Source: a virus
Length of the DNA stretch: 64,000 nt
IMG/VR virus record: IMGVR_UViG_3300027763_002499
Location: 26,549-90,548 of that record
Direction: 5' to 3' (one strand)
The translations under genes were made by a program, and so were the position numbers. Below, piece by piece: positions 1 through 64,000 of the stretch. The notes beneath the pieces were generated by a model. The model was not told where the DNA came from and ran no database searches. It saw nothing but the letters and a program-made list of their open reading frames with translations. How positions within the stretch are numbered: the first letter of the stretch is position 1; every line of letters starts with the position of its first letter.

Positions 1-50
1 AGTTGAGCCAACTCGCGGATTTGCTTTTGCGTTAAGATTACATTTGTCAT
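1..50 (-). CDS. Partial hypothetical protein (N-terminus only)
   Basis: An ATG at 50-48 is preceded by a good ribosome binding site (AAGGAA, about 5 bases upstream) and opens a frame that runs off the left window edge after 16 residues (begins MTNVILTQKQ). It shares an ATGA stop/start overlap with the gene at 47-280, so it is the next gene of the same operon. Too short to identify. Confidence 0.55.
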   Translation of the reverse strand, partial: MTNVILTQKQIRELAQ

Positions 51-280
51 CGTGTTCCTTTTAGTGTTTCTAGCATAACTTCTTCACTGTGCTCTTGTAA
101 CCAATCTTCTTCGGGTGCAAATGTAGAACACTTTTTTAATTGACGCTCCACTTCCCAAAGAATTTGATAGAGCTTTTGTTTTTGTCCCCACTGGAAGTAC
201 CCATCCATGTAAGGGTCGGTGGCTTTATAGCCTATGCGTTGAATGTCCCAAATGACATCGTTAATGCTTACGTCTTTCAA
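47..280 (-). CDS. Conserved small phage protein, TTG start
   Basis: A 77-aa protein rich in aromatic and charged residues (Trp at 11, 31, 42, 60) with no recognised domain. No ATG or GTG is available at the 5' end; the frame begins at a TTG preceded by GAGG about 6 bases upstream, inside the end of the preceding gene. Both neighbours overlap it, so it is translated as part of the GroES-like operon. Function unknown. Confidence 0.7.
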   Translation of the reverse strand: MKDVSINDVIWDIQRIGYKATDPYMDGYFQWGQKQKLYQILWEVERQLKKCSTFAPEEDWLQEHSEEVMLETLKGTR

Positions 281-443
281 ATAAACCTCGTACTGAGTTA
301 ATAAGGTTAAGGAATCTAGCTTTGAATGGATCGTTAATGATCTGTTCTGCTAGGCTAAGATGTTGTGGACATCGACCTTGCCTCCAGTCGCAAAGAGGAG
401 AATATTCTTGTCTACAGGTTTTACACTTCGTCTGGCTCATCAT
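261..443 (-). CDS. Small Cys-rich protein, zinc-ribbon-like
   Basis: A 60-aa protein whose first 25 residues carry CxxC followed by two further cysteines and a histidine (C7, C10, C18, C25, H28), a spacing compatible with a small zinc-binding knuckle. The remainder is a basic helix ending RRKH. It overlaps the 3' end of the GroES-like gene by 23 bases. Zinc binding is inferred from the cysteine pattern only. Confidence 0.65.
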   Translation of the reverse strand: MMSQTKCKTCRQEYSPLCDWRQGRCPQHLSLAEQIINDPFKARFLNLINSVRGLFERRKH

Positions 444-732
444 CGCTTGCTAATAAGATTTCGTTATTGTCAAGATGGACTAGCTTTAGCTTTTCGCCAT
501 TGTGTTCACATTCAAACTGGCGACTCCATCTACCATGTGCTACTAATACATATTGACCAGGCTGTACCCAATCAATGTCTTCTCCGACTAATTTAACTTT
601 TGCCCAGCGTGGTCGTACTCCATGGTCTTTACCGTTATCCGACTTTAGCACAATACCGCCAGAAGATACACGTTCTCCTAGCCCAAGCAATTCAGCAAGA
701 ATTCTTTTTGGTAATGGTTTAATTTTACTCAT
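421..732 (-). CDS. GroES-like co-chaperonin (T4 gp31-type role)
   Basis: A 103-aa GroES-fold protein. The N-terminal KPLPKRILAELL matches the GroES start strand, residues 20-30 carry the mobile-loop region ending SSGGIVL, and WVQPGQYVL plus the C-terminal LVHLDNNEILLA match the second half of the barrel. Such phage proteins cap the host GroEL ring, often to help fold the capsid protein. No GroEL gene is seen in the window, so it would work with the host chaperonin. A clear RBS (AAAGGAACAAG) precedes the ATG. Confidence 0.85.
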   Translation of the reverse strand: MSKIKPLPKRILAELLGLGERVSSGGIVLKSDNGKDHGVRPRWAKVKLVGEDIDWVQPGQYVLVAHGRWSRQFECEHNGEKLKLVHLDNNEILLASDDEPDEV

Positions 733-1111
733 CTTGTTCCTTTAAGATAACTTCCATACTTCCATCTGAGTATGTGATTTCAATGGCAGGACCTTCGGGT
801 GTATTGACTTCGGATTCTGACACAATTGTCACTGGTTCATTTACTGGAGTAAGGTCTTCGACAACAGGAGCATTTTTTACAGGAGCAATGTTTTCATCTG
901 CTTTTAAACTAACACTTTGTTTCTCGTTAGATTTAATTACAGATGTAGCTCTGGAAATGGTCTGGCTTGGAATTTTAACATTTCCCTTGGCATCTATAAT
1001 GTCTCCACGTGCATTCATTGAGATGTTGCTTACTGCTCTTACATTTCCGTTTTGTTCAACAAACGCGGCCATGTTAAATTCTCGTCCTCGATGTGTTTTA
1101 TATCTGCTCAT
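725..1111 (-). CDS. Hypothetical phage protein with acidic Pro/Val-rich tail
   Basis: A 128-aa protein. The first 45 residues look folded and conserved-like (RGREFNMAAF, NISMNARGDIID), followed by a low-complexity acidic region rich in Pro, Val and Glu (about 75-115) ending in KEQDE. It overlaps both neighbours (ATGA upstream, 8 bases downstream), placing it in the GroES-like operon. No family recognised. Confidence 0.7.
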   Translation of the reverse strand: MSRYKTHRGREFNMAAFVEQNGNVRAVSNISMNARGDIIDAKGNVKIPSQTISRATSVIKSNEKQSVSLKADENIAPVKNAPVVEDLTPVNEPVTIVSESEVNTPEGPAIEITYSDGSMEVILKEQDE

Positions 1112-1578
1112 CTGATAAATTCCTCTATTCCTAAGTTATACTTAATTGGATTAATCTGGTGTAGTCCTACCAAATAAAGTAAAAAGGAACTAACAGAGCT
1201 TCCTCGACCTACACCCCACACAATTTTATTGTCTTTCATTACTTGAACCATGTAAATCATAAAACGCAACATATGAGTTAAGTTACGCTCTTGAAATAAC
1301 TGTAGTTCTAATACAACACGCTCAGCTTCTTCCACTGTTGAAATCTTCTCAGCAAAGAATAAATCTAAATCTAAGTTTTGATAATGCTCGGGCATGGACC
1401 ATTGCGTTACTGCTTCTTCTGGTGCAAGATCAATGCCAGGTGTGAATCTAATGTCAAGACCTAGTTCTTTACATCCGCAGTCATACAATGACATAACCTC
1501 AGGGCTGACAAGTACTGGGCCGCTCTTGTCTTGATAAAGCAATTCAATAAGATCCGAATCGGTCAATTTTACACTCAT
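1108..1578 (-). CDS. Stand-alone DNA polymerase III alpha (DnaE)-like fragment
   Basis: A 156-aa protein whose C-terminal half aligns by eye with the palm entry of bacterial DnaE: VGRGSSVSSF (123-132) corresponds to VGPGRGSGAGS, and INPIKYNLGIEEFIR corresponds to the LDPLEFDLLFERFL segment. In DnaE the catalytic aspartate motif (PDFDxDF) follows about ten residues later; this protein stops before it. So it carries the template-handling segment without the active site and should not polymerise DNA. It could be a conserved accessory fragment or a decayed domain. It starts in a TAATG overlap with the upstream gene. Confidence 0.7.
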   Translation of the reverse strand: MSVKLTDSDLIELLYQDKSGPVLVSPEVMSLYDCGCKELGLDIRFTPGIDLAPEEAVTQWSMPEHYQNLDLDLFFAEKISTVEEAERVVLELQLFQERNLTHMLRFMIYMVQVMKDNKIVWGVGRGSSVSSFLLYLVGLHQINPIKYNLGIEEFIR

Positions 1579-1805
1579 TAGTTAATAATACTATCTTTAA
1601 AAGGATCACTGTCTTTGTCAGAATCCATTTTTCTCTTATAACCCAATTCCCACATAGCATGTTTAATAGCTTCCATATGGGCATACATTTGATTCATAAC
1701 TTCCTGGCTGGCACCAGCTGAATAGGCCGCATTATACTTTTTAGTAATTTCTGCTTGTTTAGTCATTAGTTCATCAAATGTCATTGTATAGTATGGTGCA
1801 AACAT
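1578..1805 (-). CDS. Small helical hypothetical protein
   Basis: A 75-aa protein beginning MFAPYYTMTF, mostly predicted helical with Met, Ala and Lys-rich stretches and an acidic Asp/Lys tail. The ATG at 1805 has an AAGGT ribosome site 6 bases upstream; the frame also extends to a TTG at 1811 that lacks this spacing. It sits directly downstream of the Fe-S carrier gene. Function unknown. Confidence 0.7.
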   Translation of the reverse strand: MFAPYYTMTFDELMTKQAEITKKYNAAYSAGASQEVMNQMYAHMEAIKHAMWELGYKRKMDSDKDSDPFKDSIIN

Positions 1806-1813
1806 AGTCAACC

Positions 1814-2152
1814 TTAAAATGGCATAGAAGGTGAAAAGCTACTGCCACACCCACATGTTGTTTGAGCATTTGGATTATCAATTACAAAGCGACTGCCTGT
1901 AATATCATCTTTAAAATCAATGACTGCTGAGGATAGATATTGCATACTCATTGAATCAACTAGAATCTTAACACCATCTTGTTCTAATTCAAAATCATCT
2001 TCGTTTTTTTCTTCGTCAAATGTAAAGCCGTACTCCATACCGCTACATCCACCACCTTGTACAAAGATACGTAATGGTAAGCTTGCATTGCCCTCATCAA
2101 TGGCAATTTCTCTAACTCTGTTGATTGCTGAATCTGTAATTTTAATTTGCAT
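1814..2152 (-). CDS. A-type iron-sulfur cluster carrier (IscA/ErpA/HesB family)
   Basis: A 112-aa protein with the full A-type signature: C36 in GGGCSGMEY and the C-terminal C100-x-C102 pair (TTCGCGSSF). These three cysteines hold a transferable Fe-S cluster in IscA and ErpA. The length matches the family. It would deliver clusters to Fe-S apo-proteins in the cytoplasm; the window encodes ten radical SAM enzymes that each need at least one [4Fe-4S] cluster, an attractive client set (inference). RBS AAGG 8 bases before the ATG. Confidence 0.9.
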
Positions 2153-2153
2153 A

Positions 2154-2360
2154 TTATGACCTTAGAATAATTTCAATTATCTCTTCTTTTTTCTTACGAC
2201 TGTTAAACACAATAGAGTGCTGATGTCCGTAAGCAATTACTTCTTTTTTAGTTAGCTGACTGAGGTACTCAGCATTGTGCATTGGCCTTACGACTAAAGT
2301 ATCACTGGTGATAGCTTTATCGTTGTCAATTTGCTTGCCTAAAAAAGATTTAATTGACAT
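2154..2360 (-). CDS. Small basic protein with SAP/HeH-like helix pair
   Basis: A 68-aa protein; the C-terminal 32 residues ([10 protein letters not shown] onward to EIIEIIL) have the helix-extended-loop-helix pattern of SAP, HeH or Rho-N modules, which often bind nucleic acid. The N-terminal half is unassigned. It overlaps the upstream gene by 11 bases and ends just before the Fe-S carrier. The fold assignment is by pattern only. Confidence 0.65.
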
Positions 2361-2619
2361 TTATATGTTCCCCATATATTAATTTAGCAAAAATAGCATC
2401 ATGCTCTTGCTCGAACAACATATAAGGCTTAGATTCTTGGTTAGGTCCTGCTTCAAACGCCCAGCCGCTCCAACCATGTGACTTTTCAACACAATCATCA
2501 ATCATGAGCCCGGGAATTCCATCACCCTCTAGCTGTATAGCCCATACCTGGCTTGGTTTATCAGAGTCAAGTACAGAAAACACTTGATAGAAGCTGGATA
2601 ATGGCACGTTCTTGATCAC
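2350..2619 (-). CDS. Hypothetical protein, GTG start coupled to QueD stop
   Basis: An 89-aa protein of unknown function (Trp, Gly and acidic residues, no motif recognised). The chosen GTG at 2619-2617 overlaps the QueD-like stop as GTGA and has GAGGA 9 bases upstream; an in-frame GTG at 2640 is possible but has no better site. Tight coupling suggests co-translation with the QueD-like gene. Confidence 0.65.
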   Translation of the reverse strand: MIKNVPLSSFYQVFSVLDSDKPSQVWAIQLEGDGIPGLMIDDCVEKSHGWSGWAFEAGPNQESKPYMLFEQEHDAIFAKLIYGEHINVN

Positions 2620-3119
2620 GCAAACAAGTCCTCGTTCCACTCGCGATGGCCTTCGCGGAAAGCCATATTACTTTGTGTTTCTCTAACTTCAACCCGATAG
2701 CACCACAAGCGAGCCGCTTCACCTGGTCCCCACATCTCAGGAATATAAACTCCGTTAACATATTTGTACAACATGTCACTGAGACCTTCACAGCCTAATT
2801 TAGGAAGCACAACTACTTTTGCCATCTTCTTTTCTACTAACAAATTGTATGTTTCCATTTCCGGATCATCTTGCGCTACAATAAGTGTATGATCAAACTG
2901 GTCTTCTAACGTCTTTTTAAGTTCTTTAAGTCCTCCATAGTCTGCCGCCCAGTTACGAACGTCCAGATCATTGGTTCCGAAATAGAACTTCATGCTAAAT
3001 GAATAGCCGTGGATTAGATTGCAATGGCTATCTGCTCTCCACTGTCGGTAAGCGCATGGAAATGCGTCATGGTACTCTTTTGTACTTGTGTATTTGTATA
3101 CAACTGGTTGTAATGCCAT
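2616..3119 (-). CDS. QueD-like 6-carboxytetrahydropterin synthase family protein
   Basis: A 167-aa PTPS/QueD-fold protein. C33 and H37 (SHCNLIHGYS), the DHT catalytic segment (76-78), the CEGLSD segment and RVEVRETQSN near the C-terminus match the family. QueD makes carboxytetrahydropterin in the preQ0/queuosine pathway; phages use this route for tRNA or for 7-deazaguanine DNA modification. Two usual zinc-ligand positions read Tyr here (Y24 in CAYRQW and Y39 in HGYS), so the metal site may differ. No QueC, QueE or QueF partner was recognised in the window. A -10 TATAAT lies 18 bases before the ATG, with RBS AGGAGAATAAG. Confidence 0.75.
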   Translation of the reverse strand: MALQPVVYKYTSTKEYHDAFPCAYRQWRADSHCNLIHGYSFSMKFYFGTNDLDVRNWAADYGGLKELKKTLEDQFDHTLIVAQDDPEMETYNLLVEKKMAKVVVLPKLGCEGLSDMLYKYVNGVYIPEMWGPGEAARLWCYRVEVRETQSNMAFREGHREWNEDLFA

Positions 3120-3137
3120 CTTATTCTCCTATGTTAA

Positions 3138-3143
3138 ATTATA
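3138..3143 (-). promoter_or_regulatory. Possible -10 element upstream of QueD-like gene
   Basis: A perfect TATAAT on the minus strand 18 bases before the ATG at 3119. No good -35 box lies 16-18 bases upstream (best is TACAAA), so this is a weaker candidate than the other promoters listed here. Confidence 0.35.
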
Positions 3144-3203
3144 GCATAGGCTTGCAGAATTTGTATAGCGGGATGAATGCCAGAAAGGCCGCTGTCATAT
3201 TTA

Positions 3204-3788
3204 TTAACGATTTCTTAGTTCGTTAATACCTAATGCTTTAAATGCTCGCTGAACGCCAACCAACTGACTCCAACAATCCCAAAGTGCGTGGTGAGCGGCT
3301 CCCTGTGGTCGTTCAAGTCCTGGTACAAGTGCATATAAAGTTCGTGCATCACGGGCTTGCCAGTAGTTCCAAGCAACTCCACGTTTTAATTCTCTACTAA
3401 AGTGTTCAAGTATGTTCAAGTCAAATCCAGTGCCATTGGCCCATATTGCATCAATGCCTCCACACCACTTGTGAAAGTCTCGCAAAACATCTTGTATACT
3501 GTGCCTATCATCTTCAGCAAATGCTTCTGCTCTAACTTCTTCGTTTTGGTTACCCCACCATGCTAATGTGGCATCATCAATAACATGATCTAATCCTTCA
3601 AAACTTTCAAAGCTAACACGACGATAAAATGTATCCATAGTCTCCATTGGATTATCTGTGTCATCTGCAAAAGGGTTAAAACGAATTGCGCCAATAGTAA
3701 GCATTAAACTATTTGGCTTTGTACCAAGTGTCTCCAAGTCAACCATAACGTGATTGCCCGGCGCTCGGATGTTCATTTCATTTGCCAT
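3204..3788 (-). CDS. DEDD-family 3'-5' exonuclease (DexA / Rv2179c-like)
   Basis: A 194-aa exonuclease of the DnaQ-like superfamily. ExoI motif VMVDLETLGT gives D17 and E19; ExoII is WANGTGFDLNIL (around 115-126); ExoIII is AHHALWDCWSQ (around 165-175), supplying the last His and Asp. Length and motif spacing suit the Rv2179c/DexA group. T4 DexA degrades single-stranded ends and host DNA; a similar role or RNA trimming is plausible. It starts inside the upstream 59-aa gene (11-base overlap). Confidence 0.85.
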   Translation of the reverse strand: MANEMNIRAPGNHVMVDLETLGTKPNSLMLTIGAIRFNPFADDTDNPMETMDTFYRRVSFESFEGLDHVIDDATLAWWGNQNEEVRAEAFAEDDRHSIQDVLRDFHKWCGGIDAIWANGTGFDLNILEHFSRELKRGVAWNYWQARDARTLYALVPGLERPQGAAHHALWDCWSQLVGVQRAFKALGINELRNR

Positions 3789-3957
3789 TGGTAACTTCCA
3801 GTTTCTTTAATGACCAAGTGCCATTTTTGTTGTCAATCCACTCTAAGGTATCACCTTCTGCCCATCCTGTTTCTTTAAGAAAATCTTCTGGAAATGGCAA
3901 TATAAGCTCTTCCGGATTATCCGGATTCTCTTCAACAGTGATGGTCCACGATTTCAT
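3778..3957 (-). CDS. AbrB/MazE-like small protein
   Basis: A 59-aa gene: MKSWTITVEE at the start, then LPFPEDFLKETGWAEGDTL and NGTWSLKKLE, the swapped-hairpin pattern seen in SpoVT/AbrB and MazE-like proteins (strand, helix with GW.EGD, strand). Such proteins bind DNA or act as antitoxins; no toxin neighbour is visible. It overlaps the gene above by ATGA and the exonuclease start below by 11 bases. Confidence 0.7.
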   Translation of the reverse strand: MKSWTITVEENPDNPEELILPFPEDFLKETGWAEGDTLEWIDNKNGTWSLKKLEVTNGK

Positions 3958-4175
3958 TTTATGTTGTTTCCGTTAAAGTCTTTTGTTGCAAGCATGTCGG
4001 GAATTTGAGTAGACATAGCTTCTAGTTCAAATCGATTAGGATAGTGTCGCATTATCCAACGAGCTCGTTCTCGAATTTGTCCTGGCACCCGAGGAGTAAC
4101 CTGCGGAATAAGTAAATCTTCAATAAGACGCATGCCTTCAAGCATAGCGCGATAGCGTTCATCTGGCATTGTCAT
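3954..4175 (-). CDS. BPSL0761-like conserved protein
   Basis: A 73-aa protein opening MTMPDERYRA and containing RERARWIMRHYPNRFELE, closely resembling the BPSL0761 family of small proteins (MTMPDERTRA..., LRHYP) known mainly from betaproteobacteria and their phages. Function is unknown. It has ATGA overlaps with both neighbours and RBS GAGGA. It is one of the few hints about host range in the window. Confidence 0.65.
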   Translation of the reverse strand: MTMPDERYRAMLEGMRLIEDLLIPQVTPRVPGQIRERARWIMRHYPNRFELEAMSTQIPDMLATKDFNGNNIK

Positions 4176-4345
4176 TGTTCAATCCTCGTTTCAGGCACAT
4201 CTGGCCTACTTATACAAAATTCACATTTTGGGTCATTACATGTTGACTCCAACCACTTATTGCAAGATTTACAGTAATAGGCATCATACTTTTCTGAATA
4301 TGATTTCTTTTCATTGCACCTACAGTAATTTGTATTCAAGTCCAC
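4172..4345 (-). CDS. Small zinc-knuckle protein, GTG start
   Basis: A 57-aa protein with two cysteine clusters: YCRC near the N-terminus and YCKSCNKWLE...CNDPKCEFC in the middle. Eight cysteines in CxC and CxxC pairs suggest a two-zinc ribbon. It starts with GTG overlapping the end of the 279-aa gene and ends in an ATGA overlap with the next. Zinc binding is inferred. Confidence 0.7.
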   Translation of the reverse strand: MDLNTNYCRCNEKKSYSEKYDAYYCKSCNKWLESTCNDPKCEFCISRPDVPETRIEQ

Positions 4346-5175
4346 AGCGAATCTCTTGCCTTAATAAGTCGAATCATCATAGCTTCATCTTCTTTTTCAT
4401 AAGCGGCTTCAATTTTTTGTAGCAACTTATGAGCCTTGTCACTCATCTTTTTAAGTTCAGGTGTTTTGTCACTGCTAAAACTCAACTTGCCACCATTGGC
4501 AATGCGACTTGCTTCGCAATACTCAGTCCAACCACTAGCATCATACGGATCTGGACGATTACGATATGTAACAGTCCACCATGTGTATAGCTCTTTAATC
4601 TCTTGAGCACGAACTGCCTGTAGCGTGGGCTTACCATATTCGGGATGATCAGGCTCCAGCCAATCGCTGTTGGTTAAAGTCATTGCCCAATCGAGATGAT
4701 CTAAACCTGCTTGAGGGCAACGCCATGTTCTCCAACGGAACCAGCCACTGGCCCAAAATGGAGGATTATACTTGGCACGAGCTTGTTCGTCGCCCCAAGC
4801 AATATGACTCCATGCAGTTTCTATCTCAACAAAGTCCACAAGCTCATTGAATAAGCAAGGTAAAAAGCGGTTCCCTACGTCTTGCCACTGGCCAGGTTTA
4901 ATATCTCGGGGATGAGCGGTAAGACCATGAGTGCGACTAACCCAACGGTTGTTAATGTAGTACTTGATATCATAAATTTTCCTTACAGGCCATGTTACAA
5001 AATCCTGGATATGTCCAAGTCCCTCTTCTGCCAACCAGTAGCGGAAGTTGTGCTTCATCTGTGCCCGAGTAGTCCAGTCATCCCATTCTTCAGCTGTGCC
5101 TGCACTTAATTTCTTAGTGCCGCGAAGCCAATCTGCAAAAGGACTGCATGACCAGTAATGTGTGTGATGTGCCAT
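4336..5175 (-). CDS. Trp-rich conserved phage protein of unknown function
   Basis: A 279-aa protein with very high Trp content (about 20 Trp), many Tyr and His, and no recognised domain. Blocks such as FWASGWFRWRTWRCPQ and ELYTWWTV look conserved-like. The last 50 residues form a charged helix. It follows the dCMP deaminase gene directly (TAAATG), so it shares that promoter. Intracellular phage protein of unknown role. Confidence 0.65.
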   Translation of the reverse strand: MAHHTHYWSCSPFADWLRGTKKLSAGTAEEWDDWTTRAQMKHNFRYWLAEEGLGHIQDFVTWPVRKIYDIKYYINNRWVSRTHGLTAHPRDIKPGQWQDVGNRFLPCLFNELVDFVEIETAWSHIAWGDEQARAKYNPPFWASGWFRWRTWRCPQAGLDHLDWAMTLTNSDWLEPDHPEYGKPTLQAVRAQEIKELYTWWTVTYRNRPDPYDASGWTEYCEASRIANGGKLSFSSDKTPELKKMSDKAHKLLQKIEAAYEKEDEAMMIRLIKARDSLWT

Positions 5176-5640
5176 TTATTCTTCTACCTTGTTAATTGTA
5201 ATTCCTGCTTGCTTTAAAAATACAATGCCGGCTTCACTTCTATAATTATCCCGATAAAACACCTGTTTAATACCACTTTGGTATATCAATTTAGCACATT
5301 CAATACAAGGTGCATGGGTAACAAAGATTACTGCATTTTCAGATGACTCTGGACTACGTGCTACCTTTGCAATGGCATTTGCTTCTGCATGAAGAACTTC
5401 AGGTTTGGTTACCAGTTCTCCTGTCTTGACTAGTATAGAACCAACACCATACTCGGGCTGGATTTCAGTTACTTCATCTTCACAGTTGTTGTCCCAACCA
5501 CTGGGCATTCCATTATAACCAATGCTAATGATCCTGTCATCTTTAACTACAATAGCACCCACTTGCAGTCGTCTAGCTGTGCTGAGACGGGCATAAGTAC
5601 CTGCCACTTCCATGTGTGCTTTGATGTATTTGGGTTTCAT
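5176..5640 (-). CDS. Deoxycytidylate (dCMP) deaminase
   Basis: A 154-aa zinc-dependent dCMP deaminase (ComEB / T4 Cd family). The zinc and proton-shuttle motif HAE is at 84-86 and PCIEC at 111-115 supplies C112 and C115. The N-terminal half (ARRLQVGAIVV, GYNGMPSGWDN) matches substrate-binding loops. It converts dCMP to dUMP, feeding dTMP synthesis during phage replication. The ATG lies only 6 bases after a -10 box, so the mRNA is probably leaderless at this gene. Confidence 0.92.
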   Translation of the reverse strand: MKPKYIKAHMEVAGTYARLSTARRLQVGAIVVKDDRIISIGYNGMPSGWDNNCEDEVTEIQPEYGVGSILVKTGELVTKPEVLHAEANAIAKVARSPESSENAVIFVTHAPCIECAKLIYQSGIKQVFYRDNYRSEAGIVFLKQAGITINKVEE

Positions 5641-5646
5641 ACGATA

Positions 5647-5675
5647 AGTATAACACTAGTTCTGACTAATGTCAA
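5647..5675 (-). promoter_or_regulatory. Sigma70-type promoter for the dCMP deaminase operon
   Basis: TTGACA (5675-5670), 17-bp spacer, TATACT (5652-5647). The ATG at 5640 begins 6 bases after the -10 box with no Shine-Dalgarno sequence, predicting a leaderless transcript. Confidence 0.8.
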
Positions 5676-5694
5676 CGGTAAAAGGGAATTTTGA

Positions 5695-6261
5695 ATGATT
5701 GTTTATATCCACGGCGCTAGTGCTACAGGTGAAAGTTTCAATTACATTCGCCAAAACATCAAAATTAAGGACCTTGTACTAGAATACTCGAGTTCAAGTG
5801 GTTTTGAAAACAATTTAATTAAAATGGAAAAGTCCATTGAATCATGTGACAAGATATTTTTTATTGCACATAGTTTAGGTGGAATATATGCGCTTCATTT
5901 GGCAAATCGTTTTGCAGGTGAAGTATTGGGTGGTGTTACTCTTAGTACACCATATGGCGGCTGTATTCAAGCCGATTATGCAAAATACTTCCTGCCATTT
6001 AGCAGACTCATGCGTGACATTGGCACAATGAGTCGCCCAATGAGTGATGTAGCAAAAATTCCAGCCCCTAACAATTGGACCAACATTGTCACCACTGTAG
6101 GCAAGAGTCCTTGGATACTTGAACCAAACGATGGTGTTGTTACAATTGATAGTATGCGGGCCAGGCAAGACATAGAACTAATTGAAATGTCACTAAACCA
6201 TTACGAAGTTGTGTTGAGCAATGATGTAATTAAAATAATCAAAGACCGAATAAAAAATTAA
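5695..6261 (+). CDS. Alpha/beta hydrolase (lipase/esterase-like)
   Basis: A 188-aa alpha/beta hydrolase with the N-terminal MIVYIHGASATG (oxyanion strand and loop), nucleophile elbow AHSLGG (Ser about 60), an acidic residue in EPNDGVV and a late His in SLNHYEVV, giving a complete Ser-Asp-His triad. Substrate unknown. It lies on the opposite strand to its neighbours, with RBS AGGG and a stop codon overlapping that of the converging gene (6258-6261), as expected of an inserted accessory gene. Confidence 0.8.
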   Translation: MIVYIHGASATGESFNYIRQNIKIKDLVLEYSSSSGFENNLIKMEKSIESCDKIFFIAHSLGGIYALHLANRFAGEVLGGVTLSTPYGGCIQADYAKYFLPFSRLMRDIGTMSRPMSDVAKIPAPNNWTNIVTTVGKSPWILEPNDGVVTIDSMRARQDIELIEMSLNHYEVVLSNDVIKIIKDRIKN

Positions 6262-6587
6262 ACAATCACTGACTTTTCTTTGGCATACTTGAACAGATTT
6301 GTGCCCTTCTCTCTGACCGAATCTGCTACCACTTGTGGAGAGTCTGTCCACATCTCACGCATGTCTTCGTACGTGAAATCATCTTCTGTATCATATGCCC
6401 ATACTTCAGGAAAGCGTTGGTGATTAGCCTTGGCTCGCATGATCATCATGTTAACACGTTGACCTGCATGATCTTTTGGTTTCTTACCTGACAATATTGC
6501 TAACATGTCTTCCCCTTTAAGATCATCCCAAGGAATAAGGGTGTCAACTCCCAGTGTATCAAATAACACAATCCATTGTTTAGCCAC
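6258..6587 (-). CDS. Hypothetical phage protein, GTG start
   Basis: A 109-aa protein (MAKQWIVLFD...) with several Trp and acidic residues; no motif recognised. The chosen GTG at 6587 has AAAGG 8 bases upstream; an in-frame GTG at 6596 is also possible. It overlaps the upstream gene, and its stop interlocks with the stop of the converging plus-strand hydrolase gene. Confidence 0.6.
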   Translation of the reverse strand: MAKQWIVLFDTLGVDTLIPWDDLKGEDMLAILSGKKPKDHAGQRVNMMIMRAKANHQRFPEVWAYDTEDDFTYEDMREMWTDSPQVVADSVREKGTNLFKYAKEKSVIV

Positions 6588-6774
6588 GGATTTCACCTTT
6601 TAAAATTCTAAGAGCCCTTTCTAGATTCTCTACTGTTGGTTCAACCATTCTCATGAGTGTATTTTCTGTAGACTCATCAAACACAGACAATGAAACTTTG
6701 TCATTTGACTTGTCTTGGATCAACAATAAAGCTTTGCGATCTAATTCGGTTATCTTAAAAACAGTGTAAATCAT
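6580..6774 (-). CDS. Small hypothetical phage protein
   Basis: A 64-aa acidic/charged protein (MIYTVFKITE...) with an apparent beta-alpha layout and no recognised family. Starts in an ATGA overlap with the upstream membrane protein gene. Confidence 0.6.
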   Translation of the reverse strand: MIYTVFKITELDRKALLLIQDKSNDKVSLSVFDESTENTLMRMVEPTVENLERALRILKGEIRG

Positions 6775-7085
6775 TTTAATAATACCTCATCATCTTTTAC
6801 AAGAATACCCTTTGCTCCAGGAAACCTTTTACCAAAGTTTTCATTTAATTCATCAAATGTGTTACCTTGACAAACAAATTCATTGTTTGTTGCGTTATAT
6901 GCAAATTGAATGCCATTGTGTTCTTCAATCTTGAGAAAAATAAACTTATTCCTTAAGTCTTCAATCTGTGCTTCAACTTCGTCTTGCATCTTTTTAAAAT
7001 GCCAATTTGTCCAGAATATAAATATCCTCAGCAATAGAATGGAACCTAAAAAAATCAGTAGAATGTTGTCAGTATTATTAAGCAT
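6771..7085 (-). CDS. Single-pass membrane protein
   Basis: A 104-aa protein starting MLNNTDNILL, with one hydrophobic segment at about 6-25 (ILLIFLGSILLLRIFIFW) then a charged coiled-coil-like stretch and a soluble C-terminal domain. The ATG at 7085 overlaps the end of the upstream gene and has AAGG upstream; the frame runs further to 7115, but those residues overlap the neighbour's 9-bp repeats. Probably an inner-membrane protein of unknown role. Confidence 0.6.
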   Translation of the reverse strand: MLNNTDNILLIFLGSILLLRIFIFWTNWHFKKMQDEVEAQIEDLRNKFIFLKIEEHNGIQFAYNATNNEFVCQGNTFDELNENFGKRFPGAKGILVKDDEVLLK

Positions 7086-7389
7086 CTGGTGATGCCTTAA
7101 TGTCCTTAATGTCATTAATGTCCTTAATGTTAATAACGTTATCTACTCGAAAACTCCTCCACTGTTGTTTGTCAGTACAAAAAACGCTCATGACTTCCAG
7201 CTTGGGTTCTTTCTTTTTCTTACCCTCAACAATTGCCACCTGAGGTAATAACGCAGGTTGCAAAGTACAAGGCATGGTACGCAATTCGCCATCAACCTTG
7301 GTAAAGGTAACCTCTACAATTCCTGCATTGAGTTGTTCACTAAGAACTTGCCTACGCTGTTCTATAGTTTCTTTATCAAACCAAATCAT
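7078..7389 (-). CDS. DUF2693-like SH3-type beta-barrel phage protein
   Basis: A 103-aa protein matching the phage SH3 beta-barrel (DUF2693-like) pattern: VEVTFTKVDGELRTMPCTLQP early and FCTDKQQWRSFRVDNV late. The family is common in T4-like phages and has no assigned biochemical function. The C-terminal extension (NIKDINDIKDIK) is encoded by four tandem 9-bp units and is probably a slippage product. Confidence 0.7.
   Translation of the reverse strand: MIWFDKETIEQRRQVLSEQLNAGIVEVTFTKVDGELRTMPCTLQPALLPQVAIVEGKKKKEPKLEVMSVFCTDKQQWRSFRVDNVINIKDINDIKDIKASPDA
7097..7132 (-). repeat. Four tandem 9-bp units inside a gene
   Basis: Plus strand reads ttaatgtcc, ttaatgtca, ttaatgtcc, ttaatgtta in a row. 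Each unit encodes the I-K-D / I-N-D type tripeptide of the neighbouring protein's C-terminal tail. In-frame length makes it a candidate slippage site. Confidence 0.85.
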
Positions 7390-7402
7390 TTAGTCCTCAC
7401 TA

Positions 7403-8014
7403 TTAATTAAAAACATCATTAACAAATTGTCTATTGGAGTCGATTGATTCATAGTCTTTCATTGCAGAATCTGTTACTCTAAATGCCCAGCTAGTTCCTG
7501 TTTTAGTTTTTTCAAAATAACCCGGACAATTTGCAAATCCTTTAACAGTGACCCAAGGAAGTGAATTAGCATACTTTGGGTTGGATATTAAAATTGTTCT
7601 AGCCTCTTCATATGATTTTTTAATCTGAGATTGAATACAATCATCTGTGAACTGGCAAACTTTTGCTTTAACTATAAAGCCAGGTTCACCGTTTTTAAAG
7701 TATACTCTATATTGCTGTTGAAATTTTTTGCAGACATTAGATTGCTCATATGGTGTATTACAAATTTCTTCATATGTCATAGAACCTACTGTGTGTGGAG
7801 CATCTGAATCTATGTTTCTTGTTTTAACTTCAACATCAACACCACTGATGTTAATATCGCATCCAGCACCCTTATTAACAGGATAACCATTTGAATTTAA
7901 CACTTCCTCTACATAGCATCCAATGTTGCCGTGACTGCCGTTTCCATCTGCTTGCTTTGGTACTGGCATTCCAATTAGCATTTCATCAATTTTTAATTTT
8001 TTAACAACAATCAT
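7403..8014 (-). CDS. PD-(D/E)XK nuclease-like protein
   Basis: A 203-aa protein. The N-terminal third has the restriction-endonuclease-fold layout: an early helix with E36/E37 (GCYVEEVLNSNGY), then D53 in GAGCDI and an E62-x-K64 pair in DVEVKTRN. That D-x(8)-ExK spacing after a glutamate-bearing helix fits the PD-(D/E)XK core of MutH/Sau3AI-like enzymes. The rest is unassigned. Target (host DNA, branched DNA, own DNA) unknown. ATGA overlap with the upstream gene, RBS AAAGGA. Confidence 0.6.
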   Translation of the reverse strand: MIVVKKLKIDEMLIGMPVPKQADGNGSHGNIGCYVEEVLNSNGYPVNKGAGCDINISGVDVEVKTRNIDSDAPHTVGSMTYEEICNTPYEQSNVCKKFQQQYRVYFKNGEPGFIVKAKVCQFTDDCIQSQIKKSYEEARTILISNPKYANSLPWVTVKGFANCPGYFEKTKTGTSWAFRVTDSAMKDYESIDSNRQFVNDVFN

Positions 8015-8334
8015 TTCTGTTCCTTTACAATGTTATATAGTACGTCAAATTCCTTCTTGGCTTCTGCAAGGTTTGGATATTGCTTACAAAGCTCTTTGAT
8101 AGCTTCTTCCTCTGCCCTCATCTTTTCAAACCAAACAATCATCTCTCTTAGCTTAGGTCCAACATTGATGTTAGCACTACCCTGTGGAATTGTTTGTGCG
8201 CTTCCATTAGCATCAACAACTTTATATTGTCTGCTGTTTGCGTCCCAATAAAGAGCACCACTAGCATATGGACCATTGTTAAAGGTTGATACTTCTAAGA
8301 TGCCTGGATCAATACTATTGATATAATCTATCAT
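8011..8334 (-). CDS. Hypothetical phage protein, leaderless start
   Basis: A 107-aa protein: an N-terminal Gly/Asn/Tyr-rich beta segment (GALYWDANSRQYKVVD), then a charged helical C-terminal half (about 60-105). No family recognised. The ATG lies 5 bases after a TATAAT box with no Shine-Dalgarno sequence, so translation probably begins at the 5' end of the mRNA. Confidence 0.65.
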   Translation of the reverse strand: MIDYINSIDPGILEVSTFNNGPYASGALYWDANSRQYKVVDANGSAQTIPQGSANINVGPKLREMIVWFEKMRAEEEAIKELCKQYPNLAEAKKEFDVLYNIVKEQK

Positions 8335-8339
8335 AATCT

Positions 8340-8368
8340 ATTATACACTACTTTGTTTAGATTTTCAA
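8340..8368 (-). promoter_or_regulatory. Sigma70-type promoter, leaderless
   Basis: TTGAAA (8368-8363), 17-bp spacer, TATAAT (8345-8340); ATG at 8334 begins 5 bases after the -10 box. The -35 lies inside the end of the upstream gene. Confidence 0.75.
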
Positions 8369-8917
8369 GTGTTTGAAATACTCAAAATGCTTTTCAAGTG
8401 TCCATGTTTCAGGATTAACCAGTGTACCATCATGAGTTTGGTAACTTGCCGAAAACACATTTGAGTAACGCTTGAATGGCAACCACATGTCTGGGGTATG
8501 GCTAGCCCAACCTGCATCCTTTAGAGCCATGTGTTTGGCACGACTCAACTTCACAGTTGGTACATTAAGAGCTTGTTCAACTGTAATAATACTTGCTAAC
8601 AACAAGTCACGAATACGGGCCGCCGGAATTAAATGCTCAAAGTCAGTTTCATTGTCTGCACCAATCTCAACATAGTGAGCATCCATACCATCGCGTTCTT
8701 CGATACAGTACTTGTGGTACCTACGCAAATAGTAATCAATGTCGTTGCGAATTTCACGCAACAATTGTTGATTATTCTTAACCATGAGGTATTCGTTAAC
8801 TAAACGCTCAATATGTTTGGTGCAATGTTCTGCTACTGTTTTATAGGTAGCAGGACTACGTTTTGTCTTGCCGTAAACTGGAGCCGTAAAGTTTTCAAGA
8901 GATTCTTTTAAGTTCAT
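8357..8917 (-). CDS. Conserved phage protein of unknown function
   Basis: A 186-aa protein with a charged helical first half (KHIERLVNEY, DIDYYLRRYHKYC) and a central FEHLIPAARIRDLLL segment that resembles the E-H-x-I-P part of some HNH-like phage proteins, but no complete HNH motif is present. C-terminal Trp/Tyr/His-rich. Starts with a strong RBS (GGAGGGG) in an ATGA overlap with the ParB-like gene. Function unknown. Confidence 0.6.
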   Translation of the reverse strand: MNLKESLENFTAPVYGKTKRSPATYKTVAEHCTKHIERLVNEYLMVKNNQQLLREIRNDIDYYLRRYHKYCIEERDGMDAHYVEIGADNETDFEHLIPAARIRDLLLASIITVEQALNVPTVKLSRAKHMALKDAGWASHTPDMWLPFKRYSNVFSASYQTHDGTLVNPETWTLEKHFEYFKHLKI

Positions 8918-9957
8918 AACCCCTCCGGAATCAATCCGTCAACAATATTACCTTCCTCGATACCAATCTTAGAACCTTCGCCATGGTATGGCAAATCAAG
9001 TTTACCACCATTACGAATATGCATTTCCCTTAGGAAGTTGCTCATTGCTTCCGGGGCACTCCAACTGGCACCAGGCCGAACGTGTGTCCATTGTAGTTTA
9101 GCACGACTGTGAACAAGCGCAGAGCTCTTAAAGGTTTTCTTAACACTGTCAAGTAAAGTTTTCATCCAACCAATAGGTAAAGATGCGGCCTCGGCTTTAG
9201 AAAGCTTGTACAATTCCAACAGGCCAATGTAAACACCTTGATCAATTTCTTCTTGCAAGGGAAACGCATCTTTGATAGTTGTAAGAATCTCTAACAACAC
9301 TTTACCTTTCTCGTCAACTTCAATGCCCTTTTGTGCATACTTAAAGTGACTAAAGAAGTAGTCGTTCTCACCCCGTAGATTGTCACTTGCACGACTGCTC
9401 TTGTCTTGTAAGTCGATGCCTGCTACATCAAATTGATCTTGCATAGTTTTAGCGGCAACAACCTTTTTATCACGACTACCATTTTTATAACGTACTAGAG
9501 CATTACGGTGAAGGTCGCCTGGGGTTAGACGCTTAACTCCAGTGTCATTTAATAATTCAAACGCATAACTTGCAAAGTTTGGATCTGTAGTGTCAACAAT
9601 GGCACACGGCACTTGGGTGTAACCTAGTAATGCGGCCGACAAAGTGCGGTGTTGTGCATCATACAAATAAATCTTGCCATTGATGCGACATGCAGAACCT
9701 GGGCTACATACCCTTGGGTCCCACTTTTTCATAATGTTCATAACGTGTTTATGAATAACATCACGCTGAACTTCATAGTCAATCCACAGGTCTTCAATCT
9801 CAACCATGGTGCTATGTGGGAATAAATGGACCAAAGCTTTGGCACGATTACGCCATGCTTCTAAGTCCTTGTCGGTAACTTCGTAATGTGCTTTGAGTTG
9901 ACGTTCAACTTCAGCAACCACATCGGTAAATTTGCGTGTAAGACGCTTAACTGCCAT
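8914..9957 (-). CDS. ParB/sulfiredoxin-fold domain protein
   Basis: A 347-aa protein whose region 85-122 has the ParB nuclease / Srx-fold pattern: GKIYLYDAQHRTLSAALLG, followed by QVPCAIVDTTD. In this fold the (G/A)QHR loop binds a nucleotide phosphate. The C-terminal 200 residues are unassigned. It is a non-partition ParB-like protein as often seen in phages; a nuclease or NTP-binding regulatory role is possible. A promoter lies upstream with a 43-base leader and RBS GAAGGAG. Confidence 0.75.
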   Translation of the reverse strand: MAVKRLTRKFTDVVAEVERQLKAHYEVTDKDLEAWRNRAKALVHLFPHSTMVEIEDLWIDYEVQRDVIHKHVMNIMKKWDPRVCSPGSACRINGKIYLYDAQHRTLSAALLGYTQVPCAIVDTTDPNFASYAFELLNDTGVKRLTPGDLHRNALVRYKNGSRDKKVVAAKTMQDQFDVAGIDLQDKSSRASDNLRGENDYFFSHFKYAQKGIEVDEKGKVLLEILTTIKDAFPLQEEIDQGVYIGLLELYKLSKAEAASLPIGWMKTLLDSVKKTFKSSALVHSRAKLQWTHVRPGASWSAPEAMSNFLREMHIRNGGKLDLPYHGEGSKIGIEEGNIVDGLIPEGL

Positions 9958-10006
9958 TTGCTTTCTCCTTCATTACCCGACACAATGCGGGATTAGTAAA
10001 GTATAT

Positions 10007-10035
10007 ATTGTATTAAAAAATACTTAGTTTGTCAA
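10007..10035 (-). promoter_or_regulatory. Sigma70-type promoter for the ParB-like gene
   Basis: TTGACA (10035-10030), 17-bp spacer, TACAAT (10012-10007). A short CCCG/CGGG hairpin lies in the leader before the RBS. Confidence 0.8.
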
Positions 10036-10043
10036 TTATTATT

Positions 10044-10484
10044 TTACCAACTTGCTTGATAATAAAATTCCCAACTATTCCAGTCTCGGGTGAACAGGTC
10101 TTGTAGCTTAGATTGGGTCTCTCTTAGATCTTGCCAGTACCAGTCATCAACATCAGTACCACCAAAAAAGAAACCTGCATGTGGTGGTAATAGATCACGT
10201 GCCAGACTTGGATCATCTAGAACCAAATCAATCACATCAAGAAGCTTTTCAAGTTGTTCAAGGCTTACTTCAGTCTCCTGGCATTCGTCCCGACCATTTT
10301 GTACATTATCTACAAACCATTTGTGGATTGCATTGGCTTTGCGCCAGTACATGGCTTCAATAATCACTTCCTTGATTCGCATGTGTTCAGGAAGCTCTGG
10401 CATGACCTGTTTGAGATTGTCAGCAAGAGTTTGATCGGTATGCCACAAGAAGCGTCGAGCATTCAAGTACATGTCCAGTCCCAT
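10044..10484 (-). CDS. Conserved phage protein (MGLDMYL family)
   Basis: A 146-aa protein opening MGLDMYLNAR with MYWRKANAIHKWFVDN and HAGFFFGGTDVDDWYW blocks, a pattern widespread in phages and some bacteria, without assigned function. Start chosen at the ATG with GGAG 6 bases upstream; a TTG four codons earlier is in frame but lies within that RBS. It follows two tiny genes in the same operon. Confidence 0.75.
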   Translation of the reverse strand: MGLDMYLNARRFLWHTDQTLADNLKQVMPELPEHMRIKEVIIEAMYWRKANAIHKWFVDNVQNGRDECQETEVSLEQLEKLLDVIDLVLDDPSLARDLLPPHAGFFFGGTDVDDWYWQDLRETQSKLQDLFTRDWNSWEFYYQASW

Positions 10485-10485
10485 C

Positions 10486-10578
10486 TTAATCTCCAAATGC
10501 TAGAATACAGAATACCAAAAACAATGCCCACCAGGGATGGCCAATAGCCGCTAGAATAATTACACCAACCCAGGCCAT
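10486..10578 (-). CDS. 30-aa membrane mini-protein
   Basis: A 30-codon gene (MAWVGVIILA...) that is almost entirely hydrophobic with paired Trp in the middle: a single transmembrane helix ending in GD. It begins 1 base after the stop of the upstream gene and ends 2 bases before the next ATG. No charged domain, so it could be a membrane-active or regulatory mini-protein; function unknown. Confidence 0.6.
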   Translation of the reverse strand: MAWVGVIILAAIGHPWWALFLVFCILAFGD

Positions 10579-10752
10579 TTATACAGCACCAAGGTAAGGA
10601 CTGTAAATTTCCTCATCTACGGTAACTACCGGCATTACCCAAGATTGCATCACTGCATCCAATGCCGCAAAATCATATTGTGGCAACTTAGGACGAACTT
10701 TGCTGTTTGCACGAGCGGTGTGTTCTGTGTTTTTTTCGCGATTAGTTTTCAT
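10579..10752 (-). CDS. Small hypothetical phage protein
   Basis: A 57-aa protein: basic N-terminal 20 residues (KTNREKNTEH), then a hydrophobic and acidic half ending SPYLGAV. Starts at an ATG with AAGGAA 6 bases upstream. Unknown function; lies between two small genes of one operon. Confidence 0.6.
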   Translation of the reverse strand: MKTNREKNTEHTARANSKVRPKLPQYDFAALDAVMQSWVMPVVTVDEEIYSPYLGAV

Positions 10753-10761
10753 GATGTTTCC

Positions 10762-10956
10762 TTATAGTGACTTAATGTGTTTAATAACTTCTTTTGCTTC
10801 TCTATACTCAGAATCTTCTAGCATTTGATTTTCATTTATTTCTGCTATCATTTTCCTGGCTATCATTTCTAAATTTAATTTAGATAATGGTCCATTGAGA
10901 TTGTATGCCTGTATCCAACGAATCTTATATCCTTTAAGAGGATCGTTGTTTTCCAT
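10762..10956 (-). CDS. Small charged helical protein
   Basis: A 64-aa protein (MENNDPLKGY...) predicted largely helical, with no motif recognised. The ATG at 10956 has AAAGGTG 4 bases upstream; an in-frame GTG at 10971 lies inside the upstream gene and was not chosen. Confidence 0.6.
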   Translation of the reverse strand: MENNDPLKGYKIRWIQAYNLNGPLSKLNLEMIARKMIAEINENQMLEDSEYREAKEVIKHIKSL

Positions 10957-10957
10957 G

Positions 10958-11134
10958 TTACACCTTTTCACCTTCCTGCTTTAGGAATTGCTCATTACGA
11001 CGTTGAGCAACACCTGCAATACTAGCAATGGCTCGAAAAATTTCTGCCTCTTGCTTGGTTGTCAAAGATTCAGTTTTAAGTCGGTTAATACCAAACTCAA
11101 TGCGAGCAATGAGTTCTCGATTTGATACAGTCAT
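10958..11134 (-). CDS. Small helical phage protein
   Basis: A 58-aa protein (MTVSNRELIA...) predicted all-helical with alternating charged and hydrophobic residues. It has an ATGA overlap with the HTH-like gene upstream and its stop is followed at once by the next start. Function unknown. Confidence 0.65.
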   Translation of the reverse strand: MTVSNRELIARIEFGINRLKTESLTTKQEAEIFRAIASIAGVAQRRNEQFLKQEGEKV

Positions 11135-11271
11135 GCATCAACCCCTTGACTTTCAATCCAACCCAATACCAATTCAATTGGACACTCAAGCTCACTTGCA
11201 ATCTGCTTCGGGCTCATGCCATCAATATACAGTTGCTCAATGTCCCAGGCCAAATCTTTCATCGTGCTCAT
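11131..11271 (-). CDS. Small HTH-like phage protein
   Basis: A 46-aa protein beginning MSTMKDLAWD. Residues 11-43 (LYIDGMSPKQIASELECPIELVLGW) have the helix-turn-helix spacing of terminase-small-subunit and resolvase-type HTH modules, so DNA binding is plausible. The start is fixed by the ATGA overlap with the upstream gene and the AAGGAA site. Confidence 0.65.
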   Translation of the reverse strand: MSTMKDLAWDIEQLYIDGMSPKQIASELECPIELVLGWIESQGVDA

Positions 11272-11720
11272 ACTGTTTCCTTTTCTTCTTGGGCAATAGC
11301 ATCTGTTAACGCTGTCAATGTCCGGCTCAATGGATGAGTGTTTTCGTATGTAGTACCGCAATACCAAACACCATCTTTGATAATGTAGTAATACTCTGCA
11401 CCACAGTTGTCGCATTGTTCCAGAAACTCTGTGAATGTGTGTGCTACTTTAAACTCTGCACCTGTTTCGCCACGGTCACGGCCGTAAAAAACAGTAATGT
11501 CTTCTGCTGGCTTTTCAAACGAGTGCTCAACACCGTCAGGAATCTCAATGTTGTTGCACAGACTTGACATGTCACCAAGTGCTACCAGGTGGTTTGCTTT
11601 AGAGCTGTCGTAGCTGTTTTCCAAGATTTTACCATTGTGAGCCAAATAGCCGTCCCAGTGACAGTAAACACTTTTGACTTTGTCACCGTGCATGACACCA
11701 ATTCTTGAACGTGTACCCAT
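11268..11720 (-). CDS. Conserved phage protein (MGTRSRIGV family)
   Basis: A 150-aa protein with the well-conserved phage opening MGTRSRIGVMHGDKVKSVY, CHWDGYLAHNGKIL, and a CxxC pair (QCDNCGAEYYY) that may bind metal. Homologous proteins are common in phages of Gram-negatives; role unknown. It is first in an operon driven by the promoter at 11753-11781, with RBS CAGGAG. Confidence 0.8.
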   Translation of the reverse strand: MGTRSRIGVMHGDKVKSVYCHWDGYLAHNGKILENSYDSSKANHLVALGDMSSLCNNIEIPDGVEHSFEKPAEDITVFYGRDRGETGAEFKVAHTFTEFLEQCDNCGAEYYYIIKDGVWYCGTTYENTHPLSRTLTALTDAIAQEEKETV

Positions 11721-11752
11721 TTTAAACTCCTGTTTTGTTTGTGTATGTATGT

Positions 11753-11781
11753 ATTATAGCACTGAACCAATAACCCGTCAA
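11753..11781 (-). promoter_or_regulatory. Sigma70-type promoter
   Basis: TTGACG (11781-11776), 17-bp spacer, TATAAT (11758-11753). The -35 sits inside an arm of the hairpin at 11769-11795, so the terminator of one unit and the promoter of the next overlap. Confidence 0.85.
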
Positions 11782-11795
11782 CCACCCGGGTTATT
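11769..11795 (-). terminator. Hairpin overlapping a promoter
   Basis: AATAACCCG / CGGGTTATT, 9-bp perfect stem with a 9-base loop, just after the stop of the gene at 11807-12100. No U-tract follows, so termination may be partial. The same stem recurs at 12554-12580. Confidence 0.6.
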
Positions 11796-11806
11796 TTGTG
11801 TTGGTT

Positions 11807-12100
11807 TTAAGCAACAACTTCCAGCATGTTAGCAGGCACTTTCCACAAACCACTGGTAAAAGAACCTGGTTTATTTTCGCGAATTGTAACATACTTGATG
11901 GCAATCTTTTCCACAGTACCAACCACAGGCTGACCGCGTTTGGTGCTGTTGAATTTTACCTTGGAGCCCAAAGTCAGACTACGTTTGGTCTGGTCCATTA
12001 ATCGAGCTCGGGCAAACTTGACAGCATCGATGATGCTGGTCAGTTCATCGTTTGTACAGTTGCCAGTGATGATGGCACGGTTGATTTCTTTGATATCCAT
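11807..12100 (-). CDS. Conserved phage protein with SH3/KOW-like C-terminus
   Basis: A 97-aa protein: helical N-terminal 40 residues, then a strand-rich segment VGTVEKIAIKYVTI ending WKVPANMLEVV, reminiscent of small SH3/KOW barrels. Common in phages without assigned function. Preceded by the RBS cassette CAAGGAGACTCAA, which is repeated almost exactly before the next gene upstream. Confidence 0.65.
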   Translation of the reverse strand: MDIKEINRAIITGNCTNDELTSIIDAVKFARARLMDQTKRSLTLGSKVKFNSTKRGQPVVGTVEKIAIKYVTIRENKPGSFTSGLWKVPANMLEVVA

Positions 12101-12114
12101 TTGAGTCTCCTTGG

Positions 12115-12258
12115 TTAAGCTTGATACATTTCTTGGGCCAATTGTTCAGCGTATTCCTGTGCTTCCTCATAGTCATCTGTGCCAGTGAGCACTACATCAC
12201 CATTGATGGTAACAGTATAAACGTTGAACAAAAAGTCAAATTCTAATTCATAATCCAT
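12115..12258 (-). CDS. 47-aa acidic protein
   Basis: A 47-aa gene (MDYELEFDFL...): strand-turn-strand (VYTVTINGDVV) followed by an acidic helix (YEEAQEYAEQLAQEM). RBS AAGGAG lies 6 bases before the ATG within a 19-bp segment identical to that before the following gene. Function unknown. Confidence 0.65.
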   Translation of the reverse strand: MDYELEFDFLFNVYTVTINGDVVLTGTDDYEEAQEYAEQLAQEMYQA

Positions 12259-12273
12259 TTGAGTCTCCTTGAT

Positions 12274-12507
12274 TTAACAGTAAAAATCTTCGCCACGATC
12301 GTAAGCACCAATCGCTTCGTAAACCACTTCACGAACCGCGGTGTCCATTGCTTCGCCAAACTTTTCGTAATCTGAGTCAGCCAAGTCACGCAGGTTTTGT
12401 TGAACCAAGGCCCAGGGGCTTTTGCGATGTGCATGGTATTCGATAATACCTTAATGGCTTGGATTACCAGCTTCGCTAAACATACCAAAACTTTGAACAA
12501 CTTGCAT
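12274..12507 (-). pseudogene. Small phage gene interrupted by an in-frame TAA
   Basis: From the ATG at 12507 (RBS AAGGAG) the frame reads MQVVQSFGMFSEAGNPSH, then TAA at 12453-12451, then continues in the same frame for 58 more codons (GIIEYHAHRK...YDRGEDFYC) with a normal protein-like composition. Removing one C after the AAT codon and adding one G to the following GG run would replace NPSH-stop with NQAIKG and leave one 77-codon gene. This points to two compensating single-base changes, a real nonsense lesion, or a sequencing error. Neighbours are intact. Function unknown. Confidence 0.7.
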
Positions 12508-12537
12508 GCCCGACTCCTTTTTACTGAACATGTATGT

Positions 12538-12566
12538 ATTATACGGTATTTTGAATAACCCGTCAA
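12538..12566 (-). promoter_or_regulatory. Sigma70-type promoter
   Basis: TTGACG (12566-12561), 17-bp spacer, TATAAT (12543-12538). An ATG 6 bases after the -10 is in frame with the interrupted gene. The -35 overlaps the hairpin at 12554-12580. Confidence 0.85.
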
Positions 12567-12580
12567 CTCAACGGGTTATT
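12554..12580 (-). terminator. Hairpin overlapping a promoter
   Basis: AATAACCCGT / ACGGGTTATT, 10-bp perfect stem and 7-base loop, between the stop at 12592 and the promoter. Nearly the same as the hairpin at 11769-11795. Confidence 0.6.
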
Positions 12581-12591
12581 ATTTGTTGTTT

Positions 12592-12906
12592 TTAAACAAC
12601 GTATGAAGTGCCAGTAATCACATTGTAAACACGGGTACCAGCACCAAATTCTGCACGGGCTTCGAGCTTTTCTTCATCGCTTGGACCACGATAGTTGGCA
12701 CGATAATTTTCCAAAAACTTACGAGTTTCTTGTGCTCGGGCTTCGTTGCTGTTAGCAACAACCAAACTATCAACCAAACCTGCTTTTTGGAATTCTTCTA
12801 ACATGTCGTTAAAAGGAACTTGATCATTGCTGTTCCAACGCACTACTGGACCTGTAGCATCATTAGTTTCGTCAATGTAAAATTTGTCTGCGTATTTGTG
12901 GCTCAT
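12592..12906 (-). CDS. Hypothetical phage protein
   Basis: A 104-aa protein beginning MSHKYADKFY, with a helical middle rich in Glu/Ala/Arg and a C-terminal GTRVYNVITGTSY. No family recognised. The ATG at 12906 has AAGGAG 6 bases upstream; an in-frame ATG 8 codons earlier sits 7 bases after the -10 box, so a leaderless longer form is possible. It is a single-gene transcription unit. Confidence 0.65.
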   Translation of the reverse strand: MSHKYADKFYIDETNDATGPVVRWNSNDQVPFNDMLEEFQKAGLVDSLVVANSNEARAQETRKFLENYRANYRGPSDEEKLEARAEFGAGTRVYNVITGTSYVV

Positions 12907-12937
12907 CTTTTGCTCCTTATTACCTAACATACTTTGT

Positions 12938-12966
12938 ATTATAGATAGATCTGGACCAAGAGTCAA
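12938..12966 (-). promoter_or_regulatory. Sigma70-type promoter
   Basis: TTGACT (12966-12961), 17-bp spacer, TATAAT (12943-12938). Confidence 0.85.
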
Positions 12967-12977
12967 CCACTTTTGTG

Positions 12978-13004
12978 AAAAACCCTACAAAAAGTAGGGT
13001 TTTT
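12978..13004 (-). terminator. Terminator hairpin (CCCTAC/GTAGGG type)
   Basis: AAAAACCCTAC / GTAGGGTTTTT, 11-bp stem with a 5-base loop, ending in a T-run on the minus strand. It lies between the gene ending at 13039 and the promoter at 12938-12966. The same core stem recurs at 57310-57332. Confidence 0.8.
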
Positions 13005-13038
13005 TGGGATAAATTTGTTGTTTTTTTACAAAAAAGTG

Positions 13039-13323
13039 TTAATTTTGGGCTTTTTTCTTCTTTTGTAAGTCCTGCATTTTTAAAACGGGTTTTTTTGGTG
13101 CAGATTTTGCTTTTTTTACTGTAAATTCTGCCCGCATATAATAAGATATCATCTTCTTACGAATATTGTGAACTACATCTACACTATCATCATCAATGAC
13201 CCACTGGTAAGGACAATGTGACCATTTCATTGTTTTTTCAAATGTATAAAATAACTTACGATGCTCGGGATTATTTGCATCAAAGATGTAAGCTGGTCTA
13301 ATAGCAGTAAAAGACTTAATCAT
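13039..13323 (-). CDS. Hypothetical phage protein with Lys-rich tail
   Basis: A 94-aa protein: an alpha/beta-like N-terminal 65 residues with several Trp/Tyr (MKWSHCPYQWVIDDDS), then a very basic tail (KKAKSAPKKPVL, KKKKAQN) suggestive of nucleic-acid contact. RBS AAAGGA. Unknown function. Confidence 0.65.
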   Translation of the reverse strand: MIKSFTAIRPAYIFDANNPEHRKLFYTFEKTMKWSHCPYQWVIDDDSVDVVHNIRKKMISYYMRAEFTVKKAKSAPKKPVLKMQDLQKKKKAQN

Positions 13324-13335
13324 AAATTTCCTTTG

Positions 13336-13731
13336 TTAACGGCGCATCGTGCTAATGTCACGAGCTTCTTCATCACTAAAAATAGGCACAGCATTAGACT
13401 TGTGCATGGTACCGATACCCTTTACCTTTGTACCAGTATATTGCTTAATTGGAGTATTTGTGCTTGTACCTGCTTCACCAGTATTGCGTGAAGGAATATG
13501 ACTAGAAGTTGATCTACCAGGCGGCGCACTCAAGGTATAGGAGAGTGGTGCCGCTGACATGGCCCGTCTGCGTTTCCGTTCTTCCTGTTCAATGCCCCAA
13601 CGCTTTTGTAACTCGCGCCATTCTTGGTCCAACTGGCGGGCTTTTTGGGCCTCAGCGGCATTGCGAAACTTACGCTTGCCTTTCTGTTTGCCTGTTGTAC
13701 TAAGCCATGGGCCTTCTAAATGCATACTCAT
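13336..13731 (-). CDS. Conserved phage protein (GPWLSTTGK family)
   Basis: A 131-aa protein opening MSMHLEGPWLSTTGKQKGK and closing VKGIGTMHKSNAVPIFSDE, both ends matching a small protein found in many phages of Gram-negatives. The middle is a basic helix (RQLDQEWRELQKRWG) and a Ser/Pro-rich linker. Role unknown. The ATG at 13731 has GGAGG upstream; the frame opens earlier at a TTG. Confidence 0.75.
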   Translation of the reverse strand: MSMHLEGPWLSTTGKQKGKRKFRNAAEAQKARQLDQEWRELQKRWGIEQEERKRRRAMSAAPLSYTLSAPPGRSTSSHIPSRNTGEAGTSTNTPIKQYTGTKVKGIGTMHKSNAVPIFSDEEARDISTMRR

Positions 13732-13748
13732 AATAGGTACCTCCAAGA

Positions 13749-13949
13749 TCAATTATAACTGTTATAGTCTGGAAAGTCAAAGAATTTTTCTAGAAAATGG
13801 CCAATGTTGCCATAAATTATAGCTTCTAGATATTCTTGGTCCTCTGTACTTAGGTTCACATCATTTTCAATGGCTTCGTGCATTTGCAGTAGCCAATGAT
13901 TAATCATGTCCATGTGTACACTAGATTTTTCAAGCTTTTTCTTGATCAT
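13749..13949 (-). CDS. Small helical protein, leaderless start
   Basis: A 66-aa acidic helical protein (MIKKKLEKSS...). The ATG at 13949 begins 6 bases after a perfect TATAAT with no Shine-Dalgarno site, so the longer frame to 14012 would start upstream of the transcript and was rejected. First gene of the operon continuing to 13039. Function unknown. Confidence 0.65.
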   Translation of the reverse strand: MIKKKLEKSSVHMDMINHWLLQMHEAIENDVNLSTEDQEYLEAIIYGNIGHFLEKFFDFPDYNSYN

Positions 13950-13955
13950 GTGTTT

Positions 13956-13984
13956 ATTATAATGTATAATGAAGCAATTGTCAA
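13956..13984 (-). promoter_or_regulatory. Consensus sigma70 promoter, leaderless
   Basis: TTGACA (13984-13979), 17-bp spacer, TATAAT (13961-13956): a perfect consensus match in both boxes and spacing. The ATG at 13949 starts 6 bases after the -10. Confidence 0.9.
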
Positions 13985-14023
13985 ATTTTTTTTGATAAGT
14001 AAACTTATACAACCTTTCAAGTT

Positions 14024-14581
14024 ATGATTGCATTAAACGCATACCCTGCACTATTACTCAACGCCGATTTTCAACCGGTCCATATGCATCCATTAAGTAC
14101 TATAAATTGGCAAGACGCTATTAAATCAGTCTTTTCTGATCGAGTGAATGTAGTTGCAGAATACGATGTTGAAATTCATAGTGCTACGCAAAGTTGGCGC
14201 TTGCCCAGTGTTGTGGCTCTCAAAGACTATGTCAAAAGAGACCAAACTCCTACATTCAGCAGATACAATGTTTATCTACGTGACCAGTTTACTTGCCAAT
14301 ATTGTGGAGGAGAGTTTGAAGCTCGTCATTTGACATTTGACCATGTTATCCCAAGAGCACATGGTGGTATAAGTTCATGGCAAAACGTTGTTGCGGCTTG
14401 CAGTCCTTGCAATCACAAAAAAGGATCAAAGTTGCCAAATGAAGCCAAGATGTTCCCGATCAACAAACCTGTACCTCCTACTGCATGGGACTTGTACGCT
14501 AGGGGAAAACGTAGGCCTCAAAGTAATCTACACGAATCTTGGAGAGATTATCTATATTGGGATAGTGCTTTAGAAGCATAA
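14024..14581 (+). CDS. HNH endonuclease
   Basis: A 185-aa HNH nuclease. C91/C94 and C126/C129 form the structural zinc site, D106-H107 (FDHVIPRAHGG) starts the betabeta-alpha-Me motif and N130-H131 with NHKKGSK completes it. The first 80 residues match the N-terminal extension of bacterial and phage HNH proteins of the RRXRR/McrA-like group. It could be a free-standing homing-type or packaging-associated nuclease. It is one of only two plus-strand genes and has no clear Shine-Dalgarno site. Confidence 0.88.
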   Translation: MIALNAYPALLLNADFQPVHMHPLSTINWQDAIKSVFSDRVNVVAEYDVEIHSATQSWRLPSVVALKDYVKRDQTPTFSRYNVYLRDQFTCQYCGGEFEARHLTFDHVIPRAHGGISSWQNVVAACSPCNHKKGSKLPNEAKMFPINKPVPPTAWDLYARGKRRPQSNLHESWRDYLYWDSALEA

Positions 14582-14583
14582 AG

Positions 14584-14610
14584 AAAAGGCTGTCAATCCG
14601 ACAGCTTTTT
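14584..14610 (+). terminator. Rho-independent terminator after the HNH gene
   Basis: GCTGTC / GACAGC stem with a 5-base loop, extended by flanking A and T runs and followed by TTTTT. It starts 3 bases after the HNH stop and overlaps the 3' end of the converging gene. Confidence 0.8.
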
Positions 14611-14934
14611 CATCATCAAAGACTCGGCTTCGTCTTTTCTTCTTTCAGCTTGCGCTTCGGCCAACATTGGGACTGCTTGTCTTATAACCGTTAGCATGAA
14701 TTCTTCACCAGCTTCCCTCATATGACTAAACTCGGGCTTTGAGCTAACATAACAGTATTCACTGTCATTAAGCATTTCCTTTAATGCACCCATGATTAGA
14801 ATTGAGATTTGTTTTTCCTTAGGTGTCATGTGATTAATGGCAATAGCAGGTTTTACCGGACTAGCCACTCCGAAACAGATTTTCCTCCAAGTTGCCCTGA
14901 AGCTGTTGATAATTTTTTCCATCGTGAGTTGCAT
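14593..14934 (-). CDS. Helical hypothetical protein
   Basis: A 113-aa protein, mostly helical, with MTPKEKQISILIMGALKEML and a charged C-terminus. It overlaps the 3' end of the peptidase-G2-like gene by 82 bases in another frame, an unusual length for this genome, so its true start may be the internal ATG near 14829. No strong RBS is seen for either. Function unknown. Confidence 0.5.
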   Translation of the reverse strand: MQLTMEKIINSFRATWRKICFGVASPVKPAIAINHMTPKEKQISILIMGALKEMLNDSEYCYVSSKPEFSHMREAGEEFMLTVIRQAVPMLAEAQAERRKDEAESLMMKKLSD

Positions 14935-15458
14935 ACGCTGTTATCTCTAACAATTACTCTACCAAGCAATACTACCAAAGCCCATTCCTTTCTTTCCCAT
15001 CGAGGAAGATAAGGTTCAATTGGCTTGCCTGTATTTTTATATTCTTCACTGAGTATTTCTCTCATTAATGGATGTTTGGTTTGTGGGTTAATAGTATGAT
15101 ATACAGCATCTGGTGGTGGTACTGTACCGTCGGGAATACGGTCAGCTTCATACCAATGTCTGAATCCTTCACTTAACCATTCTACCATTACCTGTTTTTC
15201 CCAGAGTAATCTGTTGGCACTATCCCTCAAGTGTTTGTTGTGCCACTCACCCGGTGAACCGTGTGTGATAATGGCCACTGATGTATTGTCTCCGCCAACA
15301 ACGCCAATGATATCGCTAGGATCTACATCAAATGGTGCCCTGTCAGCTGGTATTACTTTACCATCGTGTAACACGACTGTTAAACCAGCACGATCTTCAC
15401 CTACAGGATTTCCATCCCACCATTCAAACATTTCAGAATAACCACTTGGTGCGCTCAT
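14853..15458 (-). CDS. Peptidase-G2-like (intramolecular chaperone/autocleavage) protein
   Basis: A 201-aa protein resembling the peptidase G2 domain of phage tail appendages: YSEMFEWWDGNP, DRAGLTVVL, SDIIGVVGGD, HNKHLRDSANRLLWE and PYLPRWERKEWALVVLLGRVIVRD follow that family's block order. In tail spikes this domain sits at the C-terminus, helps trimerisation and is cut off. Here it stands alone without a fibre body. The last 30 residues overlap the next gene and do not look family-like, so the 3' end may be rearranged. Confidence 0.65.
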   Translation of the reverse strand: MSAPSGYSEMFEWWDGNPVGEDRAGLTVVLHDGKVIPADRAPFDVDPSDIIGVVGGDNTSVAIITHGSPGEWHNKHLRDSANRLLWEKQVMVEWLSEGFRHWYEADRIPDGTVPPPDAVYHTINPQTKHPLMREILSEEYKNTGKPIEPYLPRWERKEWALVVLLGRVIVRDNSVCNSRWKKLSTASGQLGGKSVSEWLVR

Positions 15459-16012
15459 TTAGTTTCCAATTTTACGTTTAGTTCTTTTAAGACTTCCCTA
15501 TATAAAGGTTCGCCTGCGGCAACTTGTTCCTTCCAAGTTTTGCCAGCGCCAGAATCTGCCGGATCGCTAATGTATTTCCATACTTCAATATCAATGCCTA
15601 GTTTATTTGCAGCCTTGGCCACACTGTAGGCCTCCATATCAACTACATCACACTCAACACGAAGTTTGTTGGGTTCTGTAATAAAGATGTCACCTGATGC
15701 ACAAGTCTTGCCTACGCCTGGCATGATAATCATACTTTCTGGATCATTAAAGTGAATGCCAGGTTGCATACCAAGTGCCATCAAGTTTACATCATGTTGC
15801 CATACAGTATTGATACGATGAACACCTGTGCCAAGTGTAATGCCACCAGCAGTGCCCATGTTAATAATACGCTTAGGATGATACAAGTGGCATAGGCGCA
15901 TTGTGTTAATTGCGGCATTTACTTTACCTACGCCAATGCAATGTACATTAGAATATTCTTTAAAAAGATTTGGCGCTTCGTCTGTGAGTGCAAATACAAT
16001 TAGATCAGTCAT
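15455..16012 (-). CDS. MTA/SAH-type nucleosidase (PNP/UDP superfamily)
   Basis: A 185-aa nucleoside phosphorylase-superfamily protein, a little shorter than typical MTA/SAH nucleosidases (about 230). Seen: N-terminal strand LIVFALTDEAP, INMGTAGGI, and the hallmark DVVDMEAYSVAKAA, whose Glu binds the ribose hydroxyls, followed by KYISDPAD with the catalytic Asp. Members hydrolyse methylthioadenosine, S-adenosylhomocysteine and 5'-deoxyadenosine to adenine. It overlaps the adenine phosphoribosyltransferase gene by 8 bases, which would reuse the adenine. Confidence 0.8.
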   Translation of the reverse strand: MTDLIVFALTDEAPNLFKEYSNVHCIGVGKVNAAINTMRLCHLYHPKRIINMGTAGGITLGTGVHRINTVWQHDVNLMALGMQPGIHFNDPESMIIMPGVGKTCASGDIFITEPNKLRVECDVVDMEAYSVAKAANKLGIDIEVWKYISDPADSGAGKTWKEQVAAGEPLYREVLKELNVKLETK

Positions 16013-16562
16013 TTATTAATCCAAAAACACGAACACCTTTTTCTTCTAACAACCGTTGTCCTGGTAAGAATGAGAGGTTAACCAATACGGCCACGTTCAT
16101 TGAAGTATATGGGATAGCTAGGTTATTATGCAATAATTTACAAATTGCTTCTGCTGTGCCGCCCGTTGCAAGTACATCATCAATGATTAATATTGGGCGA
16201 TTGCCAATGTTAGTGGTTGTTGAAAGTTCCAGGGTATCGGTACCATACTCAAGATTATAAGTTTGGCTCCACACGGCACCAGGAAGTTTACCTGGCTTCC
16301 TTACCACATGCAAAGGTAGTTTACAATGATTTGCAGTTGGAGCACCCCAAATAAAGCCACGAGCATCAGCGGCAAAAATATCTTGTACATTGCAATCTTC
16401 AGCAACTGCTTTAAACCATTGTACACTTTGATCAAATGCAATTGGGTGCTGACAAAGTCCAACTGTATTAAGATAATTAACTCCTGGCTTGGGCCAGTTA
16501 GAATATATTGGTATATGTTTGCGTACAGAGTCTGATGTTGTTGAAGTAAGATGTGTTAGCAT
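16005..16562 (-). CDS. Adenine phosphoribosyltransferase
   Basis: A 185-aa type I phosphoribosyltransferase. SNWPKPGVNYL matches the APRT N-terminal signature, ARGFIWGAP and RKPGKLPGAV with LEYGTDTLEL are APRT-specific, and ILIIDDVLATGGTAEA is the PRPP-binding loop. It converts adenine plus PRPP to AMP. Fused by overlap to the nucleosidase gene, it forms a two-step salvage route from SAM by-products. Confidence 0.92.
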   Translation of the reverse strand: MLTHLTSTTSDSVRKHIPIYSNWPKPGVNYLNTVGLCQHPIAFDQSVQWFKAVAEDCNVQDIFAADARGFIWGAPTANHCKLPLHVVRKPGKLPGAVWSQTYNLEYGTDTLELSTTTNIGNRPILIIDDVLATGGTAEAICKLLHNNLAIPYTSMNVAVLVNLSFLPGQRLLEEKGVRVFGLIND

Positions 16563-16622
16563 ACAACTAATTAGTATCTATACTTCCAGCATGTAAGATC
16601 AAAATCCTGCTAGGATTATAAA

Positions 16623-17318
16623 TTACAAAATCTTTACTCTGGTCAGTCTGGTTTCTTTTGTACCAAACTGATCATTACCATGTGCTTTAACAACACCAAC
16701 AATGGGGAATTCTTCAGGTGAGTCGGGCCACATATCAACCATCATGCTACTGGACCAAAAATACATGTTAGTACCATCTGTGGCACGAACAACACTCCCT
16801 GGAAATGCTCGGCCCATATATTTTGCCACCACACGAACTTTTAGGTTAAGCTTTTGGCCGATTTCGCCTTGATGGATACTGGTACGTGCAACAAGGTCTA
16901 GCTCTTCCTTTTTGCGTTCTTTAACCAACTCCCTGCGATACCTGCTGGGCATACAAGCAAGATAAGCCAAACCCATACGAACATTAACTTTTTCTTCAGT
17001 GATCAAATTTAAAATCTTTTGATCAAACTCTGATATCTTGCCTGTAATGGCATCCATGGCAATATATTGAAAGTGTTCGTTTAACTGCTGGGCTAACGCA
17101 CGGTCTTCATCTGTAATATTGACCATGCCAAGTTTAACTTGGTCCGCAATAATATCTCTGTTTGGCCTCAACTTAACATTGCCAGTTTCTTGATCAAGCT
17201 CAGCAAACTTAATGTATTGTCCGCCATTGATCCGATCAGCTAGAGCAACCAAGGACCAGGCATCAATGAGGGGAAGTACACCTTCTTTGAGGAACTTTGT
17301 CTTTTCTTGATTATCCAT
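16623..17318 (-). CDS. Hypothetical phage protein with OB-like C-terminus
   Basis: A 231-aa protein: a helical N-terminal two thirds and a strand-rich C-terminal 80 residues (NLKVRVVAKYMGR, VVRATDGTNMYFW, VGVVKAHGNDQFGTKETRLTRVKI). The latter pattern resembles small OB-type modules in phage replication proteins, but I do not recognise the family. Own promoter at 17356-17384 with a 30-base leader. Confidence 0.6.
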   Translation of the reverse strand: MDNQEKTKFLKEGVLPLIDAWSLVALADRINGGQYIKFAELDQETGNVKLRPNRDIIADQVKLGMVNITDEDRALAQQLNEHFQYIAMDAITGKISEFDQKILNLITEEKVNVRMGLAYLACMPSRYRRELVKERKKEELDLVARTSIHQGEIGQKLNLKVRVVAKYMGRAFPGSVVRATDGTNMYFWSSSMMVDMWPDSPEEFPIVGVVKAHGNDQFGTKETRLTRVKIL

Positions 17319-17355
17319 TGTTGATAACTTTCAAATTGAAACGTTGATGTTTGCT

Positions 17356-17384
17356 ATTATACCACAAACAAACAGAAAAGTCAA
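17356..17384 (-). promoter_or_regulatory. Sigma70-type promoter
   Basis: TTGACT (17384-17379), 17-bp spacer, TATAAT (17361-17356), upstream of the gene starting at 17318. Confidence 0.85.
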
Positions 17385-17406
17385 TGGTTAATATGTTGTA
17401 TACAAT

Positions 17407-17847
17407 TTACATAGAAATACACAATCTGATTCCTCTACTGCGAAGCTTTTCTTCCCAGGCAAAAAATGTTGTGTATCCGTGGGTCATAACGCCGTGATAT
17501 TCCCATTCCCATTGATGGACCATTTCATGGGCCACTACAGAAATAAACTTTTTAAAATTGGGCCAGTGTTTTTGCAACCTTATGGCTTTTGTGTAATAAG
17601 GTCCCCAACGACTGCCGCGTTGTAGGCCTTCGCACTCTCCCCAGATTTGTCTATGCTTATAATCCCTGACTATAATTTTAGGGATTGTAAGAGCATTACT
17701 AAAAACGGAAGAATTGATAGAATGATAGACTGTTTTGGCAAGATTTTCGGTAGCGACAAATGGACATTTTATGCCCATATTATTGGCCACCCCTACTAAT
17801 TGATGTAGTTGGTATCGTGGAGACTGTTTTAGTTCTAAAACTACCAT
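17407..17847 (-). CDS. SprT-like zinc metallopeptidase
   Basis: A 146-aa protein with the SprT/Spartan active-site helix VVAHEMVHQWEWEYH (HExxH, about 108-112) followed by a third His in MTHGYTTFFAW. SprT-like proteases act on DNA-protein crosslinks in eukaryotes; bacterial and phage members are less defined. No C-terminal zinc ribbon is visible. Strong RBS (GCAGGAG). Confidence 0.8.
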   Translation of the reverse strand: MVVLELKQSPRYQLHQLVGVANNMGIKCPFVATENLAKTVYHSINSSVFSNALTIPKIIVRDYKHRQIWGECEGLQRGSRWGPYYTKAIRLQKHWPNFKKFISVVAHEMVHQWEWEYHGVMTHGYTTFFAWEEKLRSRGIRLCISM

Positions 17848-17935
17848 GTATACTCCTGCCTGTACAGATAACTGTACTAGCTATTTAGTCATACATCTGG
17901 TGTTATAAACTACAGTTATAGGAAGCAATTAAAGC

Positions 17936-18547
17936 TTACTTTAAATACCGTTGTAGTGCTTGTTCTATATCAGTCCAATTGTTAAACTTTCGGATGCGAA
18001 TATCTGAAAATTCATGGTTCCATGGCTGATTCATTAAAAATGTAGCATGCCCTGCCTGAGCACTGGCTATGGCTGTTGATTCAAGAGCAGTGATACAAAT
18101 ACTATAATCATAGCCTTTTAAAATTGGATAAAAATTTTCATCTTTGTGCATCACATAGACATCGTTGAAAATACCAGGAAAAAGTAGTTCAAGATTTGCT
18201 CTGCGTAATATTGCCCTATGCATGTCTTTGCTTGCTCTACTGAAAGCAATGATATGCCAACCTCGACTTTTAATTTTAGACAGTGCTGTATCTGCTCCTA
18301 GACATGGAAGGGTAGCACCCCATTGCCAAGAATATTCGGTAAATTCTTTAAGCCATAAATCAGCGTGTTCATCACTAACGCCTAGCCAGGATCCAAGTTT
18401 TTCCCTGTCAGATATTTTTTCTGAGGAAACTTTACTTAAACGATCTAGTCCTGCTAGCCATTTTACAAATGCAGTAAGCGTATCAAGACACGTATCGTCT
18501 ATGTCGATGATTAACTTTGGTGGTAGTTCATCAGACGAGTTCAACAC
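17936..18547 (-). CDS. HAD-superfamily hydrolase-like protein
   Basis: A 203-aa protein with HAD motif I LIIDIDDTCLDT (nucleophile D16 and D18) and a probable motif II in IIAFSRASKD; a C-terminal Asp-rich motif III/IV is less clear (VMHKDENFYP). Length and layout resemble 5'-nucleotidase/NT5C-type phage HAD proteins. Start GTG or the adjacent TTG, inside the end of clpS, so translation is coupled. Confidence 0.65.
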   Translation of the reverse strand: MLNSSDELPPKLIIDIDDTCLDTLTAFVKWLAGLDRLSKVSSEKISDREKLGSWLGVSDEHADLWLKEFTEYSWQWGATLPCLGADTALSKIKSRGWHIIAFSRASKDMHRAILRRANLELLFPGIFNDVYVMHKDENFYPILKGYDYSICITALESTAIASAQAGHATFLMNQPWNHEFSDIRIRKFNNWTDIEQALQRYLK

Positions 18548-18836
18548 TAACCCCTAATGGGTGACCATTTGTTCTAGCAACCTGTGTAGACTCAAGTGCT
18601 TTTTGTTCAGCAACTTCGTAGCTATAAATTCCAGCAGTGCCTTTTCCTTTTTCATGTACTTCAAGCATGATTTTAACAGAAGCATCATGGCTGTGGTGAA
18701 AAATTGCTTTTAGCAATTCAATTACAAATTCCATAGGCGTAGCGTTGTCGTTTAAAATAACAACACGGTAACGTTCGGGCTCTTTTACTCCTACTATGTT
18801 TTCTGTTTTCTTAATTGTGTCTACTGCTGTGCTCAT
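18531..18836 (-). CDS. clpS: ClpS, N-degron adaptor of ClpAP
   Basis: A 101-aa protein matching ClpS along its core: RYRVVILNDNATPMEFV (the N-D pair that grips the N-terminal amine), ML-x-VHEKGKG with the conserved His, the Y-x-x-EVAE helix and NGHPLGVSVE. ClpS delivers proteins with destabilising N-termini to ClpA. Finding it in a phage, close to clpX and hsp20, suggests reprogramming of host proteolysis. A hairpin separates it from hsp20 upstream. Confidence 0.92.
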   Translation of the reverse strand: MSTAVDTIKKTENIVGVKEPERYRVVILNDNATPMEFVIELLKAIFHHSHDASVKIMLEVHEKGKGTAGIYSYEVAEQKALESTQVARTNGHPLGVSVELV

Positions 18837-18865
18837 TTTAAAAATCCATATTCTATTTTTATTTA

Positions 18866-18889
18866 GTAAGGTAGCAGGTGCTACCTTAC
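18866..18889 (-). terminator. Hairpin between hsp20 and clpS
   Basis: GTAAGGTAGC / GCTACCTTAC, 10-bp perfect stem with a 4-base loop, 7 bases after the hsp20 stop. Followed by AAATAAAAATAG rather than a U-run on the minus strand, so it may be an mRNA processing or partial termination site. Confidence 0.6.
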
Positions 18890-18895
18890 ATTATC

Positions 18896-19327
18896 TTATT
18901 CCTTTATTAAAGGAATTTTTTTAGGTTGTAGTTGGTCTGGAATTTGTTGTTCCAAATCAATGACTAACATACCGTCTTTGAGACTTGCTGTTTTTACTTC
19001 AACATGGTCAGCTAATACAAATTCTTGTTTAAAATTTCGTTTAGCAATACCACGGTAAACAAAAGTAGTATCAGCAGATTCCTCTTCTGATTTCTTACCT
19101 TCTACAACAAGGATATTTTCTTGTTGAGTAACATCAATATCAGCTTCACTAAAGCCTGCGACGGCCATAGTGATGCGAGTAGCAGTGTCACTGATCTTCT
19201 CAACATTGATTGGTGGGTAAGTACTTTTACCTTGGGGGCTTGTAGCCATTAAGCGTTCGAGTTCATTAAAAATGTTATCGAAGCCGATACCAAAGTGGTG
19301 TGATGGGAATAGTCGCAGATTTGACAT
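18896..19327 (-). CDS. Small heat-shock protein (Hsp20 / IbpA family)
   Basis: A 143-aa protein with an IbpA-like N-terminus (FDNIFNELERLM, PPINVEKISD) and an alpha-crystallin domain: ITMAVAGFSEADIDV, ENILVVEGKK, YRGIAKRNFKQEFVLADHVEV and LKDGMLVIDLEQ. The C-terminal IxI-type anchor is KIPLIKE. It holds unfolding proteins for refolding. A promoter and a long leader with a strong hairpin precede it; RBS AAAGGAG. Confidence 0.93.
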   Translation of the reverse strand: MSNLRLFPSHHFGIGFDNIFNELERLMATSPQGKSTYPPINVEKISDTATRITMAVAGFSEADIDVTQQENILVVEGKKSEEESADTTFVYRGIAKRNFKQEFVLADHVEVKTASLKDGMLVIDLEQQIPDQLQPKKIPLIKE

Positions 19328-19385
19328 GATATAGTCTCCTTTATTAAGCGAGTTTTAATTTGACAACCCCTCTTGGGCCTTGTCT

Positions 19386-19419
19386 TGTAATGCTAACCCT
19401 CATGGCATTAGCATTACAA
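19386..19419 (-). promoter_or_regulatory. Strong hairpin in the hsp20 leader
   Basis: TTGTAATGCTA / TAGCATTACAA, 11-bp perfect stem with a 12-base loop, beginning right at the expected transcription start and about 60 bases before the hsp20 ATG. It does not cover the RBS, so it is more likely a 5' stabilising or attenuation hairpin than a simple thermometer. Confidence 0.6.
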
Positions 19420-19447
19420 TTGTATTTATCATTGACATGAAAGTCAA
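19419..19447 (-). promoter_or_regulatory. Sigma70-type promoter for hsp20
   Basis: TTGACT (19447-19442), 17-bp spacer, TACAAT (19424-19419), in the gap between bS21 and hsp20. Confidence 0.75.
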
Positions 19448-19450
19448 GTA

Positions 19451-19726
19451 TTAAAATAACCTTTTTCTTGTACCTTCTCTTGCTGGTCTGCGTCCTTCAA
19501 GTTCATCTTTTTCAACCTGACGCAACCAGCGTCTACGGGCTTGATTTTCATCTTTTAATCTACGCACACATGGTTTTACATACTCCATGCGTTCGCGGAC
19601 TTCTTCTAATAGGCCGCTTTCCTGAATTTTGTTCTTAAATTTTCTTAGAGCTTTGTCAACATTGCCATCCTTGACTTCTACTCTTGCTCCACCCTTTCTT
19701 GTGGAACTTGGCTTGTCTCTACTCAT
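19451..19726 (-). CDS. rpsU: Ribosomal protein bS21
   Basis: A 91-aa bS21 homologue: [19 protein letters not shown] is the conserved N-terminal core, followed by [17 protein letters not shown] and a long Arg/Lys-rich C-terminal tail. Bacterial bS21 is about 70 aa and helps the 30S subunit pair with Shine-Dalgarno sequences. Phage-encoded bS21 is known from aquatic phages and may replace host bS21 to favour phage mRNAs. The N-terminal 14 residues and Arg-rich tail are extensions. ATGA overlap with clpX. Confidence 0.88.
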
Positions 19727-20961
19727 CTTGCAATGACTTCTTTATTTTTATAGATCATAACAGGCAAGTGGTCCTCCACTGCTTTTTCGTTGATTATGAC
19801 TTTACTTAATCCTTCATGTGATAATTCGGGTAGATTAAACTGTGTTTTTAACAGAATATTCTCAACAATGCTCCTGATTCCACGAGCGCCTGTTTTTTTA
19901 ATAAAACCAAGTTTGGCTATGGCTTTTCTTGCTTCGGGTGTAAATTCTAGAGATACCTTATCCATTTCAAATATAGCACAATATTCTTTTTCAATGCTAT
20001 CTTCTGGTTCAGTCATAATTCTAACCAAGTCTTCAATCGACAATTCATTGAGAGTTGTTATTACTGGTATACGTCCCATGAACTCGGGAATCATACCAAA
20101 CTTAACAAAATCGTCGGGTTCAACAGCAGACAACCACGAATCAACATTTTGTTTTGCTGATTCTACTGTAGCATTAAAACCAATTTTTACCCCACCGGTC
20201 ACACGCTTTTTTACTTCTTCTTCGAGACCAACAAATGCGCCGCCAAGGATAAACAGTATATCTTTTGTATTAACAATGTTTGCTTCACTGCCCGGGTGTT
20301 TACGTCCACCGTTAACTGGTACACGACACTCGGTACCTTCTATTAATTTTAACAATGCTTGTTGTACACCTTCGCCTGATACGTCACGAGTAATACTTGC
20401 GCTTTCACTCTTACGACCTTTCTTGTCAATTTCGTCAATGTAGATAATACCTTTTTCAGCTTTCTTAATGTCACCATCGGCACTTTGAACAAGACGATGA
20501 ATAATACTTTCAACGTCGTCACCTACATAACCACTTTCAGTTAGTGTGGTAGCATCAGCAACAGCAAACGGAACATTAAGGCGCTCTGCTAATTTTTTAG
20601 CAAGCAATGTCTTACCACTACCCGTTGGCCCAATCAATAGTACATTACTTTTCTTAATAAGATTGCCAAAGATGTTATAGTGCAATCTTTTGTAATGATT
20701 TCTAACTGCGACGCTCAGTGCAATCTTTGCTGAGTCTTGGCCAACAACAAATCTATCAAGATATGATTTAATTTCACTAGGGGTAGTTGTATCGTTAAAC
20801 TCAATGTTTTTATTTTTATCTTTGTCTGAATCCAATGCTTCAAGGCAAAGATTAATACACTCGTTGCAAATGTATGCCTTGTCCCCAGCAATTAGTGCTT
20901 GGACTTCGTCCCTATGCTTATTGCAAAAACTGCAATAGAGTGATATTGACTTATCCACCAA
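19723..20961 (-). CDS. clpX: ClpX, ATP-dependent unfoldase
   Basis: A 412-aa, full-length ClpX. Zinc-binding domain with C10, C13, C32, C35; Walker A GPTGSGKT (111-118); pore loop GYVG (144-147); Walker [11 protein letters not shown] (171-180); RKH loop (220-222); IGF loop (260-262) that docks on ClpP; sensor-2 region GARGIRS. All parts needed to unfold substrates and bind host ClpP appear intact. No ClpP gene is in the window. Start is TTG or the next GTG, inside the upstream gene's end (GAGG site). Confidence 0.95.
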
Positions 20962-21373
20962 AAGCTGCCTCTAATAATACAGGTAAGTTATCCAAGTCAT
21001 CAAAGCAAGGAACGTCGATTGCATTGAGCAAAGCAACAAACTCGTCGTTACCATCCTTCACATAAAATACAACAGGATTATCTAATTTGCAAAGTCCTAA
21101 TGCCATGCGTATTTCTTGTTCAGTACAACTTGATGTATCAACAATGATTAAATTACAATTATCAACCACATGCCAATACCAGACCCAAGCCTTTGGGTCT
21201 TTTGAACCTGATTCATTTACATAAAATGTAATTTGATTCTGAACTACCTTTTCAATTGTAGTTAGGGCTTTGTCTTGCCATTTTTTATCACTACCTATTA
21301 GACATATTGCAATGCCTCCACCAGGCATATACAATGTTGGTGGACTAACAACATAAACATTAGAATCGTTCAA
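20951..21373 (-). CDS. Rossmann-like protein, possibly deoxyribosyltransferase-fold
   Basis: A 140-aa protein with [17 protein letters not shown] near the N-terminus and [22 protein letters not shown] in the middle, a layout similar to nucleoside 2-deoxyribosyltransferase-like proteins (strand, then D-x-S...E helix). Active-site identity is not established. TTG start with AAGGAAG upstream. Overlaps clpX by 11 bases. Confidence 0.5.
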
Positions 21374-21382
21374 AATACTTCC

Positions 21383-22732
21383 TTAATCTGATTTCTTTGG
21401 AAACACTGCTTGGAACCAGCCGCGACTGCGTTGCTGTTTAGCTAGTTCTTCTGCACTTGTCTTATATATTTTATCAATTTTACTTTCTGTTTGTTGCTCG
21501 GATTTGGTAGGAGCAGTCCATGCTTCTCCGGGAGTACCTGGTGGTGCAAATGTATTGTCTGGGGTTAGATAATCTCCCGGACGTTCTAAAGCATCATTGT
21601 CATTGACTGTGGATGTTTCAATATCTTTGTCAAATGCTTCAGACTTGGCACTATCAACGGCTTCATTATATTCTTCAATCTCTTCTTCTGTTGAAGGATA
21701 TGCTTTTATAGTATCTAATTCTTCAGCAGGTTCCTCTACAGATTGTACTACTGCTTCATTGGGTGCCTTAGTTGATGTATAGTTAGATGGGAATGGCCAT
21801 AGCTTAGTATCGGGGATAAAGGGCTCAGGTACAGTTTTCTTTTCAATTGTCTCTTCTACAGTTTCATTATACGTTTCTGGTACAGGAGGTGGTGCAACAG
21901 TAGCTGGCAAACTTTCGCTTGGGCTTAACGGGCTGTTGCCCTCCTCTTCTCGTTGTTGGCGGAACCATTGGAAGCTGTACTGACTTGCTAACAATAAGAT
22001 GACTGCTAATGGATCAAATACTGACACTATAATAATAATCACCCATGTCACTGCTTTTTCTAACACATTGGCGTCAGGATTGTCACCATAGACAAATGCC
22101 GCAATGTATTTGATAGGTCCTACTTCTGCTTCAACCTTGCGTACTTCAGCCGCAATAGGCGCTCGTTCTTCTCGTAGTCCTGCAATTGTTTTCTGCTCGG
22201 CTGTAATTTCAGCAAGAAGTCTAGTTCTTTCCTTTGCTTGGGATTTGCGTATAGCAACGGCCTTATCCGCACCCGTTTCTGAAGTCGAGCGGCCCATGAC
22301 TTGGTCCACTGCCTCATCGAGCTGTTTAAGTGCTTTGCGATTTGCATCTATGTTGTCCTGTGAAGTTTTAATTTTTTCATCATATACGGCAATTCTACTT
22401 TGTACATCGCCGCTTACCAAACTTTGATCACTGTGTGCTTTGCTCAGAAAACCAAAGATACCCATGCTGGTAATAATCATTAGAATGGCCACTGCCATGC
22501 TCATGTATGCCTTAATAAAGAATGGGGCACGGGACCAGTTTAGTTTTAGCCAAATGGTAGCAATCAGTTTACTGATTTCAAGTGCTACACCCATAACAAT
22601 AATAGGAATGACTGCGGCAGCAAAAATGCTTACTAAGCCTGCAACCGAATAGTATACGGCCACAACTGATATGCTAAGGCCGCTTATTAGTGCCAAGTAG
22701 GCAACTATTCTGTCAGATGTTTCAACTTTCAT
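21383..22732 (-). CDS. Multi-pass membrane protein with coiled coil
   Basis: A 449-aa protein: three hydrophobic helices in the first 95 residues (about 10-30, 34-60, 74-95), a charged coiled-coil segment (about 110-205), a further membrane helix (about 228-250), then a long acidic Pro/Glu/Thr-rich tail and a basic end. The membrane part matches a family seen in large phages of Gram-negatives; function unknown. Overlaps the nuclease-like gene by ATGA. Confidence 0.7.
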   Translation of the reverse strand: MKVETSDRIVAYLALISGLSISVVAVYYSVAGLVSIFAAAVIPIIVMGVALEISKLIATIWLKLNWSRAPFFIKAYMSMAVAILMIITSMGIFGFLSKAHSDQSLVSGDVQSRIAVYDEKIKTSQDNIDANRKALKQLDEAVDQVMGRSTSETGADKAVAIRKSQAKERTRLLAEITAEQKTIAGLREERAPIAAEVRKVEAEVGPIKYIAAFVYGDNPDANVLEKAVTWVIIIIVSVFDPLAVILLLASQYSFQWFRQQREEEGNSPLSPSESLPATVAPPPVPETYNETVEETIEKKTVPEPFIPDTKLWPFPSNYTSTKAPNEAVVQSVEEPAEELDTIKAYPSTEEEIEEYNEAVDSAKSEAFDKDIETSTVNDNDALERPGDYLTPDNTFAPPGTPGEAWTAPTKSEQQTESKIDKIYKTSAEELAKQQRSRGWFQAVFPKKSD

Positions 22733-23073
22733 TCGTCCTCTTCCTCATACGGGGCCTGGAAGCTTGTGGCCAAACCCTGGTCTACTAATGCTTCATTAAG
22801 GTTAACCTTGGGTTCACCTGCTTCGTCGGCAATATATGCCCAACCTAGGACTCGGCCTAGTTTTGCTCGTTTTGTAATAATTGGTTCAATAACCAAACCA
22901 TCTTTGCACAATTCAGTTAAGACAATTCGAACTTCGGTGTCTTTTCCTGAGCTTGCTACACCAAATAGTCTAATTTTTTGTTTGGTAAAAACATTGAAGC
23001 CAAGATCAAGTTCTACGTCTAGTGTGTCTGCACCGCGTACTTCAAGTAATCTAGCTGGATATAATCTTCTCAT
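22729..23073 (-). CDS. SNase-like protein with altered active site
   Basis: A 114-aa thermonuclease-fold protein: RGADTLDVELDLGF corresponds to the (D)GDT strand, KIRLFGV to the R-x-x-G-(I/V)-D loop and KLGRVLGWAYI to the YGRxLA strand; LVDQGLA matches the family end. The catalytic Glu/Asp that usually follow RLxGVDTPE are replaced by Ala-Ser, so it may bind but not cut nucleic acid. ATGA overlaps on both sides. Confidence 0.65.
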   Translation of the reverse strand: MRRLYPARLLEVRGADTLDVELDLGFNVFTKQKIRLFGVASSGKDTEVRIVLTELCKDGLVIEPIITKRAKLGRVLGWAYIADEAGEPKVNLNEALVDQGLATSFQAPYEEEDE

Positions 23074-23756
23074 TTTTCCTCTTTTGATTTTACTCTATAA
23101 AAAACATGGTTGCCAATTCGTTGAACCGAATCTTTGACTCGTTTCCATGCTGGTTGCCAGTTAATATATGTAGCATGGAAGTGGGTGGCTCCGTTAGTCG
23201 GATCCTCTATCTTGTCTGATTCATTGAGTACCACAAGAGCAACACCAACTGCCTGACTCCAAAGGAAGCCACTTGGCGATATAGTGTTTTTGTTGCACAC
23301 CCACGAAAACTGACAGTTGCCTGCTTCACGCTGTTTAACTACTCCACATACAGTTTTTGCATAGCCTTCGTCTAATCTATTTAACGTAACTTTAGCAACT
23401 GCAACTTGTCCAGCAAGGCCTTCACCTCGACTTTCATAGTATACATTTTCTGCTAAACAGCGAACCTGTTTATCTGAAAGTGCTTCTTTTACTCCACCAA
23501 TGTTATTAATATTAGTTTGTATTAAATTAAGAACGTCTTGCTCCCAGTGTTTGTTTTCGTGCAATACTATTTGTTTATCAAACCATTCGTGTATTGAGAC
23601 AAGACTTATGTCTTGAGATTTTGAATTGTTTTTAACTTCTGCAGATGCTGTTGTAATAGACAACGCAAATGTCAGAGTCATTAAAAATACCGTTATTAGC
23701 AAACGTAAGGCCGCTTGCTTATACATGCCCGTGAAAAACTTAAGGGTCATGTGCAT
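23070..23756 (-). CDS. SleB-type cell-wall hydrolase, exported
   Basis: A 228-aa protein with an N-terminal signal segment (about 17-39, ending TASA) and a Hydrolase_2/SleB domain from about 103: CLAENVYYESRGEGLAGQ with the catalytic Glu, then TLNRL, CGVVKQ, CQFSW and ATHFHATYINW. SleB-like enzymes cleave peptidoglycan glycan strands. It may act as the endolysin reaching the wall by its own signal peptide. RBS AAGGAGG; an 8-codon upstream mini-frame with its own GGAGG ends at this start. Confidence 0.85.
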   Translation of the reverse strand: MHMTLKFFTGMYKQAALRLLITVFLMTLTFALSITTASAEVKNNSKSQDISLVSIHEWFDKQIVLHENKHWEQDVLNLIQTNINNIGGVKEALSDKQVRCLAENVYYESRGEGLAGQVAVAKVTLNRLDEGYAKTVCGVVKQREAGNCQFSWVCNKNTISPSGFLWSQAVGVALVVLNESDKIEDPTNGATHFHATYINWQPAWKRVKDSVQRIGNHVFYRVKSKEEK

Positions 23757-23788
23757 GTTACACCTCCTTTCATAAGGATTACCTCCAG

Positions 23789-24307
23789 TCAGGCCTTTGA
23801 CAATAAAATATCATCTAAGACTTCACCTGGGTTACTGTATCCATAATCAACCTGGGTGTAGGTTATATTATGCTTCGCCAGTAACGCCGCAATCCGTCGA
23901 TCGACCTCAATGCTTGCATCAAGGTTATGCACACGGCCGCGATCATCGAACCACGGGCCGCGCCCTAGAAATGCCACGTGATTATCGTAACGCTTCCAGA
24001 GTTCTACTACTACCCGCTCCCACTCTGCAGGATAATCTGCTGGAGCATAGATAGCACTCAATAATACCGGGCTGTCGGTTATTACATAATCAACTTGTCC
24101 CGCAAGCCTGTGTATTCTTTGTACTTGACGACCGAATACATAAGCTTGATTTTCCAGCGCACAATGCCTGCCTTCCCAAACTAGGTCTTTAGCAACTTCC
24201 GTTACTAATTCTACATTCCACCCACGGCGTTTTGCTTCATGATACAAGCCTGACGCTAAGGTGCTTTTACCTGCTCCTGGGCCAGCAATAACATTGATAA
24301 CTTTCAT
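23789..24307 (-). CDS. P-loop NTPase, NadR/AAA_28-like
   Basis: A 172-aa kinase-fold protein: Walker A AGPGAGKST (8-16), VELVTEVAKDLVWEGR and a Walker B-like YVITDSPVLLS. The pattern matches the AAA_28/NadR-kinase-like proteins common in phages; a nucleotide or nicotinamide-riboside kinase role is possible. Its GC content looks higher than its neighbours', hinting at separate acquisition. ATG lies 6 bases after a -10 box (leaderless). Confidence 0.75.
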   Translation of the reverse strand: MKVINVIAGPGAGKSTLASGLYHEAKRRGWNVELVTEVAKDLVWEGRHCALENQAYVFGRQVQRIHRLAGQVDYVITDSPVLLSAIYAPADYPAEWERVVVELWKRYDNHVAFLGRGPWFDDRGRVHNLDASIEVDRRIAALLAKHNITYTQVDYGYSNPGEVLDDILLSKA

Positions 24308-24313
24308 CTTATT

Positions 24314-24342
24314 ATTGTAGCAAAATACTTATTGAAAGTCAA
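24314..24342 (-). promoter_or_regulatory. Sigma70-type promoter, leaderless
   Basis: TTGACT (24342-24337), 17-bp spacer, TACAAT (24319-24314); the ATG at 24307 begins 6 bases after the -10. Likely drives the operon down to bS21 (19451). Confidence 0.8.
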
Positions 24343-24346
24343 AGAA

Positions 24347-24369
24347 ATAGGGCACTCAATGTGCCCTAT
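24347..24369 (-). terminator. Rho-independent terminator
   Basis: ATAGGGCAC / GTGCCCTAT, 9-bp perfect stem with a 5-base loop, followed on the minus strand by TTCTTT. It ends the 25933-24427 unit just before the next promoter. Confidence 0.85.
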
Positions 24370-24426
24370 CTAGCGGTGCCGTATTTGGCGATTCTTAATT
24401 TTTTAAAAATTAATTTGCCATTAACA

Positions 24427-24786
24427 TTATACTTTATCCCAATACATACGGTTATTTTGTTGATAAAAGAGGTCTTTCTTGAGTGCTATCATGTCATCGG
24501 GGGAAATTCTATACTGGTGGCCAATACCATTGTGATAAATTGAAATTCTAACGTAAGCGCACGGAACTCTAGGTTCGGGTGTATGCCATTTAAGTTGAAC
24601 AAGCCAGTGCTGGTTGGATATGTCTTTAACAAAGCCTTCTCCGGCATAATATGTTTCGAGCATTTCTTGTAACACTGGTGTAGGCAGATTAAATGTTTGT
24701 GCGTATTGCTCGCTTACCATAATGGTAAGGTCAGATGTGCCTTTGTCTTTAAACACATAAAGCTTGAATGTTTTTGAAAAATTCAT
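24427..24786 (-). CDS. Hypothetical protein
   Basis: A 119-aa soluble protein (MNFSKTFKLY...) with alternating strands and aromatic residues; no family recognised. Second gene of a two-gene unit, 4 bases after the FG-GAP lipoprotein, so a functional pairing is possible. Confidence 0.6.
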   Translation of the reverse strand: MNFSKTFKLYVFKDKGTSDLTIMVSEQYAQTFNLPTPVLQEMLETYYAGEGFVKDISNQHWLVQLKWHTPEPRVPCAYVRISIYHNGIGHQYRISPDDMIALKKDLFYQQNNRMYWDKV

Positions 24787-24790
24787 TTGT

Positions 24791-25933
24791 TTACTGCTTT
24801 ACAAAAATAATATTACCAAAGTCTGACATGATAGACCCGTTACGCTCAATGATCCAATCTATCCACGTTGAATATCCATTTCTAGAATCTATAAAATTAG
24901 GATTTGAATATGCAATGGAACTGGTTTTATCTGCCAACGAAAATTTCTGAATCCACACTCCCTTGTATAGGTCGCTTGCACCTTCAGAGCTTCCACCTGT
25001 TCTTAGAACATATATAGAATTTGTATTTTTAGAATATACAAAATCTAATACAATCCTGGCTCCATCAACTGGGGGTATTACCATAGAAGGTGTACCAGTA
25101 AATTTATTATTACCGGGGTTTAGTTCAATCGCTGTTGGTTCAGCATAACCCCATTCAATTGCACCATACACCAAATCAAATTTACCATCGTTGTTTACGT
25201 CAATGGCTTCAACTTGAAATACTGTTTTTTGTGTTGGTGGAAATGCATATTCACTTGAGCGAACAAACTTGCCAGTCTTGTCATTTATATAAACAACCAG
25301 GCCATTGAATGTAGTAACAACAACATCAGGGTAGCCGTCGCCATTGAAATCGTTTGCACTGCCACCGTGATAAAAACCTGTGTCAGATTCCGATGCTGTA
25401 AGATAATCTGTCTTGTATCTACCATTGGATTGGCTTAACACAATACGATTGCGTTCTCCGGGAAAAGGCATAGTATCATATCCATGACAAACAATTACAA
25501 AGTCTAACACACCATCTTGGTTGTAATCTGCTGGTAGAACTTTCCTAGGATGGATACACATTGGAACAGATTCATCAACTATGGGATTTGTGGTCCACGA
25601 TCCATTAACCTGTTTCCACATTGTTAATATTGCAGGAGGAGCATTGTTAGCAGTGTGACGATCCAAATAATAATTTAAGCTAGTGGTTATTAAACCTTGA
25701 GTATCATCATTATATTTGAAAAAGGAACGAGCATTAATTTGTTTATTTAATTGTAGTAGGTCTACATAAAATCCGGGATTCTTTGAGTTTTCGTAAGAAC
25801 TTAAACTATATGTAACCTTTGCCGCGGGTGGTACTGGATCAACAACAGGAGTAACAGCCGCTTGTCCACCACCCCCGCCGCAGGCCACCAGTAGTGTTGC
25901 AAATAAACTAGCTAAAATTAGACGAAGTTTCAT
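24791..25933 (-). CDS. FG-GAP/VCBS-repeat lipoprotein
   Basis: A 380-aa protein with a lipoprotein signal (MKLRLILASL, lipobox LVAC, Cys about 18) followed by a Gly run. At least three calcium-binding FG-GAP/VCBS blades are visible: DYNQDGVLDFV, DFNGDGYPDVV and DVNNDGKFDLV. It should be anchored in a membrane facing the periplasm or cell surface, possibly altering adsorption or superinfection. The ATG at 25933 has GGGGA upstream; the frame opens earlier at 25993 without a signal sequence. Confidence 0.82.
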   Translation of the reverse strand: MKLRLILASLFATLLVACGGGGGQAAVTPVVDPVPPAAKVTYSLSSYENSKNPGFYVDLLQLNKQINARSFFKYNDDTQGLITTSLNYYLDRHTANNAPPAILTMWKQVNGSWTTNPIVDESVPMCIHPRKVLPADYNQDGVLDFVIVCHGYDTMPFPGERNRIVLSQSNGRYKTDYLTASESDTGFYHGGSANDFNGDGYPDVVVTTFNGLVVYINDKTGKFVRSSEYAFPPTQKTVFQVEAIDVNNDGKFDLVYGAIEWGYAEPTAIELNPGNNKFTGTPSMVIPPVDGARIVLDFVYSKNTNSIYVLRTGGSSEGASDLYKGVWIQKFSLADKTSSIAYSNPNFIDSRNGYSTWIDWIIERNGSIMSDFGNIIFVKQ

Positions 25934-25964
25934 AAAATCCCCAAATTGGTTTAATATAAAGGTT

Positions 25965-25993
25965 ATTATACTCAAATTTATGAAACTTGTCAA
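25965..25993 (-). promoter_or_regulatory. Consensus sigma70 promoter for the lipoprotein unit
   Basis: TTGACA (25993-25988), 17-bp spacer, TATAAT (25970-25965): perfect boxes and spacing. Confidence 0.88.
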
Positions 25994-25995
25994 GT

Positions 25996-26802
25996 TTATT
26001 TACAAATGGCCCTCTTTGCGTTGGTCAAAGCACCAAAATCCACGGCCCACTCTGATCCAACAGCTAGTTCCTTGGCACCTGTTGGATATTCATATTTTAC
26101 CCCGGCTTCCTTTTGTATTTGTGCAATTGGAGAACGGAATTTAGTAAGGTCATTGCCTAGATTAACATATGGTTTGGTATGTGGGAATTTCCATCCAGCC
26201 ATTTCCTTAGTAGCATTGTTAATTACAATTTTATAATAACCGTGTGGGACAATAACCTTACCCGGACCTATAAATTCATCGCCTGATCCATAGAATGCAC
26301 CTACATAAATTGTATAAGGTTGATTATGTTGTACAGCCCAACCACGAATACTAGTTTCTAACAATTTCCAAATACCACGATTTAGACTGCCGTGTTGTGG
26401 ATACATGTTGGTCATTAGGAAACTTTCGTACTCTACTTGTTCACTCCAAGATAAGTCACCATCTGGAGCGGCATGGCCCTTGTCATAGCCTGTACCAGCA
26501 TAGTCATCTGGCTTTGCACCGTTGGGAACTGATTTGTCTGCTACAAAGGCATTTGTGCGTGGCCAGCAACCTAATGCATTTTTTGGAAGTAGCGTATAAC
26601 TTACATACGCTGGAATTTTAACAGGTGCATCATAAGCAACCAAATATGCTTCACGGCAAATTGGTTTTGCATCTCTGGTTGTTTCAGCAAAACCATATGG
26701 GGCATGAACTTTACATGCGGCAAGTGGCAATGGCGCACGTTGTTCCCATGCATGTGATATGTTAGCAAAAAATACAAGTGCTAAGACGAGTAATCGTTTC
26801 AT
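25996..26802 (-). CDS. Secreted DNA/RNA non-specific endonuclease (NUC1 family)
   Basis: A 268-aa protein with a cleavable signal (MKRLLVLALVFFANISHA) and a betabeta-alpha-Me nuclease core: DKGHAAPDGDL (catalytic His in the DRGH-type motif), then LMTNMYPQHGSLNRGIW with the metal-binding Asn. It should act in the periplasm, for example on incoming DNA or on nucleic acids for nucleotide supply. It is the last gene downstream of the carbamoyltransferase (26-base gap), so it may be co-expressed with the radical SAM cluster. RBS AAAGGA. Confidence 0.85.
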   Translation of the reverse strand: MKRLLVLALVFFANISHAWEQRAPLPLAACKVHAPYGFAETTRDAKPICREAYLVAYDAPVKIPAYVSYTLLPKNALGCWPRTNAFVADKSVPNGAKPDDYAGTGYDKGHAAPDGDLSWSEQVEYESFLMTNMYPQHGSLNRGIWKLLETSIRGWAVQHNQPYTIYVGAFYGSGDEFIGPGKVIVPHGYYKIVINNATKEMAGWKFPHTKPYVNLGNDLTKFRSPIAQIQKEAGVKYEYPTGAKELAVGSEWAVDFGALTNAKRAICK

Positions 26803-26828
26803 TGGAAAATCCTTTAAAACGATACTTA

Positions 26829-28286
26829 TCAATATACTGGTATATTATGTAGATTTTGAAATTTCAGTGCATCATCCCAGGTGTTTACCAAGGGCTCACC
26901 TTTGATGTTAAGGCTTGTATTCATTAATACAGGACAACCGCTTTTTCTGTTCCACTCTTCCAATAATGTTCTAAAAGTTATATTGTCATCTTTTGATACA
27001 GTTTGCACCCTACTTGTTCCATCTACATGACAAACTCCAGGCAGTTCACCGCTGGTACACTTTGCTACAAACTGCATATAAGGACTAGAGGACACAGGCA
27101 TGTCAAAGTATGCACCAGCATGTTCTTTTAGTACTGCTGGTGCAAATGGTCTAAACTGTTCTCGCTTTTTAATAGCGTTCATTCTAGACTTGGCTTTGGG
27201 TCCACGCGGGTCACATAGTAGACTACGATTGCCTAACGCTCTTGGTCCAAACTCTGCTCTGCCATTTGCTACTGCTACTACTTCTCCTGCCTGTAGACGT
27301 TTGACCACAGCATCAATGTCAAGTTCACGTTCAATATCTGTGCCAAGATAAGGATGCTTCCATGTCAAGTGCTCTTTGGTATGTACGGCAACTGCTCCAA
27401 TAGCACTACCAGCATCACCAGGGTTAGGCATGATCCAAATGTTGTCAAAGACTTGACTGCGAGCAAGCCTAGCATTGGCAACACAATTTAATGCCACTCC
27501 CCCCATGAACACAAGATTTTTGCTCTTGATATTCATGCTCATACCAATTACAGTTTCTATCAGGTAATCTTCAACTATGCTCTGAACACATGCGGCAATA
27601 TCAAACTTATTGGTGTTTAATGGTGCAGTCCACCAACGACATCCGCGATGTAAGTTATGTCTTAGTTTAAAATCTGGTGCTTCAATATATTCAAAGAATT
27701 CATTCTTAATATGGTTTTTAAGAACTAGGTCAACAGAACCATATGCTGCCATGCCCATAAGAATGTATTCTTCTTCGTTGGGCTTTAGGCCAACATAATC
27801 AGTAAATGCTGTGTAAAACAATCCAATGCTATTGGGATAACGCTGTCGCCATTTACACTTTAATTTATTTGCCTGACCTTCCCAGATGCTAACAGTATCC
27901 CATTCACCAATGGCATCAACTACAAGTACTGCGGCATCACTGTATCCGCTTGTGTAGTATCCAGCTGCCGCATGACTATGATGGTGTCCAACAACCTCCA
28001 TTGGCAAATTATCCAACCCAACAAGTTTGAGTTGATCTTGAGGATTTACAATCCAAGGTCTTTGTCCCGAGTAAAGTCTACGCAAATTCTTAGACCAAGG
28101 CTTTTCAAACCATACAATTTGAGTTGGTTCGCCGTACTCACGCATTTCACGCACCATGTTAACATCTAACATAGTATCGTTTTTCTTTCTGCTATAGCGT
28201 TCGCTGTGCCCTGCCCAGAGTATTTTATCTCCATCAATCAGTGCCATACTGGCATCATGATTCTGGGCAGTGATACCCAGAATCAT
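26829..28286 (-). CDS. O-carbamoyltransferase (NodU/CmcH/TobZ family)
   Basis: A 485-aa two-domain carbamoyltransferase. The N-terminal Kae1-like domain shows MILGITAQNHDAS, HHHSHAAAGYY (metal-binding His), VVDAIGEWDT and MGGVALNCVAN; the C-terminal YrdC-like domain has FGPRALGNRSLL, FRPFAPAVL, CHVDGTSRVQTV and VLMNTSLNIKGEP. The family uses carbamoyl phosphate and ATP to carbamoylate hydroxyls of sugars or antibiotics. Slightly shorter than the usual 530-570 aa. It abuts the fused radical SAM gene with no gap, suggesting a tailoring role on the cluster's product. Confidence 0.92.
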   Translation of the reverse strand: MILGITAQNHDASMALIDGDKILWAGHSERYSRKKNDTMLDVNMVREMREYGEPTQIVWFEKPWSKNLRRLYSGQRPWIVNPQDQLKLVGLDNLPMEVVGHHHSHAAAGYYTSGYSDAAVLVVDAIGEWDTVSIWEGQANKLKCKWRQRYPNSIGLFYTAFTDYVGLKPNEEEYILMGMAAYGSVDLVLKNHIKNEFFEYIEAPDFKLRHNLHRGCRWWTAPLNTNKFDIAACVQSIVEDYLIETVIGMSMNIKSKNLVFMGGVALNCVANARLARSQVFDNIWIMPNPGDAGSAIGAVAVHTKEHLTWKHPYLGTDIERELDIDAVVKRLQAGEVVAVANGRAEFGPRALGNRSLLCDPRGPKAKSRMNAIKKREQFRPFAPAVLKEHAGAYFDMPVSSSPYMQFVAKCTSGELPGVCHVDGTSRVQTVSKDDNITFRTLLEEWNRKSGCPVLMNTSLNIKGEPLVNTWDDALKFQNLHNIPVY

Positions 28287-30356
28287 TTAAATACCCTTCC
28301 ACTTACTAACTGGAATGTCGCCGCCACAGTGGCAACGCAAACTATTACAGATAACCGGGCGAGAAAAACTGTCCCAATTAATTTTATCAAATTCTTTTAC
28401 AGAGCCAACAACACCGCCTACATCACAATTTCCACGTTTGATATGTCCATTTTGATGAATGAATAAACTTTCAGCACCAATGTTGCACAAGTAATCATAG
28501 AAGTTTGTCTGTCCTTTGTTGATTAGACCCTGAGGACTTGTTATGTTTTCAGTGGTGTTATCTTCAAAGGTTGCTTGGACAGGAGTTGCATGGAAATCTC
28601 TATATATTGGATTGGTTATTCTAATCAAATCAGCAGATGATCGACTTGGTGTTTCTTTAAATGTTTTAAAAAATTCAAGTTGTTCTTCGCTGTAATTAAT
28701 TTTAGCCAACTTGGTCCTGCTTGCACCATACTGGTCGTCGATATAAACAATTTCAATTTTAGCAGTAGTTTTCTTTTTAAGTTTTTCAATGAACTCTATA
28801 GATTTATCCCAATGCAACGGATCCATCATAATACGAGCCGCAACTTGAGTTTCTAAACTGGCAATTTTAATTTTTTCCAACCATTCATCTGCTGTACCAT
28901 TGGGAAACTCTTGTGCTGGATGAAAGCTACATGCCGCATAAGTCAGATATTTAAAATTATCTTTAATAAATCTTGGAGTACGCACAAGATTTGTAGTCAT
29001 ACCACCGGTACCACCAAGAGTGTGAATACGCTCAATCATCTCCGGGAAGAAAGGACTTAGCGTAGGTTCTCCACCGCTCAATGAAAATGTCAAATGCCGG
29101 TTCTTGCCATATTGTTCAAATAACCTGTCAAGGAAAGGAGAAACAACATCCCAGTTAAACAAATGGTTTTTTCCATCGTGTAATACTGGTGGGCAATACC
29201 TACAAGCATAATTACAAATGTCATTTAAGATCCAGGTAATGATTGCTTTGTCTTCATTCTTAATTTCAATGATCTTTTTAGCCTGGACTGGGATTGGAAA
29301 CTTCCACTGCGGAATACGTGCTCTTGGAGTTTTAAATGCTGAATGCATTTGTATGTTGTCAACAATCTGTACATCTTGGATGCTTTTAAATCTACTTAGG
29401 TCTTTCTTCAAGCCATGTGATGCAGAATATAATGTATCTCGTTGTTCACCTAGCATGTGCCCAATGCCCATATACCCATGGCGATTGTCTGGATGAGACC
29501 ATTTGTGTCCTTGTATGCCATCAATGTTTAATGCTTTGAATTTTTTATATTCATTTGTAAGTGTATATGGATCATAATCGTCATATACAAGATACGCGGC
29601 CATTTCATTAGACCATGTTTCCTGACGATAAAAGGCATTTTCGTCAACAGCTCGTTGGTCATTATCAGCAATAATGTGACTCATGTTTTTACCAAGAGTA
29701 TTATAGCCTAGTACCAAGTCGCCAAATCTAAGCCTGTGTAAAAAGCTGGCTGCATCCTCTTCGGTAATTTCAAAATCAATCCTTGGATTGAAACTGATCA
29801 AAATATTGGCAGCAGAATAACTAGGTTCCTTTTTGCCTGATCCTCTTTTTTTAATAAACATTTCAGCAGTGTGAATAGCATCGTTCAACTGAATGAATGT
29901 ACTGTGAAAATCCTCATTGAAGGTAATACCTGGCCAACACTTGGCTTCTGGGCTGTCTGCTGAAATGCGTTTATAAGCATCATCCCACCATTTTTGTGAT
30001 AGCTTTTCGCTTAGACGTTCACCATAAATCTCATATTCCTCGTGGAGGTAATTTAGTGCATCTTGATCGTGTTCTCGAAACATTGTCAATGGGCGGTCAT
30101 AAAAAAGATTAATTTTTCTAACAATATTACTCAAACGCTCATCAAGATCCAATCCTTGATAGGCCGCACTCCTTGTAAACTTAATGCGCTTTTCTCGAAA
30201 ACTTTTCTCTCCGTAACGCATGTCTTCCATGAGCTTGACCCATTTCTTGGCAAGATTGGTATTGTACAGCTTATAGTATATGTCAAAAGGTTCCCACGTT
30301 GTTGTATCAACAAGCGTGAGCCGTACGTTTTTGTCGTTTAGATATTTTCCGCTCAT
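28287..30356 (-). CDS. FGD-domain / radical SAM fusion protein
   Basis: A 689-aa fusion. Residues 1-300 form an unrecognised domain shared with the genes at 38499 and 32967 (LNYLHEEYE 101-109, QLNDAIHTAE 156-165, FGDLVLGYNTLGKN 211-224). Residues 370-560 form a radical SAM core: CNYACRYC with C381, C385, C388, and SLSGGEPTLSP. The C-terminus has further cysteines (CNIGAES, GNCDVGG, CNSLRCHCGGD) like a SPASM/twitch auxiliary-cluster region. It therefore likely holds extra Fe-S clusters. The fusion says the N-terminal domain works directly with a radical SAM enzyme. Substrate unknown. Confidence 0.82.
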   Translation of the reverse strand: MSGKYLNDKNVRLTLVDTTTWEPFDIYYKLYNTNLAKKWVKLMEDMRYGEKSFREKRIKFTRSAAYQGLDLDERLSNIVRKINLFYDRPLTMFREHDQDALNYLHEEYEIYGERLSEKLSQKWWDDAYKRISADSPEAKCWPGITFNEDFHSTFIQLNDAIHTAEMFIKKRGSGKKEPSYSAANILISFNPRIDFEITEEDAASFLHRLRFGDLVLGYNTLGKNMSHIIADNDQRAVDENAFYRQETWSNEMAAYLVYDDYDPYTLTNEYKKFKALNIDGIQGHKWSHPDNRHGYMGIGHMLGEQRDTLYSASHGLKKDLSRFKSIQDVQIVDNIQMHSAFKTPRARIPQWKFPIPVQAKKIIEIKNEDKAIITWILNDICNYACRYCPPVLHDGKNHLFNWDVVSPFLDRLFEQYGKNRHLTFSLSGGEPTLSPFFPEMIERIHTLGGTGGMTTNLVRTPRFIKDNFKYLTYAACSFHPAQEFPNGTADEWLEKIKIASLETQVAARIMMDPLHWDKSIEFIEKLKKKTTAKIEIVYIDDQYGASRTKLAKINYSEEQLEFFKTFKETPSRSSADLIRITNPIYRDFHATPVQATFEDNTTENITSPQGLINKGQTNFYDYLCNIGAESLFIHQNGHIKRGNCDVGGVVGSVKEFDKINWDSFSRPVICNSLRCHCGGDIPVSKWKGI

Positions 30357-30376
30357 AAAGTCCTCAAATAATGTTT

Positions 30377-31609
30377 TTATATATCAAGTAATCTGGCATG
30401 CGTTGTGCCATGTAATTCATCTAGCCCGTTTACATAATCCAACATTTGTGGATATAAATGGCTCCAATCTTCGCTATTCATAAATGATATTAGGCCTGTA
30501 AATCTAGAAACAAGTTTGTTATCAGGATGTTTATCTATATATTCTTGTAACTTCTTGGTAATTTTTTCTTTTTTGTCTGCAGGCAATGATTTAGAACACA
30601 GGTATGGTGGCCAGTGCAAAATGCCCAAGAAGAAAATGCCACCTTTATTGTCACGTTTAATCTTTTCCAAATCTAAACTCATCATCCAATCTGCAAACTC
30701 TGGCAACCAGTTAATGTTTAAGGCCTGCACTGTACACAGTACCTTGACATGAATGTTTTCTGGCAATTCACAGTAGGCCTTAAAGTTCTTTTCAATGGTT
30801 GCCCAATCGGCCGGATGACGAATATATGAGTTAACCCAATCGTATCCATCAATACTGAGCATGAGTTCTACTTTTTCAAAGTGTTCCCACAGCTCGACAA
30901 TTTCAGGACTATAAATTGTACAGTTGGTGTGATATCGCAATTCAATGTTCTTAGACAGTCCACTTTCAACCAAGCGTTTGATTAGTGTTTTGTGTTCTTT
31001 AATATAAAGAGGCTCGCCACCGCCAAATATAATATGTTTGATGTCTTTGGCATGTGTAAAGAAATCATCCCAGAATTCTTCATTTTTATACCATTCAAAC
31101 TTTTCACTGGCAAATGTTTCAATCTTATGCTTCCAATCATATCGAGCATCAGTTTGTAAACTATTGCTGAGTGTTTCTGCATCCTTGATCCACTTGCTGG
31201 AATCTTTGGGCCCACACATGACACATTGTAAATTGCAAGTATTACCTAGTCGTAGGTCCAAGGTTATAATGTCATGATTAACTGTGCCATTTTTGTTGGT
31301 GCCAGCAACTAAATTGTCAAGATATGTTGTGTCTAACTGTTGATACCAATAATGGTTTTCATTTTGTCTATGACTTTTAATACCATTTGCTTCTTCTTTG
31401 TAGCAGGCTTCGCAAGCAGGAAACTTACGACCGCCAAGCATGGCCAGTCTGGCTTCTGTAAAATGATTACTGTTCCATATCTTGGTCCAATTGCTTGTAT
31501 TTAAATTTAGACCACTGGTCTTGGCCACACAGCATAACAATGCTGAACCGTCGTTATAAGTTGCCGCATGTATCCATGGGAGAATACAAAATGTATCAGA
31601 TTTTACCAT
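30377..31609 (-). CDS. Radical SAM protein with N-terminal twitch (class A)
   Basis: A 410-aa radical SAM enzyme. The N-terminal cysteine-rich region has C8 in FCILPW, C26-C27 and C66-x-x-C69; the radical SAM triad is C125, C129, C132 (CNLQCVMC) and FGGGEPL binds SAM. Late blocks NCTI, SIDGYDWVNSYIRHP are shared with other class A copies. One [4Fe-4S] cluster generates the 5'-deoxyadenosyl radical and the N-terminal cysteines probably bind another cluster. Overlaps the next rSAM gene by 14 bases. Substrate unknown. Confidence 0.85.
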   Translation of the reverse strand: MVKSDTFCILPWIHAATYNDGSALLCCVAKTSGLNLNTSNWTKIWNSNHFTEARLAMLGGRKFPACEACYKEEANGIKSHRQNENHYWYQQLDTTYLDNLVAGTNKNGTVNHDIITLDLRLGNTCNLQCVMCGPKDSSKWIKDAETLSNSLQTDARYDWKHKIETFASEKFEWYKNEEFWDDFFTHAKDIKHIIFGGGEPLYIKEHKTLIKRLVESGLSKNIELRYHTNCTIYSPEIVELWEHFEKVELMLSIDGYDWVNSYIRHPADWATIEKNFKAYCELPENIHVKVLCTVQALNINWLPEFADWMMSLDLEKIKRDNKGGIFFLGILHWPPYLCSKSLPADKKEKITKKLQEYIDKHPDNKLVSRFTGLISFMNSEDWSHLYPQMLDYVNGLDELHGTTHARLLDI

Positions 31610-32900
31610 TAATGAAATCCACTATTCTCGAGTCAAGAACTGTATAGTCCTGTTTCCTTGCACTATCCAGGCTCTTGGTGTAAACTTGTAATCGTGCAAG
31701 TTGTTCTTGCCAATCTTCTGCTCTTGTTTGCTGTAGTAATCCTATTATACCATTAACGCTGTTCTTTGTCAAGTCATGAACATTCCATGGCATCTTTTTA
31801 TCTCTATAATCTGTTAACATTTTTAGAGCAGTGGCTCGCAGACTATCTGGTAGTATGTTCACATTCAAATGATGTGGATGTATGTTGATTAATAAATCAA
31901 CAAATATCTTCTTACTGTATTTCTTGTTAAGTTCGTCAACCCAGGTCAGTGTCTCGACTAAATTAAATACATTGTAAACTTGTACCGTTGGAGTAACGCC
32001 TAGCTTAATGTTAGGTAATGCGGCTAGTTTTTCAACATTGACTTTGAGCTGGCTCCATTTGCTAGGAGGACGAATGTATTCGTTGACAGCACCAATGCCA
32101 TCAAGACTTGCGTTAATGTTAATTTCATCAAATTGGCTAATCAAGTCTGTAAACTTTTGATTTACGTTTGTACAGTTGGTATTAAAGAATAACAGTATAT
32201 CCTTTCTGCCTTGATCAATACACTCCTGCATAAACTTAAAGTTATGCTCAATCAATGTAGGCTCTCCGCCTGTCATGTAAACTTTTTTAAGATCTGGAAT
32301 TAATTTTATAACCTGGTCCCAAAGCAAATCGCTTTCAAACCATTCCTGGTTCTTCATTACAGCTTCGGGGAACTTGCCAAATGTCTTGCCCCAAACCTTA
32401 CTATACTCGCTGTCTGCAATTACAATGTCCTTGTGTTCTTTAGCAATCTGACTAGAGTTCCAGGGATTGCACATGCGGCATTTTAAATTGCATAGATTGC
32501 CTAATCGCAGGTCTAGATATACAATATCCTTGTTTACTACGCCTCCGTTCATCTTGGCAAATCTTACTCGTTGTTGTAGTTCCTCTTCTCCGAGACGCCA
32601 AGCCCATTCATTGTTGGCATGCATGCGATTGCTTTCACGACCTGATTCCTCTTGTAGGTAGCATGTACTGCAACCCTCAACCCGATCACCTTGTATCATA
32701 GCAGTACGAATGTCTCGCATGTCTTTGCCATTCCATGCGTGTTCTATAAACTGGTCCTGGATTGTAAAAAATTTACCATCTTCTTTTTTGAGTTTGTTAG
32801 CAGAACCCTTTACCATACAGCAATAACGAACTGTGGTATCGGTATTCACCATCATACTAACAAACGGGATGGCACAAAATGTATTTGAAATTGGTTTCAT
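31596..32900 (-). CDS. Radical SAM protein with N-terminal twitch (class A)
   Basis: A 434-aa paralogue of the gene at 30377: C9 in FCAIPF, C27-C28, C77-x-x-C80, core triad C137, C141, C144 (CNLKCRMC) with TGGEPTLIEHNF, NTNCTN and SLDGIGAVNEYIRPP. The C-terminus ends RIVDFINGKI. Lies after a 66-base gap containing a perfect palindrome, the largest gap in the cluster, and lacks a good Shine-Dalgarno site. Confidence 0.85.
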   Translation of the reverse strand: MKPISNTFCAIPFVSMMVNTDTTVRYCCMVKGSANKLKKEDGKFFTIQDQFIEHAWNGKDMRDIRTAMIQGDRVEGCSTCYLQEESGRESNRMHANNEWAWRLGEEELQQRVRFAKMNGGVVNKDIVYLDLRLGNLCNLKCRMCNPWNSSQIAKEHKDIVIADSEYSKVWGKTFGKFPEAVMKNQEWFESDLLWDQVIKLIPDLKKVYMTGGEPTLIEHNFKFMQECIDQGRKDILLFFNTNCTNVNQKFTDLISQFDEININASLDGIGAVNEYIRPPSKWSQLKVNVEKLAALPNIKLGVTPTVQVYNVFNLVETLTWVDELNKKYSKKIFVDLLINIHPHHLNVNILPDSLRATALKMLTDYRDKKMPWNVHDLTKNSVNGIIGLLQQTRAEDWQEQLARLQVYTKSLDSARKQDYTVLDSRIVDFINGKI

Positions 32901-32941
32901 TAAACTAAGATTTAACTTTAATAGCTTTACTTAGTGGTTTT

Positions 32942-32965
32942 AGACTGGGCAGATCTGCCCAGTCT
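32942..32965 (-). terminator. Perfect palindrome inside the radical SAM operon
   Basis: Two 12-base arms (AGACTGGGCAGA / TCTGCCCAGTCT) with no spacer, giving a stable hairpin with a 4-base loop. No U-run follows on the minus strand, so it may attenuate, process or stabilise mRNA rather than terminate. It also encodes part of a 21-codon mini-frame in another reading frame. Confidence 0.55.
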
Positions 32966-32966
32966 T

Positions 32967-34463
32967 TCAAGATGTGCGAGATTCTTCTTGAGTAACTTGG
33001 TCTCGCCAAGTGTAATTTAGTACCTTGCTTGCAATTGTGTTGTTATTAAAATCAACCAATTCCATCTTGTAAACATCATCATAGTTAAACAGATCGAGCA
33101 TGATACTTTCGGTACTATCGCTGGAATCCCAATCGCTTCTTATTATTTGAGCCACTGGGATTTTACCAATGCTGGTAAACTTACTTTCTGGATCAACATT
33201 TCTTTCTCGTAACCAAGGAAACATTTTGTTGTTTAAATTATTAATAACTTGCGTTTGTAAATCACGGCTATGTTCTTTTAAGAACATTACATTACATTCA
33301 CCGCTAAGGTAACGTAAACCACTTATATTCTCATCGTGGATCTCGCCATCTTTGTCGTGATAGGCTTCAATTGGTGTTTTTCCAAGTTGGCAATAGTGTA
33401 AAAATACATCACCAAAAAATTCATATTGTGTAAAATTGTCAAAGTCGCTTTCAACGAATTTGTAACGCCTGACTGGCATTGCAGGGAAAAAAACATAAGA
33501 ACTCCAGAATCCTTGTCCAATTTTGTTTTGTCTGCAACCTTCTATTTCATGACATAGGTTATTGAGTTGTCTAATTGCAAACATCACGGGCAATGTTGCA
33601 TTGGCAAAATACTTGGCTGGATTCCATACTTGCCCTATCAATAGCTCAAAGTGATGATGAATCTCATTAAGAATCTGTTGATCCAGTGTTACAGGATCAA
33701 AGAATTGTGTAATGTTATATAACGGGCGTTTTTCTTCATCACTACCGTCAAAGTATTCATTGATTGTGTTTACATACTTGTTTAATTCACTGCACAATGC
33801 TGGTATATTTCTTGCAACAGGACTGTTATCTGGGTACTGCCAATTTTGCAACATAAAATTCTTTTCAAATGTAGCATTGTCATCTGCCAAATAGTCATTG
33901 TGACAGCATCTTGCCCATTTTTGTGCAATAAAAGATGTATTAATTCTAAACCTTACTTTTTTTGTTTGGTTGTTGGCAACTGACCTGAAAGTCAATTGAA
34001 ATTCATTGTAATTGGTATTCTTATATGCATTGCCGATTTTTTCTACGGTAGAACCATCTGTGGTAATTTCTGAACTAAACAATCTGGCCTGGCGCACCTG
34101 TTCAACATGGTCATAGTCTGCCAACCAAAGAAAGTTGTTTACATGGCATTGAGATTCTAGGTCATCAAAAAATTCCCGGCTGTCAGCAATAAAGAAAGAC
34201 TTGTATATACTGTTACAATATGCCCAAAATTCGTCAAATTTCTCCCTGCTGTTGAAATAATGAATTAGGTTATCAACTTTGCCGTTGGGACTTGCCAACG
34301 CTTCTTTAATAAAGTTGATTTCACTTTCAGCATCGCATAAAAAAATTAAACGAGTATTTGAGGCCTTTTGCAAGGTTGCAAAAGCCAACAGTCCGGGTAA
34401 AGATATACCATAGACATAATAGTTTTCAACATAGGTTTCGGGATTTGTAAATTGTGTCAGCAT
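32967..34463 (-). CDS. Unknown protein carrying the FGD domain
   Basis: A 498-aa protein. The first 150 residues are a separate alpha/beta-like part (YVYGISLPGLLAF, FFIADSREFFDDL, FLWLADYD). Residues 150-420 share the domain of the genes at 28287 and 38499: RFRINTSFIAQKW, ILNEIHHHFELL (264-275), QLNNLCHEIE (299-308) and FGDVFLHYCQLGK (350-362). No cysteine cluster or known catalytic motif is seen. It may recognise or hold the substrate for the neighbouring radical SAM enzymes (inference). Confidence 0.7.
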   Translation of the reverse strand: MLTQFTNPETYVENYYVYGISLPGLLAFATLQKASNTRLIFLCDAESEINFIKEALASPNGKVDNLIHYFNSREKFDEFWAYCNSIYKSFFIADSREFFDDLESQCHVNNFLWLADYDHVEQVRQARLFSSEITTDGSTVEKIGNAYKNTNYNEFQLTFRSVANNQTKKVRFRINTSFIAQKWARCCHNDYLADDNATFEKNFMLQNWQYPDNSPVARNIPALCSELNKYVNTINEYFDGSDEEKRPLYNITQFFDPVTLDQQILNEIHHHFELLIGQVWNPAKYFANATLPVMFAIRQLNNLCHEIEGCRQNKIGQGFWSSYVFFPAMPVRRYKFVESDFDNFTQYEFFGDVFLHYCQLGKTPIEAYHDKDGEIHDENISGLRYLSGECNVMFLKEHSRDLQTQVINNLNNKMFPWLRERNVDPESKFTSIGKIPVAQIIRSDWDSSDSTESIMLDLFNYDDVYKMELVDFNNNTIASKVLNYTWRDQVTQEESRTS

Positions 34464-34466
34464 AGA

Positions 34467-34568
34467 TTAATAGATAAATGGGTCACGCTTTTTCAGCTCT
34501 TTGAGTCGTTTTCTGTAGCGAATTTCGCCTTTGATTTTTTCAATAATATTTTTAATAAAATTCCACAT
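34467..34568 (-). CDS. 33-aa basic helical peptide gene
   Basis: A 33-codon gene (MWNFIKNIIE..., ending RDPFIY) with a good RBS (AGGAAGAAACACA) before the ATG, 3 bases ahead of the FGD-domain gene and 11 after the SGNH gene. The peptide is an amphipathic basic helix (about 12 Lys/Arg) with an aromatic C-terminus. Being a short gene among radical SAM enzymes, it is a candidate substrate peptide, but a structural or membrane role is equally possible. Confidence 0.65.
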   Translation of the reverse strand: MWNFIKNIIEKIKGEIRYRKRLKELKKRDPFIY

Positions 34569-34579
34569 TGTGTTTCTTC

Positions 34580-35470
34580 CTATAGTGAATATTTGGAGAC
34601 AAAGTAATTATACACATTGTCGGCTGCTATATCGTGTATATATTCCATGACATGGCCGCCGATCCTGGCCACTGCCTTGTTTGCATCTTGTTTTTTTGCA
34701 ATATCTTCTAAGTCTATTAGGTAGCCAATATCTAATTCTTTGTAAAGCTGTTGTATTGCCCAATTTATTGATGATGGCGGTTCTCTAGATCCTGCCAATT
34801 CAACTAACCAATCTGGGGCCATTTCGGTGACTGATCTTACAAAATACAGTTCAATCCCTTTGCTTTGGCAAAATGTTTTTAGCAATAAATTAGAAAGCAA
34901 CCACTTGTGTAACCGCACATCTTCATGTTCGTGCATTATCGCAGTTTTGCGTATAGCATCAATTTGTGTACCAGTGCGAGCAGGTTCATTGCTTAACAAA
35001 ATAGAAGACCAATAATTAACTGTTTCGTTAAAGTATTGAATCCTATTGACACTGGTAGTTCCAATTAAGAAAATTACTCGTTTGCCTTGTGTTCGCCCGT
35101 GTTTTGTTTCGTTTAAGTATTGGTCAATAATTTCTCTGTTGATCCATTCTTGGCTTGCACCACCGCATGCATAATTATGTACAGTACATTTCACACCAGG
35201 GTGGTTAGAAAGTCTCATTGCAATTTTAGCAGGATAGGCCCTGTTACGGTTTTCGTTCATTAGACTATCTTGTTGTTCCCGGGTAAGTTTGGTATTATTT
35301 TTACGTTGAAACCACGCCTTTACCATATTCTGTCTATTTACTTTGTTGTCAATTCCTCGCCACTCATTGAACGTTATATCTTCATGACCAACATTGGTGT
35401 AAAATAAATCATCAGACAGCTCTTCGCCAGCTGTAAAGCTATCACCACATGCAAAAATTACTATTTCCAT
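34580..35470 (-). CDS. SGNH/GDSL-like hydrolase (copy 2)
   Basis: A 296-aa protein with block I ACGDSFTAGEEL (Ser 11), block II NYACGGASQEW (Gly), block III-like VIFLIGTTSVNRIQYF (Asn) and a C-terminal GGHVMEYIHDIA giving the Asp/His pair. SGNH enzymes deacylate or de-esterify sugars and lipids, and some relatives transfer acyl groups. Cytoplasmic (no signal peptide). About half of its residues match the adjacent copy at 35485, a clear tandem duplication. Confidence 0.78.
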   Translation of the reverse strand: MEIVIFACGDSFTAGEELSDDLFYTNVGHEDITFNEWRGIDNKVNRQNMVKAWFQRKNNTKLTREQQDSLMNENRNRAYPAKIAMRLSNHPGVKCTVHNYACGGASQEWINREIIDQYLNETKHGRTQGKRVIFLIGTTSVNRIQYFNETVNYWSSILLSNEPARTGTQIDAIRKTAIMHEHEDVRLHKWLLSNLLLKTFCQSKGIELYFVRSVTEMAPDWLVELAGSREPPSSINWAIQQLYKELDIGYLIDLEDIAKKQDANKAVARIGGHVMEYIHDIAADNVYNYFVSKYSL

Positions 35471-35484
35471 TTAATTCTCTTGCT

Positions 35485-36372
35485 CTATAATGAATACTTA
35501 GCAACAAACTCGTTGAAGATTTTATCAGCAGCCATATCATGTATGTATTCTACAAAGTGGCCGCCGGGTTTGACAATATGAGCATTTTCATCTTGTTCTT
35601 TGGCAATGTCTTCTAAGTTTATTATATAATTAATGTCTAGTTCATCAAACAGAGATACAATAGACTGTCCAATAAAAGATTGTTTCTCGCCAATTGCAAT
35701 AGGGTTGACCAAGTTTTCAGGACCAAATACTGACCTTACAAAATATAAATCAATGCCTTTACTCTGACAAAATGTTTTTAGTAGTAGATTACAAAGCAAC
35801 CACTTGTGTAAACGTGCATCTTCATGTTCGTGCATTATTGCAGTTTTACGTATATCATTAATTTGAGGTGTGATGCTATCTGTTATGTGCAACATAATAG
35901 AAGACCAATAGTTAACCGACTTACTGGTACTAAAATATTGAATCCTATTAACATAGGTAATGCCAACTAGAAAAATTACTTTTCTGCCCTGTGTTCTTCC
36001 GTGTTTTGTTTCATGCAGGTACTTGTCGATAATTTCCCTGTTTATCCATTCTTGTCCTGCGCCGCCTGCGGCATAATTGTGTAACACACATTGACCATTC
36101 AATTTTTCAGATAGTTTTGTATATAATTTAGCAGGATAAGCCCTTCTTAAATTCTCTGCTTCTAGATTATATTTCTGCTCTGCGGTTAGTTTGTGATTAT
36201 TTTTATGCTGGTGAATTGCTTGTATACGTAACGTATTACTTTTTTGACTTTCAGGATCTATCCATTCTTGATGTGTAAGATTACCAAGTCCCGAATCGGG
36301 GTAAAACATATCATCGGCCAACTCATCACCAGCAGTAAAACTATCGCCACAAGCAAAAACTACCAGTTCCAT
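35485..36372 (-). CDS. SGNH/GDSL-like hydrolase (copy 1)
   Basis: A 295-aa tandem paralogue of the next gene: ACGDSFTAGDEL (Ser 11), NYAAGGAGQEW, VIFLVGITYVNRIQYF and GGHFVEYIHDMAAD. The block HEHEDARLHKWLL and LLLKTFCQSKGI are nearly identical in both copies while the regions at 30-60 and 215-245 differ, suggesting diverged substrate preference. No signal peptide. Confidence 0.78.
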   Translation of the reverse strand: MELVVFACGDSFTAGDELADDMFYPDSGLGNLTHQEWIDPESQKSNTLRIQAIHQHKNNHKLTAEQKYNLEAENLRRAYPAKLYTKLSEKLNGQCVLHNYAAGGAGQEWINREIIDKYLHETKHGRTQGRKVIFLVGITYVNRIQYFSTSKSVNYWSSIMLHITDSITPQINDIRKTAIMHEHEDARLHKWLLCNLLLKTFCQSKGIDLYFVRSVFGPENLVNPIAIGEKQSFIGQSIVSLFDELDINYIINLEDIAKEQDENAHIVKPGGHFVEYIHDMAADKIFNEFVAKYSL

Positions 36373-36375
36373 GAT

Positions 36376-37113
36376 TTACATTATTGCTTTTAAACTATCT
36401 AATACAATTTGATTGAATGGATCGCGGGCACCGCCATGACTGATCATGTGAATTCTAGGTGTGTCACTGTTGTTCCAGACTGAGTGCAGGTTTCCAATAT
36501 CTACCAAGCAGGCATTGCCTTCATTTTTAAAAGGAACATAACCCTTGCCTTCCATTTTAAAATTACAACCCGCTGGATTGTTCAATGCTACATTAATTGG
36601 CAACAAGAAGTGTTCATTTCGATCCTTATGTGGCTGAATGTAACCGTGTGGATCTAACCACATGTAACGTAGTCTGTGATATCTGTGATTTGGAAACACA
36701 TCGAGGAAGTATCTTGTTGTTTCGGGACAACGTTCGGTTATCTCGCCGCACCAATGATAATTGATATCATCAATGGTTTTACCTTTGTTATCTTCATATG
36801 CTTCCCAATGTCCAGTTCTGTCCCAGGCCTCACCATGCAAACAAATACTCTTCCATCCTTTATTTGCATATTCTGGGTTTTCATTTGGATGTGTTCTGTG
36901 CATCTGGAAAAGATCTTCCATGGCAAATGCTTCACGCAACATGTCTGCAAACGGTGCACCTGGAAGAATCAGTGGCAAGTAAGGCCACCCACTTTTCATA
37001 ATGATCCAATCAACCAATTCATGTTCATGCTCAAACTTTGGTAATTCTACTTTTTTAAAATCCATGGTCCATGGACTATCATTGAAAAATTCTACAATTG
37101 CTTTTGGTATCAT
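36376..37113 (-). CDS. Asp/Asn beta-hydroxylase-like 2OG-Fe(II) oxygenase
   Basis: A 245-aa protein whose C-terminal half fits the aspartyl/asparaginyl beta-hydroxylase cupin: LRYMWLDPHGYIQPHKDRNEH (His and HxD iron ligands), VALNNPAGCNF and the distal NLHSVWNNSDTPRIHMISH with His and the 2-oxoglutarate Arg. It would hydroxylate a peptide side chain or small molecule using O2 and 2OG. The start is set by an ATGA overlap with the upstream gene; the frame runs 19 codons further but inside that gene. Confidence 0.8.
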   Translation of the reverse strand: MIPKAIVEFFNDSPWTMDFKKVELPKFEHEHELVDWIIMKSGWPYLPLILPGAPFADMLREAFAMEDLFQMHRTHPNENPEYANKGWKSICLHGEAWDRTGHWEAYEDNKGKTIDDINYHWCGEITERCPETTRYFLDVFPNHRYHRLRYMWLDPHGYIQPHKDRNEHFLLPINVALNNPAGCNFKMEGKGYVPFKNEGNACLVDIGNLHSVWNNSDTPRIHMISHGGARDPFNQIVLDSLKAIM

Positions 37114-38495
37114 TTTATTACATTTCCTAGGTGTGTCCAACCAGATATGCCAGAGCTTGTTGTTCCACATACTTGTATGCTGGTATTATTTAATCGTAGT
37201 TCCTGTGAAAAAGAATCATACACTGACTTTAACCACGCTGGTTTAAAGTGGCGTAGGCTTGCCTCAGTGTAGAAACTATTACTGAACCAAATTAAATTAT
37301 TGCCTGGATGTTGACGCATATCAGCAATCAATTCACTGCGATCGTAATACAGGTTAGTCTTTAAGAATCTATGCTCAAGTGCTCTGTATCTGTTCCATAT
37401 GTCTAACCAGGCGGATTCTCCGCCAAATACTGCAATGGTTTTTTCCCACTCAGGAGTGTAGTCTTTTTGTGCAAACCAAATTGGTCTAAACCCTGGATCA
37501 ACATTGTTGATATAATGTTGTATAATGCCCAGATAATCACGCCCGTCCCAGTTCTTTAATAACCATTCTTTAAATGCCAGTGCTGAGTCACTATAATCAA
37601 AATATATCACTCTGGTAGTCGAATCCCATTTGCATTGGTCTAAGAATTGAATTGGCTTAAAACCTGCCGCAACACAATACAAATTGTCAAGTTTGGTTGT
37701 CTTATCATAAGCAATATTGTCTGGCGTCATTGGGTCTGTGTTAAACACATAAACACTGCCTTGGAATCCAGAAAAATCCATCATGCTAATATAATTCTTT
37801 TGATTGTATTCCACTGGCTCCACTGATGTGTCGCCATCTAAAATACGCTCAAGTTCAGTGCCTACTTCTGGATAGAAGTGCTGTTTAAACTTTCTAATTT
37901 CTTCTGGGAAATTGCCAATGCCAAATCCATGCTTTAGTACTTCACTTGCAAGATTCCAACCTTCTCTAAGTTGTCCGGTAAATTGTCTTGTTTCATTGGT
38001 AGGTAAAATATAAAAAGGCGTGTACCCATCGTGGAAGTCTTCACTGCTACGCTGTACCTTTGGTAGAGTTACATTGTTGACTGTGTCATGATTACCCCAA
38101 AAAGGACTGCCGCTTTGTCTCCAATGATTCAAGTTGATCAATACACATTGATTATGTAAGGAATAAAAGCCTTGCTCTTTATCGGTGGGATTATCTTCTA
38201 ATATGTGTGCTAATACACTGTAATTATTACCTTCAGCATGTTTAATCATGCTTTCAACCAGGCGAGGGTCATAGCTTCTATACCCATAAGCAACAATGTA
38301 GAGATAATCATCATCTGTTAAACGAACAGAATTGAGTATTGAGTCTATTGTATCGGCAACAAGTAAATCGCCAGTGTGTTGATTTGCCATTGTCAATTGT
38401 AAGGATACTGCAAAGTCAGTGATGGCCCTGACATGATCTTGATAGCCTTGTGACCTGTTGGCTATTTGATTAAAAAGTCCAAATTTAATTTTCAT
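37110..38495 (-). CDS. Unknown 461-aa protein of the radical SAM cluster
   Basis: A soluble 461-aa protein with no family I can name. The N-terminal half has an alpha/beta pattern with SVLAHILEDNP, SLHNQCVLINLNHW and SPFWGNHD, slightly reminiscent of glycosyltransferase-like folds; the second half has KLDNLYCVAAGFKPI and RVIYFDYSDSALAFKEWL, like a Rossmann unit. No cysteine motif. Tightly packed between the hydroxylase (4-base overlap) and an FGD-domain gene (3-base gap). Confidence 0.55.
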   Translation of the reverse strand: MKIKFGLFNQIANRSQGYQDHVRAITDFAVSLQLTMANQHTGDLLVADTIDSILNSVRLTDDDYLYIVAYGYRSYDPRLVESMIKHAEGNNYSVLAHILEDNPTDKEQGFYSLHNQCVLINLNHWRQSGSPFWGNHDTVNNVTLPKVQRSSEDFHDGYTPFYILPTNETRQFTGQLREGWNLASEVLKHGFGIGNFPEEIRKFKQHFYPEVGTELERILDGDTSVEPVEYNQKNYISMMDFSGFQGSVYVFNTDPMTPDNIAYDKTTKLDNLYCVAAGFKPIQFLDQCKWDSTTRVIYFDYSDSALAFKEWLLKNWDGRDYLGIIQHYINNVDPGFRPIWFAQKDYTPEWEKTIAVFGGESAWLDIWNRYRALEHRFLKTNLYYDRSELIADMRQHPGNNLIWFSNSFYTEASLRHFKPAWLKSVYDSFSQELRLNNTSIQVCGTTSSGISGWTHLGNVIK

Positions 38496-38498
38496 GAT

Positions 38499-39443
38499 TT
38501 ACTCTATTAGTCTTGCGGCAGAAATTTTGCCCAATTCAAAGATTTCGTTTACTTCGTCATACGTTACTTCATCTCTATTTACTAGCTGTCCCAGTAATGG
38601 TCGTGCCACTGCTTGATTTTCTGGCAATGACATATCAACATACTCATTGAGTTCGTTATCATCTACCCACTTGATTAAGTCTTCTAACACTAACTTTGAG
38701 TGGCCTTCATACTGTGGTTGTCTAATGGTTTCTGAAAATGATAATATCACTTCGTTACTAATTGTACGCTGTGGTCTAATCATATTTTTCTTAACTAAAT
38801 CAATATCGTTGTCAACATAGCAATGATAAATGTTTTTGCCAACTGTATGATAACCCAATAATAGATCACCAAATACTACATCATGCAAGAAATATTCATA
38901 TAGTGAGGGGTCTGTAATTTCTTCTACATGAATTCCTGCAACGACACCTTCATTATGACTGGCATGTAAGAAAAAACCTGCAAGTAAATCGTTACCATAA
39001 CTGTTTAGCATTGTTTCCAAAACATGAATATCAACGTTTAATCTGATCAAAGGATCATATTCTACTAATATTCCGTTAAGTTGTTCTTCAAATCTATGAA
39101 ATTCATAGTGTAAGTAATTTAAAATTTGACGGTTATTTCTAGTTTCATCAAATTCCTCCGGCATGTCAATAAAATCAACCTGAATGTACTTTCCGGAATT
39201 GGCTTCATCTACTAACCGTTTCATCTCTTTCCATAAAGCACTAATTTTTTCCTTGGATGCTGAACTGGCAATCCACTGATTTTCAAAAATGTGGCAGTCT
39301 GGATGAGATGTTACCCAACGTACACGCTCTAACCATTTCTGACTAACTGGAGTATCTACAATTTGATAACGCAGTGTTTTTGTAACTTCACCGTCGGTAA
39401 AGTCAATTTCATAAAATTTATCTAATAAGTTATAAGTCGTCAT
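38499..39443 (-). CDS. Stand-alone FGD-domain protein
   Basis: A 314-aa protein consisting mainly of the shared domain: TLRYQIVDTPVSQKW (24-37), ILNYLHYEFHRFEEQL (107-121), RLNVDIHVLE (134-143) and FGDLLLGYHTVGKN (191-204) followed by a DND. The same blocks occur in the same order in the rSAM fusion at 28287 and in the gene at 32967. It overlaps the upstream rSAM gene by 14 bases, so the two are probably made together and may form the split equivalent of the fusion. Confidence 0.7.
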   Translation of the reverse strand: MTTYNLLDKFYEIDFTDGEVTKTLRYQIVDTPVSQKWLERVRWVTSHPDCHIFENQWIASSASKEKISALWKEMKRLVDEANSGKYIQVDFIDMPEEFDETRNNRQILNYLHYEFHRFEEQLNGILVEYDPLIRLNVDIHVLETMLNSYGNDLLAGFFLHASHNEGVVAGIHVEEITDPSLYEYFLHDVVFGDLLLGYHTVGKNIYHCYVDNDIDLVKKNMIRPQRTISNEVILSFSETIRQPQYEGHSKLVLEDLIKWVDDNELNEYVDMSLPENQAVARPLLGQLVNRDEVTYDEVNEIFELGKISAARLIE

Positions 39444-40686
39444 TTAAATGTCCATAGATATCAATTTTACTTATATCCTTGTTTCGTCGTTGTGCAAACT
39501 GCTTGATGAAAGAGAGAAAGTCCTTGGCCAGCGCCGTTTGGTTAGGTGCTTCACGCACATCAAGCAAGGTTAAAAGTCTACTGTAGCGATTTGTCTCATG
39601 TTCATTAAATTGCGGAAGCAGTCTTGCAAATACCTTTTCATACTTGTTGTAGTATTGATCAATTGACATTTGATCTAGTATTTTGAAACTTTGAAACTCA
39701 GGGTAGGTTAAAAAGTTAAAGTCAATTGAGATAGGTGTACGCATGCCTTGTCGGAGACGTATTATATCTTCTAAGAATTTATCAAAGTTTTGTAAACACA
39801 TTGCGCCAATTGTGGTCATTACAAATATATGATCAAGTCCGGCATCATCTAAGAATTTGATGTTATCAAGCCACTCTTGATAGTTCATACCATCTCGCAA
39901 AATTTCTGCAACATGATCTGCGCTTTCATTGCTGGTATAGATAGATACTTGCTTGATACCTTTAATTTTTTCTTTGAATCTTTCTAGTACCAGTGGCTTC
40001 TGACAGAGGTTAGAATTAATTGCAATCTTAACATTGGGATTCTTGGTACGCACTCGGTCAAGCAAATCAAAAGTTTGCTCATGTAACAATGGTTCGCCTC
40101 CAGTGATGCGAATAATATCAATATTATCTACAACTGTATCAAACCAGGCCCAGAATAGATCAAAGTCAACTGAATTATCCTTGTACTGCTCTATTGGTCT
40201 CTGATAGTGTTTGCGAGCATCTGTTGTGATATTCTCATAAACACCATTGTTCCTAATATCATTTGCCCACTGCGAGCTAAAGTCAGCATTACAGTAAGAG
40301 CAACCTAGGTTACAGGTCTTTTGGAAGGCCAATTCTAATACCTTGGGTTTAAAATTAAAACCAGGGTCTAGGTAATTTTCTGGAGTCAGGTGATCAGGGT
40401 AACTGACAGATTTATATTCCCTGTCACTGGTTAATCCTTGTGCTTCCAATTTCCAGCAGTAGTTGCAAGGCTCTGGTTTTTCACCTGCAAGCATGGACTT
40501 TTGCTGGTTGCGTTTGTCTGTTGTGTTATAAAAAGTTTCAACAGTTGAACCAGTGCTGTGGAAGGGGTTATGATGGCAACTGGCAATTTTACCACTGTAC
40601 AACCAAATTGTTGCTTCGTGAAATTTAGCCATACAAAATGTATTGCTAGTGTTTGCCCACAATTTTTCTAATTCTATTTTTTGCAT
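39430..40686 (-). CDS. Radical SAM protein, CHH-type N-terminus (class B)
   Basis: A 418-aa radical SAM enzyme: C18 in FCMAKF, CHH at 37-39 (ASCHHNPFH), C74-x-x-C77 (CNYCWKLE), TSDR, core triad C125, C129, C132 (CNLGCSYC), and ITGGEPLLHE. The C-terminal FAQRRNKDISK corresponds to the Q-x-D-x-RRNKNF motif of its class B relatives. Class B copies replace the CC pair of class A with C-H-H, implying a differently ligated auxiliary site. Confidence 0.85.
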   Translation of the reverse strand: MQKIELEKLWANTSNTFCMAKFHEATIWLYSGKIASCHHNPFHSTGSTVETFYNTTDKRNQQKSMLAGEKPEPCNYCWKLEAQGLTSDREYKSVSYPDHLTPENYLDPGFNFKPKVLELAFQKTCNLGCSYCNADFSSQWANDIRNNGVYENITTDARKHYQRPIEQYKDNSVDFDLFWAWFDTVVDNIDIIRITGGEPLLHEQTFDLLDRVRTKNPNVKIAINSNLCQKPLVLERFKEKIKGIKQVSIYTSNESADHVAEILRDGMNYQEWLDNIKFLDDAGLDHIFVMTTIGAMCLQNFDKFLEDIIRLRQGMRTPISIDFNFLTYPEFQSFKILDQMSIDQYYNKYEKVFARLLPQFNEHETNRYSRLLTLLDVREAPNQTALAKDFLSFIKQFAQRRNKDISKIDIYGHLNDDL

Positions 40687-42035
40687 TATTGACCTGTAAT
40701 CATTGGCTTCAAGTCTATATATTCAGGAAAGACCTCAAAGAAATCTTCTTTTCTATTATTATCAAGCCACAATTCTCTTCGCCAGCCTGCTGTTATTAAA
40801 TTATTAAACTTTGCAGGATTCTTTAAGATATCAATTGCACTTTGGTATCCCTGAATCGCATTGTGTAAATTTGAGCTTGTGGGATTTTCTGTATCAGCAA
40901 ATGTCGATAGCCATTTAATTTGCTCTTCGTACAATTCAGTTAGCTTGGCTTTGTGATGGTCTGGCAGGTTGGAAATACACCAGTGTTCTGGACCAAACAA
41001 TAGGTTAACAATAATGTCGCCTGGTCCAACATATCCAAGGTTGACCCATTCTCTGTGAAAATCAACAATATTATATGCTGTCATTATGCTTAACGTTGCA
41101 CCAATGATAAACTTCACATGCGGAACCTCAGCAATCATTCGTTCTCTGTTTTTAACTACCTGTTCCCATGACAAATTTTTACGAGCATATTCTCCTCTTT
41201 TATAACTGCCGTCAAGACTGGCCGAAACTGTTACCCTCTTAAATTTTTTCCAATACTCAATGACATCAAATTTTGAATGAGTCAACTTGCTAAAATTTGT
41301 ATTGTAAAAAATGTCAATGTCGGTGTTTCCTAGTTCTAAGAAATAATCTAAGATTTCGTAATGCTGAGGCATAATTAACGGTTCGCCGCCGGCAAAGTAA
41401 ATTCTATGGCAGCTTCTTAGATTTTGTTTAAGACTCTCAACAGACACGTCGGCTTTGTGAAATCTGGTCAGGTTATTATTGACTATGATTTTTTTCTCAA
41501 CCATTTCTAGCTCTTCAGGATACCACGTTGAGCTATATTCTGGACCACATGACCTGCATCTTAAATTGCAAGTGTTATCAAACCGCACATCTAGGTAATT
41601 AATCTCAGGTTCGTCAACTGTGTAATCTTCGGCGACTGCATTGCGAATAGTTTCACCAACTTCCCACTGATCCATCCATCCTAGCATTGCATGTCGCATA
41701 CTATGAGTATTAACTGCTTCGCCCTTCCAGCAATATTCACATTGTGAATTTTTAACTCCGTTTAGCAGATCCTTACGCAGGTCTTTAAAAGACTTGGTAT
41801 TATATGCATTGACAATATCCTTGTTTGTTGAACCTTCAATTTTAGATCGTGGTTCACCTGTACCGTATTTGTCGCCAGACTTGGGTGCCCTATGCACACA
41901 ACAGGCACCTAAACTGCCGTCTGTATGGATATAATAAGAGTTAAATGGTGCTGGACAAAATGTACCATTTGTTTTAATTTTCTCCCATTCTGCATCTGTA
42001 AATTCTAATTTTTTAGTCATTGTCATTTGTCTCAT
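40686..42035 (-). CDS. Radical SAM protein with N-terminal twitch (class A)
   Basis: A 449-aa enzyme: C27 in FCPAPF, C45-C46 (LGACCVHRA), C99-x-x-C102 (CEYCWKGE), core triad C156, C160, C163 (CNLRCRSC), FAGGEPLIMP, NTNFSKL and SLDGSYKRGEYAR. Residues around 99-105 (CEYCWKGE) look class B-like, so it may be an intermediate form. Ends WRRELWLDNN...FEVFPEY. Overlaps the upstream rSAM gene by 23 bases; the start could be either of two nearby ATGs. Confidence 0.83.
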   Translation of the reverse strand: MRQMTMTKKLEFTDAEWEKIKTNGTFCPAPFNSYYIHTDGSLGACCVHRAPKSGDKYGTGEPRSKIEGSTNKDIVNAYNTKSFKDLRKDLLNGVKNSQCEYCWKGEAVNTHSMRHAMLGWMDQWEVGETIRNAVAEDYTVDEPEINYLDVRFDNTCNLRCRSCGPEYSSTWYPEELEMVEKKIIVNNNLTRFHKADVSVESLKQNLRSCHRIYFAGGEPLIMPQHYEILDYFLELGNTDIDIFYNTNFSKLTHSKFDVIEYWKKFKRVTVSASLDGSYKRGEYARKNLSWEQVVKNRERMIAEVPHVKFIIGATLSIMTAYNIVDFHREWVNLGYVGPGDIIVNLLFGPEHWCISNLPDHHKAKLTELYEEQIKWLSTFADTENPTSSNLHNAIQGYQSAIDILKNPAKFNNLITAGWRRELWLDNNRKEDFFEVFPEYIDLKPMITGQ

Positions 42036-43242
42036 ATCGCGGCAACAGCCCCCTGATATAATCTAATATCTTAGGTTCAACAAAATGTCTGGTCTTTTGG
42101 TTTCTTGAAAGATCAACCAAATAAAATTTATTATAAATGTCAGCTAGCTCATTGTTGCTTGGTAGTCGGCTGTTCATATGATTTACAAGTCCCTTGACAA
42201 CATCTTTGTCTAATGCACTTTTATTCCATTTATCTTCGATAAGATCTTTTGCACCATCCGGTAAAGCCCATAAGGCCATGTGAGGAGGACTGTGAATTAG
42301 ATTATACCAAATTGAAAATGTTGGTGTATTGGTATTAATCCATTCAACAAATTGAGGTAGGTCCCAGGCATTTATCCAGCCAATGGTATGACTAACGGAG
42401 ATATTTGTGTTATCAAGTTCTCCGGCAGCTTTTATGGCATTATACCTGATTAGGTTTTCTTGTACTTCGTCCCATTTACCAGGATAACGAAGATACTCAT
42501 AGGTCCTACCAAGTCCGTCGATACTTAATCCCAATCCCACTGACTTGAAATTATCATTGAGGAATTTAACACGTTCGCCTGAGAATATTGTAGCGTTTGA
42601 ACTTAGTGATATATTAATTTCTTTACTGCGACCACTGGTCACAAACTCATCCCATATGTCATTCCATTGCTGAATATAAAATGGTTCGCCACCAACAATT
42701 TCCAAGTTTTTTACATGTTGCATCCACTCATGACGATTTTTCCAAAGTAGTCCATTCTTATCTCCACTTTGGCTATGCTTCATTTCATAACCAGTGGTTC
42801 CGTATAATACCTTATGCTCGGCTTGCCATAAATTACTATGACTTGGAGAGCAACTGCGGCATTTGAGATTGCAGGCATTGTTAATAATCATCTGATATTC
42901 GTAAGGCAAGCCCGGCTCGCTATCAAAGTCAACTATAGAATCAAAAGTTTTATCTGCATTTCTAGTGTAAATCTGACGTTTGCTTTTGTGTCCGTTGTTT
43001 TCATCAACAATGCAGGTTTCACATGCCAGTGGTTTTTTACCATCACGGAAATCTTGTCTTAGTTTCTTCATGTAGTTACTGGAAAATATTTCTGTAACAG
43101 TGTTTGTTTGAACGTGCATGAATTCGCCATTGTCGTCTTTGATGTAATCTTTATACAGGCAACAAGGACGTACCTTACCGTCAGGATCGTTACTGAATCC
43201 TGTCCATGGAAGGCTACAGAGCCATTTTTTAGATTGAGTCAT
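42013..43242 (-). CDS. Radical SAM protein with N-terminal twitch (class A)
   Basis: A 409-aa enzyme: C9 in LCSLPW, C27-C28 (VRPCCLYK), C74-x-x-C77, core triad C124, C128, C131 (CNLKCRSC), VGGEPFYIQQW and SIDGLGRTYEYLRYP. The C-terminus ends KILDYIRGLLP. Substrate unknown. Overlaps both neighbouring rSAM genes. Confidence 0.85.
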   Translation of the reverse strand: MTQSKKWLCSLPWTGFSNDPDGKVRPCCLYKDYIKDDNGEFMHVQTNTVTEIFSSNYMKKLRQDFRDGKKPLACETCIVDENNGHKSKRQIYTRNADKTFDSIVDFDSEPGLPYEYQMIINNACNLKCRSCSPSHSNLWQAEHKVLYGTTGYEMKHSQSGDKNGLLWKNRHEWMQHVKNLEIVGGEPFYIQQWNDIWDEFVTSGRSKEINISLSSNATIFSGERVKFLNDNFKSVGLGLSIDGLGRTYEYLRYPGKWDEVQENLIRYNAIKAAGELDNTNISVSHTIGWINAWDLPQFVEWINTNTPTFSIWYNLIHSPPHMALWALPDGAKDLIEDKWNKSALDKDVVKGLVNHMNSRLPSNNELADIYNKFYLVDLSRNQKTRHFVEPKILDYIRGLLPRYETNDND

Positions 43243-44572
43243 ACCAGTTTATAAACCTTTGATCTAGTGATTCACGGAAATTCTTATTTCTTCTTTTGTC
43301 ATATTGTGACACATATGATTTTAAATCTTTTAATGCGTTTTCTTCACTCAAATGCTTTTCCCATTTAACGTTTGTTTCTGACATATTTACAATTAGTCGT
43401 TCAACGTGAGCAATTTCAGTATCATGGCACAGGCTTCTATTTTCATCTAGCCAGGCAGTAAATTCTTTTACCATCTCTAACCTAAGCTCAATAGGGATAA
43501 GCTGAACACGCATAAATGCAGGTGAATGAACAAAGTTGCAATTAAGTTCAACCCTGAGTTGTCCATATTTAATCTTAAGGTCTTTGATCATATTTAGATA
43601 ATCAATCATGGACCAAACACCAAGGTTGTTAATGCTTGTAGTAAAGTTTAATCTATTGACAACATAGCTTGGACTTTCAAGTACTGTAATCACATTCTTC
43701 ATCCATACATCGCCATCAAACCCGTCACGAATGTATTCAGTTTGTTTTAACGAACTTTCAATGCTGGTGTGTAACACTGTTCTAAAATTACTACCCACTG
43801 TATCAAGCAAACGCTGTAGCACATCTTCTTTGCAAACAAGATTGGTATTAATTGACAAGTCTCTATTAAACTCACCTTCTTTTAATCTATCTAGGAAGCG
43901 CCAAAAGTTTGGACTCATGGTAGGTTCGCCACCAGTGACACGAAGCCACTTTAGGTCTCTTTCTAAAGTAGGTAACCATTTAAAAAAAGCTTCAACATAG
44001 GGGTTTTCTCCCTGATCAATCATGTCTTCATCGTTTGATTTGGTATATCTAGAATCAGTAAGCAATCCTTCATATGGACCGTAATTTTTAATGTCATTTG
44101 CCCATTTGGTGCTAAATGCTGGACCGCAATAGGCACATGCCAAATTACAAATCCTGTCAAACGCAATTTCTAGCATGTAAGGATTAGTTGTTAGTGGTCT
44201 CTCTGCCTTCATCCATTTGTATAAACGATAGGTTGGAACAGCCTGTGTTTTAATATAGCGATCACTTAGTCCTCCGTCATCTTCAATGCTCCAGCAATAA
44301 TTACAACCGCTGGGCTTTTCACCATCAAGCATGGCCTGTCTCTCTCGTATTTTTTGAGGAGTATTTTGTAGACTTGACGGGTCATTTGGATCTAGTTCAA
44401 TCTTGTGAAATGGGTTGTGATGGCAACTGGCTGTTGCACCCTGGTATAGCCAAATTGTACCTTCAAACCATTTGGCGCCACAGAAGCTAGGACTAACCTT
44501 GTCCATTTGCTCTTCTTTAAAAATTTTAAATCGAGCAGTTTCTCCAGTCTGATGTGATTTCATGTCTGACAT
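43229..44572 (-). CDS. Radical SAM protein, CHH-type N-terminus (class B)
   Basis: A 447-aa enzyme: C31 in FCGAKW, CHH at 50-52 (CHHNPFH), C90-x-x-C93 (CNYCWSIE), LSDR, core triad C142, C146, C149 (CNLACAYC), FSTKWANDI, VTGGEPTMSP, YIRDGF and terminal YDKRRNKNF. Start taken at the ATG after the preceding stop; a TTG 4 codons earlier is in frame. Confidence 0.85.
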   Translation of the reverse strand: MSDMKSHQTGETARFKIFKEEQMDKVSPSFCGAKWFEGTIWLYQGATASCHHNPFHKIELDPNDPSSLQNTPQKIRERQAMLDGEKPSGCNYCWSIEDDGGLSDRYIKTQAVPTYRLYKWMKAERPLTTNPYMLEIAFDRICNLACAYCGPAFSTKWANDIKNYGPYEGLLTDSRYTKSNDEDMIDQGENPYVEAFFKWLPTLERDLKWLRVTGGEPTMSPNFWRFLDRLKEGEFNRDLSINTNLVCKEDVLQRLLDTVGSNFRTVLHTSIESSLKQTEYIRDGFDGDVWMKNVITVLESPSYVVNRLNFTTSINNLGVWSMIDYLNMIKDLKIKYGQLRVELNCNFVHSPAFMRVQLIPIELRLEMVKEFTAWLDENRSLCHDTEIAHVERLIVNMSETNVKWEKHLSEENALKDLKSYVSQYDKRRNKNFRESLDQRFINWYDSI

Positions 44573-44573
44573 A

Positions 44574-45944
44574 TTAAATTTCAATCCTGTTGTACCAATC
44601 TGCTAAATCTGGAAATGCTTCTGTGAAATTCTTTCCGCGACGTTGATCATATTGCTGATAGAAACTCTTAAAATCCTTTTCGAGTTTTTCTCTTTCAAAT
44701 GCATCCTTGTGCGGTGTTTTTACAACGTCAAGATAGTCAATCAATCGTTGAGTTTGATTAACTTCCATCTGATGCAATAATTCACTGTCTTTGTTATCAT
44801 CTAGCCACTGTTGTAATTTATCTTTTCTAGTTTGCCTCATATCATCTGGCATAACAGTAGGACTTTGGAAACTTGGGAAACGCAAGATGTTCAGGGAAAA
44901 TACAGCATAATTTCTACCATGCTTGGCCTTGAAAGCCATTACCCAATCTAAGAATTCAGTCAGACTTTCCAAGCAAAGTAAATTGATTGTACACATAACA
45001 TGCAATGCTTTAAAATTACCACTGGTGGCCAGTTTGTGCATATTATCTTCCCACTGTTTCCAATCAAGCCCGTCACGAATGTACTCGGCTTGTAGACCCA
45101 CTGCTTCGCCACTGGTATAAATTTGTAGGTCATCAATGTACTGTGCTCTATCAATTAACTTGTCAATGAGTTCATCTTTTCCGCCCAGATTACTGTTAAC
45201 TGCCAATCTCATATCAGGATTACGAGTATTCTTTGGGTCAGCAAACCAATCTAATAAACGCCATGTATGTGGGCTCATCAATGGTTCACCACCAGTGACA
45301 CGAAGTTCATATAGTGTTCTGTGCAAGTCACTTTCCCACCACTTGAAGAATGCTTCAATATAAGGATTACTTGGATCATGGTCATATACACCAGCAGAGT
45401 CATGAATATGATTATAGTGACCACGCCCATCTGTGTGCAGGTTGGTATAGTTGCCAAACTTCTTTAAATCGTTTACCCATGTTGTACTAAACGCAGGATT
45501 GCAATAAGAACAGGCAAACTGACAGGTGCGGTCAAACGCAATTTCTAGTGTGCGGAGATCTACATCGTTATTATAATCACCTTCCCATGCTTCTTTTAGC
45601 AAGTTGTCATCATATATCACACTTTTGTAAACGCGATCGCTGATGTTGTCTCTGCCAATGTCTTCAACTTTCCAGCAATATTCACAACCTGGTGGACGTT
45701 CACCATCTTGCATTTGCCTACGTTCATTTTTCTTATGGGCTGTATTGTGAATAGCCTTAGGGTTAAATTTAATTTCTTGTAAATCAGCTTGGTGTGGCAA
45801 AGGATGGTGACAGCTGGTGGTTTGTCCGCTGCCTAACCAAATGGTTGCATTGTACCATTTAGCTAGACATAAACTTTTACTGTGCCCGTCAAGCAAGTTT
45901 TTAATTTCGTGGTCAGTTGATCTGCCCGGAACACGTAATGTCAT
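44574..45944 (-). CDS. Radical SAM protein, CHH-type N-terminus (class B)
   Basis: A 456-aa enzyme: C26 in LCLAKW, CHH at 45-47 (TSCHHPLPH), C87-x-x-C90 (CEYCWKVE), ISDR, core triad C141, C145, C148 (CQFACSYC), FSTTWVNDL, VTGGEPLMSPH, YIRDGLDW and terminal YDQRRGKNFTEAFPDL. ATGA overlap with the upstream rSAM gene. Closest in layout to the genes at 43229 and 45941. Confidence 0.86.
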   Translation of the reverse strand: MTLRVPGRSTDHEIKNLLDGHSKSLCLAKWYNATIWLGSGQTTSCHHPLPHQADLQEIKFNPKAIHNTAHKKNERRQMQDGERPPGCEYCWKVEDIGRDNISDRVYKSVIYDDNLLKEAWEGDYNNDVDLRTLEIAFDRTCQFACSYCNPAFSTTWVNDLKKFGNYTNLHTDGRGHYNHIHDSAGVYDHDPSNPYIEAFFKWWESDLHRTLYELRVTGGEPLMSPHTWRLLDWFADPKNTRNPDMRLAVNSNLGGKDELIDKLIDRAQYIDDLQIYTSGEAVGLQAEYIRDGLDWKQWEDNMHKLATSGNFKALHVMCTINLLCLESLTEFLDWVMAFKAKHGRNYAVFSLNILRFPSFQSPTVMPDDMRQTRKDKLQQWLDDNKDSELLHQMEVNQTQRLIDYLDVVKTPHKDAFEREKLEKDFKSFYQQYDQRRGKNFTEAFPDLADWYNRIEI

Positions 45945-47536
45945 TTTGTTTTTCCTGTGATATTTTTAAAGCTTTGTTCGCTTAGTATATATAACTCTTC
46001 CAATTCGGGGAAGGTTTTCCTAAAGTTGGTATTGCGTCGCTGATCATGTTGAGTTACAAATGCAAAGAAATCAGCCCTGGCCATTTCTAATTTATCCGCT
46101 GTTAGTGGTTGTATTGCCCAGTCGTACAAACGTTGAACTTTATCTATTTCAAAATCTTTAAATCCTTTATATGGATTTTCTGATGTTTCAATGTTTTCTT
46201 TCATGAACTCAATTGATTCAAGTAACACATCAAAGTAGTGTGTTGGTAGTAATTTTAAACTTAACCAAACAGGATCGTTTAGCATTGGCACATCAAACCA
46301 TACCAATTGACGAGTAGTATTAAATTCTTGACGTAAACGTAAAATATTTTTTACATAATCCATCCAACCTGGAATACTAAGTGCATTAAAAGTAACAATT
46401 AAATTCAAGCTGTGTTTTCGGCCTACACGCAAATACTCTGTTATGTTTCTATGAAGCATTTCAAAGTCCAAGCCATATCTGCCGTACTCAGCCTGTGGCC
46501 CCCACGAATCTAGGCTACAGTAAAGCATGAAATGGTCAATTGCATTTTTTGTTTCCAATTCGTCAAGTGAGGTTAAAAACTTATTCCACTGATTACCAGG
46601 TGGACAGCAGTTTGATGTAACACTTAAATGTAGGTCGTCGCCTTTTGGATTGGCTGCCACATAGTCAAAAATCTTAAAGGTATTTTTATCCATAAAAGGC
46701 TCGCCGCCAGTCATGCGAAATGTTTGTAGTGTTGGGTAGATAGTAGGGAACCATTCCCAGAATGCCAATAGGTATGGATTATCTGGTCCGTTATCTGGAA
46801 TCATGTTTTCATTTTTCATCCAGGTTGTATCATTGTGTCTACGACCATCTGCCAATATTAACGGACCATGCTTGTCAATTTCTTTGTGCCATTCTGTGCT
46901 CAAATGAGGACTACAATATGAACACTTGAGATTACAGGCCTGGTTAAAGTTTACTTCCACATACTTTGGTGTTGGGTCACCATTATAACCATCCTTGACC
47001 ACTTCATTGAGTACACCTGGGCGCCAAACATCTTTGCTACGATAAGCTCGGTCACTTAACATTTCACCACTGTCTTCAATTTCCCAACAGAAATTGCACT
47101 CCTTGGGTCTGACACCATTGAGCATTTTCTTACGCTGTTCTTTTTTAAATTTAGTGTTATGAATTGCACCGGCATCAAGTTTAATTTCCTCTAAAGGAAT
47201 CTTGTGTGCAGGCGGATGATAACAACTATGTGTCTTGCCAGTGGGAATGTGAATACTTACATTGTACCACTTGGCCAAGCACATGCTAGGGCTAATCTCA
47301 TTGAGAATTTTAAATACTTTTTTAGTATCTTCTAGGTATACACTTTTTGCAACACCATTTGTTGTAATGGTGCCATCACCTTTAACTTGATGTAACTCGC
47401 CTCGGAATTCTTCCTTCTCTTCCTCAGACATGTATGCATATAGCTTTGGCTCAACAAGACCTGCAATTCTCTTTTTTGCTAATTCTTCATTGCTATTGTC
47501 AAACTTGTTGTTCTTAATTTTATTGAAAATGTTCAT
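45941..47536 (-). CDS. Radical SAM protein, class B with N-terminal extension
   Basis: A 531-aa enzyme, first gene after the cluster promoter. It has a 75-residue charged extension, then C86 in MCLAKW, C105-Y-H (HSCYHPPAH, one His replaced by Tyr), C147-x-x-C150 (CNFCWEIE), LSDR, core triad C201, C205, C208 (CNLKCSYC), LSTEWHKEI, MTGGEPFMDKN and terminal HDQRRNTNFRKTFPEL. Otherwise follows class B throughout. Confidence 0.86.
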   Translation of the reverse strand: MNIFNKIKNNKFDNSNEELAKKRIAGLVEPKLYAYMSEEEKEEFRGELHQVKGDGTITTNGVAKSVYLEDTKKVFKILNEISPSMCLAKWYNVSIHIPTGKTHSCYHPPAHKIPLEEIKLDAGAIHNTKFKKEQRKKMLNGVRPKECNFCWEIEDSGEMLSDRAYRSKDVWRPGVLNEVVKDGYNGDPTPKYVEVNFNQACNLKCSYCSPHLSTEWHKEIDKHGPLILADGRRHNDTTWMKNENMIPDNGPDNPYLLAFWEWFPTIYPTLQTFRMTGGEPFMDKNTFKIFDYVAANPKGDDLHLSVTSNCCPPGNQWNKFLTSLDELETKNAIDHFMLYCSLDSWGPQAEYGRYGLDFEMLHRNITEYLRVGRKHSLNLIVTFNALSIPGWMDYVKNILRLRQEFNTTRQLVWFDVPMLNDPVWLSLKLLPTHYFDVLLESIEFMKENIETSENPYKGFKDFEIDKVQRLYDWAIQPLTADKLEMARADFFAFVTQHDQRRNTNFRKTFPELEELYILSEQSFKNITGKTK

Positions 47537-47556
47537 TTGTGTGCTTAGATAAAATG

Positions 47557-47585
47557 ATAATGATACTTATCATGCAAAATGTCAA
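47557..47585 (-). promoter_or_regulatory. Likely promoter of the radical SAM operon
   Basis: TTGACA (47585-47580), 17-bp spacer, CATTAT (47562-47557). The -10 is imperfect (4/6), weaker than the other promoters, which may keep this long operon at low expression. An overlapping TATCAT lies at a shorter spacing. Confidence 0.6.
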
Positions 47586-47593
47586 GGGTTTAT

Positions 47594-48856
47594 TCAGATG
47601 AGCTTTTTGTTGTATTTGAGTATGGTTTCCATATCACTTGCCAACTTTGGCAATTCCTTCCTCCATTGTGTTTTTCGAATCTTATCCTTATCATTTAACT
47701 TGTACACTTGCTCATTAACCTTGTCAATTACTACATCTTTACTATAATTAGAAGGATTTTTAAGTACATATAAAAATTCTTTAAATGCCCTTCTTCTTTC
47801 CTCGATGGCGTATTTGTCAAATAAAGGATTAGTGAAATTTTTGCTTAAATCTTCTACATTCTGTATAGTTTCTTCTCGCATTGCAGGTGTTAGTACATCA
47901 ATAGAAAGTCCAACGGGATAAACCATTGGACCAAAATTCATGCGACAGCCATTGTTGTTGGTTATGCCATCTAGCCAATTTGCAATTTTGCCTATCATGC
48001 GATAGTTTGCTAAACCAATTGTTATGGTAAATTCTAAACGTATATGAGGGCCTTTCTTTGCCATCAAGGTTCTTATATTTGATGCAAACTCCTTGGCATC
48101 AAGACCATAACGAATGTACTCTCCCCATCTGTCAAAACCGTCGATACTAACTGATAATATCACTTTACCGTTTACCTTATTCCACATGTCTATTAGATCA
48201 TAATTCTTATAGGTTAAGTGACTAAAATTGGTATTGTAAAATATTTCAATTGGTTGCTGGCTGTCAATGAACAATTGTAATATTTCATAATGATGTTCTG
48301 CTATAGTAGGTTCGCCGCCAGCAAAATAAATTCTCTCAATATCTCTATAAAATTCTTTAATTTCACTTAATATTTTATCACTATCTACACTAATAATTGG
48401 TGTAGGAAGTTTTGGAACCTTAAGTCTTTTATCTTCTACAGCGTGTGAAGAACTATATGTATCACCGCAACCAATACAGGCAAAATTGCACTTGTTGGTA
48501 AATCTATAGTCCAGGTACAATTGTTTAAATTCTGCATGTCCGGTAAGATCTGTTTCTATCAATGATATAAATTCTTTCCATTTTTCATTTACATCCTGTC
48601 GTAACGATCTCCTACCAGCCTCTTCAAATCGAGCACATGAACTACATTCTGTAGGCAGTGCGTCAGAAGTAAGCATGTGTTTTCTAATTTTTTTATACGT
48701 GTGACCTTGGAAAATTTCCTTTAATGTGTTGTTTTTCAAATTGCCAACAGGAGTTTTTGAAGTAAGACAGCATAAATTTACATTGCTGTCTGGATCAATT
48801 TCCGAGTGCATCCATGGTAGGACACAAAATGCTTTGGGTAGATTGTTGATATCCAT
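47594..48856 (-). CDS. Radical SAM protein with N-terminal twitch (class A)
   Basis: A 420-aa enzyme: C11 in FCVLPW, C29-C30 (NLCCLTSK), C71-x-x-C74, core triad C123, C127, C130 (CNFACIGC), FAGGEPTIAEHHYE, NTNFSHL and SIDGFDRWGEYIRYG. It is upstream of the cluster promoter, separated from the rest by about 57 bases, so it may be a separate unit reading through. No clear Shine-Dalgarno site next to the ATG; AGGAGG lies inside the upstream hairpin loop. Confidence 0.84.
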   Translation of the reverse strand: MDINNLPKAFCVLPWMHSEIDPDSNVNLCCLTSKTPVGNLKNNTLKEIFQGHTYKKIRKHMLTSDALPTECSSCARFEEAGRRSLRQDVNEKWKEFISLIETDLTGHAEFKQLYLDYRFTNKCNFACIGCGDTYSSSHAVEDKRLKVPKLPTPIISVDSDKILSEIKEFYRDIERIYFAGGEPTIAEHHYEILQLFIDSQQPIEIFYNTNFSHLTYKNYDLIDMWNKVNGKVILSVSIDGFDRWGEYIRYGLDAKEFASNIRTLMAKKGPHIRLEFTITIGLANYRMIGKIANWLDGITNNNGCRMNFGPMVYPVGLSIDVLTPAMREETIQNVEDLSKNFTNPLFDKYAIEERRRAFKEFLYVLKNPSNYSKDVVIDKVNEQVYKLNDKDKIRKTQWRKELPKLASDMETILKYNKKLI

Positions 48857-48860
48857 TTTA

Positions 48861-48906
48861 ATAGTACTTTAGTCGAGGTATTTACCTCCTATGACTAAAG
48901 TACTAT
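48861..48906 (-). terminator. Large hairpin between two operons
   Basis: Two perfect 14-base arms (48861-48874 and 48893-48906) enclosing an inner GAGGTA/TACCTC stem. It separates the 49426-48917 gene from the first radical SAM gene and buries an AGGAGG sequence, so it may act as terminator and as control of the following gene. Confidence 0.7.
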
Positions 48907-48916
48907 ATTGGATATC

Positions 48917-49426
48917 TTATTCTACAGTTAATCCGTGCCTGGCAATAGCGTCACGTAGTGCTTCTTCTACAAAATCGTTAAAGGTTTGGCCACGTTCATG
49001 TGCCATAATCATGTACTTTAACAGCTCATCATTTGGAATATCCAATGGTAAACTTACACGAGTGTCGTAGTCCTCACCAGCAACAATAGCAGATGCCTTT
49101 TCAATAAAGTCTTCTATTACATCTAAATCAATATACTTTACGTTATCATATGCAAATTCAAGGTCAACTTTTCTAGCACGTTGTTCATCTTGATATTGTT
49201 GTAAATATTCAGGGTGAATCATTCTATAACAACGATCGTTGGCTGAGTCATGTACTTCAGCCACATAAACTACCTGTGTTTTACTATCAAAAACAGCACT
49301 GGCAGAATAATGCCCGCCGTCACTGTCTAACCAACGTGCGTTTGGACCAAAGCATTGCCAGCCATAATCACTACCACCAGTAATGCTATAATCAATGGAC
49401 TCAATAAACTCTTTTAGCGTTAACAT
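48917..49426 (-). CDS. Conserved phage protein with RHH-like C-terminus
   Basis: A 169-aa protein. The N-terminal part has ITGGSDYGWQCFGPNA and VYVAEVHD; the C-terminal VSLPLDIPNDELLKYMIMAHERG...FNDFVEEALRDAI resembles ribbon-helix-helix or antitoxin-like tails seen in many phage proteins. Role unknown. RBS AAGG. Confidence 0.68.
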   Translation of the reverse strand: MLTLKEFIESIDYSITGGSDYGWQCFGPNARWLDSDGGHYSASAVFDSKTQVVYVAEVHDSANDRCYRMIHPEYLQQYQDEQRARKVDLEFAYDNVKYIDLDVIEDFIEKASAIVAGEDYDTRVSLPLDIPNDELLKYMIMAHERGQTFNDFVEEALRDAIARHGLTVE

Positions 49427-49427
49427 A

Positions 49428-49574
49428 TTAAACCTTATCTAGTACTTCATACGAATCATAGTAACACAATTCGTTCTCGAGTAGTTCGTCTAACTCAATT
49501 TCATTATAACACGATTCTGTTCTTACTGCAACCTGTTCATTGTTGATTACACGATAAAAGATTATTGTAATCAT
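49428..49574 (-). CDS. 48-aa acidic protein
   Basis: A 48-aa gene (MITIIFYRVI...): a strand-rich N-terminus then an acidic segment (NEIELDELLENELCYYD). ATGA overlap with the upstream gene; its stop lies 1 base before the next start. Function unknown. Confidence 0.6.
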   Translation of the reverse strand: MITIIFYRVINNEQVAVRTESCYNEIELDELLENELCYYDSYEVLDKV

Positions 49575-49852
49575 GATTTATTCTCCCAGGAACCTTTTGT
49601 ATAATCCCAATGCCGAACATCATATATTTTTGCTGATAAACTATACCCAAACAGATTTATTTCAACTAAAGGACCAGCGTGGTCAAAACCAGTAAAATTT
49701 AAATCTACTGCAAATTCAAACATAAACGACGGGAAATGGATAAGGCTCACACTGTAAGCCTTTCTTTGAGAAATTAACTTTTCCCGTTGCCACAAACTTT
49801 TAAAAGTATTTTTTGAAAACGGATTTCGCACACCAAAATAAAATTTTAACAT
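49571..49852 (-). CDS. Hypothetical phage protein
   Basis: A 93-aa protein (MLKFYFGVRN...) rich in Phe, with FAVDLNFTGFDHAGPLVEINLFG forming a likely beta-sheet. No function known. RBS AGGT. Confidence 0.62.
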   Translation of the reverse strand: MLKFYFGVRNPFSKNTFKSLWQREKLISQRKAYSVSLIHFPSFMFEFAVDLNFTGFDHAGPLVEINLFGYSLSAKIYDVRHWDYTKGSWENKS

Positions 49853-49873
49853 AATGTACCTATAAAGTAAATG

Positions 49874-50395
49874 TCATTTGTTTGAACCTTCAGGTGGTCG
49901 TTCGTAAGGAAAAGGCCAATTGTTGTTTATAATTGCTTCTGGTTTTGGACGCTTTTTTAGTTTAACATTTTCTTCAATTACAGTGCCATCATCTTTGCAT
50001 AGATCAACTTGATACGGTGCAATGATATGAACAGCACAGTCTTCTTCTTGCCACTCATGTTCACCATCGTAAAGCCATGCCGCGCCGCCTTCGTAGTAGA
50101 GTTCTTTAAGTTCTTGTTGTTCTAGTTCACCAATATCATCACTGAATTCCCACTCAACACTGATGCTGTCATCAAACTCGCAACCCCACCCTGCATCTGT
50201 TTTAGCGTATGCTACAGGATCACCCTTGTAAGGTAGGTTACAGTCCATGTCCGCTTCAATGAAGCCTTGACCCCAACGATAAGTTTCGTCAATGTTAAAC
50301 CAACTGATAGAACCATCAGGATTTTCTCGAAACATTTCTACATGGTAGACAATGCTTTTCTTTTCAAGGGGTTTAATGACATATACCTTAGACAT
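49874..50395 (-). CDS. Conserved acidic phage protein
   Basis: A 173-aa acidic protein with many Trp and Tyr (FNIDETYRWGQGF, AGWGCEFDD, AAWLYDGEHEWQEEDC) and a short basic tail. Resembles conserved phage proteins without assigned function. RBS AGGAAAT. Confidence 0.62.
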   Translation of the reverse strand: MSKVYVIKPLEKKSIVYHVEMFRENPDGSISWFNIDETYRWGQGFIEADMDCNLPYKGDPVAYAKTDAGWGCEFDDSISVEWEFSDDIGELEQQELKELYYEGGAAWLYDGEHEWQEEDCAVHIIAPYQVDLCKDDGTVIEENVKLKKRPKPEAIINNNWPFPYERPPEGSNK

Positions 50396-50398
50396 AAT

Positions 50399-51112
50399 TT
50401 ATTTCCTATCACCAAATAGATTTAACAAGTTTAAGAACAGGTTGATAAAGTCCATATACAACGTTAACGCACCGCTAACTTCTGCGGCAGGACTTGTATC
50501 TACACTCAACTCTTCACGAATCTTCTGTGTATCATAAGCAGTTAAGCCAAGGAAGATGATAATAGCCAATGCTGAGATCACCATTTGCATTACTGTACTG
50601 CCAATAAAAATATTAACAATGCTGGCAATAAAAATATTAACAATGCTGGCAATAACAATGGCAATTAATCCTACAAACATAAACTTTCCCATGCTATCTA
50701 GACTACGTTTGGTAAAGTAGCCATAGCCACTCATAACACCAAACAAGATGGCCGCACCCATGAACGCACTTACAATACTACCCATGGTGAATACAGCAAA
50801 GATTGTAGCAAAGCTCAGGCCCATCAATGCCGCAAATCCATGTAAGCAAAGTTGTGCTACACTCTTACTTGGATTGTTGGCCAGCACCATGCCAACACCA
50901 AAAATTGCTAACAACGGAGCAAAGATCACAATCCATTTCGTTATTCCTGTAAAAAAGAATTGTAGCAACTCTGGGCTAGAGCCTACAAAATAACTAACAA
51001 TCATTGATACAATAATAGCAAGACTCATATGTCCGTAGACACGACCCATTGCTGAGTTAATTTCACTGGCTGAGCGATATGATACTTCGCCTGTATAATT
51101 TGCTTCAAACAT
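50399..51112 (-). CDS. Bax inhibitor-1 / YccA family membrane protein
   Basis: A 237-aa protein with seven hydrophobic segments and family hallmarks: an N-terminal NSAMGRVYGHMSLAI, TMGSIVSAFMGAAILFG, YGYFTKRSLDSMG and the C-terminal TAYDTQKIRE. Bacterial YccA binds FtsH and protects substrates from it; a phage copy might limit host membrane proteolysis or affect ion leakage. One membrane helix contains an exact 8-residue tandem repeat. RBS AAGGAG. Confidence 0.88.
   Translation of the reverse strand: MFEANYTGEVSYRSASEINSAMGRVYGHMSLAIIVSMIVSYFVGSSPELLQFFFTGITKWIVIFAPLLAIFGVGMVLANNPSKSVAQLCLHGFAALMGLSFATIFAVFTMGSIVSAFMGAAILFGVMSGYGYFTKRSLDSMGKFMFVGLIAIVIASIVNIFIASIVNIFIGSTVMQMVISALAIIIFLGLTAYDTQKIREELSVDTSPAAEVSGALTLYMDFINLFLNLLNLFGDRK
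50603..50650 (-). repeat. Perfect 24-bp tandem duplication in the BI-1 gene
   Basis: The 24 bases at 50603-50626 are repeated exactly at 50627-50650, duplicating IASIVNIF within a membrane helix. The repeat is in frame and probably recent. Confidence 0.9.
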
Positions 51113-51204
51113 TTTAATCTCCTTGTTTAATTAGTTCATTCAATTCTAACATAAGTTTCTCCAGGTCGTCAACTAAATCCTGCTTGGCGATTTAAATTTC
51201 TGGT

Positions 51205-51414
51205 TTACGCTTCAACATCTTTCTTCTTTCGGGTGCGCTTTGGTTTTTCTGCCGCGCCTTCCACACCTGCAATGGCTTCGCGCACATCACGTAGTAAGGC
51301 CTCATCATCCCACTTTAACTCTGTACGCCCATTTGGATAGGTTGTTACTGTAAGGTGACTGCCCTTAACAATCACCGCATCGGTAACTTCTGCAAGTTTC
51401 TTTTTTGTAGCCAT
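51205..51414 (-). CDS. Small conserved phage protein
   Basis: A 69-aa protein (MATKKKLAEV...): a strand pair (HLTVTTYPNGRTELKWDD), a short helix and a basic tail (KRTRKKKDVEA). Starts 1 base after the upstream stop with GAGGAT as RBS. Last gene before a 92-base gap holding no clear gene. Confidence 0.62.
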   Translation of the reverse strand: MATKKKLAEVTDAVIVKGSHLTVTTYPNGRTELKWDDEALLRDVREAIAGVEGAAEKPKRTRKKKDVEA

Positions 51415-51657
51415 TTAATAATCCTCATCATAATTGAGAGCAATGTGTTTACCTATTTCAAGCAATCCAACTGCTGTAGGCAAATCACTTACCATAGTGT
51501 GAATCTGTTGTTCACCGTCTTTGCACGTACTTACTGCAACAAATTCTACAATGTTGCCCTGTTCAATTTGTTCTCGTATATCGTCAAGGATTTCTAGTAA
51601 GTCTGCTTTGAGCTTTCGCTGTTCTTTATCTTTTGGGTCAATACTAATAACGTTCAT
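51415..51657 (-). CDS. Small conserved phage protein
   Basis: An 80-aa protein: a charged N-terminal helix (QRKLKADLLEILDDIREQ), then VEFVAVSTCKDGEQQIH and AVGLLEIGKH, a pattern seen in several phage small proteins of unknown role. RBS GGAGAG. Confidence 0.65.
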   Translation of the reverse strand: MNVISIDPKDKEQRKLKADLLEILDDIREQIEQGNIVEFVAVSTCKDGEQQIHTMVSDLPTAVGLLEIGKHIALNYDEDY

Positions 51658-51665
51658 ATACTCTC

Positions 51666-51893
51666 CTAGTTAGACAACTGCATTACCATGTACTCTTCGT
51701 CGGTAACATGGGCAACAGGTTTGATCCATCCTCGGTCGATACAGGCAGCAATAATCTGTCTATATTCCTGTGGACAACTTTTACTAATTTCAAAACTGGC
51801 ACGGCCCGATGTTACTAACCCATCAGTAATTCTAAAATGTTTATCCCCGGGTTGAATTGATTTGATGTTAGATTTAGCAAATGTAAAGTTCAT
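51666..51893 (-). CDS. Small hypothetical phage protein
   Basis: A 75-aa protein (MNFTFAKSNI...) with one long helix (CPQEYRQIIAACIDRGW). No family recognised. ATGA overlap upstream. Confidence 0.62.
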   Translation of the reverse strand: MNFTFAKSNIKSIQPGDKHFRITDGLVTSGRASFEISKSCPQEYRQIIAACIDRGWIKPVAHVTDEEYMVMQLSN

Positions 51894-52132
51894 TCTTCAA
51901 CTCCATTTTCTTTATCTAATAGATATTGAGCATGATCTCCATTGATTGGATTACCTTTCAATACTAAATGATCGTGCATTGCCATCATAGCATTGGCGAA
52001 CCACGCAGTCATTACGGCCTCAGAGTCAGCTTCAACACCATCTTCCGACCATACTTTATACTTTTCAGTAAAGAATTTAGCCCAAGCTCTGGCATCAGGA
52101 TTTGTGTGTATAGTCATATCATAATCGTTCAT
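51890..52132 (-). CDS. Conserved phage protein (NPDARAWA family)
   Basis: An 80-aa protein with NPDARAWAKFFTEKY and MTAWFANAMMAMHDHL, a block order typical of a conserved small protein in T4-like and related phages. Function unknown. ATGA overlaps on both sides. Confidence 0.68.
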   Translation of the reverse strand: MNDYDMTIHTNPDARAWAKFFTEKYKVWSEDGVEADSEAVMTAWFANAMMAMHDHLVLKGNPINGDHAQYLLDKENGVEE

Positions 52133-52341
52133 TCTTCTTCAATTCCAAAATGACGTTTGACAGCTCTACTGGTGTTCCATCCTATGCCTTGAAAAAGATT
52201 TTTCTCAATTACAGTGTTACACTCTTGAATAATCAGCTCAGCAAATCGTTGCTCAAATTCGTTATCTAATGCATAGCGTGTAATACCATCAATGGTTATT
52301 AGTCTAGCTTCAATAGCAAGTTCTTGTATTCGTTTATTCAT
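52129..52341 (-). CDS. Conserved small phage protein
   Basis: A 70-aa helical protein with RIQELAIEA, FEQRFAELIIQEC and a terminal VKRHFGIEEE, matching a small protein repeatedly found in phage accessory regions. Role unknown. Confidence 0.68.
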   Translation of the reverse strand: MNKRIQELAIEARLITIDGITRYALDNEFEQRFAELIIQECNTVIEKNLFQGIGWNTSRAVKRHFGIEEE

Positions 52342-52538
52342 TTGTGGCCTTTGTGTATCAACTGATTCACAATGTTAAGGTCAAACTGTAGATCTACAAT
52401 ACGTTCTTTAAGAACTTGATATTCTGTACTATCCACATTGCCATTGTTACTAACAACAATACTCAGGTACATGTTTGCGGCCTCTTCATGGGCTCTTTTA
52501 ATTTCTTGTTCTAATAATGCTCGTCTATCTTTTAACAT
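52338..52538 (-). CDS. Coiled-coil small protein
   Basis: A 66-aa protein predicted as two long helices with heptad-like spacing (LLEQEIKRAHEEAANMYL; VLKERIVDLQFDLNIV). RBS AAGGAG. Unknown function. Confidence 0.62.
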   Translation of the reverse strand: MLKDRRALLEQEIKRAHEEAANMYLSIVVSNNGNVDSTEYQVLKERIVDLQFDLNIVNQLIHKGHK

Positions 52539-52549
52539 ATCATACTCCT

Positions 52550-52720
52550 TTAGAATTCATCTTCATCAAATTCATCACTTACTTGATGAACCATATCGCA
52601 CATACAACTAAAACATGTGGGACAGAAGGATACAGGCAAAATACCAAAGTGGCCATGTATACCACCTTCGTCGTCTGTAAATTCGCAACTGCATACATTA
52701 CATTTGTGAGCATCGTTCAT
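52550..52720 (-). CDS. Small zinc-binding phage protein
   Basis: A 56-aa protein with C7-x-x-C10-x-C12, then GGIHGHFGILPVSFCPTCFSCMCDM and an acidic tail. The cysteine pairs flanking a GxFGILPV core match a small conserved phage protein thought to bind zinc. ATGA overlap with the DNA ligase stop. Confidence 0.7.
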   Translation of the reverse strand: MNDAHKCNVCSCEFTDDEGGIHGHFGILPVSFCPTCFSCMCDMVHQVSDEFDEDEF

Positions 52721-54051
52721 AGTTTCTCTCCTAATTCAAATCCCCTGAATCTCAAAAATCGAGGGAATCGCAAACTGTATGTACCATCTTGATTTTGTGT
52801 AATGGCATCGGCCCGTACTTCTACAATACTGCCATTAAGACTAGTCCTGTCATTCCAATACTCAATGCGGTGCTCATCAGTAAAGCCGCTACCCACGTTG
52901 ACCCGAATTGACTTGCCATCATCAATTCCTTCACATACAAGAGCACCGAGACGTCCAATATTTTTTCCTGTACCTTCTTCAACATCTATAACTCCTAAGC
53001 TAACTTCAATAAATGGTTTCAATTTGAGCCAAGCTACACTGCGTTTGCATTCGTAGCCGGCATCGGGATCTTTGATCATAATACCTTCATAACCACCAGC
53101 GATGGCCTGTGCATTGATTTCTTTAAAACGTTTCTTGCCTGCATCTGTATCTAAATCAACAAGTTCCTGTGACAATGTACGCACATGAGTCAGCGTATCT
53201 TTGTGATGCTCAACAAATGCGGCAATATGTTGTGTGCGGAAACTTTGTTTGGCGTTCCACTTGCCTGCTTTAAAGTGTACCAGAGGAACGCAATCAAATA
53301 GATTCAATACAGCATCATCTGCGGCTACAGCACTCTTACGATGCACCTGCTTCATTAAGTCTTGGAAACTACTTGACATTATCTCGCCGTCGAACACCCA
53401 AGGCTCCAGCAAGCCAGTCGCCACTTGTTCGAACTGCTTTTTGACATGACCAAAGTTCACCAATTCCTTGCCGTTGCGGCTGTACTGATTTACCTGTCCA
53501 TCCGGATACACGATTGTTAGAATCCTGACCCCATCCAGTTTCACTTCGATTAGTCGTTTGCCACATACTTTGCTTTCATGGTTAGCCGAATCATGTGCCA
53601 GCTGACATTCAAATACAGGAATCAAGTAATGAGGTTTGGCTTGCTTGACTGGTTTTAGTTTGTTGATTACCTTGTTTACGGTAACTTCACTAATACCACA
53701 GCGCAGATCCTTTTGTAGGATACGCATGTACCAGTCGTTCCATTCATTTTGCTTTGCAACAGACAAGCATAGTTCAATTGCAGTTTTTGCGGAATCGCCA
53801 GTGAGCTCTCGTCTAGCAAGGTTATCTGCTAACGCACGGAAGGCAGTCCAGGTTAGGCCTTGACCATCTGGACCACTGTGCCGGGGGATTTTTTTGACAC
53901 CAAAAGTGATCATGGGGTCAAGTGCAAGACGCACACCGGCAAAGAATTCGTCATTCCCTGCTAAGGCCTCGGCTTCAATGATTGCTTCCTTTTCCAAACG
54001 ACTAGGATGTGTTTCTAGTGCATGAATAACAAAAGTATTTTGAGCCGACAT
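52717..54051 (-). CDS. ATP-dependent DNA ligase (T4 gp30-like)
   Basis: A 444-aa ligase. Motif I EVKLDGVRI with the adenylated Lys at about 171; motif Ia YSRNGKEL; motif III VFDGEIM; motif IV YEGIMIKDPD; motif V WLKLKP; and a C-terminal OB domain with VGSGFTDEHR and VEVRADAIT. It seals nicks during replication and repair. Start taken at the second ATG after AAGG; upstream in-frame residues lie in the GC-rich hairpin and were excluded. Confidence 0.92.
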   Translation of the reverse strand: MSAQNTFVIHALETHPSRLEKEAIIEAEALAGNDEFFAGVRLALDPMITFGVKKIPRHSGPDGQGLTWTAFRALADNLARRELTGDSAKTAIELCLSVAKQNEWNDWYMRILQKDLRCGISEVTVNKVINKLKPVKQAKPHYLIPVFECQLAHDSANHESKVCGKRLIEVKLDGVRILTIVYPDGQVNQYSRNGKELVNFGHVKKQFEQVATGLLEPWVFDGEIMSSSFQDLMKQVHRKSAVAADDAVLNLFDCVPLVHFKAGKWNAKQSFRTQHIAAFVEHHKDTLTHVRTLSQELVDLDTDAGKKRFKEINAQAIAGGYEGIMIKDPDAGYECKRSVAWLKLKPFIEVSLGVIDVEEGTGKNIGRLGALVCEGIDDGKSIRVNVGSGFTDEHRIEYWNDRTSLNGSIVEVRADAITQNQDGTYSLRFPRFLRFRGFELGEKL

Positions 54052-54073
54052 GTGCATCCTTAAGAAATTAGTT

Positions 54074-54094
54074 GGGGGCTTTAGGCCTGCCCCC
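54074..54094 (-). terminator. GC-rich hairpin before DNA ligase
   Basis: GGGGGC / GCCCCC stem with a 9-base loop between the stop at 54112 and the ligase start, followed by a T-containing stretch. Likely partial terminator. Confidence 0.5.
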
Positions 54095-54111
54095 GCAAGG
54101 CCCAAAGTCTA

Positions 54112-54402
54112 TTAAGCGGCTTTGGAAACAGGGCCAGTCTTAATAAGATCAGCCACTTTGCGCTTTGTGCGCTTGGCCAGCTCTTCGGCGATAGCAACGC
54201 CAGCATGACCAGAGATGTTCTTGGCATGCAAGAACTCCAGTGCTTCAACCTTTGAAGCAGGTTTTGCCAACTCATAAAGTTGGATGTCGGTATGACCGGT
54301 CTTGACCAAGGTCTTGATGCGAGTCATGTCAGTTGCGAAACGGGCCTTTGTTTTGCCATCTTTAGTTGAATAGCCAGCCACTGTAAAAAGTTTATCAGAC
54401 AT
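54112..54402 (-). CDS. Conserved phage protein
   Basis: A 96-aa protein with KLFTVAGYSTKDGKTKARFATDM and GHTDIQLYELAKPASKVEALEFL, a pattern common in phage accessory genes, and a basic C-terminal helix. Function unknown. The 5' leader of about 70 bases contains an AGCAAG/CTTGCT hairpin and a 14-codon mini-frame whose ATG is 6 bases after the -10 box. Confidence 0.7.
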   Translation of the reverse strand: MSDKLFTVAGYSTKDGKTKARFATDMTRIKTLVKTGHTDIQLYELAKPASKVEALEFLHAKNISGHAGVAIAEELAKRTKRKVADLIKTGPVSKAA

Positions 54403-54479
54403 ATTATCTCCTGTGAGTGTGTCTTAGTTTAGCAAGAAATCCGCTTGCTGTCGGTTATGAGCATCGTGCCCATAATCTT

Positions 54480-54508
54480 ATTATACCACCAAGTGTTCGA
54501 AAGGTCAA
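54480..54508 (-). promoter_or_regulatory. Sigma70-type promoter
   Basis: TTGACC (54508-54503), 17-bp spacer, TATAAT (54485-54480), upstream of the gene at 54402. Confidence 0.85.
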
Positions 54509-54533
54509 CCACTTTTTGGCAAAATATCTCAAA

Positions 54534-54956
54534 TTATTTTGTCACCATGTAAGGCTTATCCCATGAGCCAACACTCAGGTGAATGTAATAAGCGGTATGG
54601 AAGTAATCAGTCATTGCATCACTATCATCAAACCAACGACGTCCGCCGGGGATGGTGCTGGGTGCAATTTTAATGATACGCAAAAACTGATCAATAGAGT
54701 CTTTGGCTTCGCCAGTAAAATGATCTTGGAACCAGTATTGATTAACCTGCATATAACCTTCTGCAAGACGAGTGTCAACATGACGGTCATCTATAGTTTG
54801 GTTATAGTTTTCAATAAAGTCAACCGGACCAGACTTGACTGTGACGTCAACGCTGAGTGAACCACTGCCTTTACGCACACCAAATTTGAACTTAGGGAAT
54901 TGAGCTTTGAGTTCGTCGCGAATTGCCTTAACTTCGTTTGCACTAATATAAGCCAT
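54534..54956 (-). CDS. LPD29-like domain protein
   Basis: A 140-aa protein resembling the large polyvalent-protein-associated domain LPD29: AYISANEVKAIRDELKAQFPKFKFGVRKGSGS, VKSGPVDFIENY, QYWFQDHFTGEA and DDSDAMTDYFHTAYYI. Stand-alone copies are common in phages and plasmids; function unknown. Own promoter and single-gene unit. Confidence 0.8.
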   Translation of the reverse strand: MAYISANEVKAIRDELKAQFPKFKFGVRKGSGSLSVDVTVKSGPVDFIENYNQTIDDRHVDTRLAEGYMQVNQYWFQDHFTGEAKDSIDQFLRIIKIAPSTIPGGRRWFDDSDAMTDYFHTAYYIHLSVGSWDKPYMVTK

Positions 54957-54988
54957 TTGTCAGTTCCTTTTTGTTTAACAATACGTGT

Positions 54989-55017
54989 ATTATACTGGAT
55001 TCTGCCCGTTTGGTCAA
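54989..55017 (-). promoter_or_regulatory. Sigma70-type promoter
   Basis: TTGACC (55017-55012), 17-bp spacer, TATAAT (54994-54989), before the LPD29-like gene. Confidence 0.85.
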
Positions 55018-55023
55018 CCGAAA

Positions 55024-55278
55024 TCAGTCACCAATTGCTCTTACAAGTTGTTGTGTTTTTGCAACAACATTTTCAATTTCTATCAAGCTTGCTTGACCAT
55101 GGCCCAATAATGCTTCAGATTCTGTAGCATATCTACGGACCACATCACTGTCGCCATTGGGATAAAATACACAGGTCTCGTATTTCATTGTTCCATAGTG
55201 CATGTCGTGCAGATTAACGGTACTGATCATCAATTTACCGACTTCGGTAACTGCTACAGTTTCAGGTGTCTTAAACAT
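55024..55278 (-). CDS. Conserved small phage protein
   Basis: An 84-aa protein with STVNLHDMHYGTMKYETCVF and TESEALLGH, a pattern recurring in phage small genes of unknown role. Overlaps the upstream gene by 8 bases. Confidence 0.68.
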   Translation of the reverse strand: MFKTPETVAVTEVGKLMISTVNLHDMHYGTMKYETCVFYPNGDSDVVRRYATESEALLGHGQASLIEIENVVAKTQQLVRAIGD

Positions 55279-55474
55279 TTACAAACTCCATTCTAGGATG
55301 ATATTCAATTCGGTAGCCTTGACTAGCAGGATATAACCCAAACAATTCGGCGCATTCGCGTTTCATGCTTGCTTCATCCCTATCACGCCAAACTGTGATA
55401 CTAACCGTACGCTCGCCAGTTTTTACACGACGGTCTGCTTTGTAGATGAACAAGGTATAGTCTTGACGCATCAT
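55271..55474 (-). CDS. Conserved small phage protein
   Basis: A 67-aa protein (MMRQDYTLFI...) with KADRRVKTGERTVSITVWRD and GYRIEYHPR. Similar proteins occur widely in phages. Start fixed by the AAGGAG site and the ATGA overlap with the upstream gene; the frame extends further up to 55567 inside that gene. Confidence 0.7.
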   Translation of the reverse strand: MMRQDYTLFIYKADRRVKTGERTVSITVWRDRDEASMKRECAELFGLYPASQGYRIEYHPRMEFVNV

Positions 55475-55845
55475 GCAATCTCCTTGCGAAAATAACCATA
55501 GGGCAAGCCCTGGGTAAAACAAAAATACTCCGAGTCGCCGTTGGCGCCTTCTGCGTCCATGAGCCACGCAATCACACGCTCACGGTTGGTACCAGTGTGC
55601 ATTAGATTTGCAACACGGTTTTCAAAATCAACAACGGCCTGGGCTTCGGCGGCCTTACGAGCAATATCTTCACGCTCGATAATTTCTTCCAACTGCCTGA
55701 ACTCGGCTAGGTAGTCTGCTTCGGTCCAACTAGAAGTATCAATACCGCGGGGGCGAATGCCAAACGCATCTTTGTACATGTCCCAATAGATACAGGCATA
55801 CTGCTCAAGGGTTGTCATCTCTTCCCAGCTTTTGAAGTCTTCCAT
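55471..55845 (-). CDS. Conserved phage protein
   Basis: A 124-aa protein with DMYKDAFGIRPRGIDTSSWT, a Glu/Arg-rich helix and YFCFTQGLPYGYF, a widely shared phage protein of unknown role. The ATG at 55845 follows AAGGAG; another in-frame ATG 8 codons upstream is 6 bases after the -10 box, so both a leaderless and an SD-led start are possible. Confidence 0.75.
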   Translation of the reverse strand: MEDFKSWEEMTTLEQYACIYWDMYKDAFGIRPRGIDTSSWTEADYLAEFRQLEEIIEREDIARKAAEAQAVVDFENRVANLMHTGTNRERVIAWLMDAEGANGDSEYFCFTQGLPYGYFRKEIA

Positions 55846-55875
55846 TTTGAACTCCTTTTTACTTAACATGTATCT

Positions 55876-55904
55876 ATTATAGCCGATTTAGCCCTTTTGG
55901 TCAA
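55876..55904 (-). promoter_or_regulatory. Sigma70-type promoter
   Basis: TTGACC (55904-55899), 17-bp spacer, TATAAT (55881-55876). Confidence 0.85.
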
Positions 55905-55963
55905 CCATTTTTTGGTGTTTTTTAGACTTTTTTGAGCCTATTTTTGTTGTTTTTTAGCAACAC

Positions 55964-55988
55964 ATTCTGCTTAAAAATTAAGCAGAAT
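55964..55988 (-). terminator. Terminator hairpin
   Basis: ATTCTGCTTAA / TTAAGCAGAAT, 11-bp perfect stem with a 3-base loop, directly after the stop of the gene at 55994; A/T-rich sequence follows before the next promoter. Confidence 0.7.
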
Positions 55989-55993
55989 TTCAC

Positions 55994-56353
55994 CTAATAT
56001 GTTACGCCAGGGCCGGCTACAAAGGACGGTATAATTGGAGTAGGATCAACGACCTCGCCGTAACGACGCACTTGTCTCTGTTCATATTCTGTAAGAAAGT
56101 CGTTACTGACCAATTCCCAGTCTGAAATACATTCTCCATATCGTTTGGGATTTGCTTGTATTGTTTTATTATTCAATACAATTTTAGGTCTTAACTGGTA
56201 CAAAATAAAATCTAACATTTTCCAGTCTTTTCGAAAATGTTTTTTATATGTTTCAGCGTCTGGAATGTAAAAGTATTCATTATGACGCTTACCAAAACCA
56301 TAATCACCGTCAAGGTAGGTAACATAAAACCATGTTACGACACGAAGTTTCAT
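55994..56353 (-). CDS. Hypothetical phage protein
   Basis: A 119-aa protein (MKLRVVTWFY...) with a Tyr-rich first half (YGFGKRHNEYFYIPDAETY) and a basic second half. No family recognised. Single-gene unit with promoter, 30-base leader and terminator. Confidence 0.65.
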   Translation of the reverse strand: MKLRVVTWFYVTYLDGDYGFGKRHNEYFYIPDAETYKKHFRKDWKMLDFILYQLRPKIVLNNKTIQANPKRYGECISDWELVSNDFLTEYEQRQVRRYGEVVDPTPIIPSFVAGPGVTY

Positions 56354-56383
56354 TTTTAATCCTTGTTTAGTCTCAATACAAGT

Positions 56384-56412
56384 ATTGTAGCAGTTTGGAA
56401 ATTTTTAGTCAA
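56384..56412 (-). promoter_or_regulatory. Sigma70-type promoter
   Basis: TTGACT (56412-56407), 17-bp spacer, TACAAT (56389-56384). The -35 overlaps the stop of the upstream membrane protein gene. Confidence 0.78.
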
Positions 56413-56642
56413 CCAAAGGCAGATATTAACCCTACAATTCCAATGGCTATTGACACAATGTTAACTGCCATTTGTGGCCGATTACCTGCACGAATAGCCC
56501 AGATTAAAAACGCTAGAGTCCCTACGGCAAAGACCACAATATTATAAGGATACATTGTAGGACCAATAGCATTCAATGAGTGCCCTGCAATAATTAAAAC
56601 AGCTCCGGCCCATTGTAGCACTTCATCAAAGTCAATTTTCAT
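56409..56642 (-). CDS. Small membrane protein (DUF6552-like)
   Basis: A 77-aa protein with three hydrophobic helices: VLQWAGAVLIIAGHSLNAIG, NIVVFAVGTLAFLIWAI and NIVSIAIGIVGLISAF. The layout resembles the small phage membrane family DUF6552. Function unknown. ATGA overlap upstream. Confidence 0.7.
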   Translation of the reverse strand: MKIDFDEVLQWAGAVLIIAGHSLNAIGPTMYPYNIVVFAVGTLAFLIWAIRAGNRPQMAVNIVSIAIGIVGLISAFG

Positions 56643-56848
56643 TGTGATAAGGTGTCCACAATTCGTTGCTCGATCAGATCCATTTCTGCCTGCTCCAAGT
56701 AAAAGTCTGTGGTTGGGTCATAGTACTGACCTTCTCGAACATCGTAATACAACACACGACCATTGAAGTTGAATGGACCTTCCAAGCCCGCACGTGGACC
56801 ATACTTTTCACGCATACGGTCTACGGAATTCAAAACTCGATAACCCAT
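56639..56848 (-). CDS. Conserved phage protein (GPRAGLEGPF family)
   Basis: A 69-aa protein with GPRAGLEGPFNFNGRVLYYD and YYDPTTDFYLEQAEMD, strongly patterned like a conserved phage small protein of unknown role. RBS AAGG. Confidence 0.72.
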   Translation of the reverse strand: MGYRVLNSVDRMREKYGPRAGLEGPFNFNGRVLYYDVREGQYYDPTTDFYLEQAEMDLIEQRIVDTLSQ

Positions 56849-56856
56849 GTCAATCC

Positions 56857-57024
56857 TTAAGAAAAGAACTCTGCGGCTTCAGCCATAAACACACGATAGG
56901 CTTCCAAGGTCTTTTGTGTTTGGGCCAGGGGATGGTCTTTGACAAATTGTATAAAGTCCAAAAAGTTCATACCCAAAAAGTCTGCGTCTTTTTGCAAAAC
57001 TGAAATAGCTGTAGAGATTTTCAT
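56857..57024 (-). CDS. Small helical protein
   Basis: A 55-aa gene (MKISTAISVL...) predicted helical with several Phe near the middle and end. RBS AAGGAAC precedes the ATG. Unknown function; part of the unit starting at 57261. Confidence 0.65.
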   Translation of the reverse strand: MKISTAISVLQKDADFLGMNFLDFIQFVKDHPLAQTQKTLEAYRVFMAEAAEFFS

Positions 57025-57036
57025 AATTTGTTCCTT

Positions 57037-57261
57037 TTAACCACGAATTTCAAAGGCAAAATCAGTGCCTGTCCTAGTGACATAAATCTTACGACCATGC
57101 ACCGTAATGTAACCCCACTCGCCATCTTGGTAAATGTCATGTGGATCTTTTTCAAGTGTGACATTACGCACAATTTCACAAAAACCATTGCGCCATGTAG
57201 GCAGTTTTTGCTTAAAGTACCGGTCGTTATCACGTTGTACAATAAAGATTTTTGCTTTCAT
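57037..57261 (-). CDS. Small hypothetical protein, leaderless start
   Basis: A 74-aa strand-rich basic protein (MKAKIFIVQR...). The ATG begins 6 bases after TATAAT with no Shine-Dalgarno site, so the mRNA appears leaderless. First gene of a unit down to 56409. Confidence 0.68.
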   Translation of the reverse strand: MKAKIFIVQRDNDRYFKQKLPTWRNGFCEIVRNVTLEKDPHDIYQDGEWGYITVHGRKIYVTRTGTDFAFEIRG

Positions 57262-57267
57262 GTATTG

Positions 57268-57296
57268 ATTATACTGGTTCTACCCCAAATGGTCAA
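57268..57296 (-). promoter_or_regulatory. Sigma70-type promoter, leaderless
   Basis: TTGACC (57296-57291), 17-bp spacer, TATAAT (57273-57268); ATG at 57261. Confidence 0.85.
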
Positions 57297-57309
57297 CCAT
57301 TTAAAGAAA

Positions 57310-57332
57310 AACCCTACACAAGGTAGGGTTTG
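57310..57332 (-). terminator. Terminator hairpin (CCCTAC/GTAGGG type)
   Basis: AAACCCTAC / GTAGGGTTT with a 5-base loop, then TTCTTT on the minus strand. Same stem as the terminator at 12978-13004; a GTTG/CAAC hairpin precedes it. Confidence 0.82.
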
Positions 57333-57355
57333 TTGTATTTTTGCAACAAATCTGC

Positions 57356-57643
57356 TTATTTTTTAGGCAAATCCCTTGCTAATTGGTACCAGTCTGTGGC
57401 TTTTTTGTAGTTAAAATTTGGGTGCCTATACATATAATCTCGTTTGCGCTCTGCTATCTCTAGTGCATCTAACAAACGCATTTTGTCATTAAACGGAAGC
57501 GACATTAAGATACTGTTCATATCTGTAATGTCTAACATGTACTCTACCCACTTTTCCGTGGCTTTTATTTTGTGAAAGCTGGACTGCCCTTTATTATTGT
57601 TATTAGTAGCAGTGTATTTTTGAATAAAATTAATTGCTCGCAT
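57356..57643 (-). CDS. Hypothetical phage protein
   Basis: A 95-aa protein (MRAINFIQKY...), helical and basic, with NSILMSLPFNDKMRLLDALEIAERK. No family recognised. Strong RBS (AAGGAAGG), own promoter and terminator. Confidence 0.65.
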   Translation of the reverse strand: MRAINFIQKYTATNNNNKGQSSFHKIKATEKWVEYMLDITDMNSILMSLPFNDKMRLLDALEIAERKRDYMYRHPNFNYKKATDWYQLARDLPKK

Positions 57644-57672
57644 ACTAATCCTTCCTTGGTGGTTGAATTAGT

Positions 57673-57701
57673 ATTATACTACAAAACAAACCATTTGTCA
57701 A
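57673..57701 (-). promoter_or_regulatory. Consensus sigma70 promoter
   Basis: TTGACA (57701-57696), 17-bp spacer, TATAAT (57678-57673): perfect in boxes and spacing. Confidence 0.9.
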
Positions 57702-57703
57702 GT

Positions 57704-57979
57704 CTACTTGCTTAGACGTTCTAGGGCCAGAATTTCACTCAGTGACTTGGCCATGTCCTCATCGGGTGTGACAATGTGCAAGGATACTCGACTGATATCT
57801 TTGCGATTGTCATATGATGATACTCGAATAATAGTTCCACCTGCCGCAGGGATTACTTTGAAGTTGATTGAATCATCTGAGTCAACATCAATGTCCTCAT
57901 TTACATAAACGCTACCACTGACGGTTTCCTTGTCGTGGGTAAACAACCAATTACGAAGTTTTTCTTTGAACCAACTCAT
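57704..57979 (-). CDS. Conserved phage protein (MSWFKEK family)
   Basis: A 91-aa protein opening MSWFKEKLRNWLF and containing VIPAAGGTIIRVSSYD and SLHIVTPDED, similar to a small phage protein that starts MSWF. The frame continues upstream to 58126, but that part overlaps the next gene by 110 bases and is compositionally different, so the start at 57979 was chosen. Confidence 0.7.
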   Translation of the reverse strand: MSWFKEKLRNWLFTHDKETVSGSVYVNEDIDVDSDDSINFKVIPAAGGTIIRVSSYDNRKDISRVSLHIVTPDEDMAKSLSEILALERLSK

Positions 57980-58016
57980 GTGCATTTTCTTTCTTAAACC
58001 AATTGTTTCATTGTCA

Positions 58017-58244
58017 TCATAACGATTGAGTCGTTGACTCATTGGCTTGGGTTGTAGACCGGGTCTCGTCCTCGGCCCAAACCGTCCATTCGCCATACTC
58101 TTTTTTGAAGCATAACCACCGCTCATAATCTATCCTTACATCTACCGGGTAAAATTCTAGGCTCTCACCAATGACTGCTAACAAACCGGGATTCATGCCG
58201 CGTGAAGCATGGTACAGGTTTGGAAATTCTAATTTATATGACAT
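58017..58244 (-). CDS. Hypothetical phage protein, near-leaderless start
   Basis: A 75-aa protein (MSYKLEFPNL...) with FYPVDVRIDYERWLCFKKEYGEWTVWAED. No family recognised. The ATG is 8 bases after a TATAAT with no Shine-Dalgarno site. Confidence 0.62.
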   Translation of the reverse strand: MSYKLEFPNLYHASRGMNPGLLAVIGESLEFYPVDVRIDYERWLCFKKEYGEWTVWAEDETRSTTQANESTTQSL

Positions 58245-58252
58245 TGTCAACA

Positions 58253-58282
58253 ATTATAGTTTATATGCAATAACATTGTCAA
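58253..58282 (-). promoter_or_regulatory. Sigma70-type promoter
   Basis: TTGACA (58282-58277), 18-bp spacer, TATAAT (58258-58253). The only candidate here with an 18-bp spacer. Confidence 0.75.
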
Positions 58283-58294
58283 CATTGAATTTGC

Positions 58295-58828
58295 CTAAAG
58301 TTCAAGACTTGAACCACGAGCTTTTTTGTAAAAGATGTGTCGTCCAATTTGTGCTATCTTGTACGACTTGTCAGCCCAGTAAGGATCCTTGATGTAGTCA
58401 GCATGATAAAACAAACTGTTTTCTAAACTGGCAACTCTGTGTCCTTGTAGTACGTCTCGAGCAATGAACAAGCTTTCATTCCAGGATTCCTGATCAGGCT
58501 TGGGAAGTGTTTTGAGTCTGGTCCAGGAAAATTGATCCTTGGAGTAAACAACCTCACAAACACTCTTGCCCCAGTGGCCAGTCTTCAATCTATTCATGGT
58601 GATATGGCCCACTGCATACTTGCCAACTCGATCCTCAATGCCTGCTTCGTAATAGATGTTTTTGGTCATGCAATCCACATCTGCAGAAGTAAGAGCAATA
58701 CCTTGATTGGTTTTGACAATGTGATTAAGGTCTTGAACCTGTGCTTGAATGTTTTCGAGTTGGTCCTCTAAACGAATCATAAAAATTACTGCCACACCCA
58801 CACATACTGCTGTAATACATCGGTCCAT
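58295..58828 (-). CDS. SleB-type cell-wall hydrolase with membrane anchor
   Basis: A 177-aa protein: a short hydrophobic N-terminus (ITAVCVGVAVIFMI) likely a signal anchor, a coiled segment, then a Hydrolase_2/SleB domain from about 53: CMTKNIYYEAGIEDRVGKYAVGHITMNRL with the catalytic Glu, VCEVVY, FSWTRL and FYHADYIK. The second such enzyme in the window; its loop after YYEA is altered (GIEDR for SRGEG). May serve in virion entry or lysis. Own promoter. Confidence 0.82.
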   Translation of the reverse strand: MDRCITAVCVGVAVIFMIRLEDQLENIQAQVQDLNHIVKTNQGIALTSADVDCMTKNIYYEAGIEDRVGKYAVGHITMNRLKTGHWGKSVCEVVYSKDQFSWTRLKTLPKPDQESWNESLFIARDVLQGHRVASLENSLFYHADYIKDPYWADKSYKIAQIGRHIFYKKARGSSLEL

Positions 58829-58857
58829 ATCTACCTCGAGTAAATTGATAAGTGTCT

Positions 58858-58886
58858 AGTATAGCATGAAATTTGTTTGTGGTCAA
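58858..58886 (-). promoter_or_regulatory. Sigma70-type promoter
   Basis: TTGACC (58886-58881), 17-bp spacer, TATACT (58863-58858), 30 bases before the hydrolase ATG. Confidence 0.78.
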
Positions 58887-58890
58887 TGAA

Positions 58891-58912
58891 AAAGGCTTCC
58901 GAAGAAGCCTTT
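58891..58912 (-). terminator. Terminator of the first tail-fibre-like gene
   Basis: AAAGGCTTC / GAAGCCTTT with a 4-base loop followed by TTTC on the minus strand. Nearly the same as the terminator at 61850-61874 after the paralogous gene. Confidence 0.88.
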
Positions 58913-58934
58913 CTATTTGTGGTTAAGATAGTTA

Positions 58935-58988
58935 TTAGAATGTAATTGACCCTGAACCAACTGTGGTCCATTTGTAAATTCTATAACC
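58935..58988 (-). repeat. 54-bp segment shared with 61896-61949
   Basis: The last 18 codons of the two tail-fibre-like genes match with one mismatch in 54 bases, and the terminators behind them also match. Likely a homology block for recombination between the two genes. Confidence 0.9.
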
Positions 58989-61073
58989 ACCTGCTACTGT
59001 AATATCAGGTGATCCTGTAGTGGACGTTGCGGCTGCGTATGTGTCTGGGTAACGAACGACAACAATACCAGATCCGCCTGATCCTTGGGAGCCACCGCCA
59101 CCGCCACCTGTGTTTGGTGTAGCTGAAGAATATGCATTACCGCCGCCGCCTAGGCCTCCTACACCCTGTGTACCAGAACCACTTTCTGTCATACCACCAC
59201 CGCCACCGGCATAGTAAGTAGGTGTTCCTGTGATAGAATTTTGTATACCTATGCCACCATCGCCGCCTTTAAGTGATTGGGCATTTGAACCTGCTGCGCC
59301 TGCACCACCACCACCACCGCCGCCAGAATCTCCGGATTGAATTCGTCCTGTTCCACCAGCGTTACCTTGCCCGGCAGTGCCTGCACCGCCAGGCATTTGT
59401 GCTCCGCCACCCCCTCCGGAACCTCCAGCTAGACCAGTAGCATAAGTATTTCCGCCACCACCGCCTCCGATAGCAGTTATTGAACTAAAGACAGAATTTG
59501 ATCCATTGTAACCGATAACTCCGGGAAAAGAAGCTTCTGGTGCGGTACGGCCTATTCCACCTGCACCTACCGTAATAGCGTAAGGAGTTCCAGCAGTGAC
59601 GCTTGTACTACCTGCTCGATATCCTCCGGCGCCGCCGCCACCTGAAAAGAAATTTCCAGCGCCGCCGCCACCGGCGACTACAAGATATTCCAATGTGGAT
59701 GGAGGAGGAGGAGCCACATAACTTGATATCACCATACCACTGCCTGTGCCACCCATTGTGATACCTGATGGGATAACTGCGCCCGTTGATGTACCGGTTG
59801 TAGTTGAAGCCGCTGTGTATGTAGGTGTTGCTGTAGCTGTGTTAGCTGTTAACGATGGGGTTGCTACAGTAAGGGTACTCGTTGCACCTGTCAATGAAAG
59901 TGCCGCATCACTCCAAGAGCCGGCCCCATCAGTCAAAGCAGTAGCTGATGCATAACTAAAATTATATCCACCAACTGTATACGTGCCTGTCATAGTTCCA
60001 TCTGTTGGTAATTTTGCAAATACTATATCATTATTTCCGCCGCTTGTGGCCGCATTATTTTTACCAGTAATATACATTATTGAATTTTTAACAAATATAC
60101 CATAACATTCAGCATACCACGCTGTTGGTCCAAATTGACGTTGCCATTGCAATGTTCCACTGGAATCATATTTTACAATAACAAATTTAGTTAGGCCAGA
60201 AATGGATGCACTGGTAGCAAGATATATATTCCCAGAGTCATCACTTGATAAATTAACATCTCCATTGCCAGTCGAACTAAGCGATCGTTGCCATTGTCTA
60301 GTACCACTAGAATTATATTTTGCTATAAAATATCCGCCACCTTGTTGATAAGCACCAACGTAAACATTGCCCGAGCTATCTGTTACTATACCGGTACCAA
60401 TATTACCAGAACTATTACCAAATTGACGTTGCCATTGTAGTGTTCCAGTTGAATCGTATTTTGCTATAACTGCATCTACTGTTGTACTACCGCTGGCAGT
60501 GCCACCTTGATACCAGCCCACTATATAAACGTTATTAGAAGAGTCAGTGGTTATTTTTACAGGAGCTTTTCTGTAAAAATTTGAAGCATCCTTTAGACTT
60601 CTTTGCCATTGTATTGCGCCAGTCGAATCAAACTTGGCCAATGAAATAAAACCAACATCAGTGCCATCGCTGGCCTCTCCTGCTACATAGATGTAATTGG
60701 CGCTATCTACAGCTACCGCTGCCGCACTAGAATTACCTACAGTTTTCTGCCATTGTTTATTGCCACTTGAATCGTATTTTACTAAACCTATGCCGCTGTT
60801 GCCGCCAAGATATATATTACTTGATGAATCAATTGCTATAGATCGAGCATTAAAACCCTGTGTACCTAACGTCCGTTGCCATTGTATTGTGCCACTTGAA
60901 TTATATTTGGCAACAAAATAGCCTTCTTGGGCTGTATTGCCGCCACAGATATAAATGTTCCCAGAAGAGTCAGTTACAGCACCATTTGCCTGTTCACTAA
61001 CCGGTCCTGATAATGTTGCAATAAAACACGTTTCTCCAGCCGCTGTTGCTTGTCCGCCTATAATAAATCCCAT
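58935..61073 (-). CDS. Tail-fibre-like protein: propeller repeats, Gly-rich domain
   Basis: A 712-aa protein. Residues 30-365 contain about eight SBBP-like repeats (pattern AKYDSSGTxQWQRxxG then D-S-S-G-N-I-Y), probably a beta-propeller. A Thr/Ala-rich linker (390-460) leads to a glycine-rich domain (465-670, many GGGG runs) like the tips of phage fibres, ending GGYRIYKWTTVGSGSITF. This resembles receptor-binding or decoration proteins. Paralogue of the gene at the window end. RBS AAAGGAA. Confidence 0.8.
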   Translation of the reverse strand: MGFIIGGQATAAGETCFIATLSGPVSEQANGAVTDSSGNIYICGGNTAQEGYFVAKYNSSGTIQWQRTLGTQGFNARSIAIDSSSNIYLGGNSGIGLVKYDSSGNKQWQKTVGNSSAAAVAVDSANYIYVAGEASDGTDVGFISLAKFDSTGAIQWQRSLKDASNFYRKAPVKITTDSSNNVYIVGWYQGGTASGSTTVDAVIAKYDSTGTLQWQRQFGNSSGNIGTGIVTDSSGNVYVGAYQQGGGYFIAKYNSSGTRQWQRSLSSTGNGDVNLSSDDSGNIYLATSASISGLTKFVIVKYDSSGTLQWQRQFGPTAWYAECYGIFVKNSIMYITGKNNAATSGGNNDIVFAKLPTDGTMTGTYTVGGYNFSYASATALTDGAGSWSDAALSLTGATSTLTVATPSLTANTATATPTYTAASTTTGTSTGAVIPSGITMGGTGSGMVISSYVAPPPPSTLEYLVVAGGGGAGNFFSGGGGAGGYRAGSTSVTAGTPYAITVGAGGIGRTAPEASFPGVIGYNGSNSVFSSITAIGGGGGGNTYATGLAGGSGGGGGAQMPGGAGTAGQGNAGGTGRIQSGDSGGGGGGGAGAAGSNAQSLKGGDGGIGIQNSITGTPTYYAGGGGGMTESGSGTQGVGGLGGGGNAYSSATPNTGGGGGGSQGSGGSGIVVVRYPDTYAAATSTTGSPDITVAGGYRIYKWTTVGSGSITF

Positions 61074-61091
61074 GATTGTTTCCTTTTAATT

Positions 61092-61111
61092 ATGGCAACT
61101 TACAGTGCCAT
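61092..61111 (-). other. Short hairpin between late genes
   Basis: ATGGCA / TGCCAT with an 8-base loop, upstream of the 58935-61073 gene. A similar ATGGCAG/CTGCCAT hairpin is at 61797-61819. Function unknown; possibly mRNA 5' stabilisation. Confidence 0.5.
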
Positions 61112-61130
61112 TGATGTCCTTATTTAGTTG

Positions 61131-61715
61131 TTACATCCAAAGTAACAGACCTTGGCTGCTTAACAGTATGCCAACACCTGCTACCACAAAGCTACCCCAG
61201 AATAGTGGCATGCTGACAGCAAGAATACTGGCACTTAGTAGCACAATGCTCATTTGGTACGCTGTACTGGCATAACCCAACCATGGACTACGCAACTTGG
61301 CAGCATCACGTTCGGCTTCCAATGCACGAGCCTTGACCATCAATTCCTTCTTGCCATCTTTGGGTTCGTTTTCATAACGATCAATTTTGGCAGTGAGTTC
61401 TTCTGCACGTTTTTTATCACCTGCTCGTACAGCATCATCACGAGCATACTCAGCCATGGTCTGTTTCATACTCTTGGCTTGATAAAAGGCCCATGTGTCA
61501 TTGGCCTTGATTGTGTTGTTTAAAATCAAACTGCTGTAACTGCCAGCAAAATAAGAATTCACGGCCAGCAATAGTGCAAACACATTGATTACAAGACCTG
61601 CTTTGTCTTTGATCTTGGCTTCGCGTTCACTGCGTGAGCCAACTGGCGGCTTGGGTGCATCCGGATCCTTGGGTGTTTTGTTTATTAAGTTTAATACTGA
61701 ATCTATTAGTGCCAT
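61131..61715 (-). CDS. DUF4337 membrane protein
   Basis: A 194-aa protein matching DUF4337: KIKDKAGLVINVFALLLAVNSY, LNNTIKANDTWAFYQAKS, ERDAAKLRSPWLGYAS and two C-terminal membrane helices. About four hydrophobic segments in total. Known from bacteria and phages; function unknown. Sits between the two tail-fibre-like genes with RBS AAGGAAAG. Confidence 0.85.
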   Translation of the reverse strand: MALIDSVLNLINKTPKDPDAPKPPVGSRSEREAKIKDKAGLVINVFALLLAVNSYFAGSYSSLILNNTIKANDTWAFYQAKSMKQTMAEYARDDAVRAGDKKRAEELTAKIDRYENEPKDGKKELMVKARALEAERDAAKLRSPWLGYASTAYQMSIVLLSASILAVSMPLFWGSFVVAGVGILLSSQGLLLWM

Positions 61716-61724
61716 TTTCTTTCC

Positions 61725-61778
61725 TTATTTGCTGTGTTTGCCGCCACATACAGGGCATTCTTCTTGTGTTGGGTACAT
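61725..61778 (-). CDS. 17-aa zinc-knuckle mini-protein
   Basis: A 17-codon gene (MYPTQEECPVCGGKHSK) with a strong RBS (AAGGAG) and CPVCGGKH, a single CxxC...H knuckle. It ends 10 bases before the DUF4337 start. Too short for similarity arguments, but the RBS and position support expression. Confidence 0.5.
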   Translation of the reverse strand: MYPTQEECPVCGGKHSK

Positions 61779-61796
61779 GCTATGTTCTCCTTGAAT

Positions 61797-61819
61797 ATGG
61801 CAGATATCTATACTGCCAT
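61797..61819 (-). other. Short hairpin in a late leader
   Basis: ATGGCAG / CTGCCAT with a 9-base loop, in the leader of the 17-aa gene, similar to 61092-61111. Confidence 0.5.
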
Positions 61820-61833
61820 TGTTGTATCACTGG

Positions 61834-61841
61834 TATTTATA
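61834..61841 (-). promoter_or_regulatory. T4-like late promoter candidate
   Basis: TATAAATA on the minus strand, identical to the T4 late promoter -10 consensus, just after the terminator at 61850-61874 and before the 17-aa and DUF4337 genes. No -35 box, as expected for late promoters. A weaker match (ACTAAATA) precedes the gene at 61073. Confidence 0.5.
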
Positions 61842-61849
61842 TAAAAAGG

Positions 61850-61874
61850 AAAAAGGCTTCCGGAGAAGCCTTTT
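61850..61874 (-). terminator. Terminator of the second tail-fibre-like gene
   Basis: AAAAAGGCTTC / GAAGCCTTTTT stem with a 4-base loop (CGGA on the plus strand) and a T-run on the minus strand. Matches the terminator at 58891-58912. Confidence 0.9.
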
Positions 61875-61895
61875 TGTTTGTGGGTAAAGTAATTG

Positions 61896-61949
61896 TTAGA
61901 ATGTAATTGACCCGGAACCAACTGTGGTCCATTTGTAAATTCTATAACC
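61896..61949 (-). repeat. 54-bp segment shared with 58935-58988
   Basis: Partner of the segment at the end of the first tail-fibre-like gene; one mismatch in 54 bases. Confidence 0.9.
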
Positions 61950-64000
61950 GTCACTAACAACTGGATACCCAGCGGCTAACCCGGTTGTACTTGCGGCTGC
62001 TGCCACAGAGGAAGGAGTTCTCAGTATCACAACACCAGAGCCACCCGCGGCACCATTGCCTTGTTGACCGCTACCGCCGCCACCACTACCGGTATTGACT
62101 GCTCCAGCGGTGGCGCTCGCGCCAGTTGTGCCGCCATTGCCGCCTATACCACTACCACCTGCACCACCTGCACCACCGTAATTACTGCCACCACCACCAC
62201 CACCAGCATAGGTTACCGAGCTTCCGCTAATTGTTGATGTAATACCAATGCCGCCTGCGCCACCTGTATTATCGAGAGTGCCTGTACCACCAACACCGCC
62301 TGCACCACCGCCGCCGCCACCAGCGTAATTTGAGGAGCTTCGACCACCATCAAAACCCTGCCCTGCTGTTCCAGATCCTTTATTAGAGTTGGCATGTCCG
62401 CCACCACCACCACCTGAACCGCCACTTAAACCAAGACCAAATGGACTGGCACCACCACCACCACCTATCGCAGTGGTCAAGCCTGTAACGGTGCTATTTG
62501 TACCGCTAGTACCAACGCCAAAAGTTCCACCACCTGCACCACCACCACCAACGGTAACCGCGTAAGTGGTCCCGGCCACATAGGTTGTAGAGCCAGTGAC
62601 AACACCACCTGCACCACCGCCAGATGCGCCATACCCACCACCACCGCCACCACCTGCTACCATGAGATAGTCTATCATGACCGGTGGTACATAACTTGAT
62701 ATCACCATGCCTGTGCCTGTGCCACCCATGAAGGCTCCAAATGGTCCTGAAGCGCCAGCTGATGAAATCGTAGTCACTGAAGTTGACAATGATGGTGTTT
62801 GTAATGTGTATCCGGCTGGTGTTCCTACTGATCCTGCATCTGTTGTTTCAGTAACTGAAATAGTAGAAGAAGTTAATGTAGGTGTTGTAGAAGATATACT
62901 AGAAGCCGCATATACATAACTATAACCACCAACTGTATAAGTTCCTGTTGATGTGCCATCTAAAGATAATCTAGCAAAGAATACTTTGTCAGAACCACTT
63001 GCACTTGTTATACCGGCAATGTTAATCCCACTACCGTTAACAGCAATACTTTCTACAGTCATTGCAGTTGATGCATGACTTATAGTTCTTTGCCATTGTA
63101 AAGAGCCCGAACTATCATGCTTGAATATACCAATTTTACTTGTAGAATCTGTTGTATTGCTAGCAGAATAGATATTACCAGACGTATCTATTCCTAAATA
63201 TTGGCCAGCAGTCCCTGCTCTTTGCCATTCCACAACCCCTGAACTATTAAATTTAACAATTTGCTTGGTAGGATAGCCGATGCCAATGTAAAGATTACCT
63301 GAACTATCTACCGCTGTGCTTGATGGCTGACCTGGGTAAATATTATTAGTTCCGTCACCTACCGAAGTCATCCATTGTAATACTCCCGAGCTATTAGTTT
63401 TAAATCCAAACGGTCTGGCTAGTCCAGTTGCTGTTGTGTAACCAGAACCGTATACATTTCCAGAACTATCTACTGTTAAAGACCCACTTGCAACAAGACT
63501 TGTAGCAGAATATTTTTTACCCCATTGAACAGTGCCCGAAGTATTTAATTTAAACAGTACTATTGCTCCAGACCTTGTACCACTAACATAAAGGTTATCT
63601 GAACTATCTATATAGAATCCAAGATTACTTATGCCTGCATTACCTGCATCACGTATATATCTTTGCCATTGCAGTGTACCAGAACTATCGTATTTGAATA
63701 CAACAATTGAACCGACTCGGCCAACACCTGCGCCATAAGCCTCAGACGCAAAATAATAGTTACCTGAACTATCAACTCCAGATACTACACCACTATTAGA
63801 TAAAGTGCCTGCCATGTCGTCTTGTTTTCCAGCCTGCCATTGTGCTGTTCCAGAAGAGTTGAGTTTTATTATTCTATTATCAAATCCCGTCATAGCATTC
63901 ATATAAATGTTGTTTGAACTATCAACATTTATATGAACTTGTTTCATATTTGTTCCATATACACCAATGATGCTGGCCACCGGTGGCACCACTGTTCCGC
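61896..64000 (-). CDS. Tail-fibre-like protein, paralogue, 5' end off window
   Basis: At least 700 codons, open to the right window edge; the first in-frame start (GTG near 63992) has open codons before it, so the gene probably begins outside. Residues up to about 345 hold SBBP-like repeats (FKYDSSGTLQWQR, VDSSGNxY), then a Ser/Thr-rich linker and a glycine-rich domain (about 445-655) ending GYRIYKWTTVGSGSITF. The C-terminal end and terminator match the neighbouring paralogue almost base for base, while repeats and Gly-rich loops differ. Confidence 0.8.
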   Translation of the reverse strand, partial: GTVVPPVASIIGVYGTNMKQVHINVDSSNNIYMNAMTGFDNRIIKLNSSGTAQWQAGKQDDMAGTLSNSGVVSGVDSSGNYYFASEAYGAGVGRVGSIVVFKYDSSGTLQWQRYIRDAGNAGISNLGFYIDSSDNLYVSGTRSGAIVLFKLNTSGTVQWGKKYSATSLVASGSLTVDSSGNVYGSGYTTATGLARPFGFKTNSSGVLQWMTSVGDGTNNIYPGQPSSTAVDSSGNLYIGIGYPTKQIVKFNSSGVVEWQRAGTAGQYLGIDTSGNIYSASNTTDSTSKIGIFKHDSSGSLQWQRTISHASTAMTVESIAVNGSGINIAGITSASGSDKVFFARLSLDGTSTGTYTVGGYSYVYAASSISSTTPTLTSSTISVTETTDAGSVGTPAGYTLQTPSLSTSVTTISSAGASGPFGAFMGGTGTGMVISSYVPPVMIDYLMVAGGGGGGGYGASGGGAGGVVTGSTTYVAGTTYAVTVGGGGAGGGTFGVGTSGTNSTVTGLTTAIGGGGGASPFGLGLSGGSGGGGGGHANSNKGSGTAGQGFDGGRSSSNYAGGGGGGAGGVGGTGTLDNTGGAGGIGITSTISGSSVTYAGGGGGGSNYGGAGGAGGSGIGGNGGTTGASATAGAVNTGSGGGGSGQQGNGAAGGSGVVILRTPSSVAAAASTTGLAAGYPVVSDGYRIYKWTTVGSGSITF

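Follow-up and report, generated by a model that had tools for sequence, protein, structure and literature searches.

Leaderless translation is usually met in single genes, such as lambda cI, or in certain bacterial phyla. In cI, a phage gene, the AUG stands at the 5′ end of the mRNA (PMC4965119, PMC9031893); this is one repressor gene, whereas the 90-kb record analysed here holds nine leaderless candidates. A whole set of mRNAs without a leader, as we propose here from the sequence, was reported for the Thermus phage phiYS40, where it covers middle and late genes, host IF2 goes up and IF3 down, and the host belongs to a group rich in leaderless genes (PMC3594737). Phage leaderless programmes are thus already known, and the present clade is a variant: in contrast to phiYS40, its predicted leaderless genes have plain -35/-10 sigma-70 promoters, include many replication and nucleotide genes and are mixed with Shine-Dalgarno (SD)-led genes. 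In cellular genomes, leaderless mRNA arises where a -10 box stands a few nucleotides upstream of the start codon, as described for the -10-adjacent ORFs of Deinococcus-Thermus (PMC12340547) and for the 'TA-led' genes (Zheng 2011, PMC3160421), whereas in the phages the -35 is strong (TTGACN) and the spacing nearly fixed at 6 nt.

Materials and methods

The DNA analysed was a 64,000-nt stretch (the window) inside a full viral record of 90,548 bases, and window coordinates are used throughout. The phage group probably consists of giant, uncultured bacterial viruses. The gap is the distance from the last base of the -10 to the ATG. All ten sites claimed in an earlier note on this DNA were re-read on the minus strand. 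Promoters were scored with a hand-made matrix based on E. coli values; in the full record, coding-strand promoters of at least 12.5 bits were taken as strong. The eight-genome set comprises the full record and seven relatives, with 163 promoters in the gap histogram, and since these genomes are related the pooled counts are not independent. Control rates for the virome scans come from other promoters within the sampled loci. Two stretches sharing identifiers with the gap-6 virome sample were left out of the gap-12 sample, for which 118 loci were used.

Results

The earlier note had claimed six leaderless genes in the window, and their architecture was borne out. Each has a near-consensus sigma-70 promoter whose -10 is followed by the ATG at a gap of 5, 6 or 8 nt, and none has an SD site (GGAG, GAGG, AGGA or AAGG) before it. 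A consensus scan ranked the same promoters among its top scores (10-12 of 12 matches; Table 1). Two start codons are fixed by independent evidence: that of the kinase, whose Walker A motif starts at residue 9, and that of a 5′-3′ exonuclease in the genome G016, which Pfam matches from position 2 of the profile onward. For the 13949 gene, the mechanically listed ORF extends to an upstream TTG at 14012. Three further candidates lie outside the window (-201, -24643 and -26205), which gives nine in the whole record. The hairpin before the kinase gene is also present in G003, G010 and G012 and was not scored in G001, G005 and G008.

Table 1. Features of the window; leaderless status is predicted from promoter position.
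Feature	Positions	Strand	Basis or remark
dCMP deaminase, leaderless gene, starts MKPKYIKAHM	5176..5640	-	PHROG dCMP deaminase E 1.7e-51, Pfam PF00383; gap 6
Promoter TTGACA-17-TATACT, ATG 6 nt after -10	5647..5675	-	promoter reading and consensus scan
Leaderless gene, 107 aa, no assigned function	8011..8334	-	gap 5
Promoter TTGAAA-17-TATAAT	8340..8368	-	promoter reading and consensus scan
Dual cassette: promoter, ATG 12531, SD, ATG 12507	12507..12566	-	gap 6 (12531)
Dual cassette: promoter, ATG 12930, SD, ATG 12906	12906..12966	-	gap 7 (12930)
Leaderless gene, 66 aa, no assigned function	13749..13949	-	gap 6
Promoter TTGACA-17-TATAAT	13956..13984	-	promoter reading and consensus scan
Phage bS21	19451..19726	-	PF01165 E 1.6e-14
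P-loop kinase (thymidylate-kinase-like / AAA_28), leaderless gene	23789..24307	-	profile matches, gap 6
Promoter TTGACT-17-TACAAT	24314..24342	-	promoter reading and consensus scan
Terminator-like hairpin, 11 pairs, directly upstream of kinase promoter	24345..24371	-	hairpin scan
5′-terminal 14-codon mini-frame before SD-led gene 54112-54402	54429..54473	-	gap 6
Promoter TTGACC-17-TATAAT, mini-frame/54402 transcript	54480..54508	-	consensus scan
Dual cassette: promoter, ATG 55869, SD, ATG 55845	55845..55904	-	gap 6 (55869)
Leaderless gene, 74 aa, no assigned function	57037..57261	-	gap 6
Promoter TTGACC-17-TATAAT	57268..57296	-	promoter reading and consensus scan
Terminator-like hairpin upstream of 57261 promoter	57309..57331	-	hairpin scan
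Candidate leaderless gene, 75 aa	58017..58244	-	gap 8
Promoter TTGACA-18-TATAAT	58253..58282	-	promoter reading and consensus scan

Counted over the full record, ATGs 5-8 nt after the -10 exceed chance: they follow 15 of the 28 strong coding-strand promoters (p 3.7e-9), nine of them at exactly gap 6 (p 1.2e-8), against a background of 0.021-0.024 ATG per position. The opposite strand has one promoter of at least 12.5 bits and no ATG at gaps 5-8. Across the eight genomes, 50 of the 163 promoters have ATG at gap 6 (background about 2.7 per position), each position at gaps 0-4 and 9-18 has 0-3, and a second mode of 55 ATGs, SD-led, lies at gaps 29-33. GTG, TTG and CTG are absent at gap 6 (0 each), which is the AUG-only start expected of leaderless genes. 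ATA is likewise enriched there (29/163 against a background of 3.4), and therefore the preference for A-T-purine goes beyond start codons.

These 163 promoters comprise 44 with predicted leaderless genes, about a quarter of the total, seven dual, four with a mini-frame and an SD-led gene, ten with an ATG heading a short frame, 59 that are SD-led only and 39 with neither. Among the 65 with ATG at gaps 5-8, 44 open a frame of at least 40 aa without an SD-led alternative and 14 head only short frames. Nearly all leaderless promoters (42/43) are outside same-strand ORFs of at least 100 aa, and seven of 43 have a terminator-like hairpin directly upstream, compared to 16/480 random windows.

The exact 6-nt gap is kept in 31 of 32 orthologues over five gene families of the eight genomes: the kinase (8/8, and 16/16 close relatives), the dCMP deaminase (7/8, with gap 10 in the eighth), the GIY-YIG protein (6/6), the 13949 family (5/5 genomes with an orthologue, this record included) and peptide deformylase (5/5). 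For the GIY-YIG gene we found 62 viral loci, one of them truncated, and all 61 scorable ones have the 6-nt gap and lack an SD, with 33 distinct upstream sequences and protein identity down to 50%; at one locus the best promoter is at the threshold score of 11.0 and another TATAAT is nearer the ATG. The predicted leaderless set is, from these comparisons, an old and maintained trait of the phage clade.

Conservation of the six claimed genes is uneven. It is strong for 5640, 13949 and 24307 and partial for 8334, leaderless in 3/7 genomes with an orthologue, this record included. It does not back 57261, for which no orthologue was found in the seven relatives, or 58244 (0/3 other orthologues leaderless). 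Other orthologues were also never leaderless for the -201 candidate (0/1), a 180-aa gene of G010 (0/4), a 75-aa gene of G014 (0/7) and a 69-aa gene of G005 (0/1), while a J-domain and a CTTC family have the architecture in 2/8 and 4/8, all members counted. The dCMP deaminases of other phages, more numerous than the 80 loci listed, do not share it: among those 80, none has a promoter of at least 11 bits within 45 nt, and 11 have an SD.

AT-rich DNA often puts ATG near -10-like sequences, and weak promoter-like sites are indeed plentiful (73 in 20 kb, 54.5 in shuffles). Nevertheless, p is about 4e-9 in this record alone and the gap is exact at every scorable GIY-YIG locus behind different upstream sequences, so that coincidence is practically discarded for the class and may account only for individual genes that are not conserved, 58244 for example.

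The earlier note had also described in-frame ATGs close to the -10 at three SD-led genes and a mini-frame upstream of 54402, all of which we recovered. Each extra ATG is 24 nt upstream of, and in frame with, the SD-led one; the 12507 frame has merely 18 aa here, being ended by an in-frame TAA. In the 12507 cassette the upstream ATG is kept in 2/4 genomes (also G001; ATA in G016 and G010), in the 55845 cassette in 3/4 (also G008, gap 7, and G005, gap 6; ATA in G016) and in that of the G008 87284 gene in 1/2. The 12906 cassette has no orthologue among the other nine genomes. Conservation of dual starts is mixed: overall, six of ten promoter-keeping orthologues have the ATG and four have ATA or lost it. 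The ATG of the mini-frame before 54402 is at gap 6 in 5/5 promoter-keeping genomes, this record included, and its peptide and length (14-25 codons) vary. A predicted 5′-end AUG on an SD-led leader, a ptrB-type layout, is found at 12531, 12930, 55869 and 54473. The layout resembles the SD-led 5′-uAUG mRNAs of E. coli, which bind ribosomes and can influence the downstream gene (Beck, Fleming and Janssen 2016, PMC4965119); the phage dual cassettes, predicted from sequence, differ in the partial conservation of their upstream AUG.

A rival reading is that the +1 ATG serves in the first place to mark the start of transcription or to dock 70S ribosomes, and is a gene start only secondarily. The E. 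coli precedent, the ATG before 54402 that outlives its peptide, the retention in dual cassettes and the enrichment of ATA at +1 would all agree with this. We consider it unlikely, since most of the ATGs at gaps 5-8 (44/65) open a substantial frame with no SD-led alternative, the ATG is the conserved gene start in five families, and the dual-cassette ATG is ATA or lost in 4/10.

Discussion

The best reading, to which we give a probability of roughly 0.86, is that these are genuine leaderless mRNAs made by the host sigma-70 polymerase in a two-class layout. The proposal of the earlier note that leaderless starts form a translation class is upheld by the enrichment, the conserved exact spacing, the strict use of ATG and the absence of SD. 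Host sigma-70 promoters (TTGACN-17-TATAAT) would place the favoured start, about the seventh base after the -10, on the A of the ATG, and the mRNAs transcribed by the host RNA polymerase would thus start at or within ~2 nt of the AUG. Having neither leader nor SD, these would take the leaderless route, in which the 70S ribosome and initiator tRNA assemble on the 5′-terminal AUG, and a possible advantage would be initiation independent of SD pairing. In the second promoter set the SD-led ATG mostly follows the -10 at 29-33 nt, so the translation mode would be set gene by gene.

The leaderless genes encode dCMP deaminase, a thymidylate-kinase-like kinase, peptide deformylase, exonucleases, an SbcD-like nuclease, a dNMP kinase, a helicase and a primase. 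The best hit falls in the PHROG category of DNA, RNA and nucleotide metabolism for 6/10 leaderless and 3/20 SD-led first genes of G016 and G017 (Fisher p 0.018), a functional bias that is only indicative since the proteins were hand-picked (leaderless at least 164 aa, SD-led at least 139 aa), the score cut-off was laxer for the leaderless list (11.5) than for the SD list (12.5), one of the leaderless picks (G016 42973) could also start from an SD-led ATG, two leaderless picks are of one exonuclease family and 2/20 SD-led genes have a mini-frame. This test left out the dCMP deaminase and the peptide deformylases, which had been annotated before.

It is possible, if doubtful, that the phage simply copies a host in which leaderless genes are common and the trait is ordinary. 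Actinobacteria and Deinococcus-Thermus have many such genes (Zheng 2011, PMC3160421), and other sampled environmental phage loci show a gap-6 excess (25/276 and 9/230 promoters among the matches listed, which are samples and not rates). Nevertheless, when 14 control genomes were searched for the S21 family, six had a match (E. coli, B. subtilis, Caulobacter, Synechococcus, Bacteroides and Lactococcus), and those of Corynebacterium, Thermus and Deinobacterium had none. Together with bS21 in 14/15 relatives, this distribution makes a host from the Actinobacteria or Thermus less likely, although not a Lactococcus-like one. The clear AAGGAG-type motif of the SD-led phage genes also speaks against host copying. 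That proteobacteria have few leaderless mRNAs, as the earlier note stated, agrees with the survey in Zheng 2011 (PMC3160421); the environmental phages do show the class, less often (41/506 sampled promoters, compared to 44/171 here).

Homology searches did not point to one host. The solved structures that bS21 matches come from many groups, tblastn with the 689-aa radical SAM protein found nothing in the phage collection, and the kinase was not found in the collection of genome contigs. No close cultured relative was found by the kinase (best 44.6%) or by the 712-aa protein, whose 13 matching records were without exception below 60%.

We consider it very unlikely that the phage bS21 joins host ribosomes and shifts them toward leaderless, or off SD-led, initiation, as the earlier note suggested. 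The support is co-occurrence, seen in the window and nearly all relatives but uninformative inside one clade, and these genomes have more SD-led promoters than leaderless ones (59 to 44). In its favour, one published proposal is that phage bS21 lets ribosomes pick out phage transcripts in late infection (PMC9723584), but many of the leaderless genes here serve replication or nucleotide metabolism. Among 11 further records, which may be incomplete, two have a bS21 match and nine do not; in G016 the contig ends seem to flank the bS21 region.

The bS21 phages of Chen et al. 2022 (PMC9723584) encode bS21, as here, and have Hsp20 near it in 127 among 900 published bS21 phages; their clades have predicted Bacteroidetes hosts, and the parts of that report used here describe no leaderless class. 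In the window, hsp20 is directly downstream of bS21 and is preceded by a conserved ROSE-like leader, in which some of the gap 5-8 ATGs heading short frames sit.

A broader and quite improbable scenario is a T4-like giant-phage lineage encoding two translation classes by promoter-ATG distance (0-nt and ~25-nt leaders), with replication and nucleotide genes leaderless so that their translation would go on while SD-dependent initiation declines or changes in infection, possibly by phage-bS21 ribosomes. G016 and G017 each have a gene for a T4-like late sigma factor. T4-type late promoters (TATAAATA) gave no signal as a second leaderless set, with four coding-strand sites in G016, five in G017 and one in this record. 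No IF3-like gene (PF00707) was found in 10 records, and no Rfam family matched at the gathering threshold.

In phages of this kind, SD-based gene callers may put starts in the wrong place. A clade keeping the exact distance from -10 to ATG in dozens of sequences, beside SD-led genes, is a natural test system, in which one can ask what the benefit of leaderless initiation is and whether it serves viruses to evade the control of SD-led initiation.

Promoter-adjacent start codons in the record and its relatives

An earlier note had described six genes as apparently leaderless, with an ATG 5-8 nt after the last base of a sigma-70 -10 box (the gap) and no Shine-Dalgarno (SD) site. They start at 5640 (dCMP deaminase), 8334, 13949, 24307 (a P-loop kinase), 57261 and 58244. 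Inspecting each site, we observed a close TTGACA-17/18-TATAAT match with 5, 6 or 8 nt between the -10 box and the ATG, and the absence of an SD site was confirmed before all six. The three genes with dual starts (12507, 12906 and 55845), where an ATG at gap 6-7 is followed by an in-frame SD-led ATG, and the 14-codon frame before 54402 also agreed with their description. The named promoters rank among the top-scoring sites of a consensus scan too.

The record of 90,548 bases, of which the window covers positions 26,549-90,548, is coded on the minus strand. We scored it with a hand-written, E. coli-like matrix, whose weights and spacer penalties were not fitted to the window, and found 28 promoters of at least 12.5 bits on the coding strand versus one on the opposite strand. 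An ATG at gaps 5-8 followed 15 of the 28 (p 3.7e-9), so the genome-wide count proposed in the note exceeds chance; at exactly gap 6 there were nine (p 1.2e-8).

Seven relatives, taken whole, were pooled with the record to give 163 promoters. ATG counts were 6, 50, 4 and 5 at gaps 5, 6, 7 and 8. No single gap from 0-4 or 9-18 had more than 3, and gaps 29-33 together held 55 as a second mode; since the eight genomes are related, these events are not independent. Tested genome by genome, gap 6 was enriched in all eight (p from 3e-10 to 0.004). GTG, TTG and CTG were each found zero times at gap 6. ATA was also enriched there (29), which counts against the leaderless reading. This excess arises because CATAG or a similar sequence opens many SD-led leaders, ahead of an AAGGAG-type SD, and the preference for A-T-purine at +1 to +3 therefore has a cause other than start codons.

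Counting as leaderless a frame of at least 40 aa without an SD-led start, the 163 promoters divide into 44 leaderless genes, 59 SD-led only, 7 dual, 4 with a mini-frame and an SD-led gene, 10 with an ATG opening a short frame only and 39 with neither. With both strands counted, leaderless genes follow 44/171 promoters; the figures for two sets of loci sampled from other environmental phages are 27/276 and 14/230 (25/276 and 9/230 for an ATG at gap 6 alone). Other phages thus share the architecture, but it is about three times as frequent in the clade as in the sampled environmental phages. In the relatives G016 and G017, which are larger (285 kb and 244 kb), an ATG at gap 6 follows 12/58 and 4/29 promoters. 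Since 52 of the 85 record ORFs of at least 100 aa match G016, the record is probably a fragment of a jumbo-sized genome.

Conservation of the 6-nt gap

The arrangement TTGACN-17-TAYAAT-6-ATG was retained before the kinase gene in 16/16 close relatives, and 12 more distant homologues, inspected by eye, had no such promoter. Among the eight genomes, exact gap 6 was found for the kinase (8/8), a GIY-YIG nuclease (6/6), the 13949 family (5/5), dCMP deaminase (7/8, the eighth having gap 10) and, with the leaderless layout, phage peptide deformylase (5/5 carriers), which makes 31/32 orthologues in five families. The deformylase family was found in 6/10 records. In viral contigs, which overlap in part with those of the eight-genome comparison, we found 62 GIY-YIG loci; all 61 that could be scored had gap 6 without SD, with 33 distinct upstream sequences and protein identity as low as 50%. 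The spacer of this promoter, from -35 to -10 (L002 1905, relatives L400-L461), often carries, by eye, a TGGNCCA- or GGGCC-like core, possibly an operator.

The layout is only partly kept in the 8334 family (3/7) and the CTTC family (4/8) of the eight genomes. The J-domain family is leaderless in 2/8, and a third member has its promoter at gap 9. None of the other orthologues was leaderless for 58244 (0/3), for the gene at -201, outside the window (0/1), or for a 180-aa gene of G010 (0/4), a 75-aa gene of G014 (0/7) and a 69-aa gene of G005 (0/1). For 57261 and for -26205, also outside the window, the orthologue is absent from the other seven genomes. Of the six claimed genes, these orthologue counts strongly back 5640, 13949 and 24307 and partly back 8334, while 57261 and 58244 have only their own sequence behind them.

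Start codons, longer leaders and dual starts

Transcripts reading through from farther upstream would give these genes long leaders. The kinase (MKVINVIAGPGAGKST) carries a Walker A motif from residue 9, so any later start would destroy it, and the Pfam model of the G016 5'-3' exonuclease is matched from position 2. A terminator-like hairpin lies at most 70 nt upstream of the -35 box in 7/43 leaderless promoters, a set selected by the hairpin test's own criteria, versus 16/480 random windows. All but one of the 43 (42/43) lie outside same-strand ORFs of at least 100 aa, and 5640 and 13949 each adjoin a divergently oriented ORF on the plus strand (5695-6261 and 14024-14581, respectively). Together, these observations make longer read-through leaders less likely.

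The upstream ATG of 12507 is kept in 2/4 orthologues (this record and G001; ATA in G016 and G010), that of 55845 in 3/4 (this record, G008 and G005; ATA in G016) and that of the G008 87284 gene in 1/2. For 12906, no orthologue was found in the genomes compared. Kept upstream ATGs are always in frame and 24 nt upstream, and the dual leaders are so alike that they may be copies of one cassette. With this mixed retention, the dual class is possible but unproven. The 12507 frame is closed at codon 19 by an in-frame TAA (12451-12453); the frame of its G001 orthologue extends over 77 aa. Similar SD-led cassettes (CATAG...AAGGAG-type or ATGTTNAGTAAAAAGGAG) precede different genes with a nearly constant leader length. 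The +1 ATG before 54402 is kept in 5/5 genomes retaining the promoter though the mini-peptide varies, which fits an effect of the 5'-AUG on the downstream gene.

Coordinates of listed features
Feature	Position	Strand	Remark
Terminator-like hairpin	24371-24345		directly upstream of kinase promoter; first in list for its 20-kb region
Terminator-like hairpin	57331-57309		directly upstream of 57261 promoter
SD-led leader cassettes (examples)	11753-11720, 12566-12507, 55904-55845		
Phage peptide deformylase genes	G005 73686, G008 25204, G010 29133, G012 57181, G014 44720		leaderless layout
ROSE-like RNA thermometer candidate	19322-19418	minus	leader of hsp20-like gene 18896-19327

The hsp20 leader, bS21 and the host

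The hsp20 leader scored 22.4 bits with ROSE_3 (RF02523), under the 43-bit cut-off. A record-wide search gave a match at E <= 1 in 4/9 records, with hits in the hsp20 leaders of G008, G014 and G012 (28.9, 19.5 and 13.3 bits), and did not report this record's own hsp20 leader. As matches below the cut-off also occur in 6/14 control genomes, the ROSE_3 scores alone are weak. Stronger support for the candidate thermometer comes from the leader itself: it can be aligned in 8/8 genomes, the ACTCGCT opposite the SD is invariant, and 10/20 consensus pairs show double-sided changes. Elsewhere in the window, seven of eight tested proteins from a gene run at 28287-48856 match radical SAM PHROGs, and a Nol-like carbamoyltransferase (26829-28286) adjoins it; the run is perhaps a biosynthetic or modification cluster.

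The note had linked the leaderless starts to the phage's own ribosomal protein bS21, whose gene matches PF01165. It is present in 14/15 relatives and 2/11 further records, counts that do not separate bS21 from clade membership. G016 gave no bS21 match, but this is uninformative because, judged from match order, contig ends flank the expected region. S21 family matches occur in 6/14 control genomes, Lactococcus included, and none in those of Corynebacterium, Thermus or Deinobacterium, a distribution that speaks against a host from the Actinobacteria or Thermus.

Probable leaderless translation and the genes it would serve

In E. coli, the favoured transcription start lies about 7 nt past the -10 box, so gap 6 sets the A of the ATG at +1. 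Transcription from these promoters would begin at this A, and the 5'-terminal AUG, described as sufficient for 70S ribosome recruitment (PMC4965119; PMC9031893), would bring in 70S ribosomes. We infer that these genes are translated as leaderless messages. The two promoter-to-ATG modes of the clade resemble the two leader-length modes (<5 nt and ~40 nt) reported from Lactococcus ribosome profiling (PMC10986495). A leaderless programme is reported for the Thermus phage phiYS40 (PMC3594737), the -10-adjacent start pattern is described in Deinococcus-Thermus (PMC12340547) and surveyed across bacteria (PMC3160421), and the AR9 paper calls phage transcripts "often leaderless" (PMC5312081). In the best matches listed from the open literature, T4-like jumbo phages were not described as having a class of leaderless genes.

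The leaderless set includes dCMP deaminase, a thymidylate-kinase-like kinase, peptide deformylase, the GIY-YIG nuclease, dNMP kinase, an HD phosphohydrolase, a 5'-3' exonuclease, a second exonuclease, an SbcD-like nuclease, a DNA helicase and primase. The SD-led first genes include those for a T4-like late sigma factor, DNA ligase, endonucleases, an endolysin-like protein and many proteins of no assigned function. Comparing hand-chosen sets from the two classes (Fisher p 0.018), we observed a bias of the leaderless class to replication and nucleotide genes, which is suggestive only.

Follow-up and report, generated by a model that had tools for sequence, protein, structure and literature searches.

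The window analysed here is a stretch of 64,000 nucleotides from an uncultured phage, and positions 25,996 to 48,856 of it comprise an island, that is, a tight gene run in which ten radical SAM genes surround three core proteins: an FGD protein, an Asp/Asn-hydroxylase-type 2OG oxygenase (AspH) and a protein of 461 aa (u461), together referred to as the trio. Genes are named by their start coordinate within the window (e.g., 28287, 30377), all parts marked (-) lie on that strand, and no intergenic gap within the island exceeds 116 bases. The features are listed below; bit scores of the twitch enzymes refer to the NCBIfam model NF033640, and L numbers denote related loci.

25996-26832: secreted NucA-type DNA/RNA endonuclease (PF01223), which looks like flanking cargo
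26829..28286 (-): NodU/TobZ-type O-carbamoyltransferase, 485 aa (N- and C-terminal Pfam domains, E 7.5e-56 and 2e-49)
28287..30356 (-): fusion of an FGD domain (residues 5-334) with a radical SAM enzyme of another type bearing C-terminal SPASM-like cysteines (Pfam, NF033640, motifs, FGD alignment)
30377..31609 (-): twitch radical SAM enzyme, second of a recurrent pair (370 bits)
31596..32900 (-): twitch radical SAM enzyme, first of the recurrent pair (352 bits)
31744..31772 (-): consensus sigma-70 promoter TTGACA-N17-TATAAT, an exact match within gene 31596, 135 bases upstream from the start of 30377
32967..34463 (-): FGD protein with an extra N-terminal domain (alignment A2)
34580..35470 (-): SGNH/GDSL hydrolase-like protein, 60% identical to its neighbour 35485 (motif blocks and profile)
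35485..36372 (-): SGNH/GDSL hydrolase-like protein (GDSF and GGH..E blocks; profile match to GDSL protein 4rsh, E 1.5e-4)
36376..37170 (-): AspH, trio core (PF05118; Pfam E 9e-12, 45.5 bits against a cut-off of 22.6)
37110..38495 (-): u461, trio core, GT-A-like N-terminal and class I methyltransferase-like C-terminal domains (AF2 and Foldseek)
38499..39443 (-): FGD protein, trio core (AF2 model, conservation)
39430..40686 (-): twitch radical SAM enzyme (259 bits; orthologue in L064)
40686..42035 (-): twitch radical SAM enzyme (341 bits; orthologues in L064, two copies, and L010)
42013..43242 (-): twitch radical SAM enzyme (273 bits; 93% identical counterpart in the sister locus L009)
43229..44584 (-): twitch radical SAM enzyme (258 bits; orthologue in L064)
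44574..45944 (-): twitch radical SAM enzyme (317 bits; orthologues in L064, L010 and L058)
45941..47536 (-): twitch radical SAM enzyme (317 bits; orthologues in L064 and L010)
47594..48856 (-): twitch radical SAM enzyme (288 bits; orthologue L012 3841 in the tree)

Radical SAM battery and accessory enzymes

A sequence check located all ten radical SAM open reading frames where the initial annotation had placed them, and its description of them holds: each protein has one CxxxCxxC and one GGEP motif, and all ten match Pfam Radical_SAM, seven over the curated cut-off and three under it. Nine of them match NF033640, the family of N-terminal-twitch radical SAM enzymes, over their full length with 258-370 bits (cut-off 170 bits), and share an invariant N-terminal Cys set, whereas 28287 scores 16.4 bits in a match confined to the radical SAM core and falls outside the family. 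We know of no function assigned to NF033640. Judged by their motifs, all ten proteins carry intact radical SAM cores, with 4Fe-4S binding and SAM cleavage predicted. In the tree, the paralogues sit in separate supported clades with orthologues in other loci, which marks them as old, distinct lineages; recent tandem duplication was rejected on the same tree. The pair 31596 and 30377 is kept in L024, L034, L038 and L050 according to the neighbourhood survey and the tree, the FGD~radical SAM fusion of 28287 recurs in L036, and the 32967 protein is 44.8% identical to a 764-aa protein of L012.

The remaining make-up proposed earlier, namely a carbamoyltransferase, a PF05118 2OG oxygenase, two SGNH/GDSL-like proteins and three FGD-domain proteins, was confirmed throughout by profile or alignment evidence. 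Among PDB relatives of 26829, novobiocin carbamoyltransferase (9s2t, E 6e-61) is followed by weaker matches to TobZ and GdmN, and its 138.7 bits against the NodU equivalog NF041651, for which >1000 are required, leave it outside that group. Both SGNH/GDSL-like proteins combine a profile match with a GDS block and a distal His block, the Pfam match being weak. The operon encodes soluble proteins only, with no membrane protein among them. PADLOC anti-phage defence models (viperin and others) returned partial viperin core matches and no full-protein match, and a defence function was rejected on this basis. Values of dN/dS between 0.025 and 0.19 in 12/16 genes with measurable dS indicate that the island genes are under purifying selection.

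The conserved trio and its distribution

The FGD protein is characterised by conserved N109, H112, N136, H140, E143, G202-K203 and D213. Its AF2 model (pLDDT 91) was built on a mixed alignment, in which 14/48 rows of A4 bear CxxxCxxC and represent the radical SAM type seen at the C-terminus of 28287, and this mixed-alignment model has no fold match in the PDB. In AspH, H181, D183, H229 and R239 are 100% conserved in 43 homologues, and the triad H181xD183...H229 together with R239 probably provides the metal and 2OG residues. The 461-aa protein listed earlier as unknown is indeed present, but is no longer without a likeness, since its predicted fold (pLDDT 81.5) is GT-A-like at the N-terminus and methyltransferase-like at the C-terminus. 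Both resemblances are tentative: the GT-A fold is matched by Foldseek at an E of about 2e-4 with a low TM-score, showing weak likeness to collagen hydroxylysine galactosyltransferase, LH3 and mimivirus R699, and NNMT/INMT match the C-domain at E 1e-4 with a TM of about 0.4 by target, its glycine-rich motif looking degenerate. The homologue alignment holds no conserved copy of a metal-binding DxD, and RSxENFHDDYTP is conserved instead.

The trio members co-occur across 36 independent clusters, in which profiles count the hydroxylase in 33, FGD in 28 (with a profile rebuilt without the 14/48 A4 rows bearing CxxxCxxC) and twitch radical SAM enzymes in 28. Pairwise fusions comprise AspH~u461, FGD~AspH, u461~FGD, u461~AspH, FGD~radical SAM and u461~B12 radical SAM, and a single Bdellovibrionota protein of 1072 aa joins FGD~AspH~u461. 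Scattering of the genes in relatives and loss of active sites had been named in the initial annotation as grounds for doubting a phage-encoded multi-step pathway; the neighbourhood is instead kept in the 36 clusters and the motifs are intact, with low dN/dS where measurable, both of which support such a pathway. Its restriction to phages did not hold up, as the trio recurs in genomes of predatory Bdellovibrionota as well as in dozens of unrelated phages. At one and the same locus, related phages combine the trio with 2, 7 (L064 type) or 10 (window type) radical SAM genes, and the conserved core weighs more than the number of these genes. The trio also occurs on its own, among replication genes in L108-type T4-like contigs and between methylmalonyl-CoA mutase and acyl-CoA carboxylase genes in Bdellovibrionota L176 and L179; it therefore does not need sugar genes nearby. 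In the genome collection, an FGD pattern scan returned nothing, which reflects a limit of the pattern, because the u461 scan reached genomes there that hold FGD. No FGD or u461 was detected by tblastn in INPHARED phage records, whereas in BFVD uncultured phages show folds resembling FGD, as does, less closely, Agrobacterium phage Atu_ph07, a candidate that the profile search did not confirm.

Candidate products of the pathway

The island encodes a real multi-step chemical pathway, whose product is probably an elaborate sugar-containing modification. More specifically, with a probability of roughly 45%, its enzymes work in the cytoplasm as a single pathway that attaches a heavily tailored group containing sugar, with the trio at its heart. 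A single pathway is suggested by the linkage of the trio across clusters, its pairwise fusions and the triple fusion, and separate radical SAM steps by the paralogues lying in different clades with orthologues elsewhere. In such a pathway the trio would act as one machine, in which AspH hydroxylates an acceptor and u461 then places a sugar and/or a methyl group on it, a hydroxylase-plus-glycosyltransferase logic proposed because of the weak resemblances of the u461 N-domain. FGD, with its conserved His, Glu, Asp and Lys, may bind or process the common acceptor and present it to the radical SAM enzymes, whose interchangeable twitch set (2 to 11 or more) would perform C-H chemistry such as epimerisation, dehydrogenation or deoxygenation, one step per enzyme. 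The NodU/TobZ-type enzyme would O-carbamoylate the group, and the SGNH enzymes would add or remove acyl groups. The acceptor is most likely a virion protein or glycan and, next, a host surface glycan, and a variable radical SAM set might yield different antigenic or receptor-shielding variants. The L010 island comes after a tail-fibre-like gene.

The genomic surroundings favour a tailored glycan or glycoprotein. Besides the carbamoyltransferase and SGNH proteins, neighbours in related clusters include GT8/glycogenin-like, GT7, sulfotransferase-like and epimerase-like genes; in L056, FGD adjoins a TIGR04324/TIGR04323 'sporadic carbohydrate cluster' (SpoChoClust) protein, and in two Bdellovibrionota genomes the module adjoins genes for a WbuX-like N-acetyl sugar amidotransferase, a GT2-like protein and a carbamoyltransferase. 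Against a sugar pathway, profiled GT families lie within 10 kb in only 12/36 clusters, the trio also stands alone elsewhere, and the window island lacks any classical glycosyltransferase other than u461, in whose GT-A-like domain no conserved DxD is recognisable. PDB profiles gave no match to the neighbour family gtC3, whose GT label is a guess from motifs.

A modification of protein or peptide without any sugar is a serious, though rather unlikely, alternative, whereby AspH would hydroxylate a phage or host protein recognised by FGD, u461 would serve as methyltransferase, and SPASM/twitch-type radical SAM enzymes would carry out epimerisation, cross-linking or oxidation of side chains on the protein. 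SPASM/twitch and PF05118 enzymes often have peptides as substrates, the trio can stand alone in a housekeeping-like context, and the u461 C-domain is modelled as methyltransferase-like; however, the carbamoyltransferase, GT8, WbuX-like and SpoChoClust neighbours fit sugars better, and the short gaps leave little space for a precursor gene. None was found in the operon, and a RiPP cluster carrying its own precursor gene was rejected on that account, while a precursor could lie elsewhere. It is improbable that a soluble small molecule, e.g., of aminoglycoside-like type, is made in infection and aimed at competitors or host functions. The carbamoyltransferase is of the antibiotic type, the island is free of membrane proteins, the CP220 radical SAM module has an annotated glycine amidinotransferase, and some bacterial arrays contain amidinotransferase-like or ATP-grasp-like genes (read by eye), the Bdellovibrionia array amidinotransferase-like and aminotransferase-like ones (by eye, with no Pfam or NCBIfam match); yet most phage modules lack such extras, and nothing in the island was recognised as an export, resistance or scaffold-forming gene.

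Phages modify nucleobases elaborately and L108-type trios lie among replication genes, but hypermodification of phage DNA or RNA is very improbable for an island that has no nucleobase-activating or deazaguanine enzyme, whose radical SAM proteins belong to the twitch family rather than being QueE-like, and whose module has chromosomal copies in bacteria. Passages of PMC3037559 discuss variable clusters of large phages as possible stuffer DNA for headful packaging; that the island is stuffer, or a functionless build-up of duplicated radical SAM genes, is hardly credible and already contradicted by the dN/dS values, the intact motifs, and the order and fusions conserved across phages and bacteria.

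If the pathway is real, it represents a widespread biosynthetic module that includes an unassigned fold alongside defined partner enzymes. The twitch radical SAM family would thereby gain a pathway, and the hoarding of such enzymes by large aquatic phages and Bdellovibrionota would become easier to understand. The natural fusions reveal which proteins must work together, and the related phages differing by 2, 7 or 10 radical SAM genes make product differences directly testable. A bolder possibility, advanced tentatively, is that FGD-AspH-u461 forms a new enzyme complex with a new fold, whose modification has no known precedent in biology and is programmed through an exchangeable complement of as many as a dozen radical SAM enzymes; phages and predatory bacteria would then share a combinatorial system of surface chemistry.

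Comparison with known systems

Compared with NodU, TobZ and GdmN, the island carbamoyltransferase has both Pfam domains but is shorter (485 aa). Nine window proteins are full-length NF033640 members above the cut-off, but the family definition does not extend to nine members sharing an operon built around an FGD-AspH-u461 core. Like the hydroxylase-glycosyltransferase pairs LH3 and COLGALT1, the island has a 2OG hydroxylase and a GT-A-like domain, adjacent or fused, with weak fold similarity; its hydroxylase is of the PF05118 type and its GT-A likeness is without an evident DxD, which makes the resemblance one of analogy only. According to passages of PMC7029224, pelagimyophages bear radical SAM and GT cassettes in a tail-fibre hypervariable region, and these regions, together with the cyanomyophage LPS clusters (passages of PMC3037559), resemble the island in that phages carry genes for glycosyltransferases and carbamoyltransferases, AspH-type genes and cassettes of radical SAM enzymes. 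The same passages do not describe the FGD-AspH-u461 core or its fusions. The trio-plus-twitch module itself appears to be undescribed. The view that the number of radical SAM genes is unlike known phage clusters was nevertheless too strong, since 11-12 radical SAM genes occur in interchangeable modules of Campylobacter phages CP220/CPt10 (PMC2853527) and 12 in a TARA T4-like phage (PMC5332604). The CP220/CPt10 radical SAM proteins are far under the NF033640 cut-off (best 35 bits) and are not of the same family as those of the island, and no AspH or u461 homologues were found in these phages. Both systems are nonetheless radical SAM arrays organised as interchangeable cassettes, which in CP220/CPt10 have nucleotide-diphospho-sugar transferase-like neighbours (PMC2853527).

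Phage setting of the island and promoter-like sites

The 90.5-kb IMG/VR contig, of which the window forms bases 26549-90548, encodes tail-fibre-like proteins, an endonuclease, a clamp loader and a Clp-type ATPase outside the window, and an endolysin, a DNA ligase and a further ATPase within it, and therefore derives from a tailed phage. Its radical SAM operon is located as follows.

26829-48856, minus strand: radical SAM island

Gaps between the island genes do not exceed 116 bases and many genes overlap, while GC content is 0.376, versus 0.405 elsewhere. A clear transmembrane segment was found in no island protein, and such a soluble-only island fits both cytoplasmic modification of virion components and the feeding of the host's own export route. 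A secreted NucA-type DNA/RNA endonuclease (PF01223; 25996-26832) adjoins the island, as it does in the related locus L064. By eye, a hydrophobic multi-helix membrane protein (50399-51112) resembles the Bax inhibitor-1/YccA family. Two large related proteins (58935-63998) match phrog_2295 and are possible virion adhesins; one has a glycine-rich domain, the other beta-propeller-type matches.

The window contains 17 copies of the motif TTGACA-N17-TATAAT, allowing one mismatch or none, where 0.94 would be expected; all are on the minus strand and one falls inside the island. These motifs suggest that the phage relies on sigma-70-type promoters of the host, for example:

13956-13984, minus strand: sigma-70-type promoter site
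25965-25993, minus strand: sigma-70-type promoter site
31744-31772, minus strand: sigma-70-type promoter site
57673-57701, minus strand: sigma-70-type promoter site

The FG-GAP-repeat lipoprotein gene (24791-25993) probably starts at a later ATG (MKLRLILASLFATLLVACGGG) and not at its listed TTG, over which an exact promoter lies. An 11-pair terminator-like hairpin (24345-24371) lies downstream of this gene.

Radical SAM enzymes and their conserved partners

In all ten radical SAM enzymes proposed in the initial annotation, the core and the GGEP motif are intact. The NCBIfam cut-off for twitch radical SAM proteins is exceeded by nine of them, whose N-terminal auxiliary-cluster cysteines are invariant. 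The tenth, 28287, couples an FGD domain to a different radical SAM type, a fusion also present at locus L036. A tree of 85 sequences separates the window paralogues into different clades, most of them well supported, that also contain orthologues from other contigs, in agreement with reciprocal best matches to L010, L064 and L034; judged from these sequences, the enzymes are therefore anciently distinct and probably perform different steps. Between the window and its sister contig, dN/dS is 0.025-0.19 for 12 genes, ratios that are rough because dS is saturated in four genes and above 1 in most others.

Three further proteins form a trio: FGD, AspH (a PF05118 Asp/Asn-hydroxylase-type 2OG oxygenase) and the 461-aa protein u461. 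AspH residues H181xD183, H229 and R239 are present in all 43 homologues. FGD conserves N109, H112, N136, H140, E143, G202-K203 and D213, a set suggestive of an active or metal site, and gave no PDB fold match. Conserved u461 positions are G71, R149-S150, H155-D156, Y158-T159-P160, G278, D300 and N406; its predicted fold suggests a GT-A plus a methyltransferase domain, with no evident DxD. The island carbamoyltransferase groups with antibiotic O-carbamoyltransferases.

Linkage, fusion and variation among relatives

About 130 viral loci were found by scans with FGD and u461 and mapped with local profiles, after a contaminated FGD profile had been cleaned. The 107 u461-bearing loci form 36 clusters at 70% identity, of which 33 hold AspH (directly adjacent in 23, fused in 5), 28 FGD, 28 twitch radical SAM, 15 a 28287-type radical SAM and 6 a carbamoyltransferase, all lower bounds as about 10 kb around was covered. 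The neighbourhood is conserved across these clusters, typically in the order radical SAM (31596 type), radical SAM (30377 type), FGD, radical SAM (28287 type), AspH, u461. Bigger arrays occur, for example in a 235-kb phage (L110; 15 matches to the twitch family NF033640, some weak) and a 354-kb phage (13 matches). Protein fusions (~) are listed below.

Fusions among trio and radical SAM proteins
AspH~u461: 24 ORFs
FGD~AspH: 3
u461~FGD: Bdellovibrionia, L139
u461~AspH: L141
u461~B12-binding radical SAM: L034, Pfam-confirmed
FGD~radical SAM: 6

A single 1072-aa ORF in a 392-kb Bdellovibrionota contig joins FGD, AspH and u461 (domain E-values 6e-20, 4e-33 and 1e-29, respectively). Its neighbours encode a carbamoyltransferase, a radical SAM protein, and two proteins labelled as GT2-like and as a WbuX-like amidotransferase because they resemble their counterparts at L140, where WbuX was tested.

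Between the same flanking genes, the trio is kept while radical SAM number differs (ten in the window, at least ten in the sister, seven plus a carbamoyltransferase in L064, two with three FGD proteins in L066), and the island is therefore a variable cassette round a fixed core. FGD and AspH~u461 are also present in L108, L119, L136 and similar contigs, in L108 among T4-like replication genes; twitch radical SAM was absent from the two such contigs searched whole (G007, G014). In a second context (L037, L044-L046, L054, L056), FGD is next to proteins in which TIGR04324 (2OG oxygenase) is joined to TIGR04323, both families of 'sporadic carbohydrate clusters'; L056 was tested, and its matches fall below the curated cut-offs.

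Among 291 Bdellovibrionota genomes, 9 carry u461. In one Bdellovibrionia contig (L142, L153, L154), about 15 twitch radical SAM genes span 30 kb, and the flanking genes are of housekeeping type, not phage structural ones. Amidinotransferase-like and aminotransferase-like genes were also seen there by eye. Binning error is possible, as the named source records are MAGs. The Flavobacteriales match, L144, is evidently a phage contig.

Pathway, product and known systems

The phage-encoded multi-step pathway proposed at the outset is strongly supported: the island genes belong to one pathway with a probability near 0.9. That its product contains a sugar is moderately supported, because GT8, GT7, 'sporadic carbohydrate cluster' and WbuX genes are neighbours. 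The Bdellovibrionota loci L176 (7000-10087) and L179 (8964-11099) do not fit the glycan idea well: FGD and/or AspH~u461 stand alone near rpoA, between methylmalonyl-CoA mutase/MeaB and acyl-CoA carboxylase genes, and neither a radical SAM gene nor a GT gene lies close by.

The number of radical SAM genes had been thought unlike known phage clusters, but passages of earlier papers already report phages with several (PMC7029224, PMC5332604, PMC2853527), and gene count alone is therefore not new. Searches of open-access papers turned up no account of the trio or of any connection between it and twitch radical SAM proteins. The arrays of the Campylobacter phages CP220 and CPt10 belong to another radical SAM family and are without AspH and u461, both of which are present in the window island.
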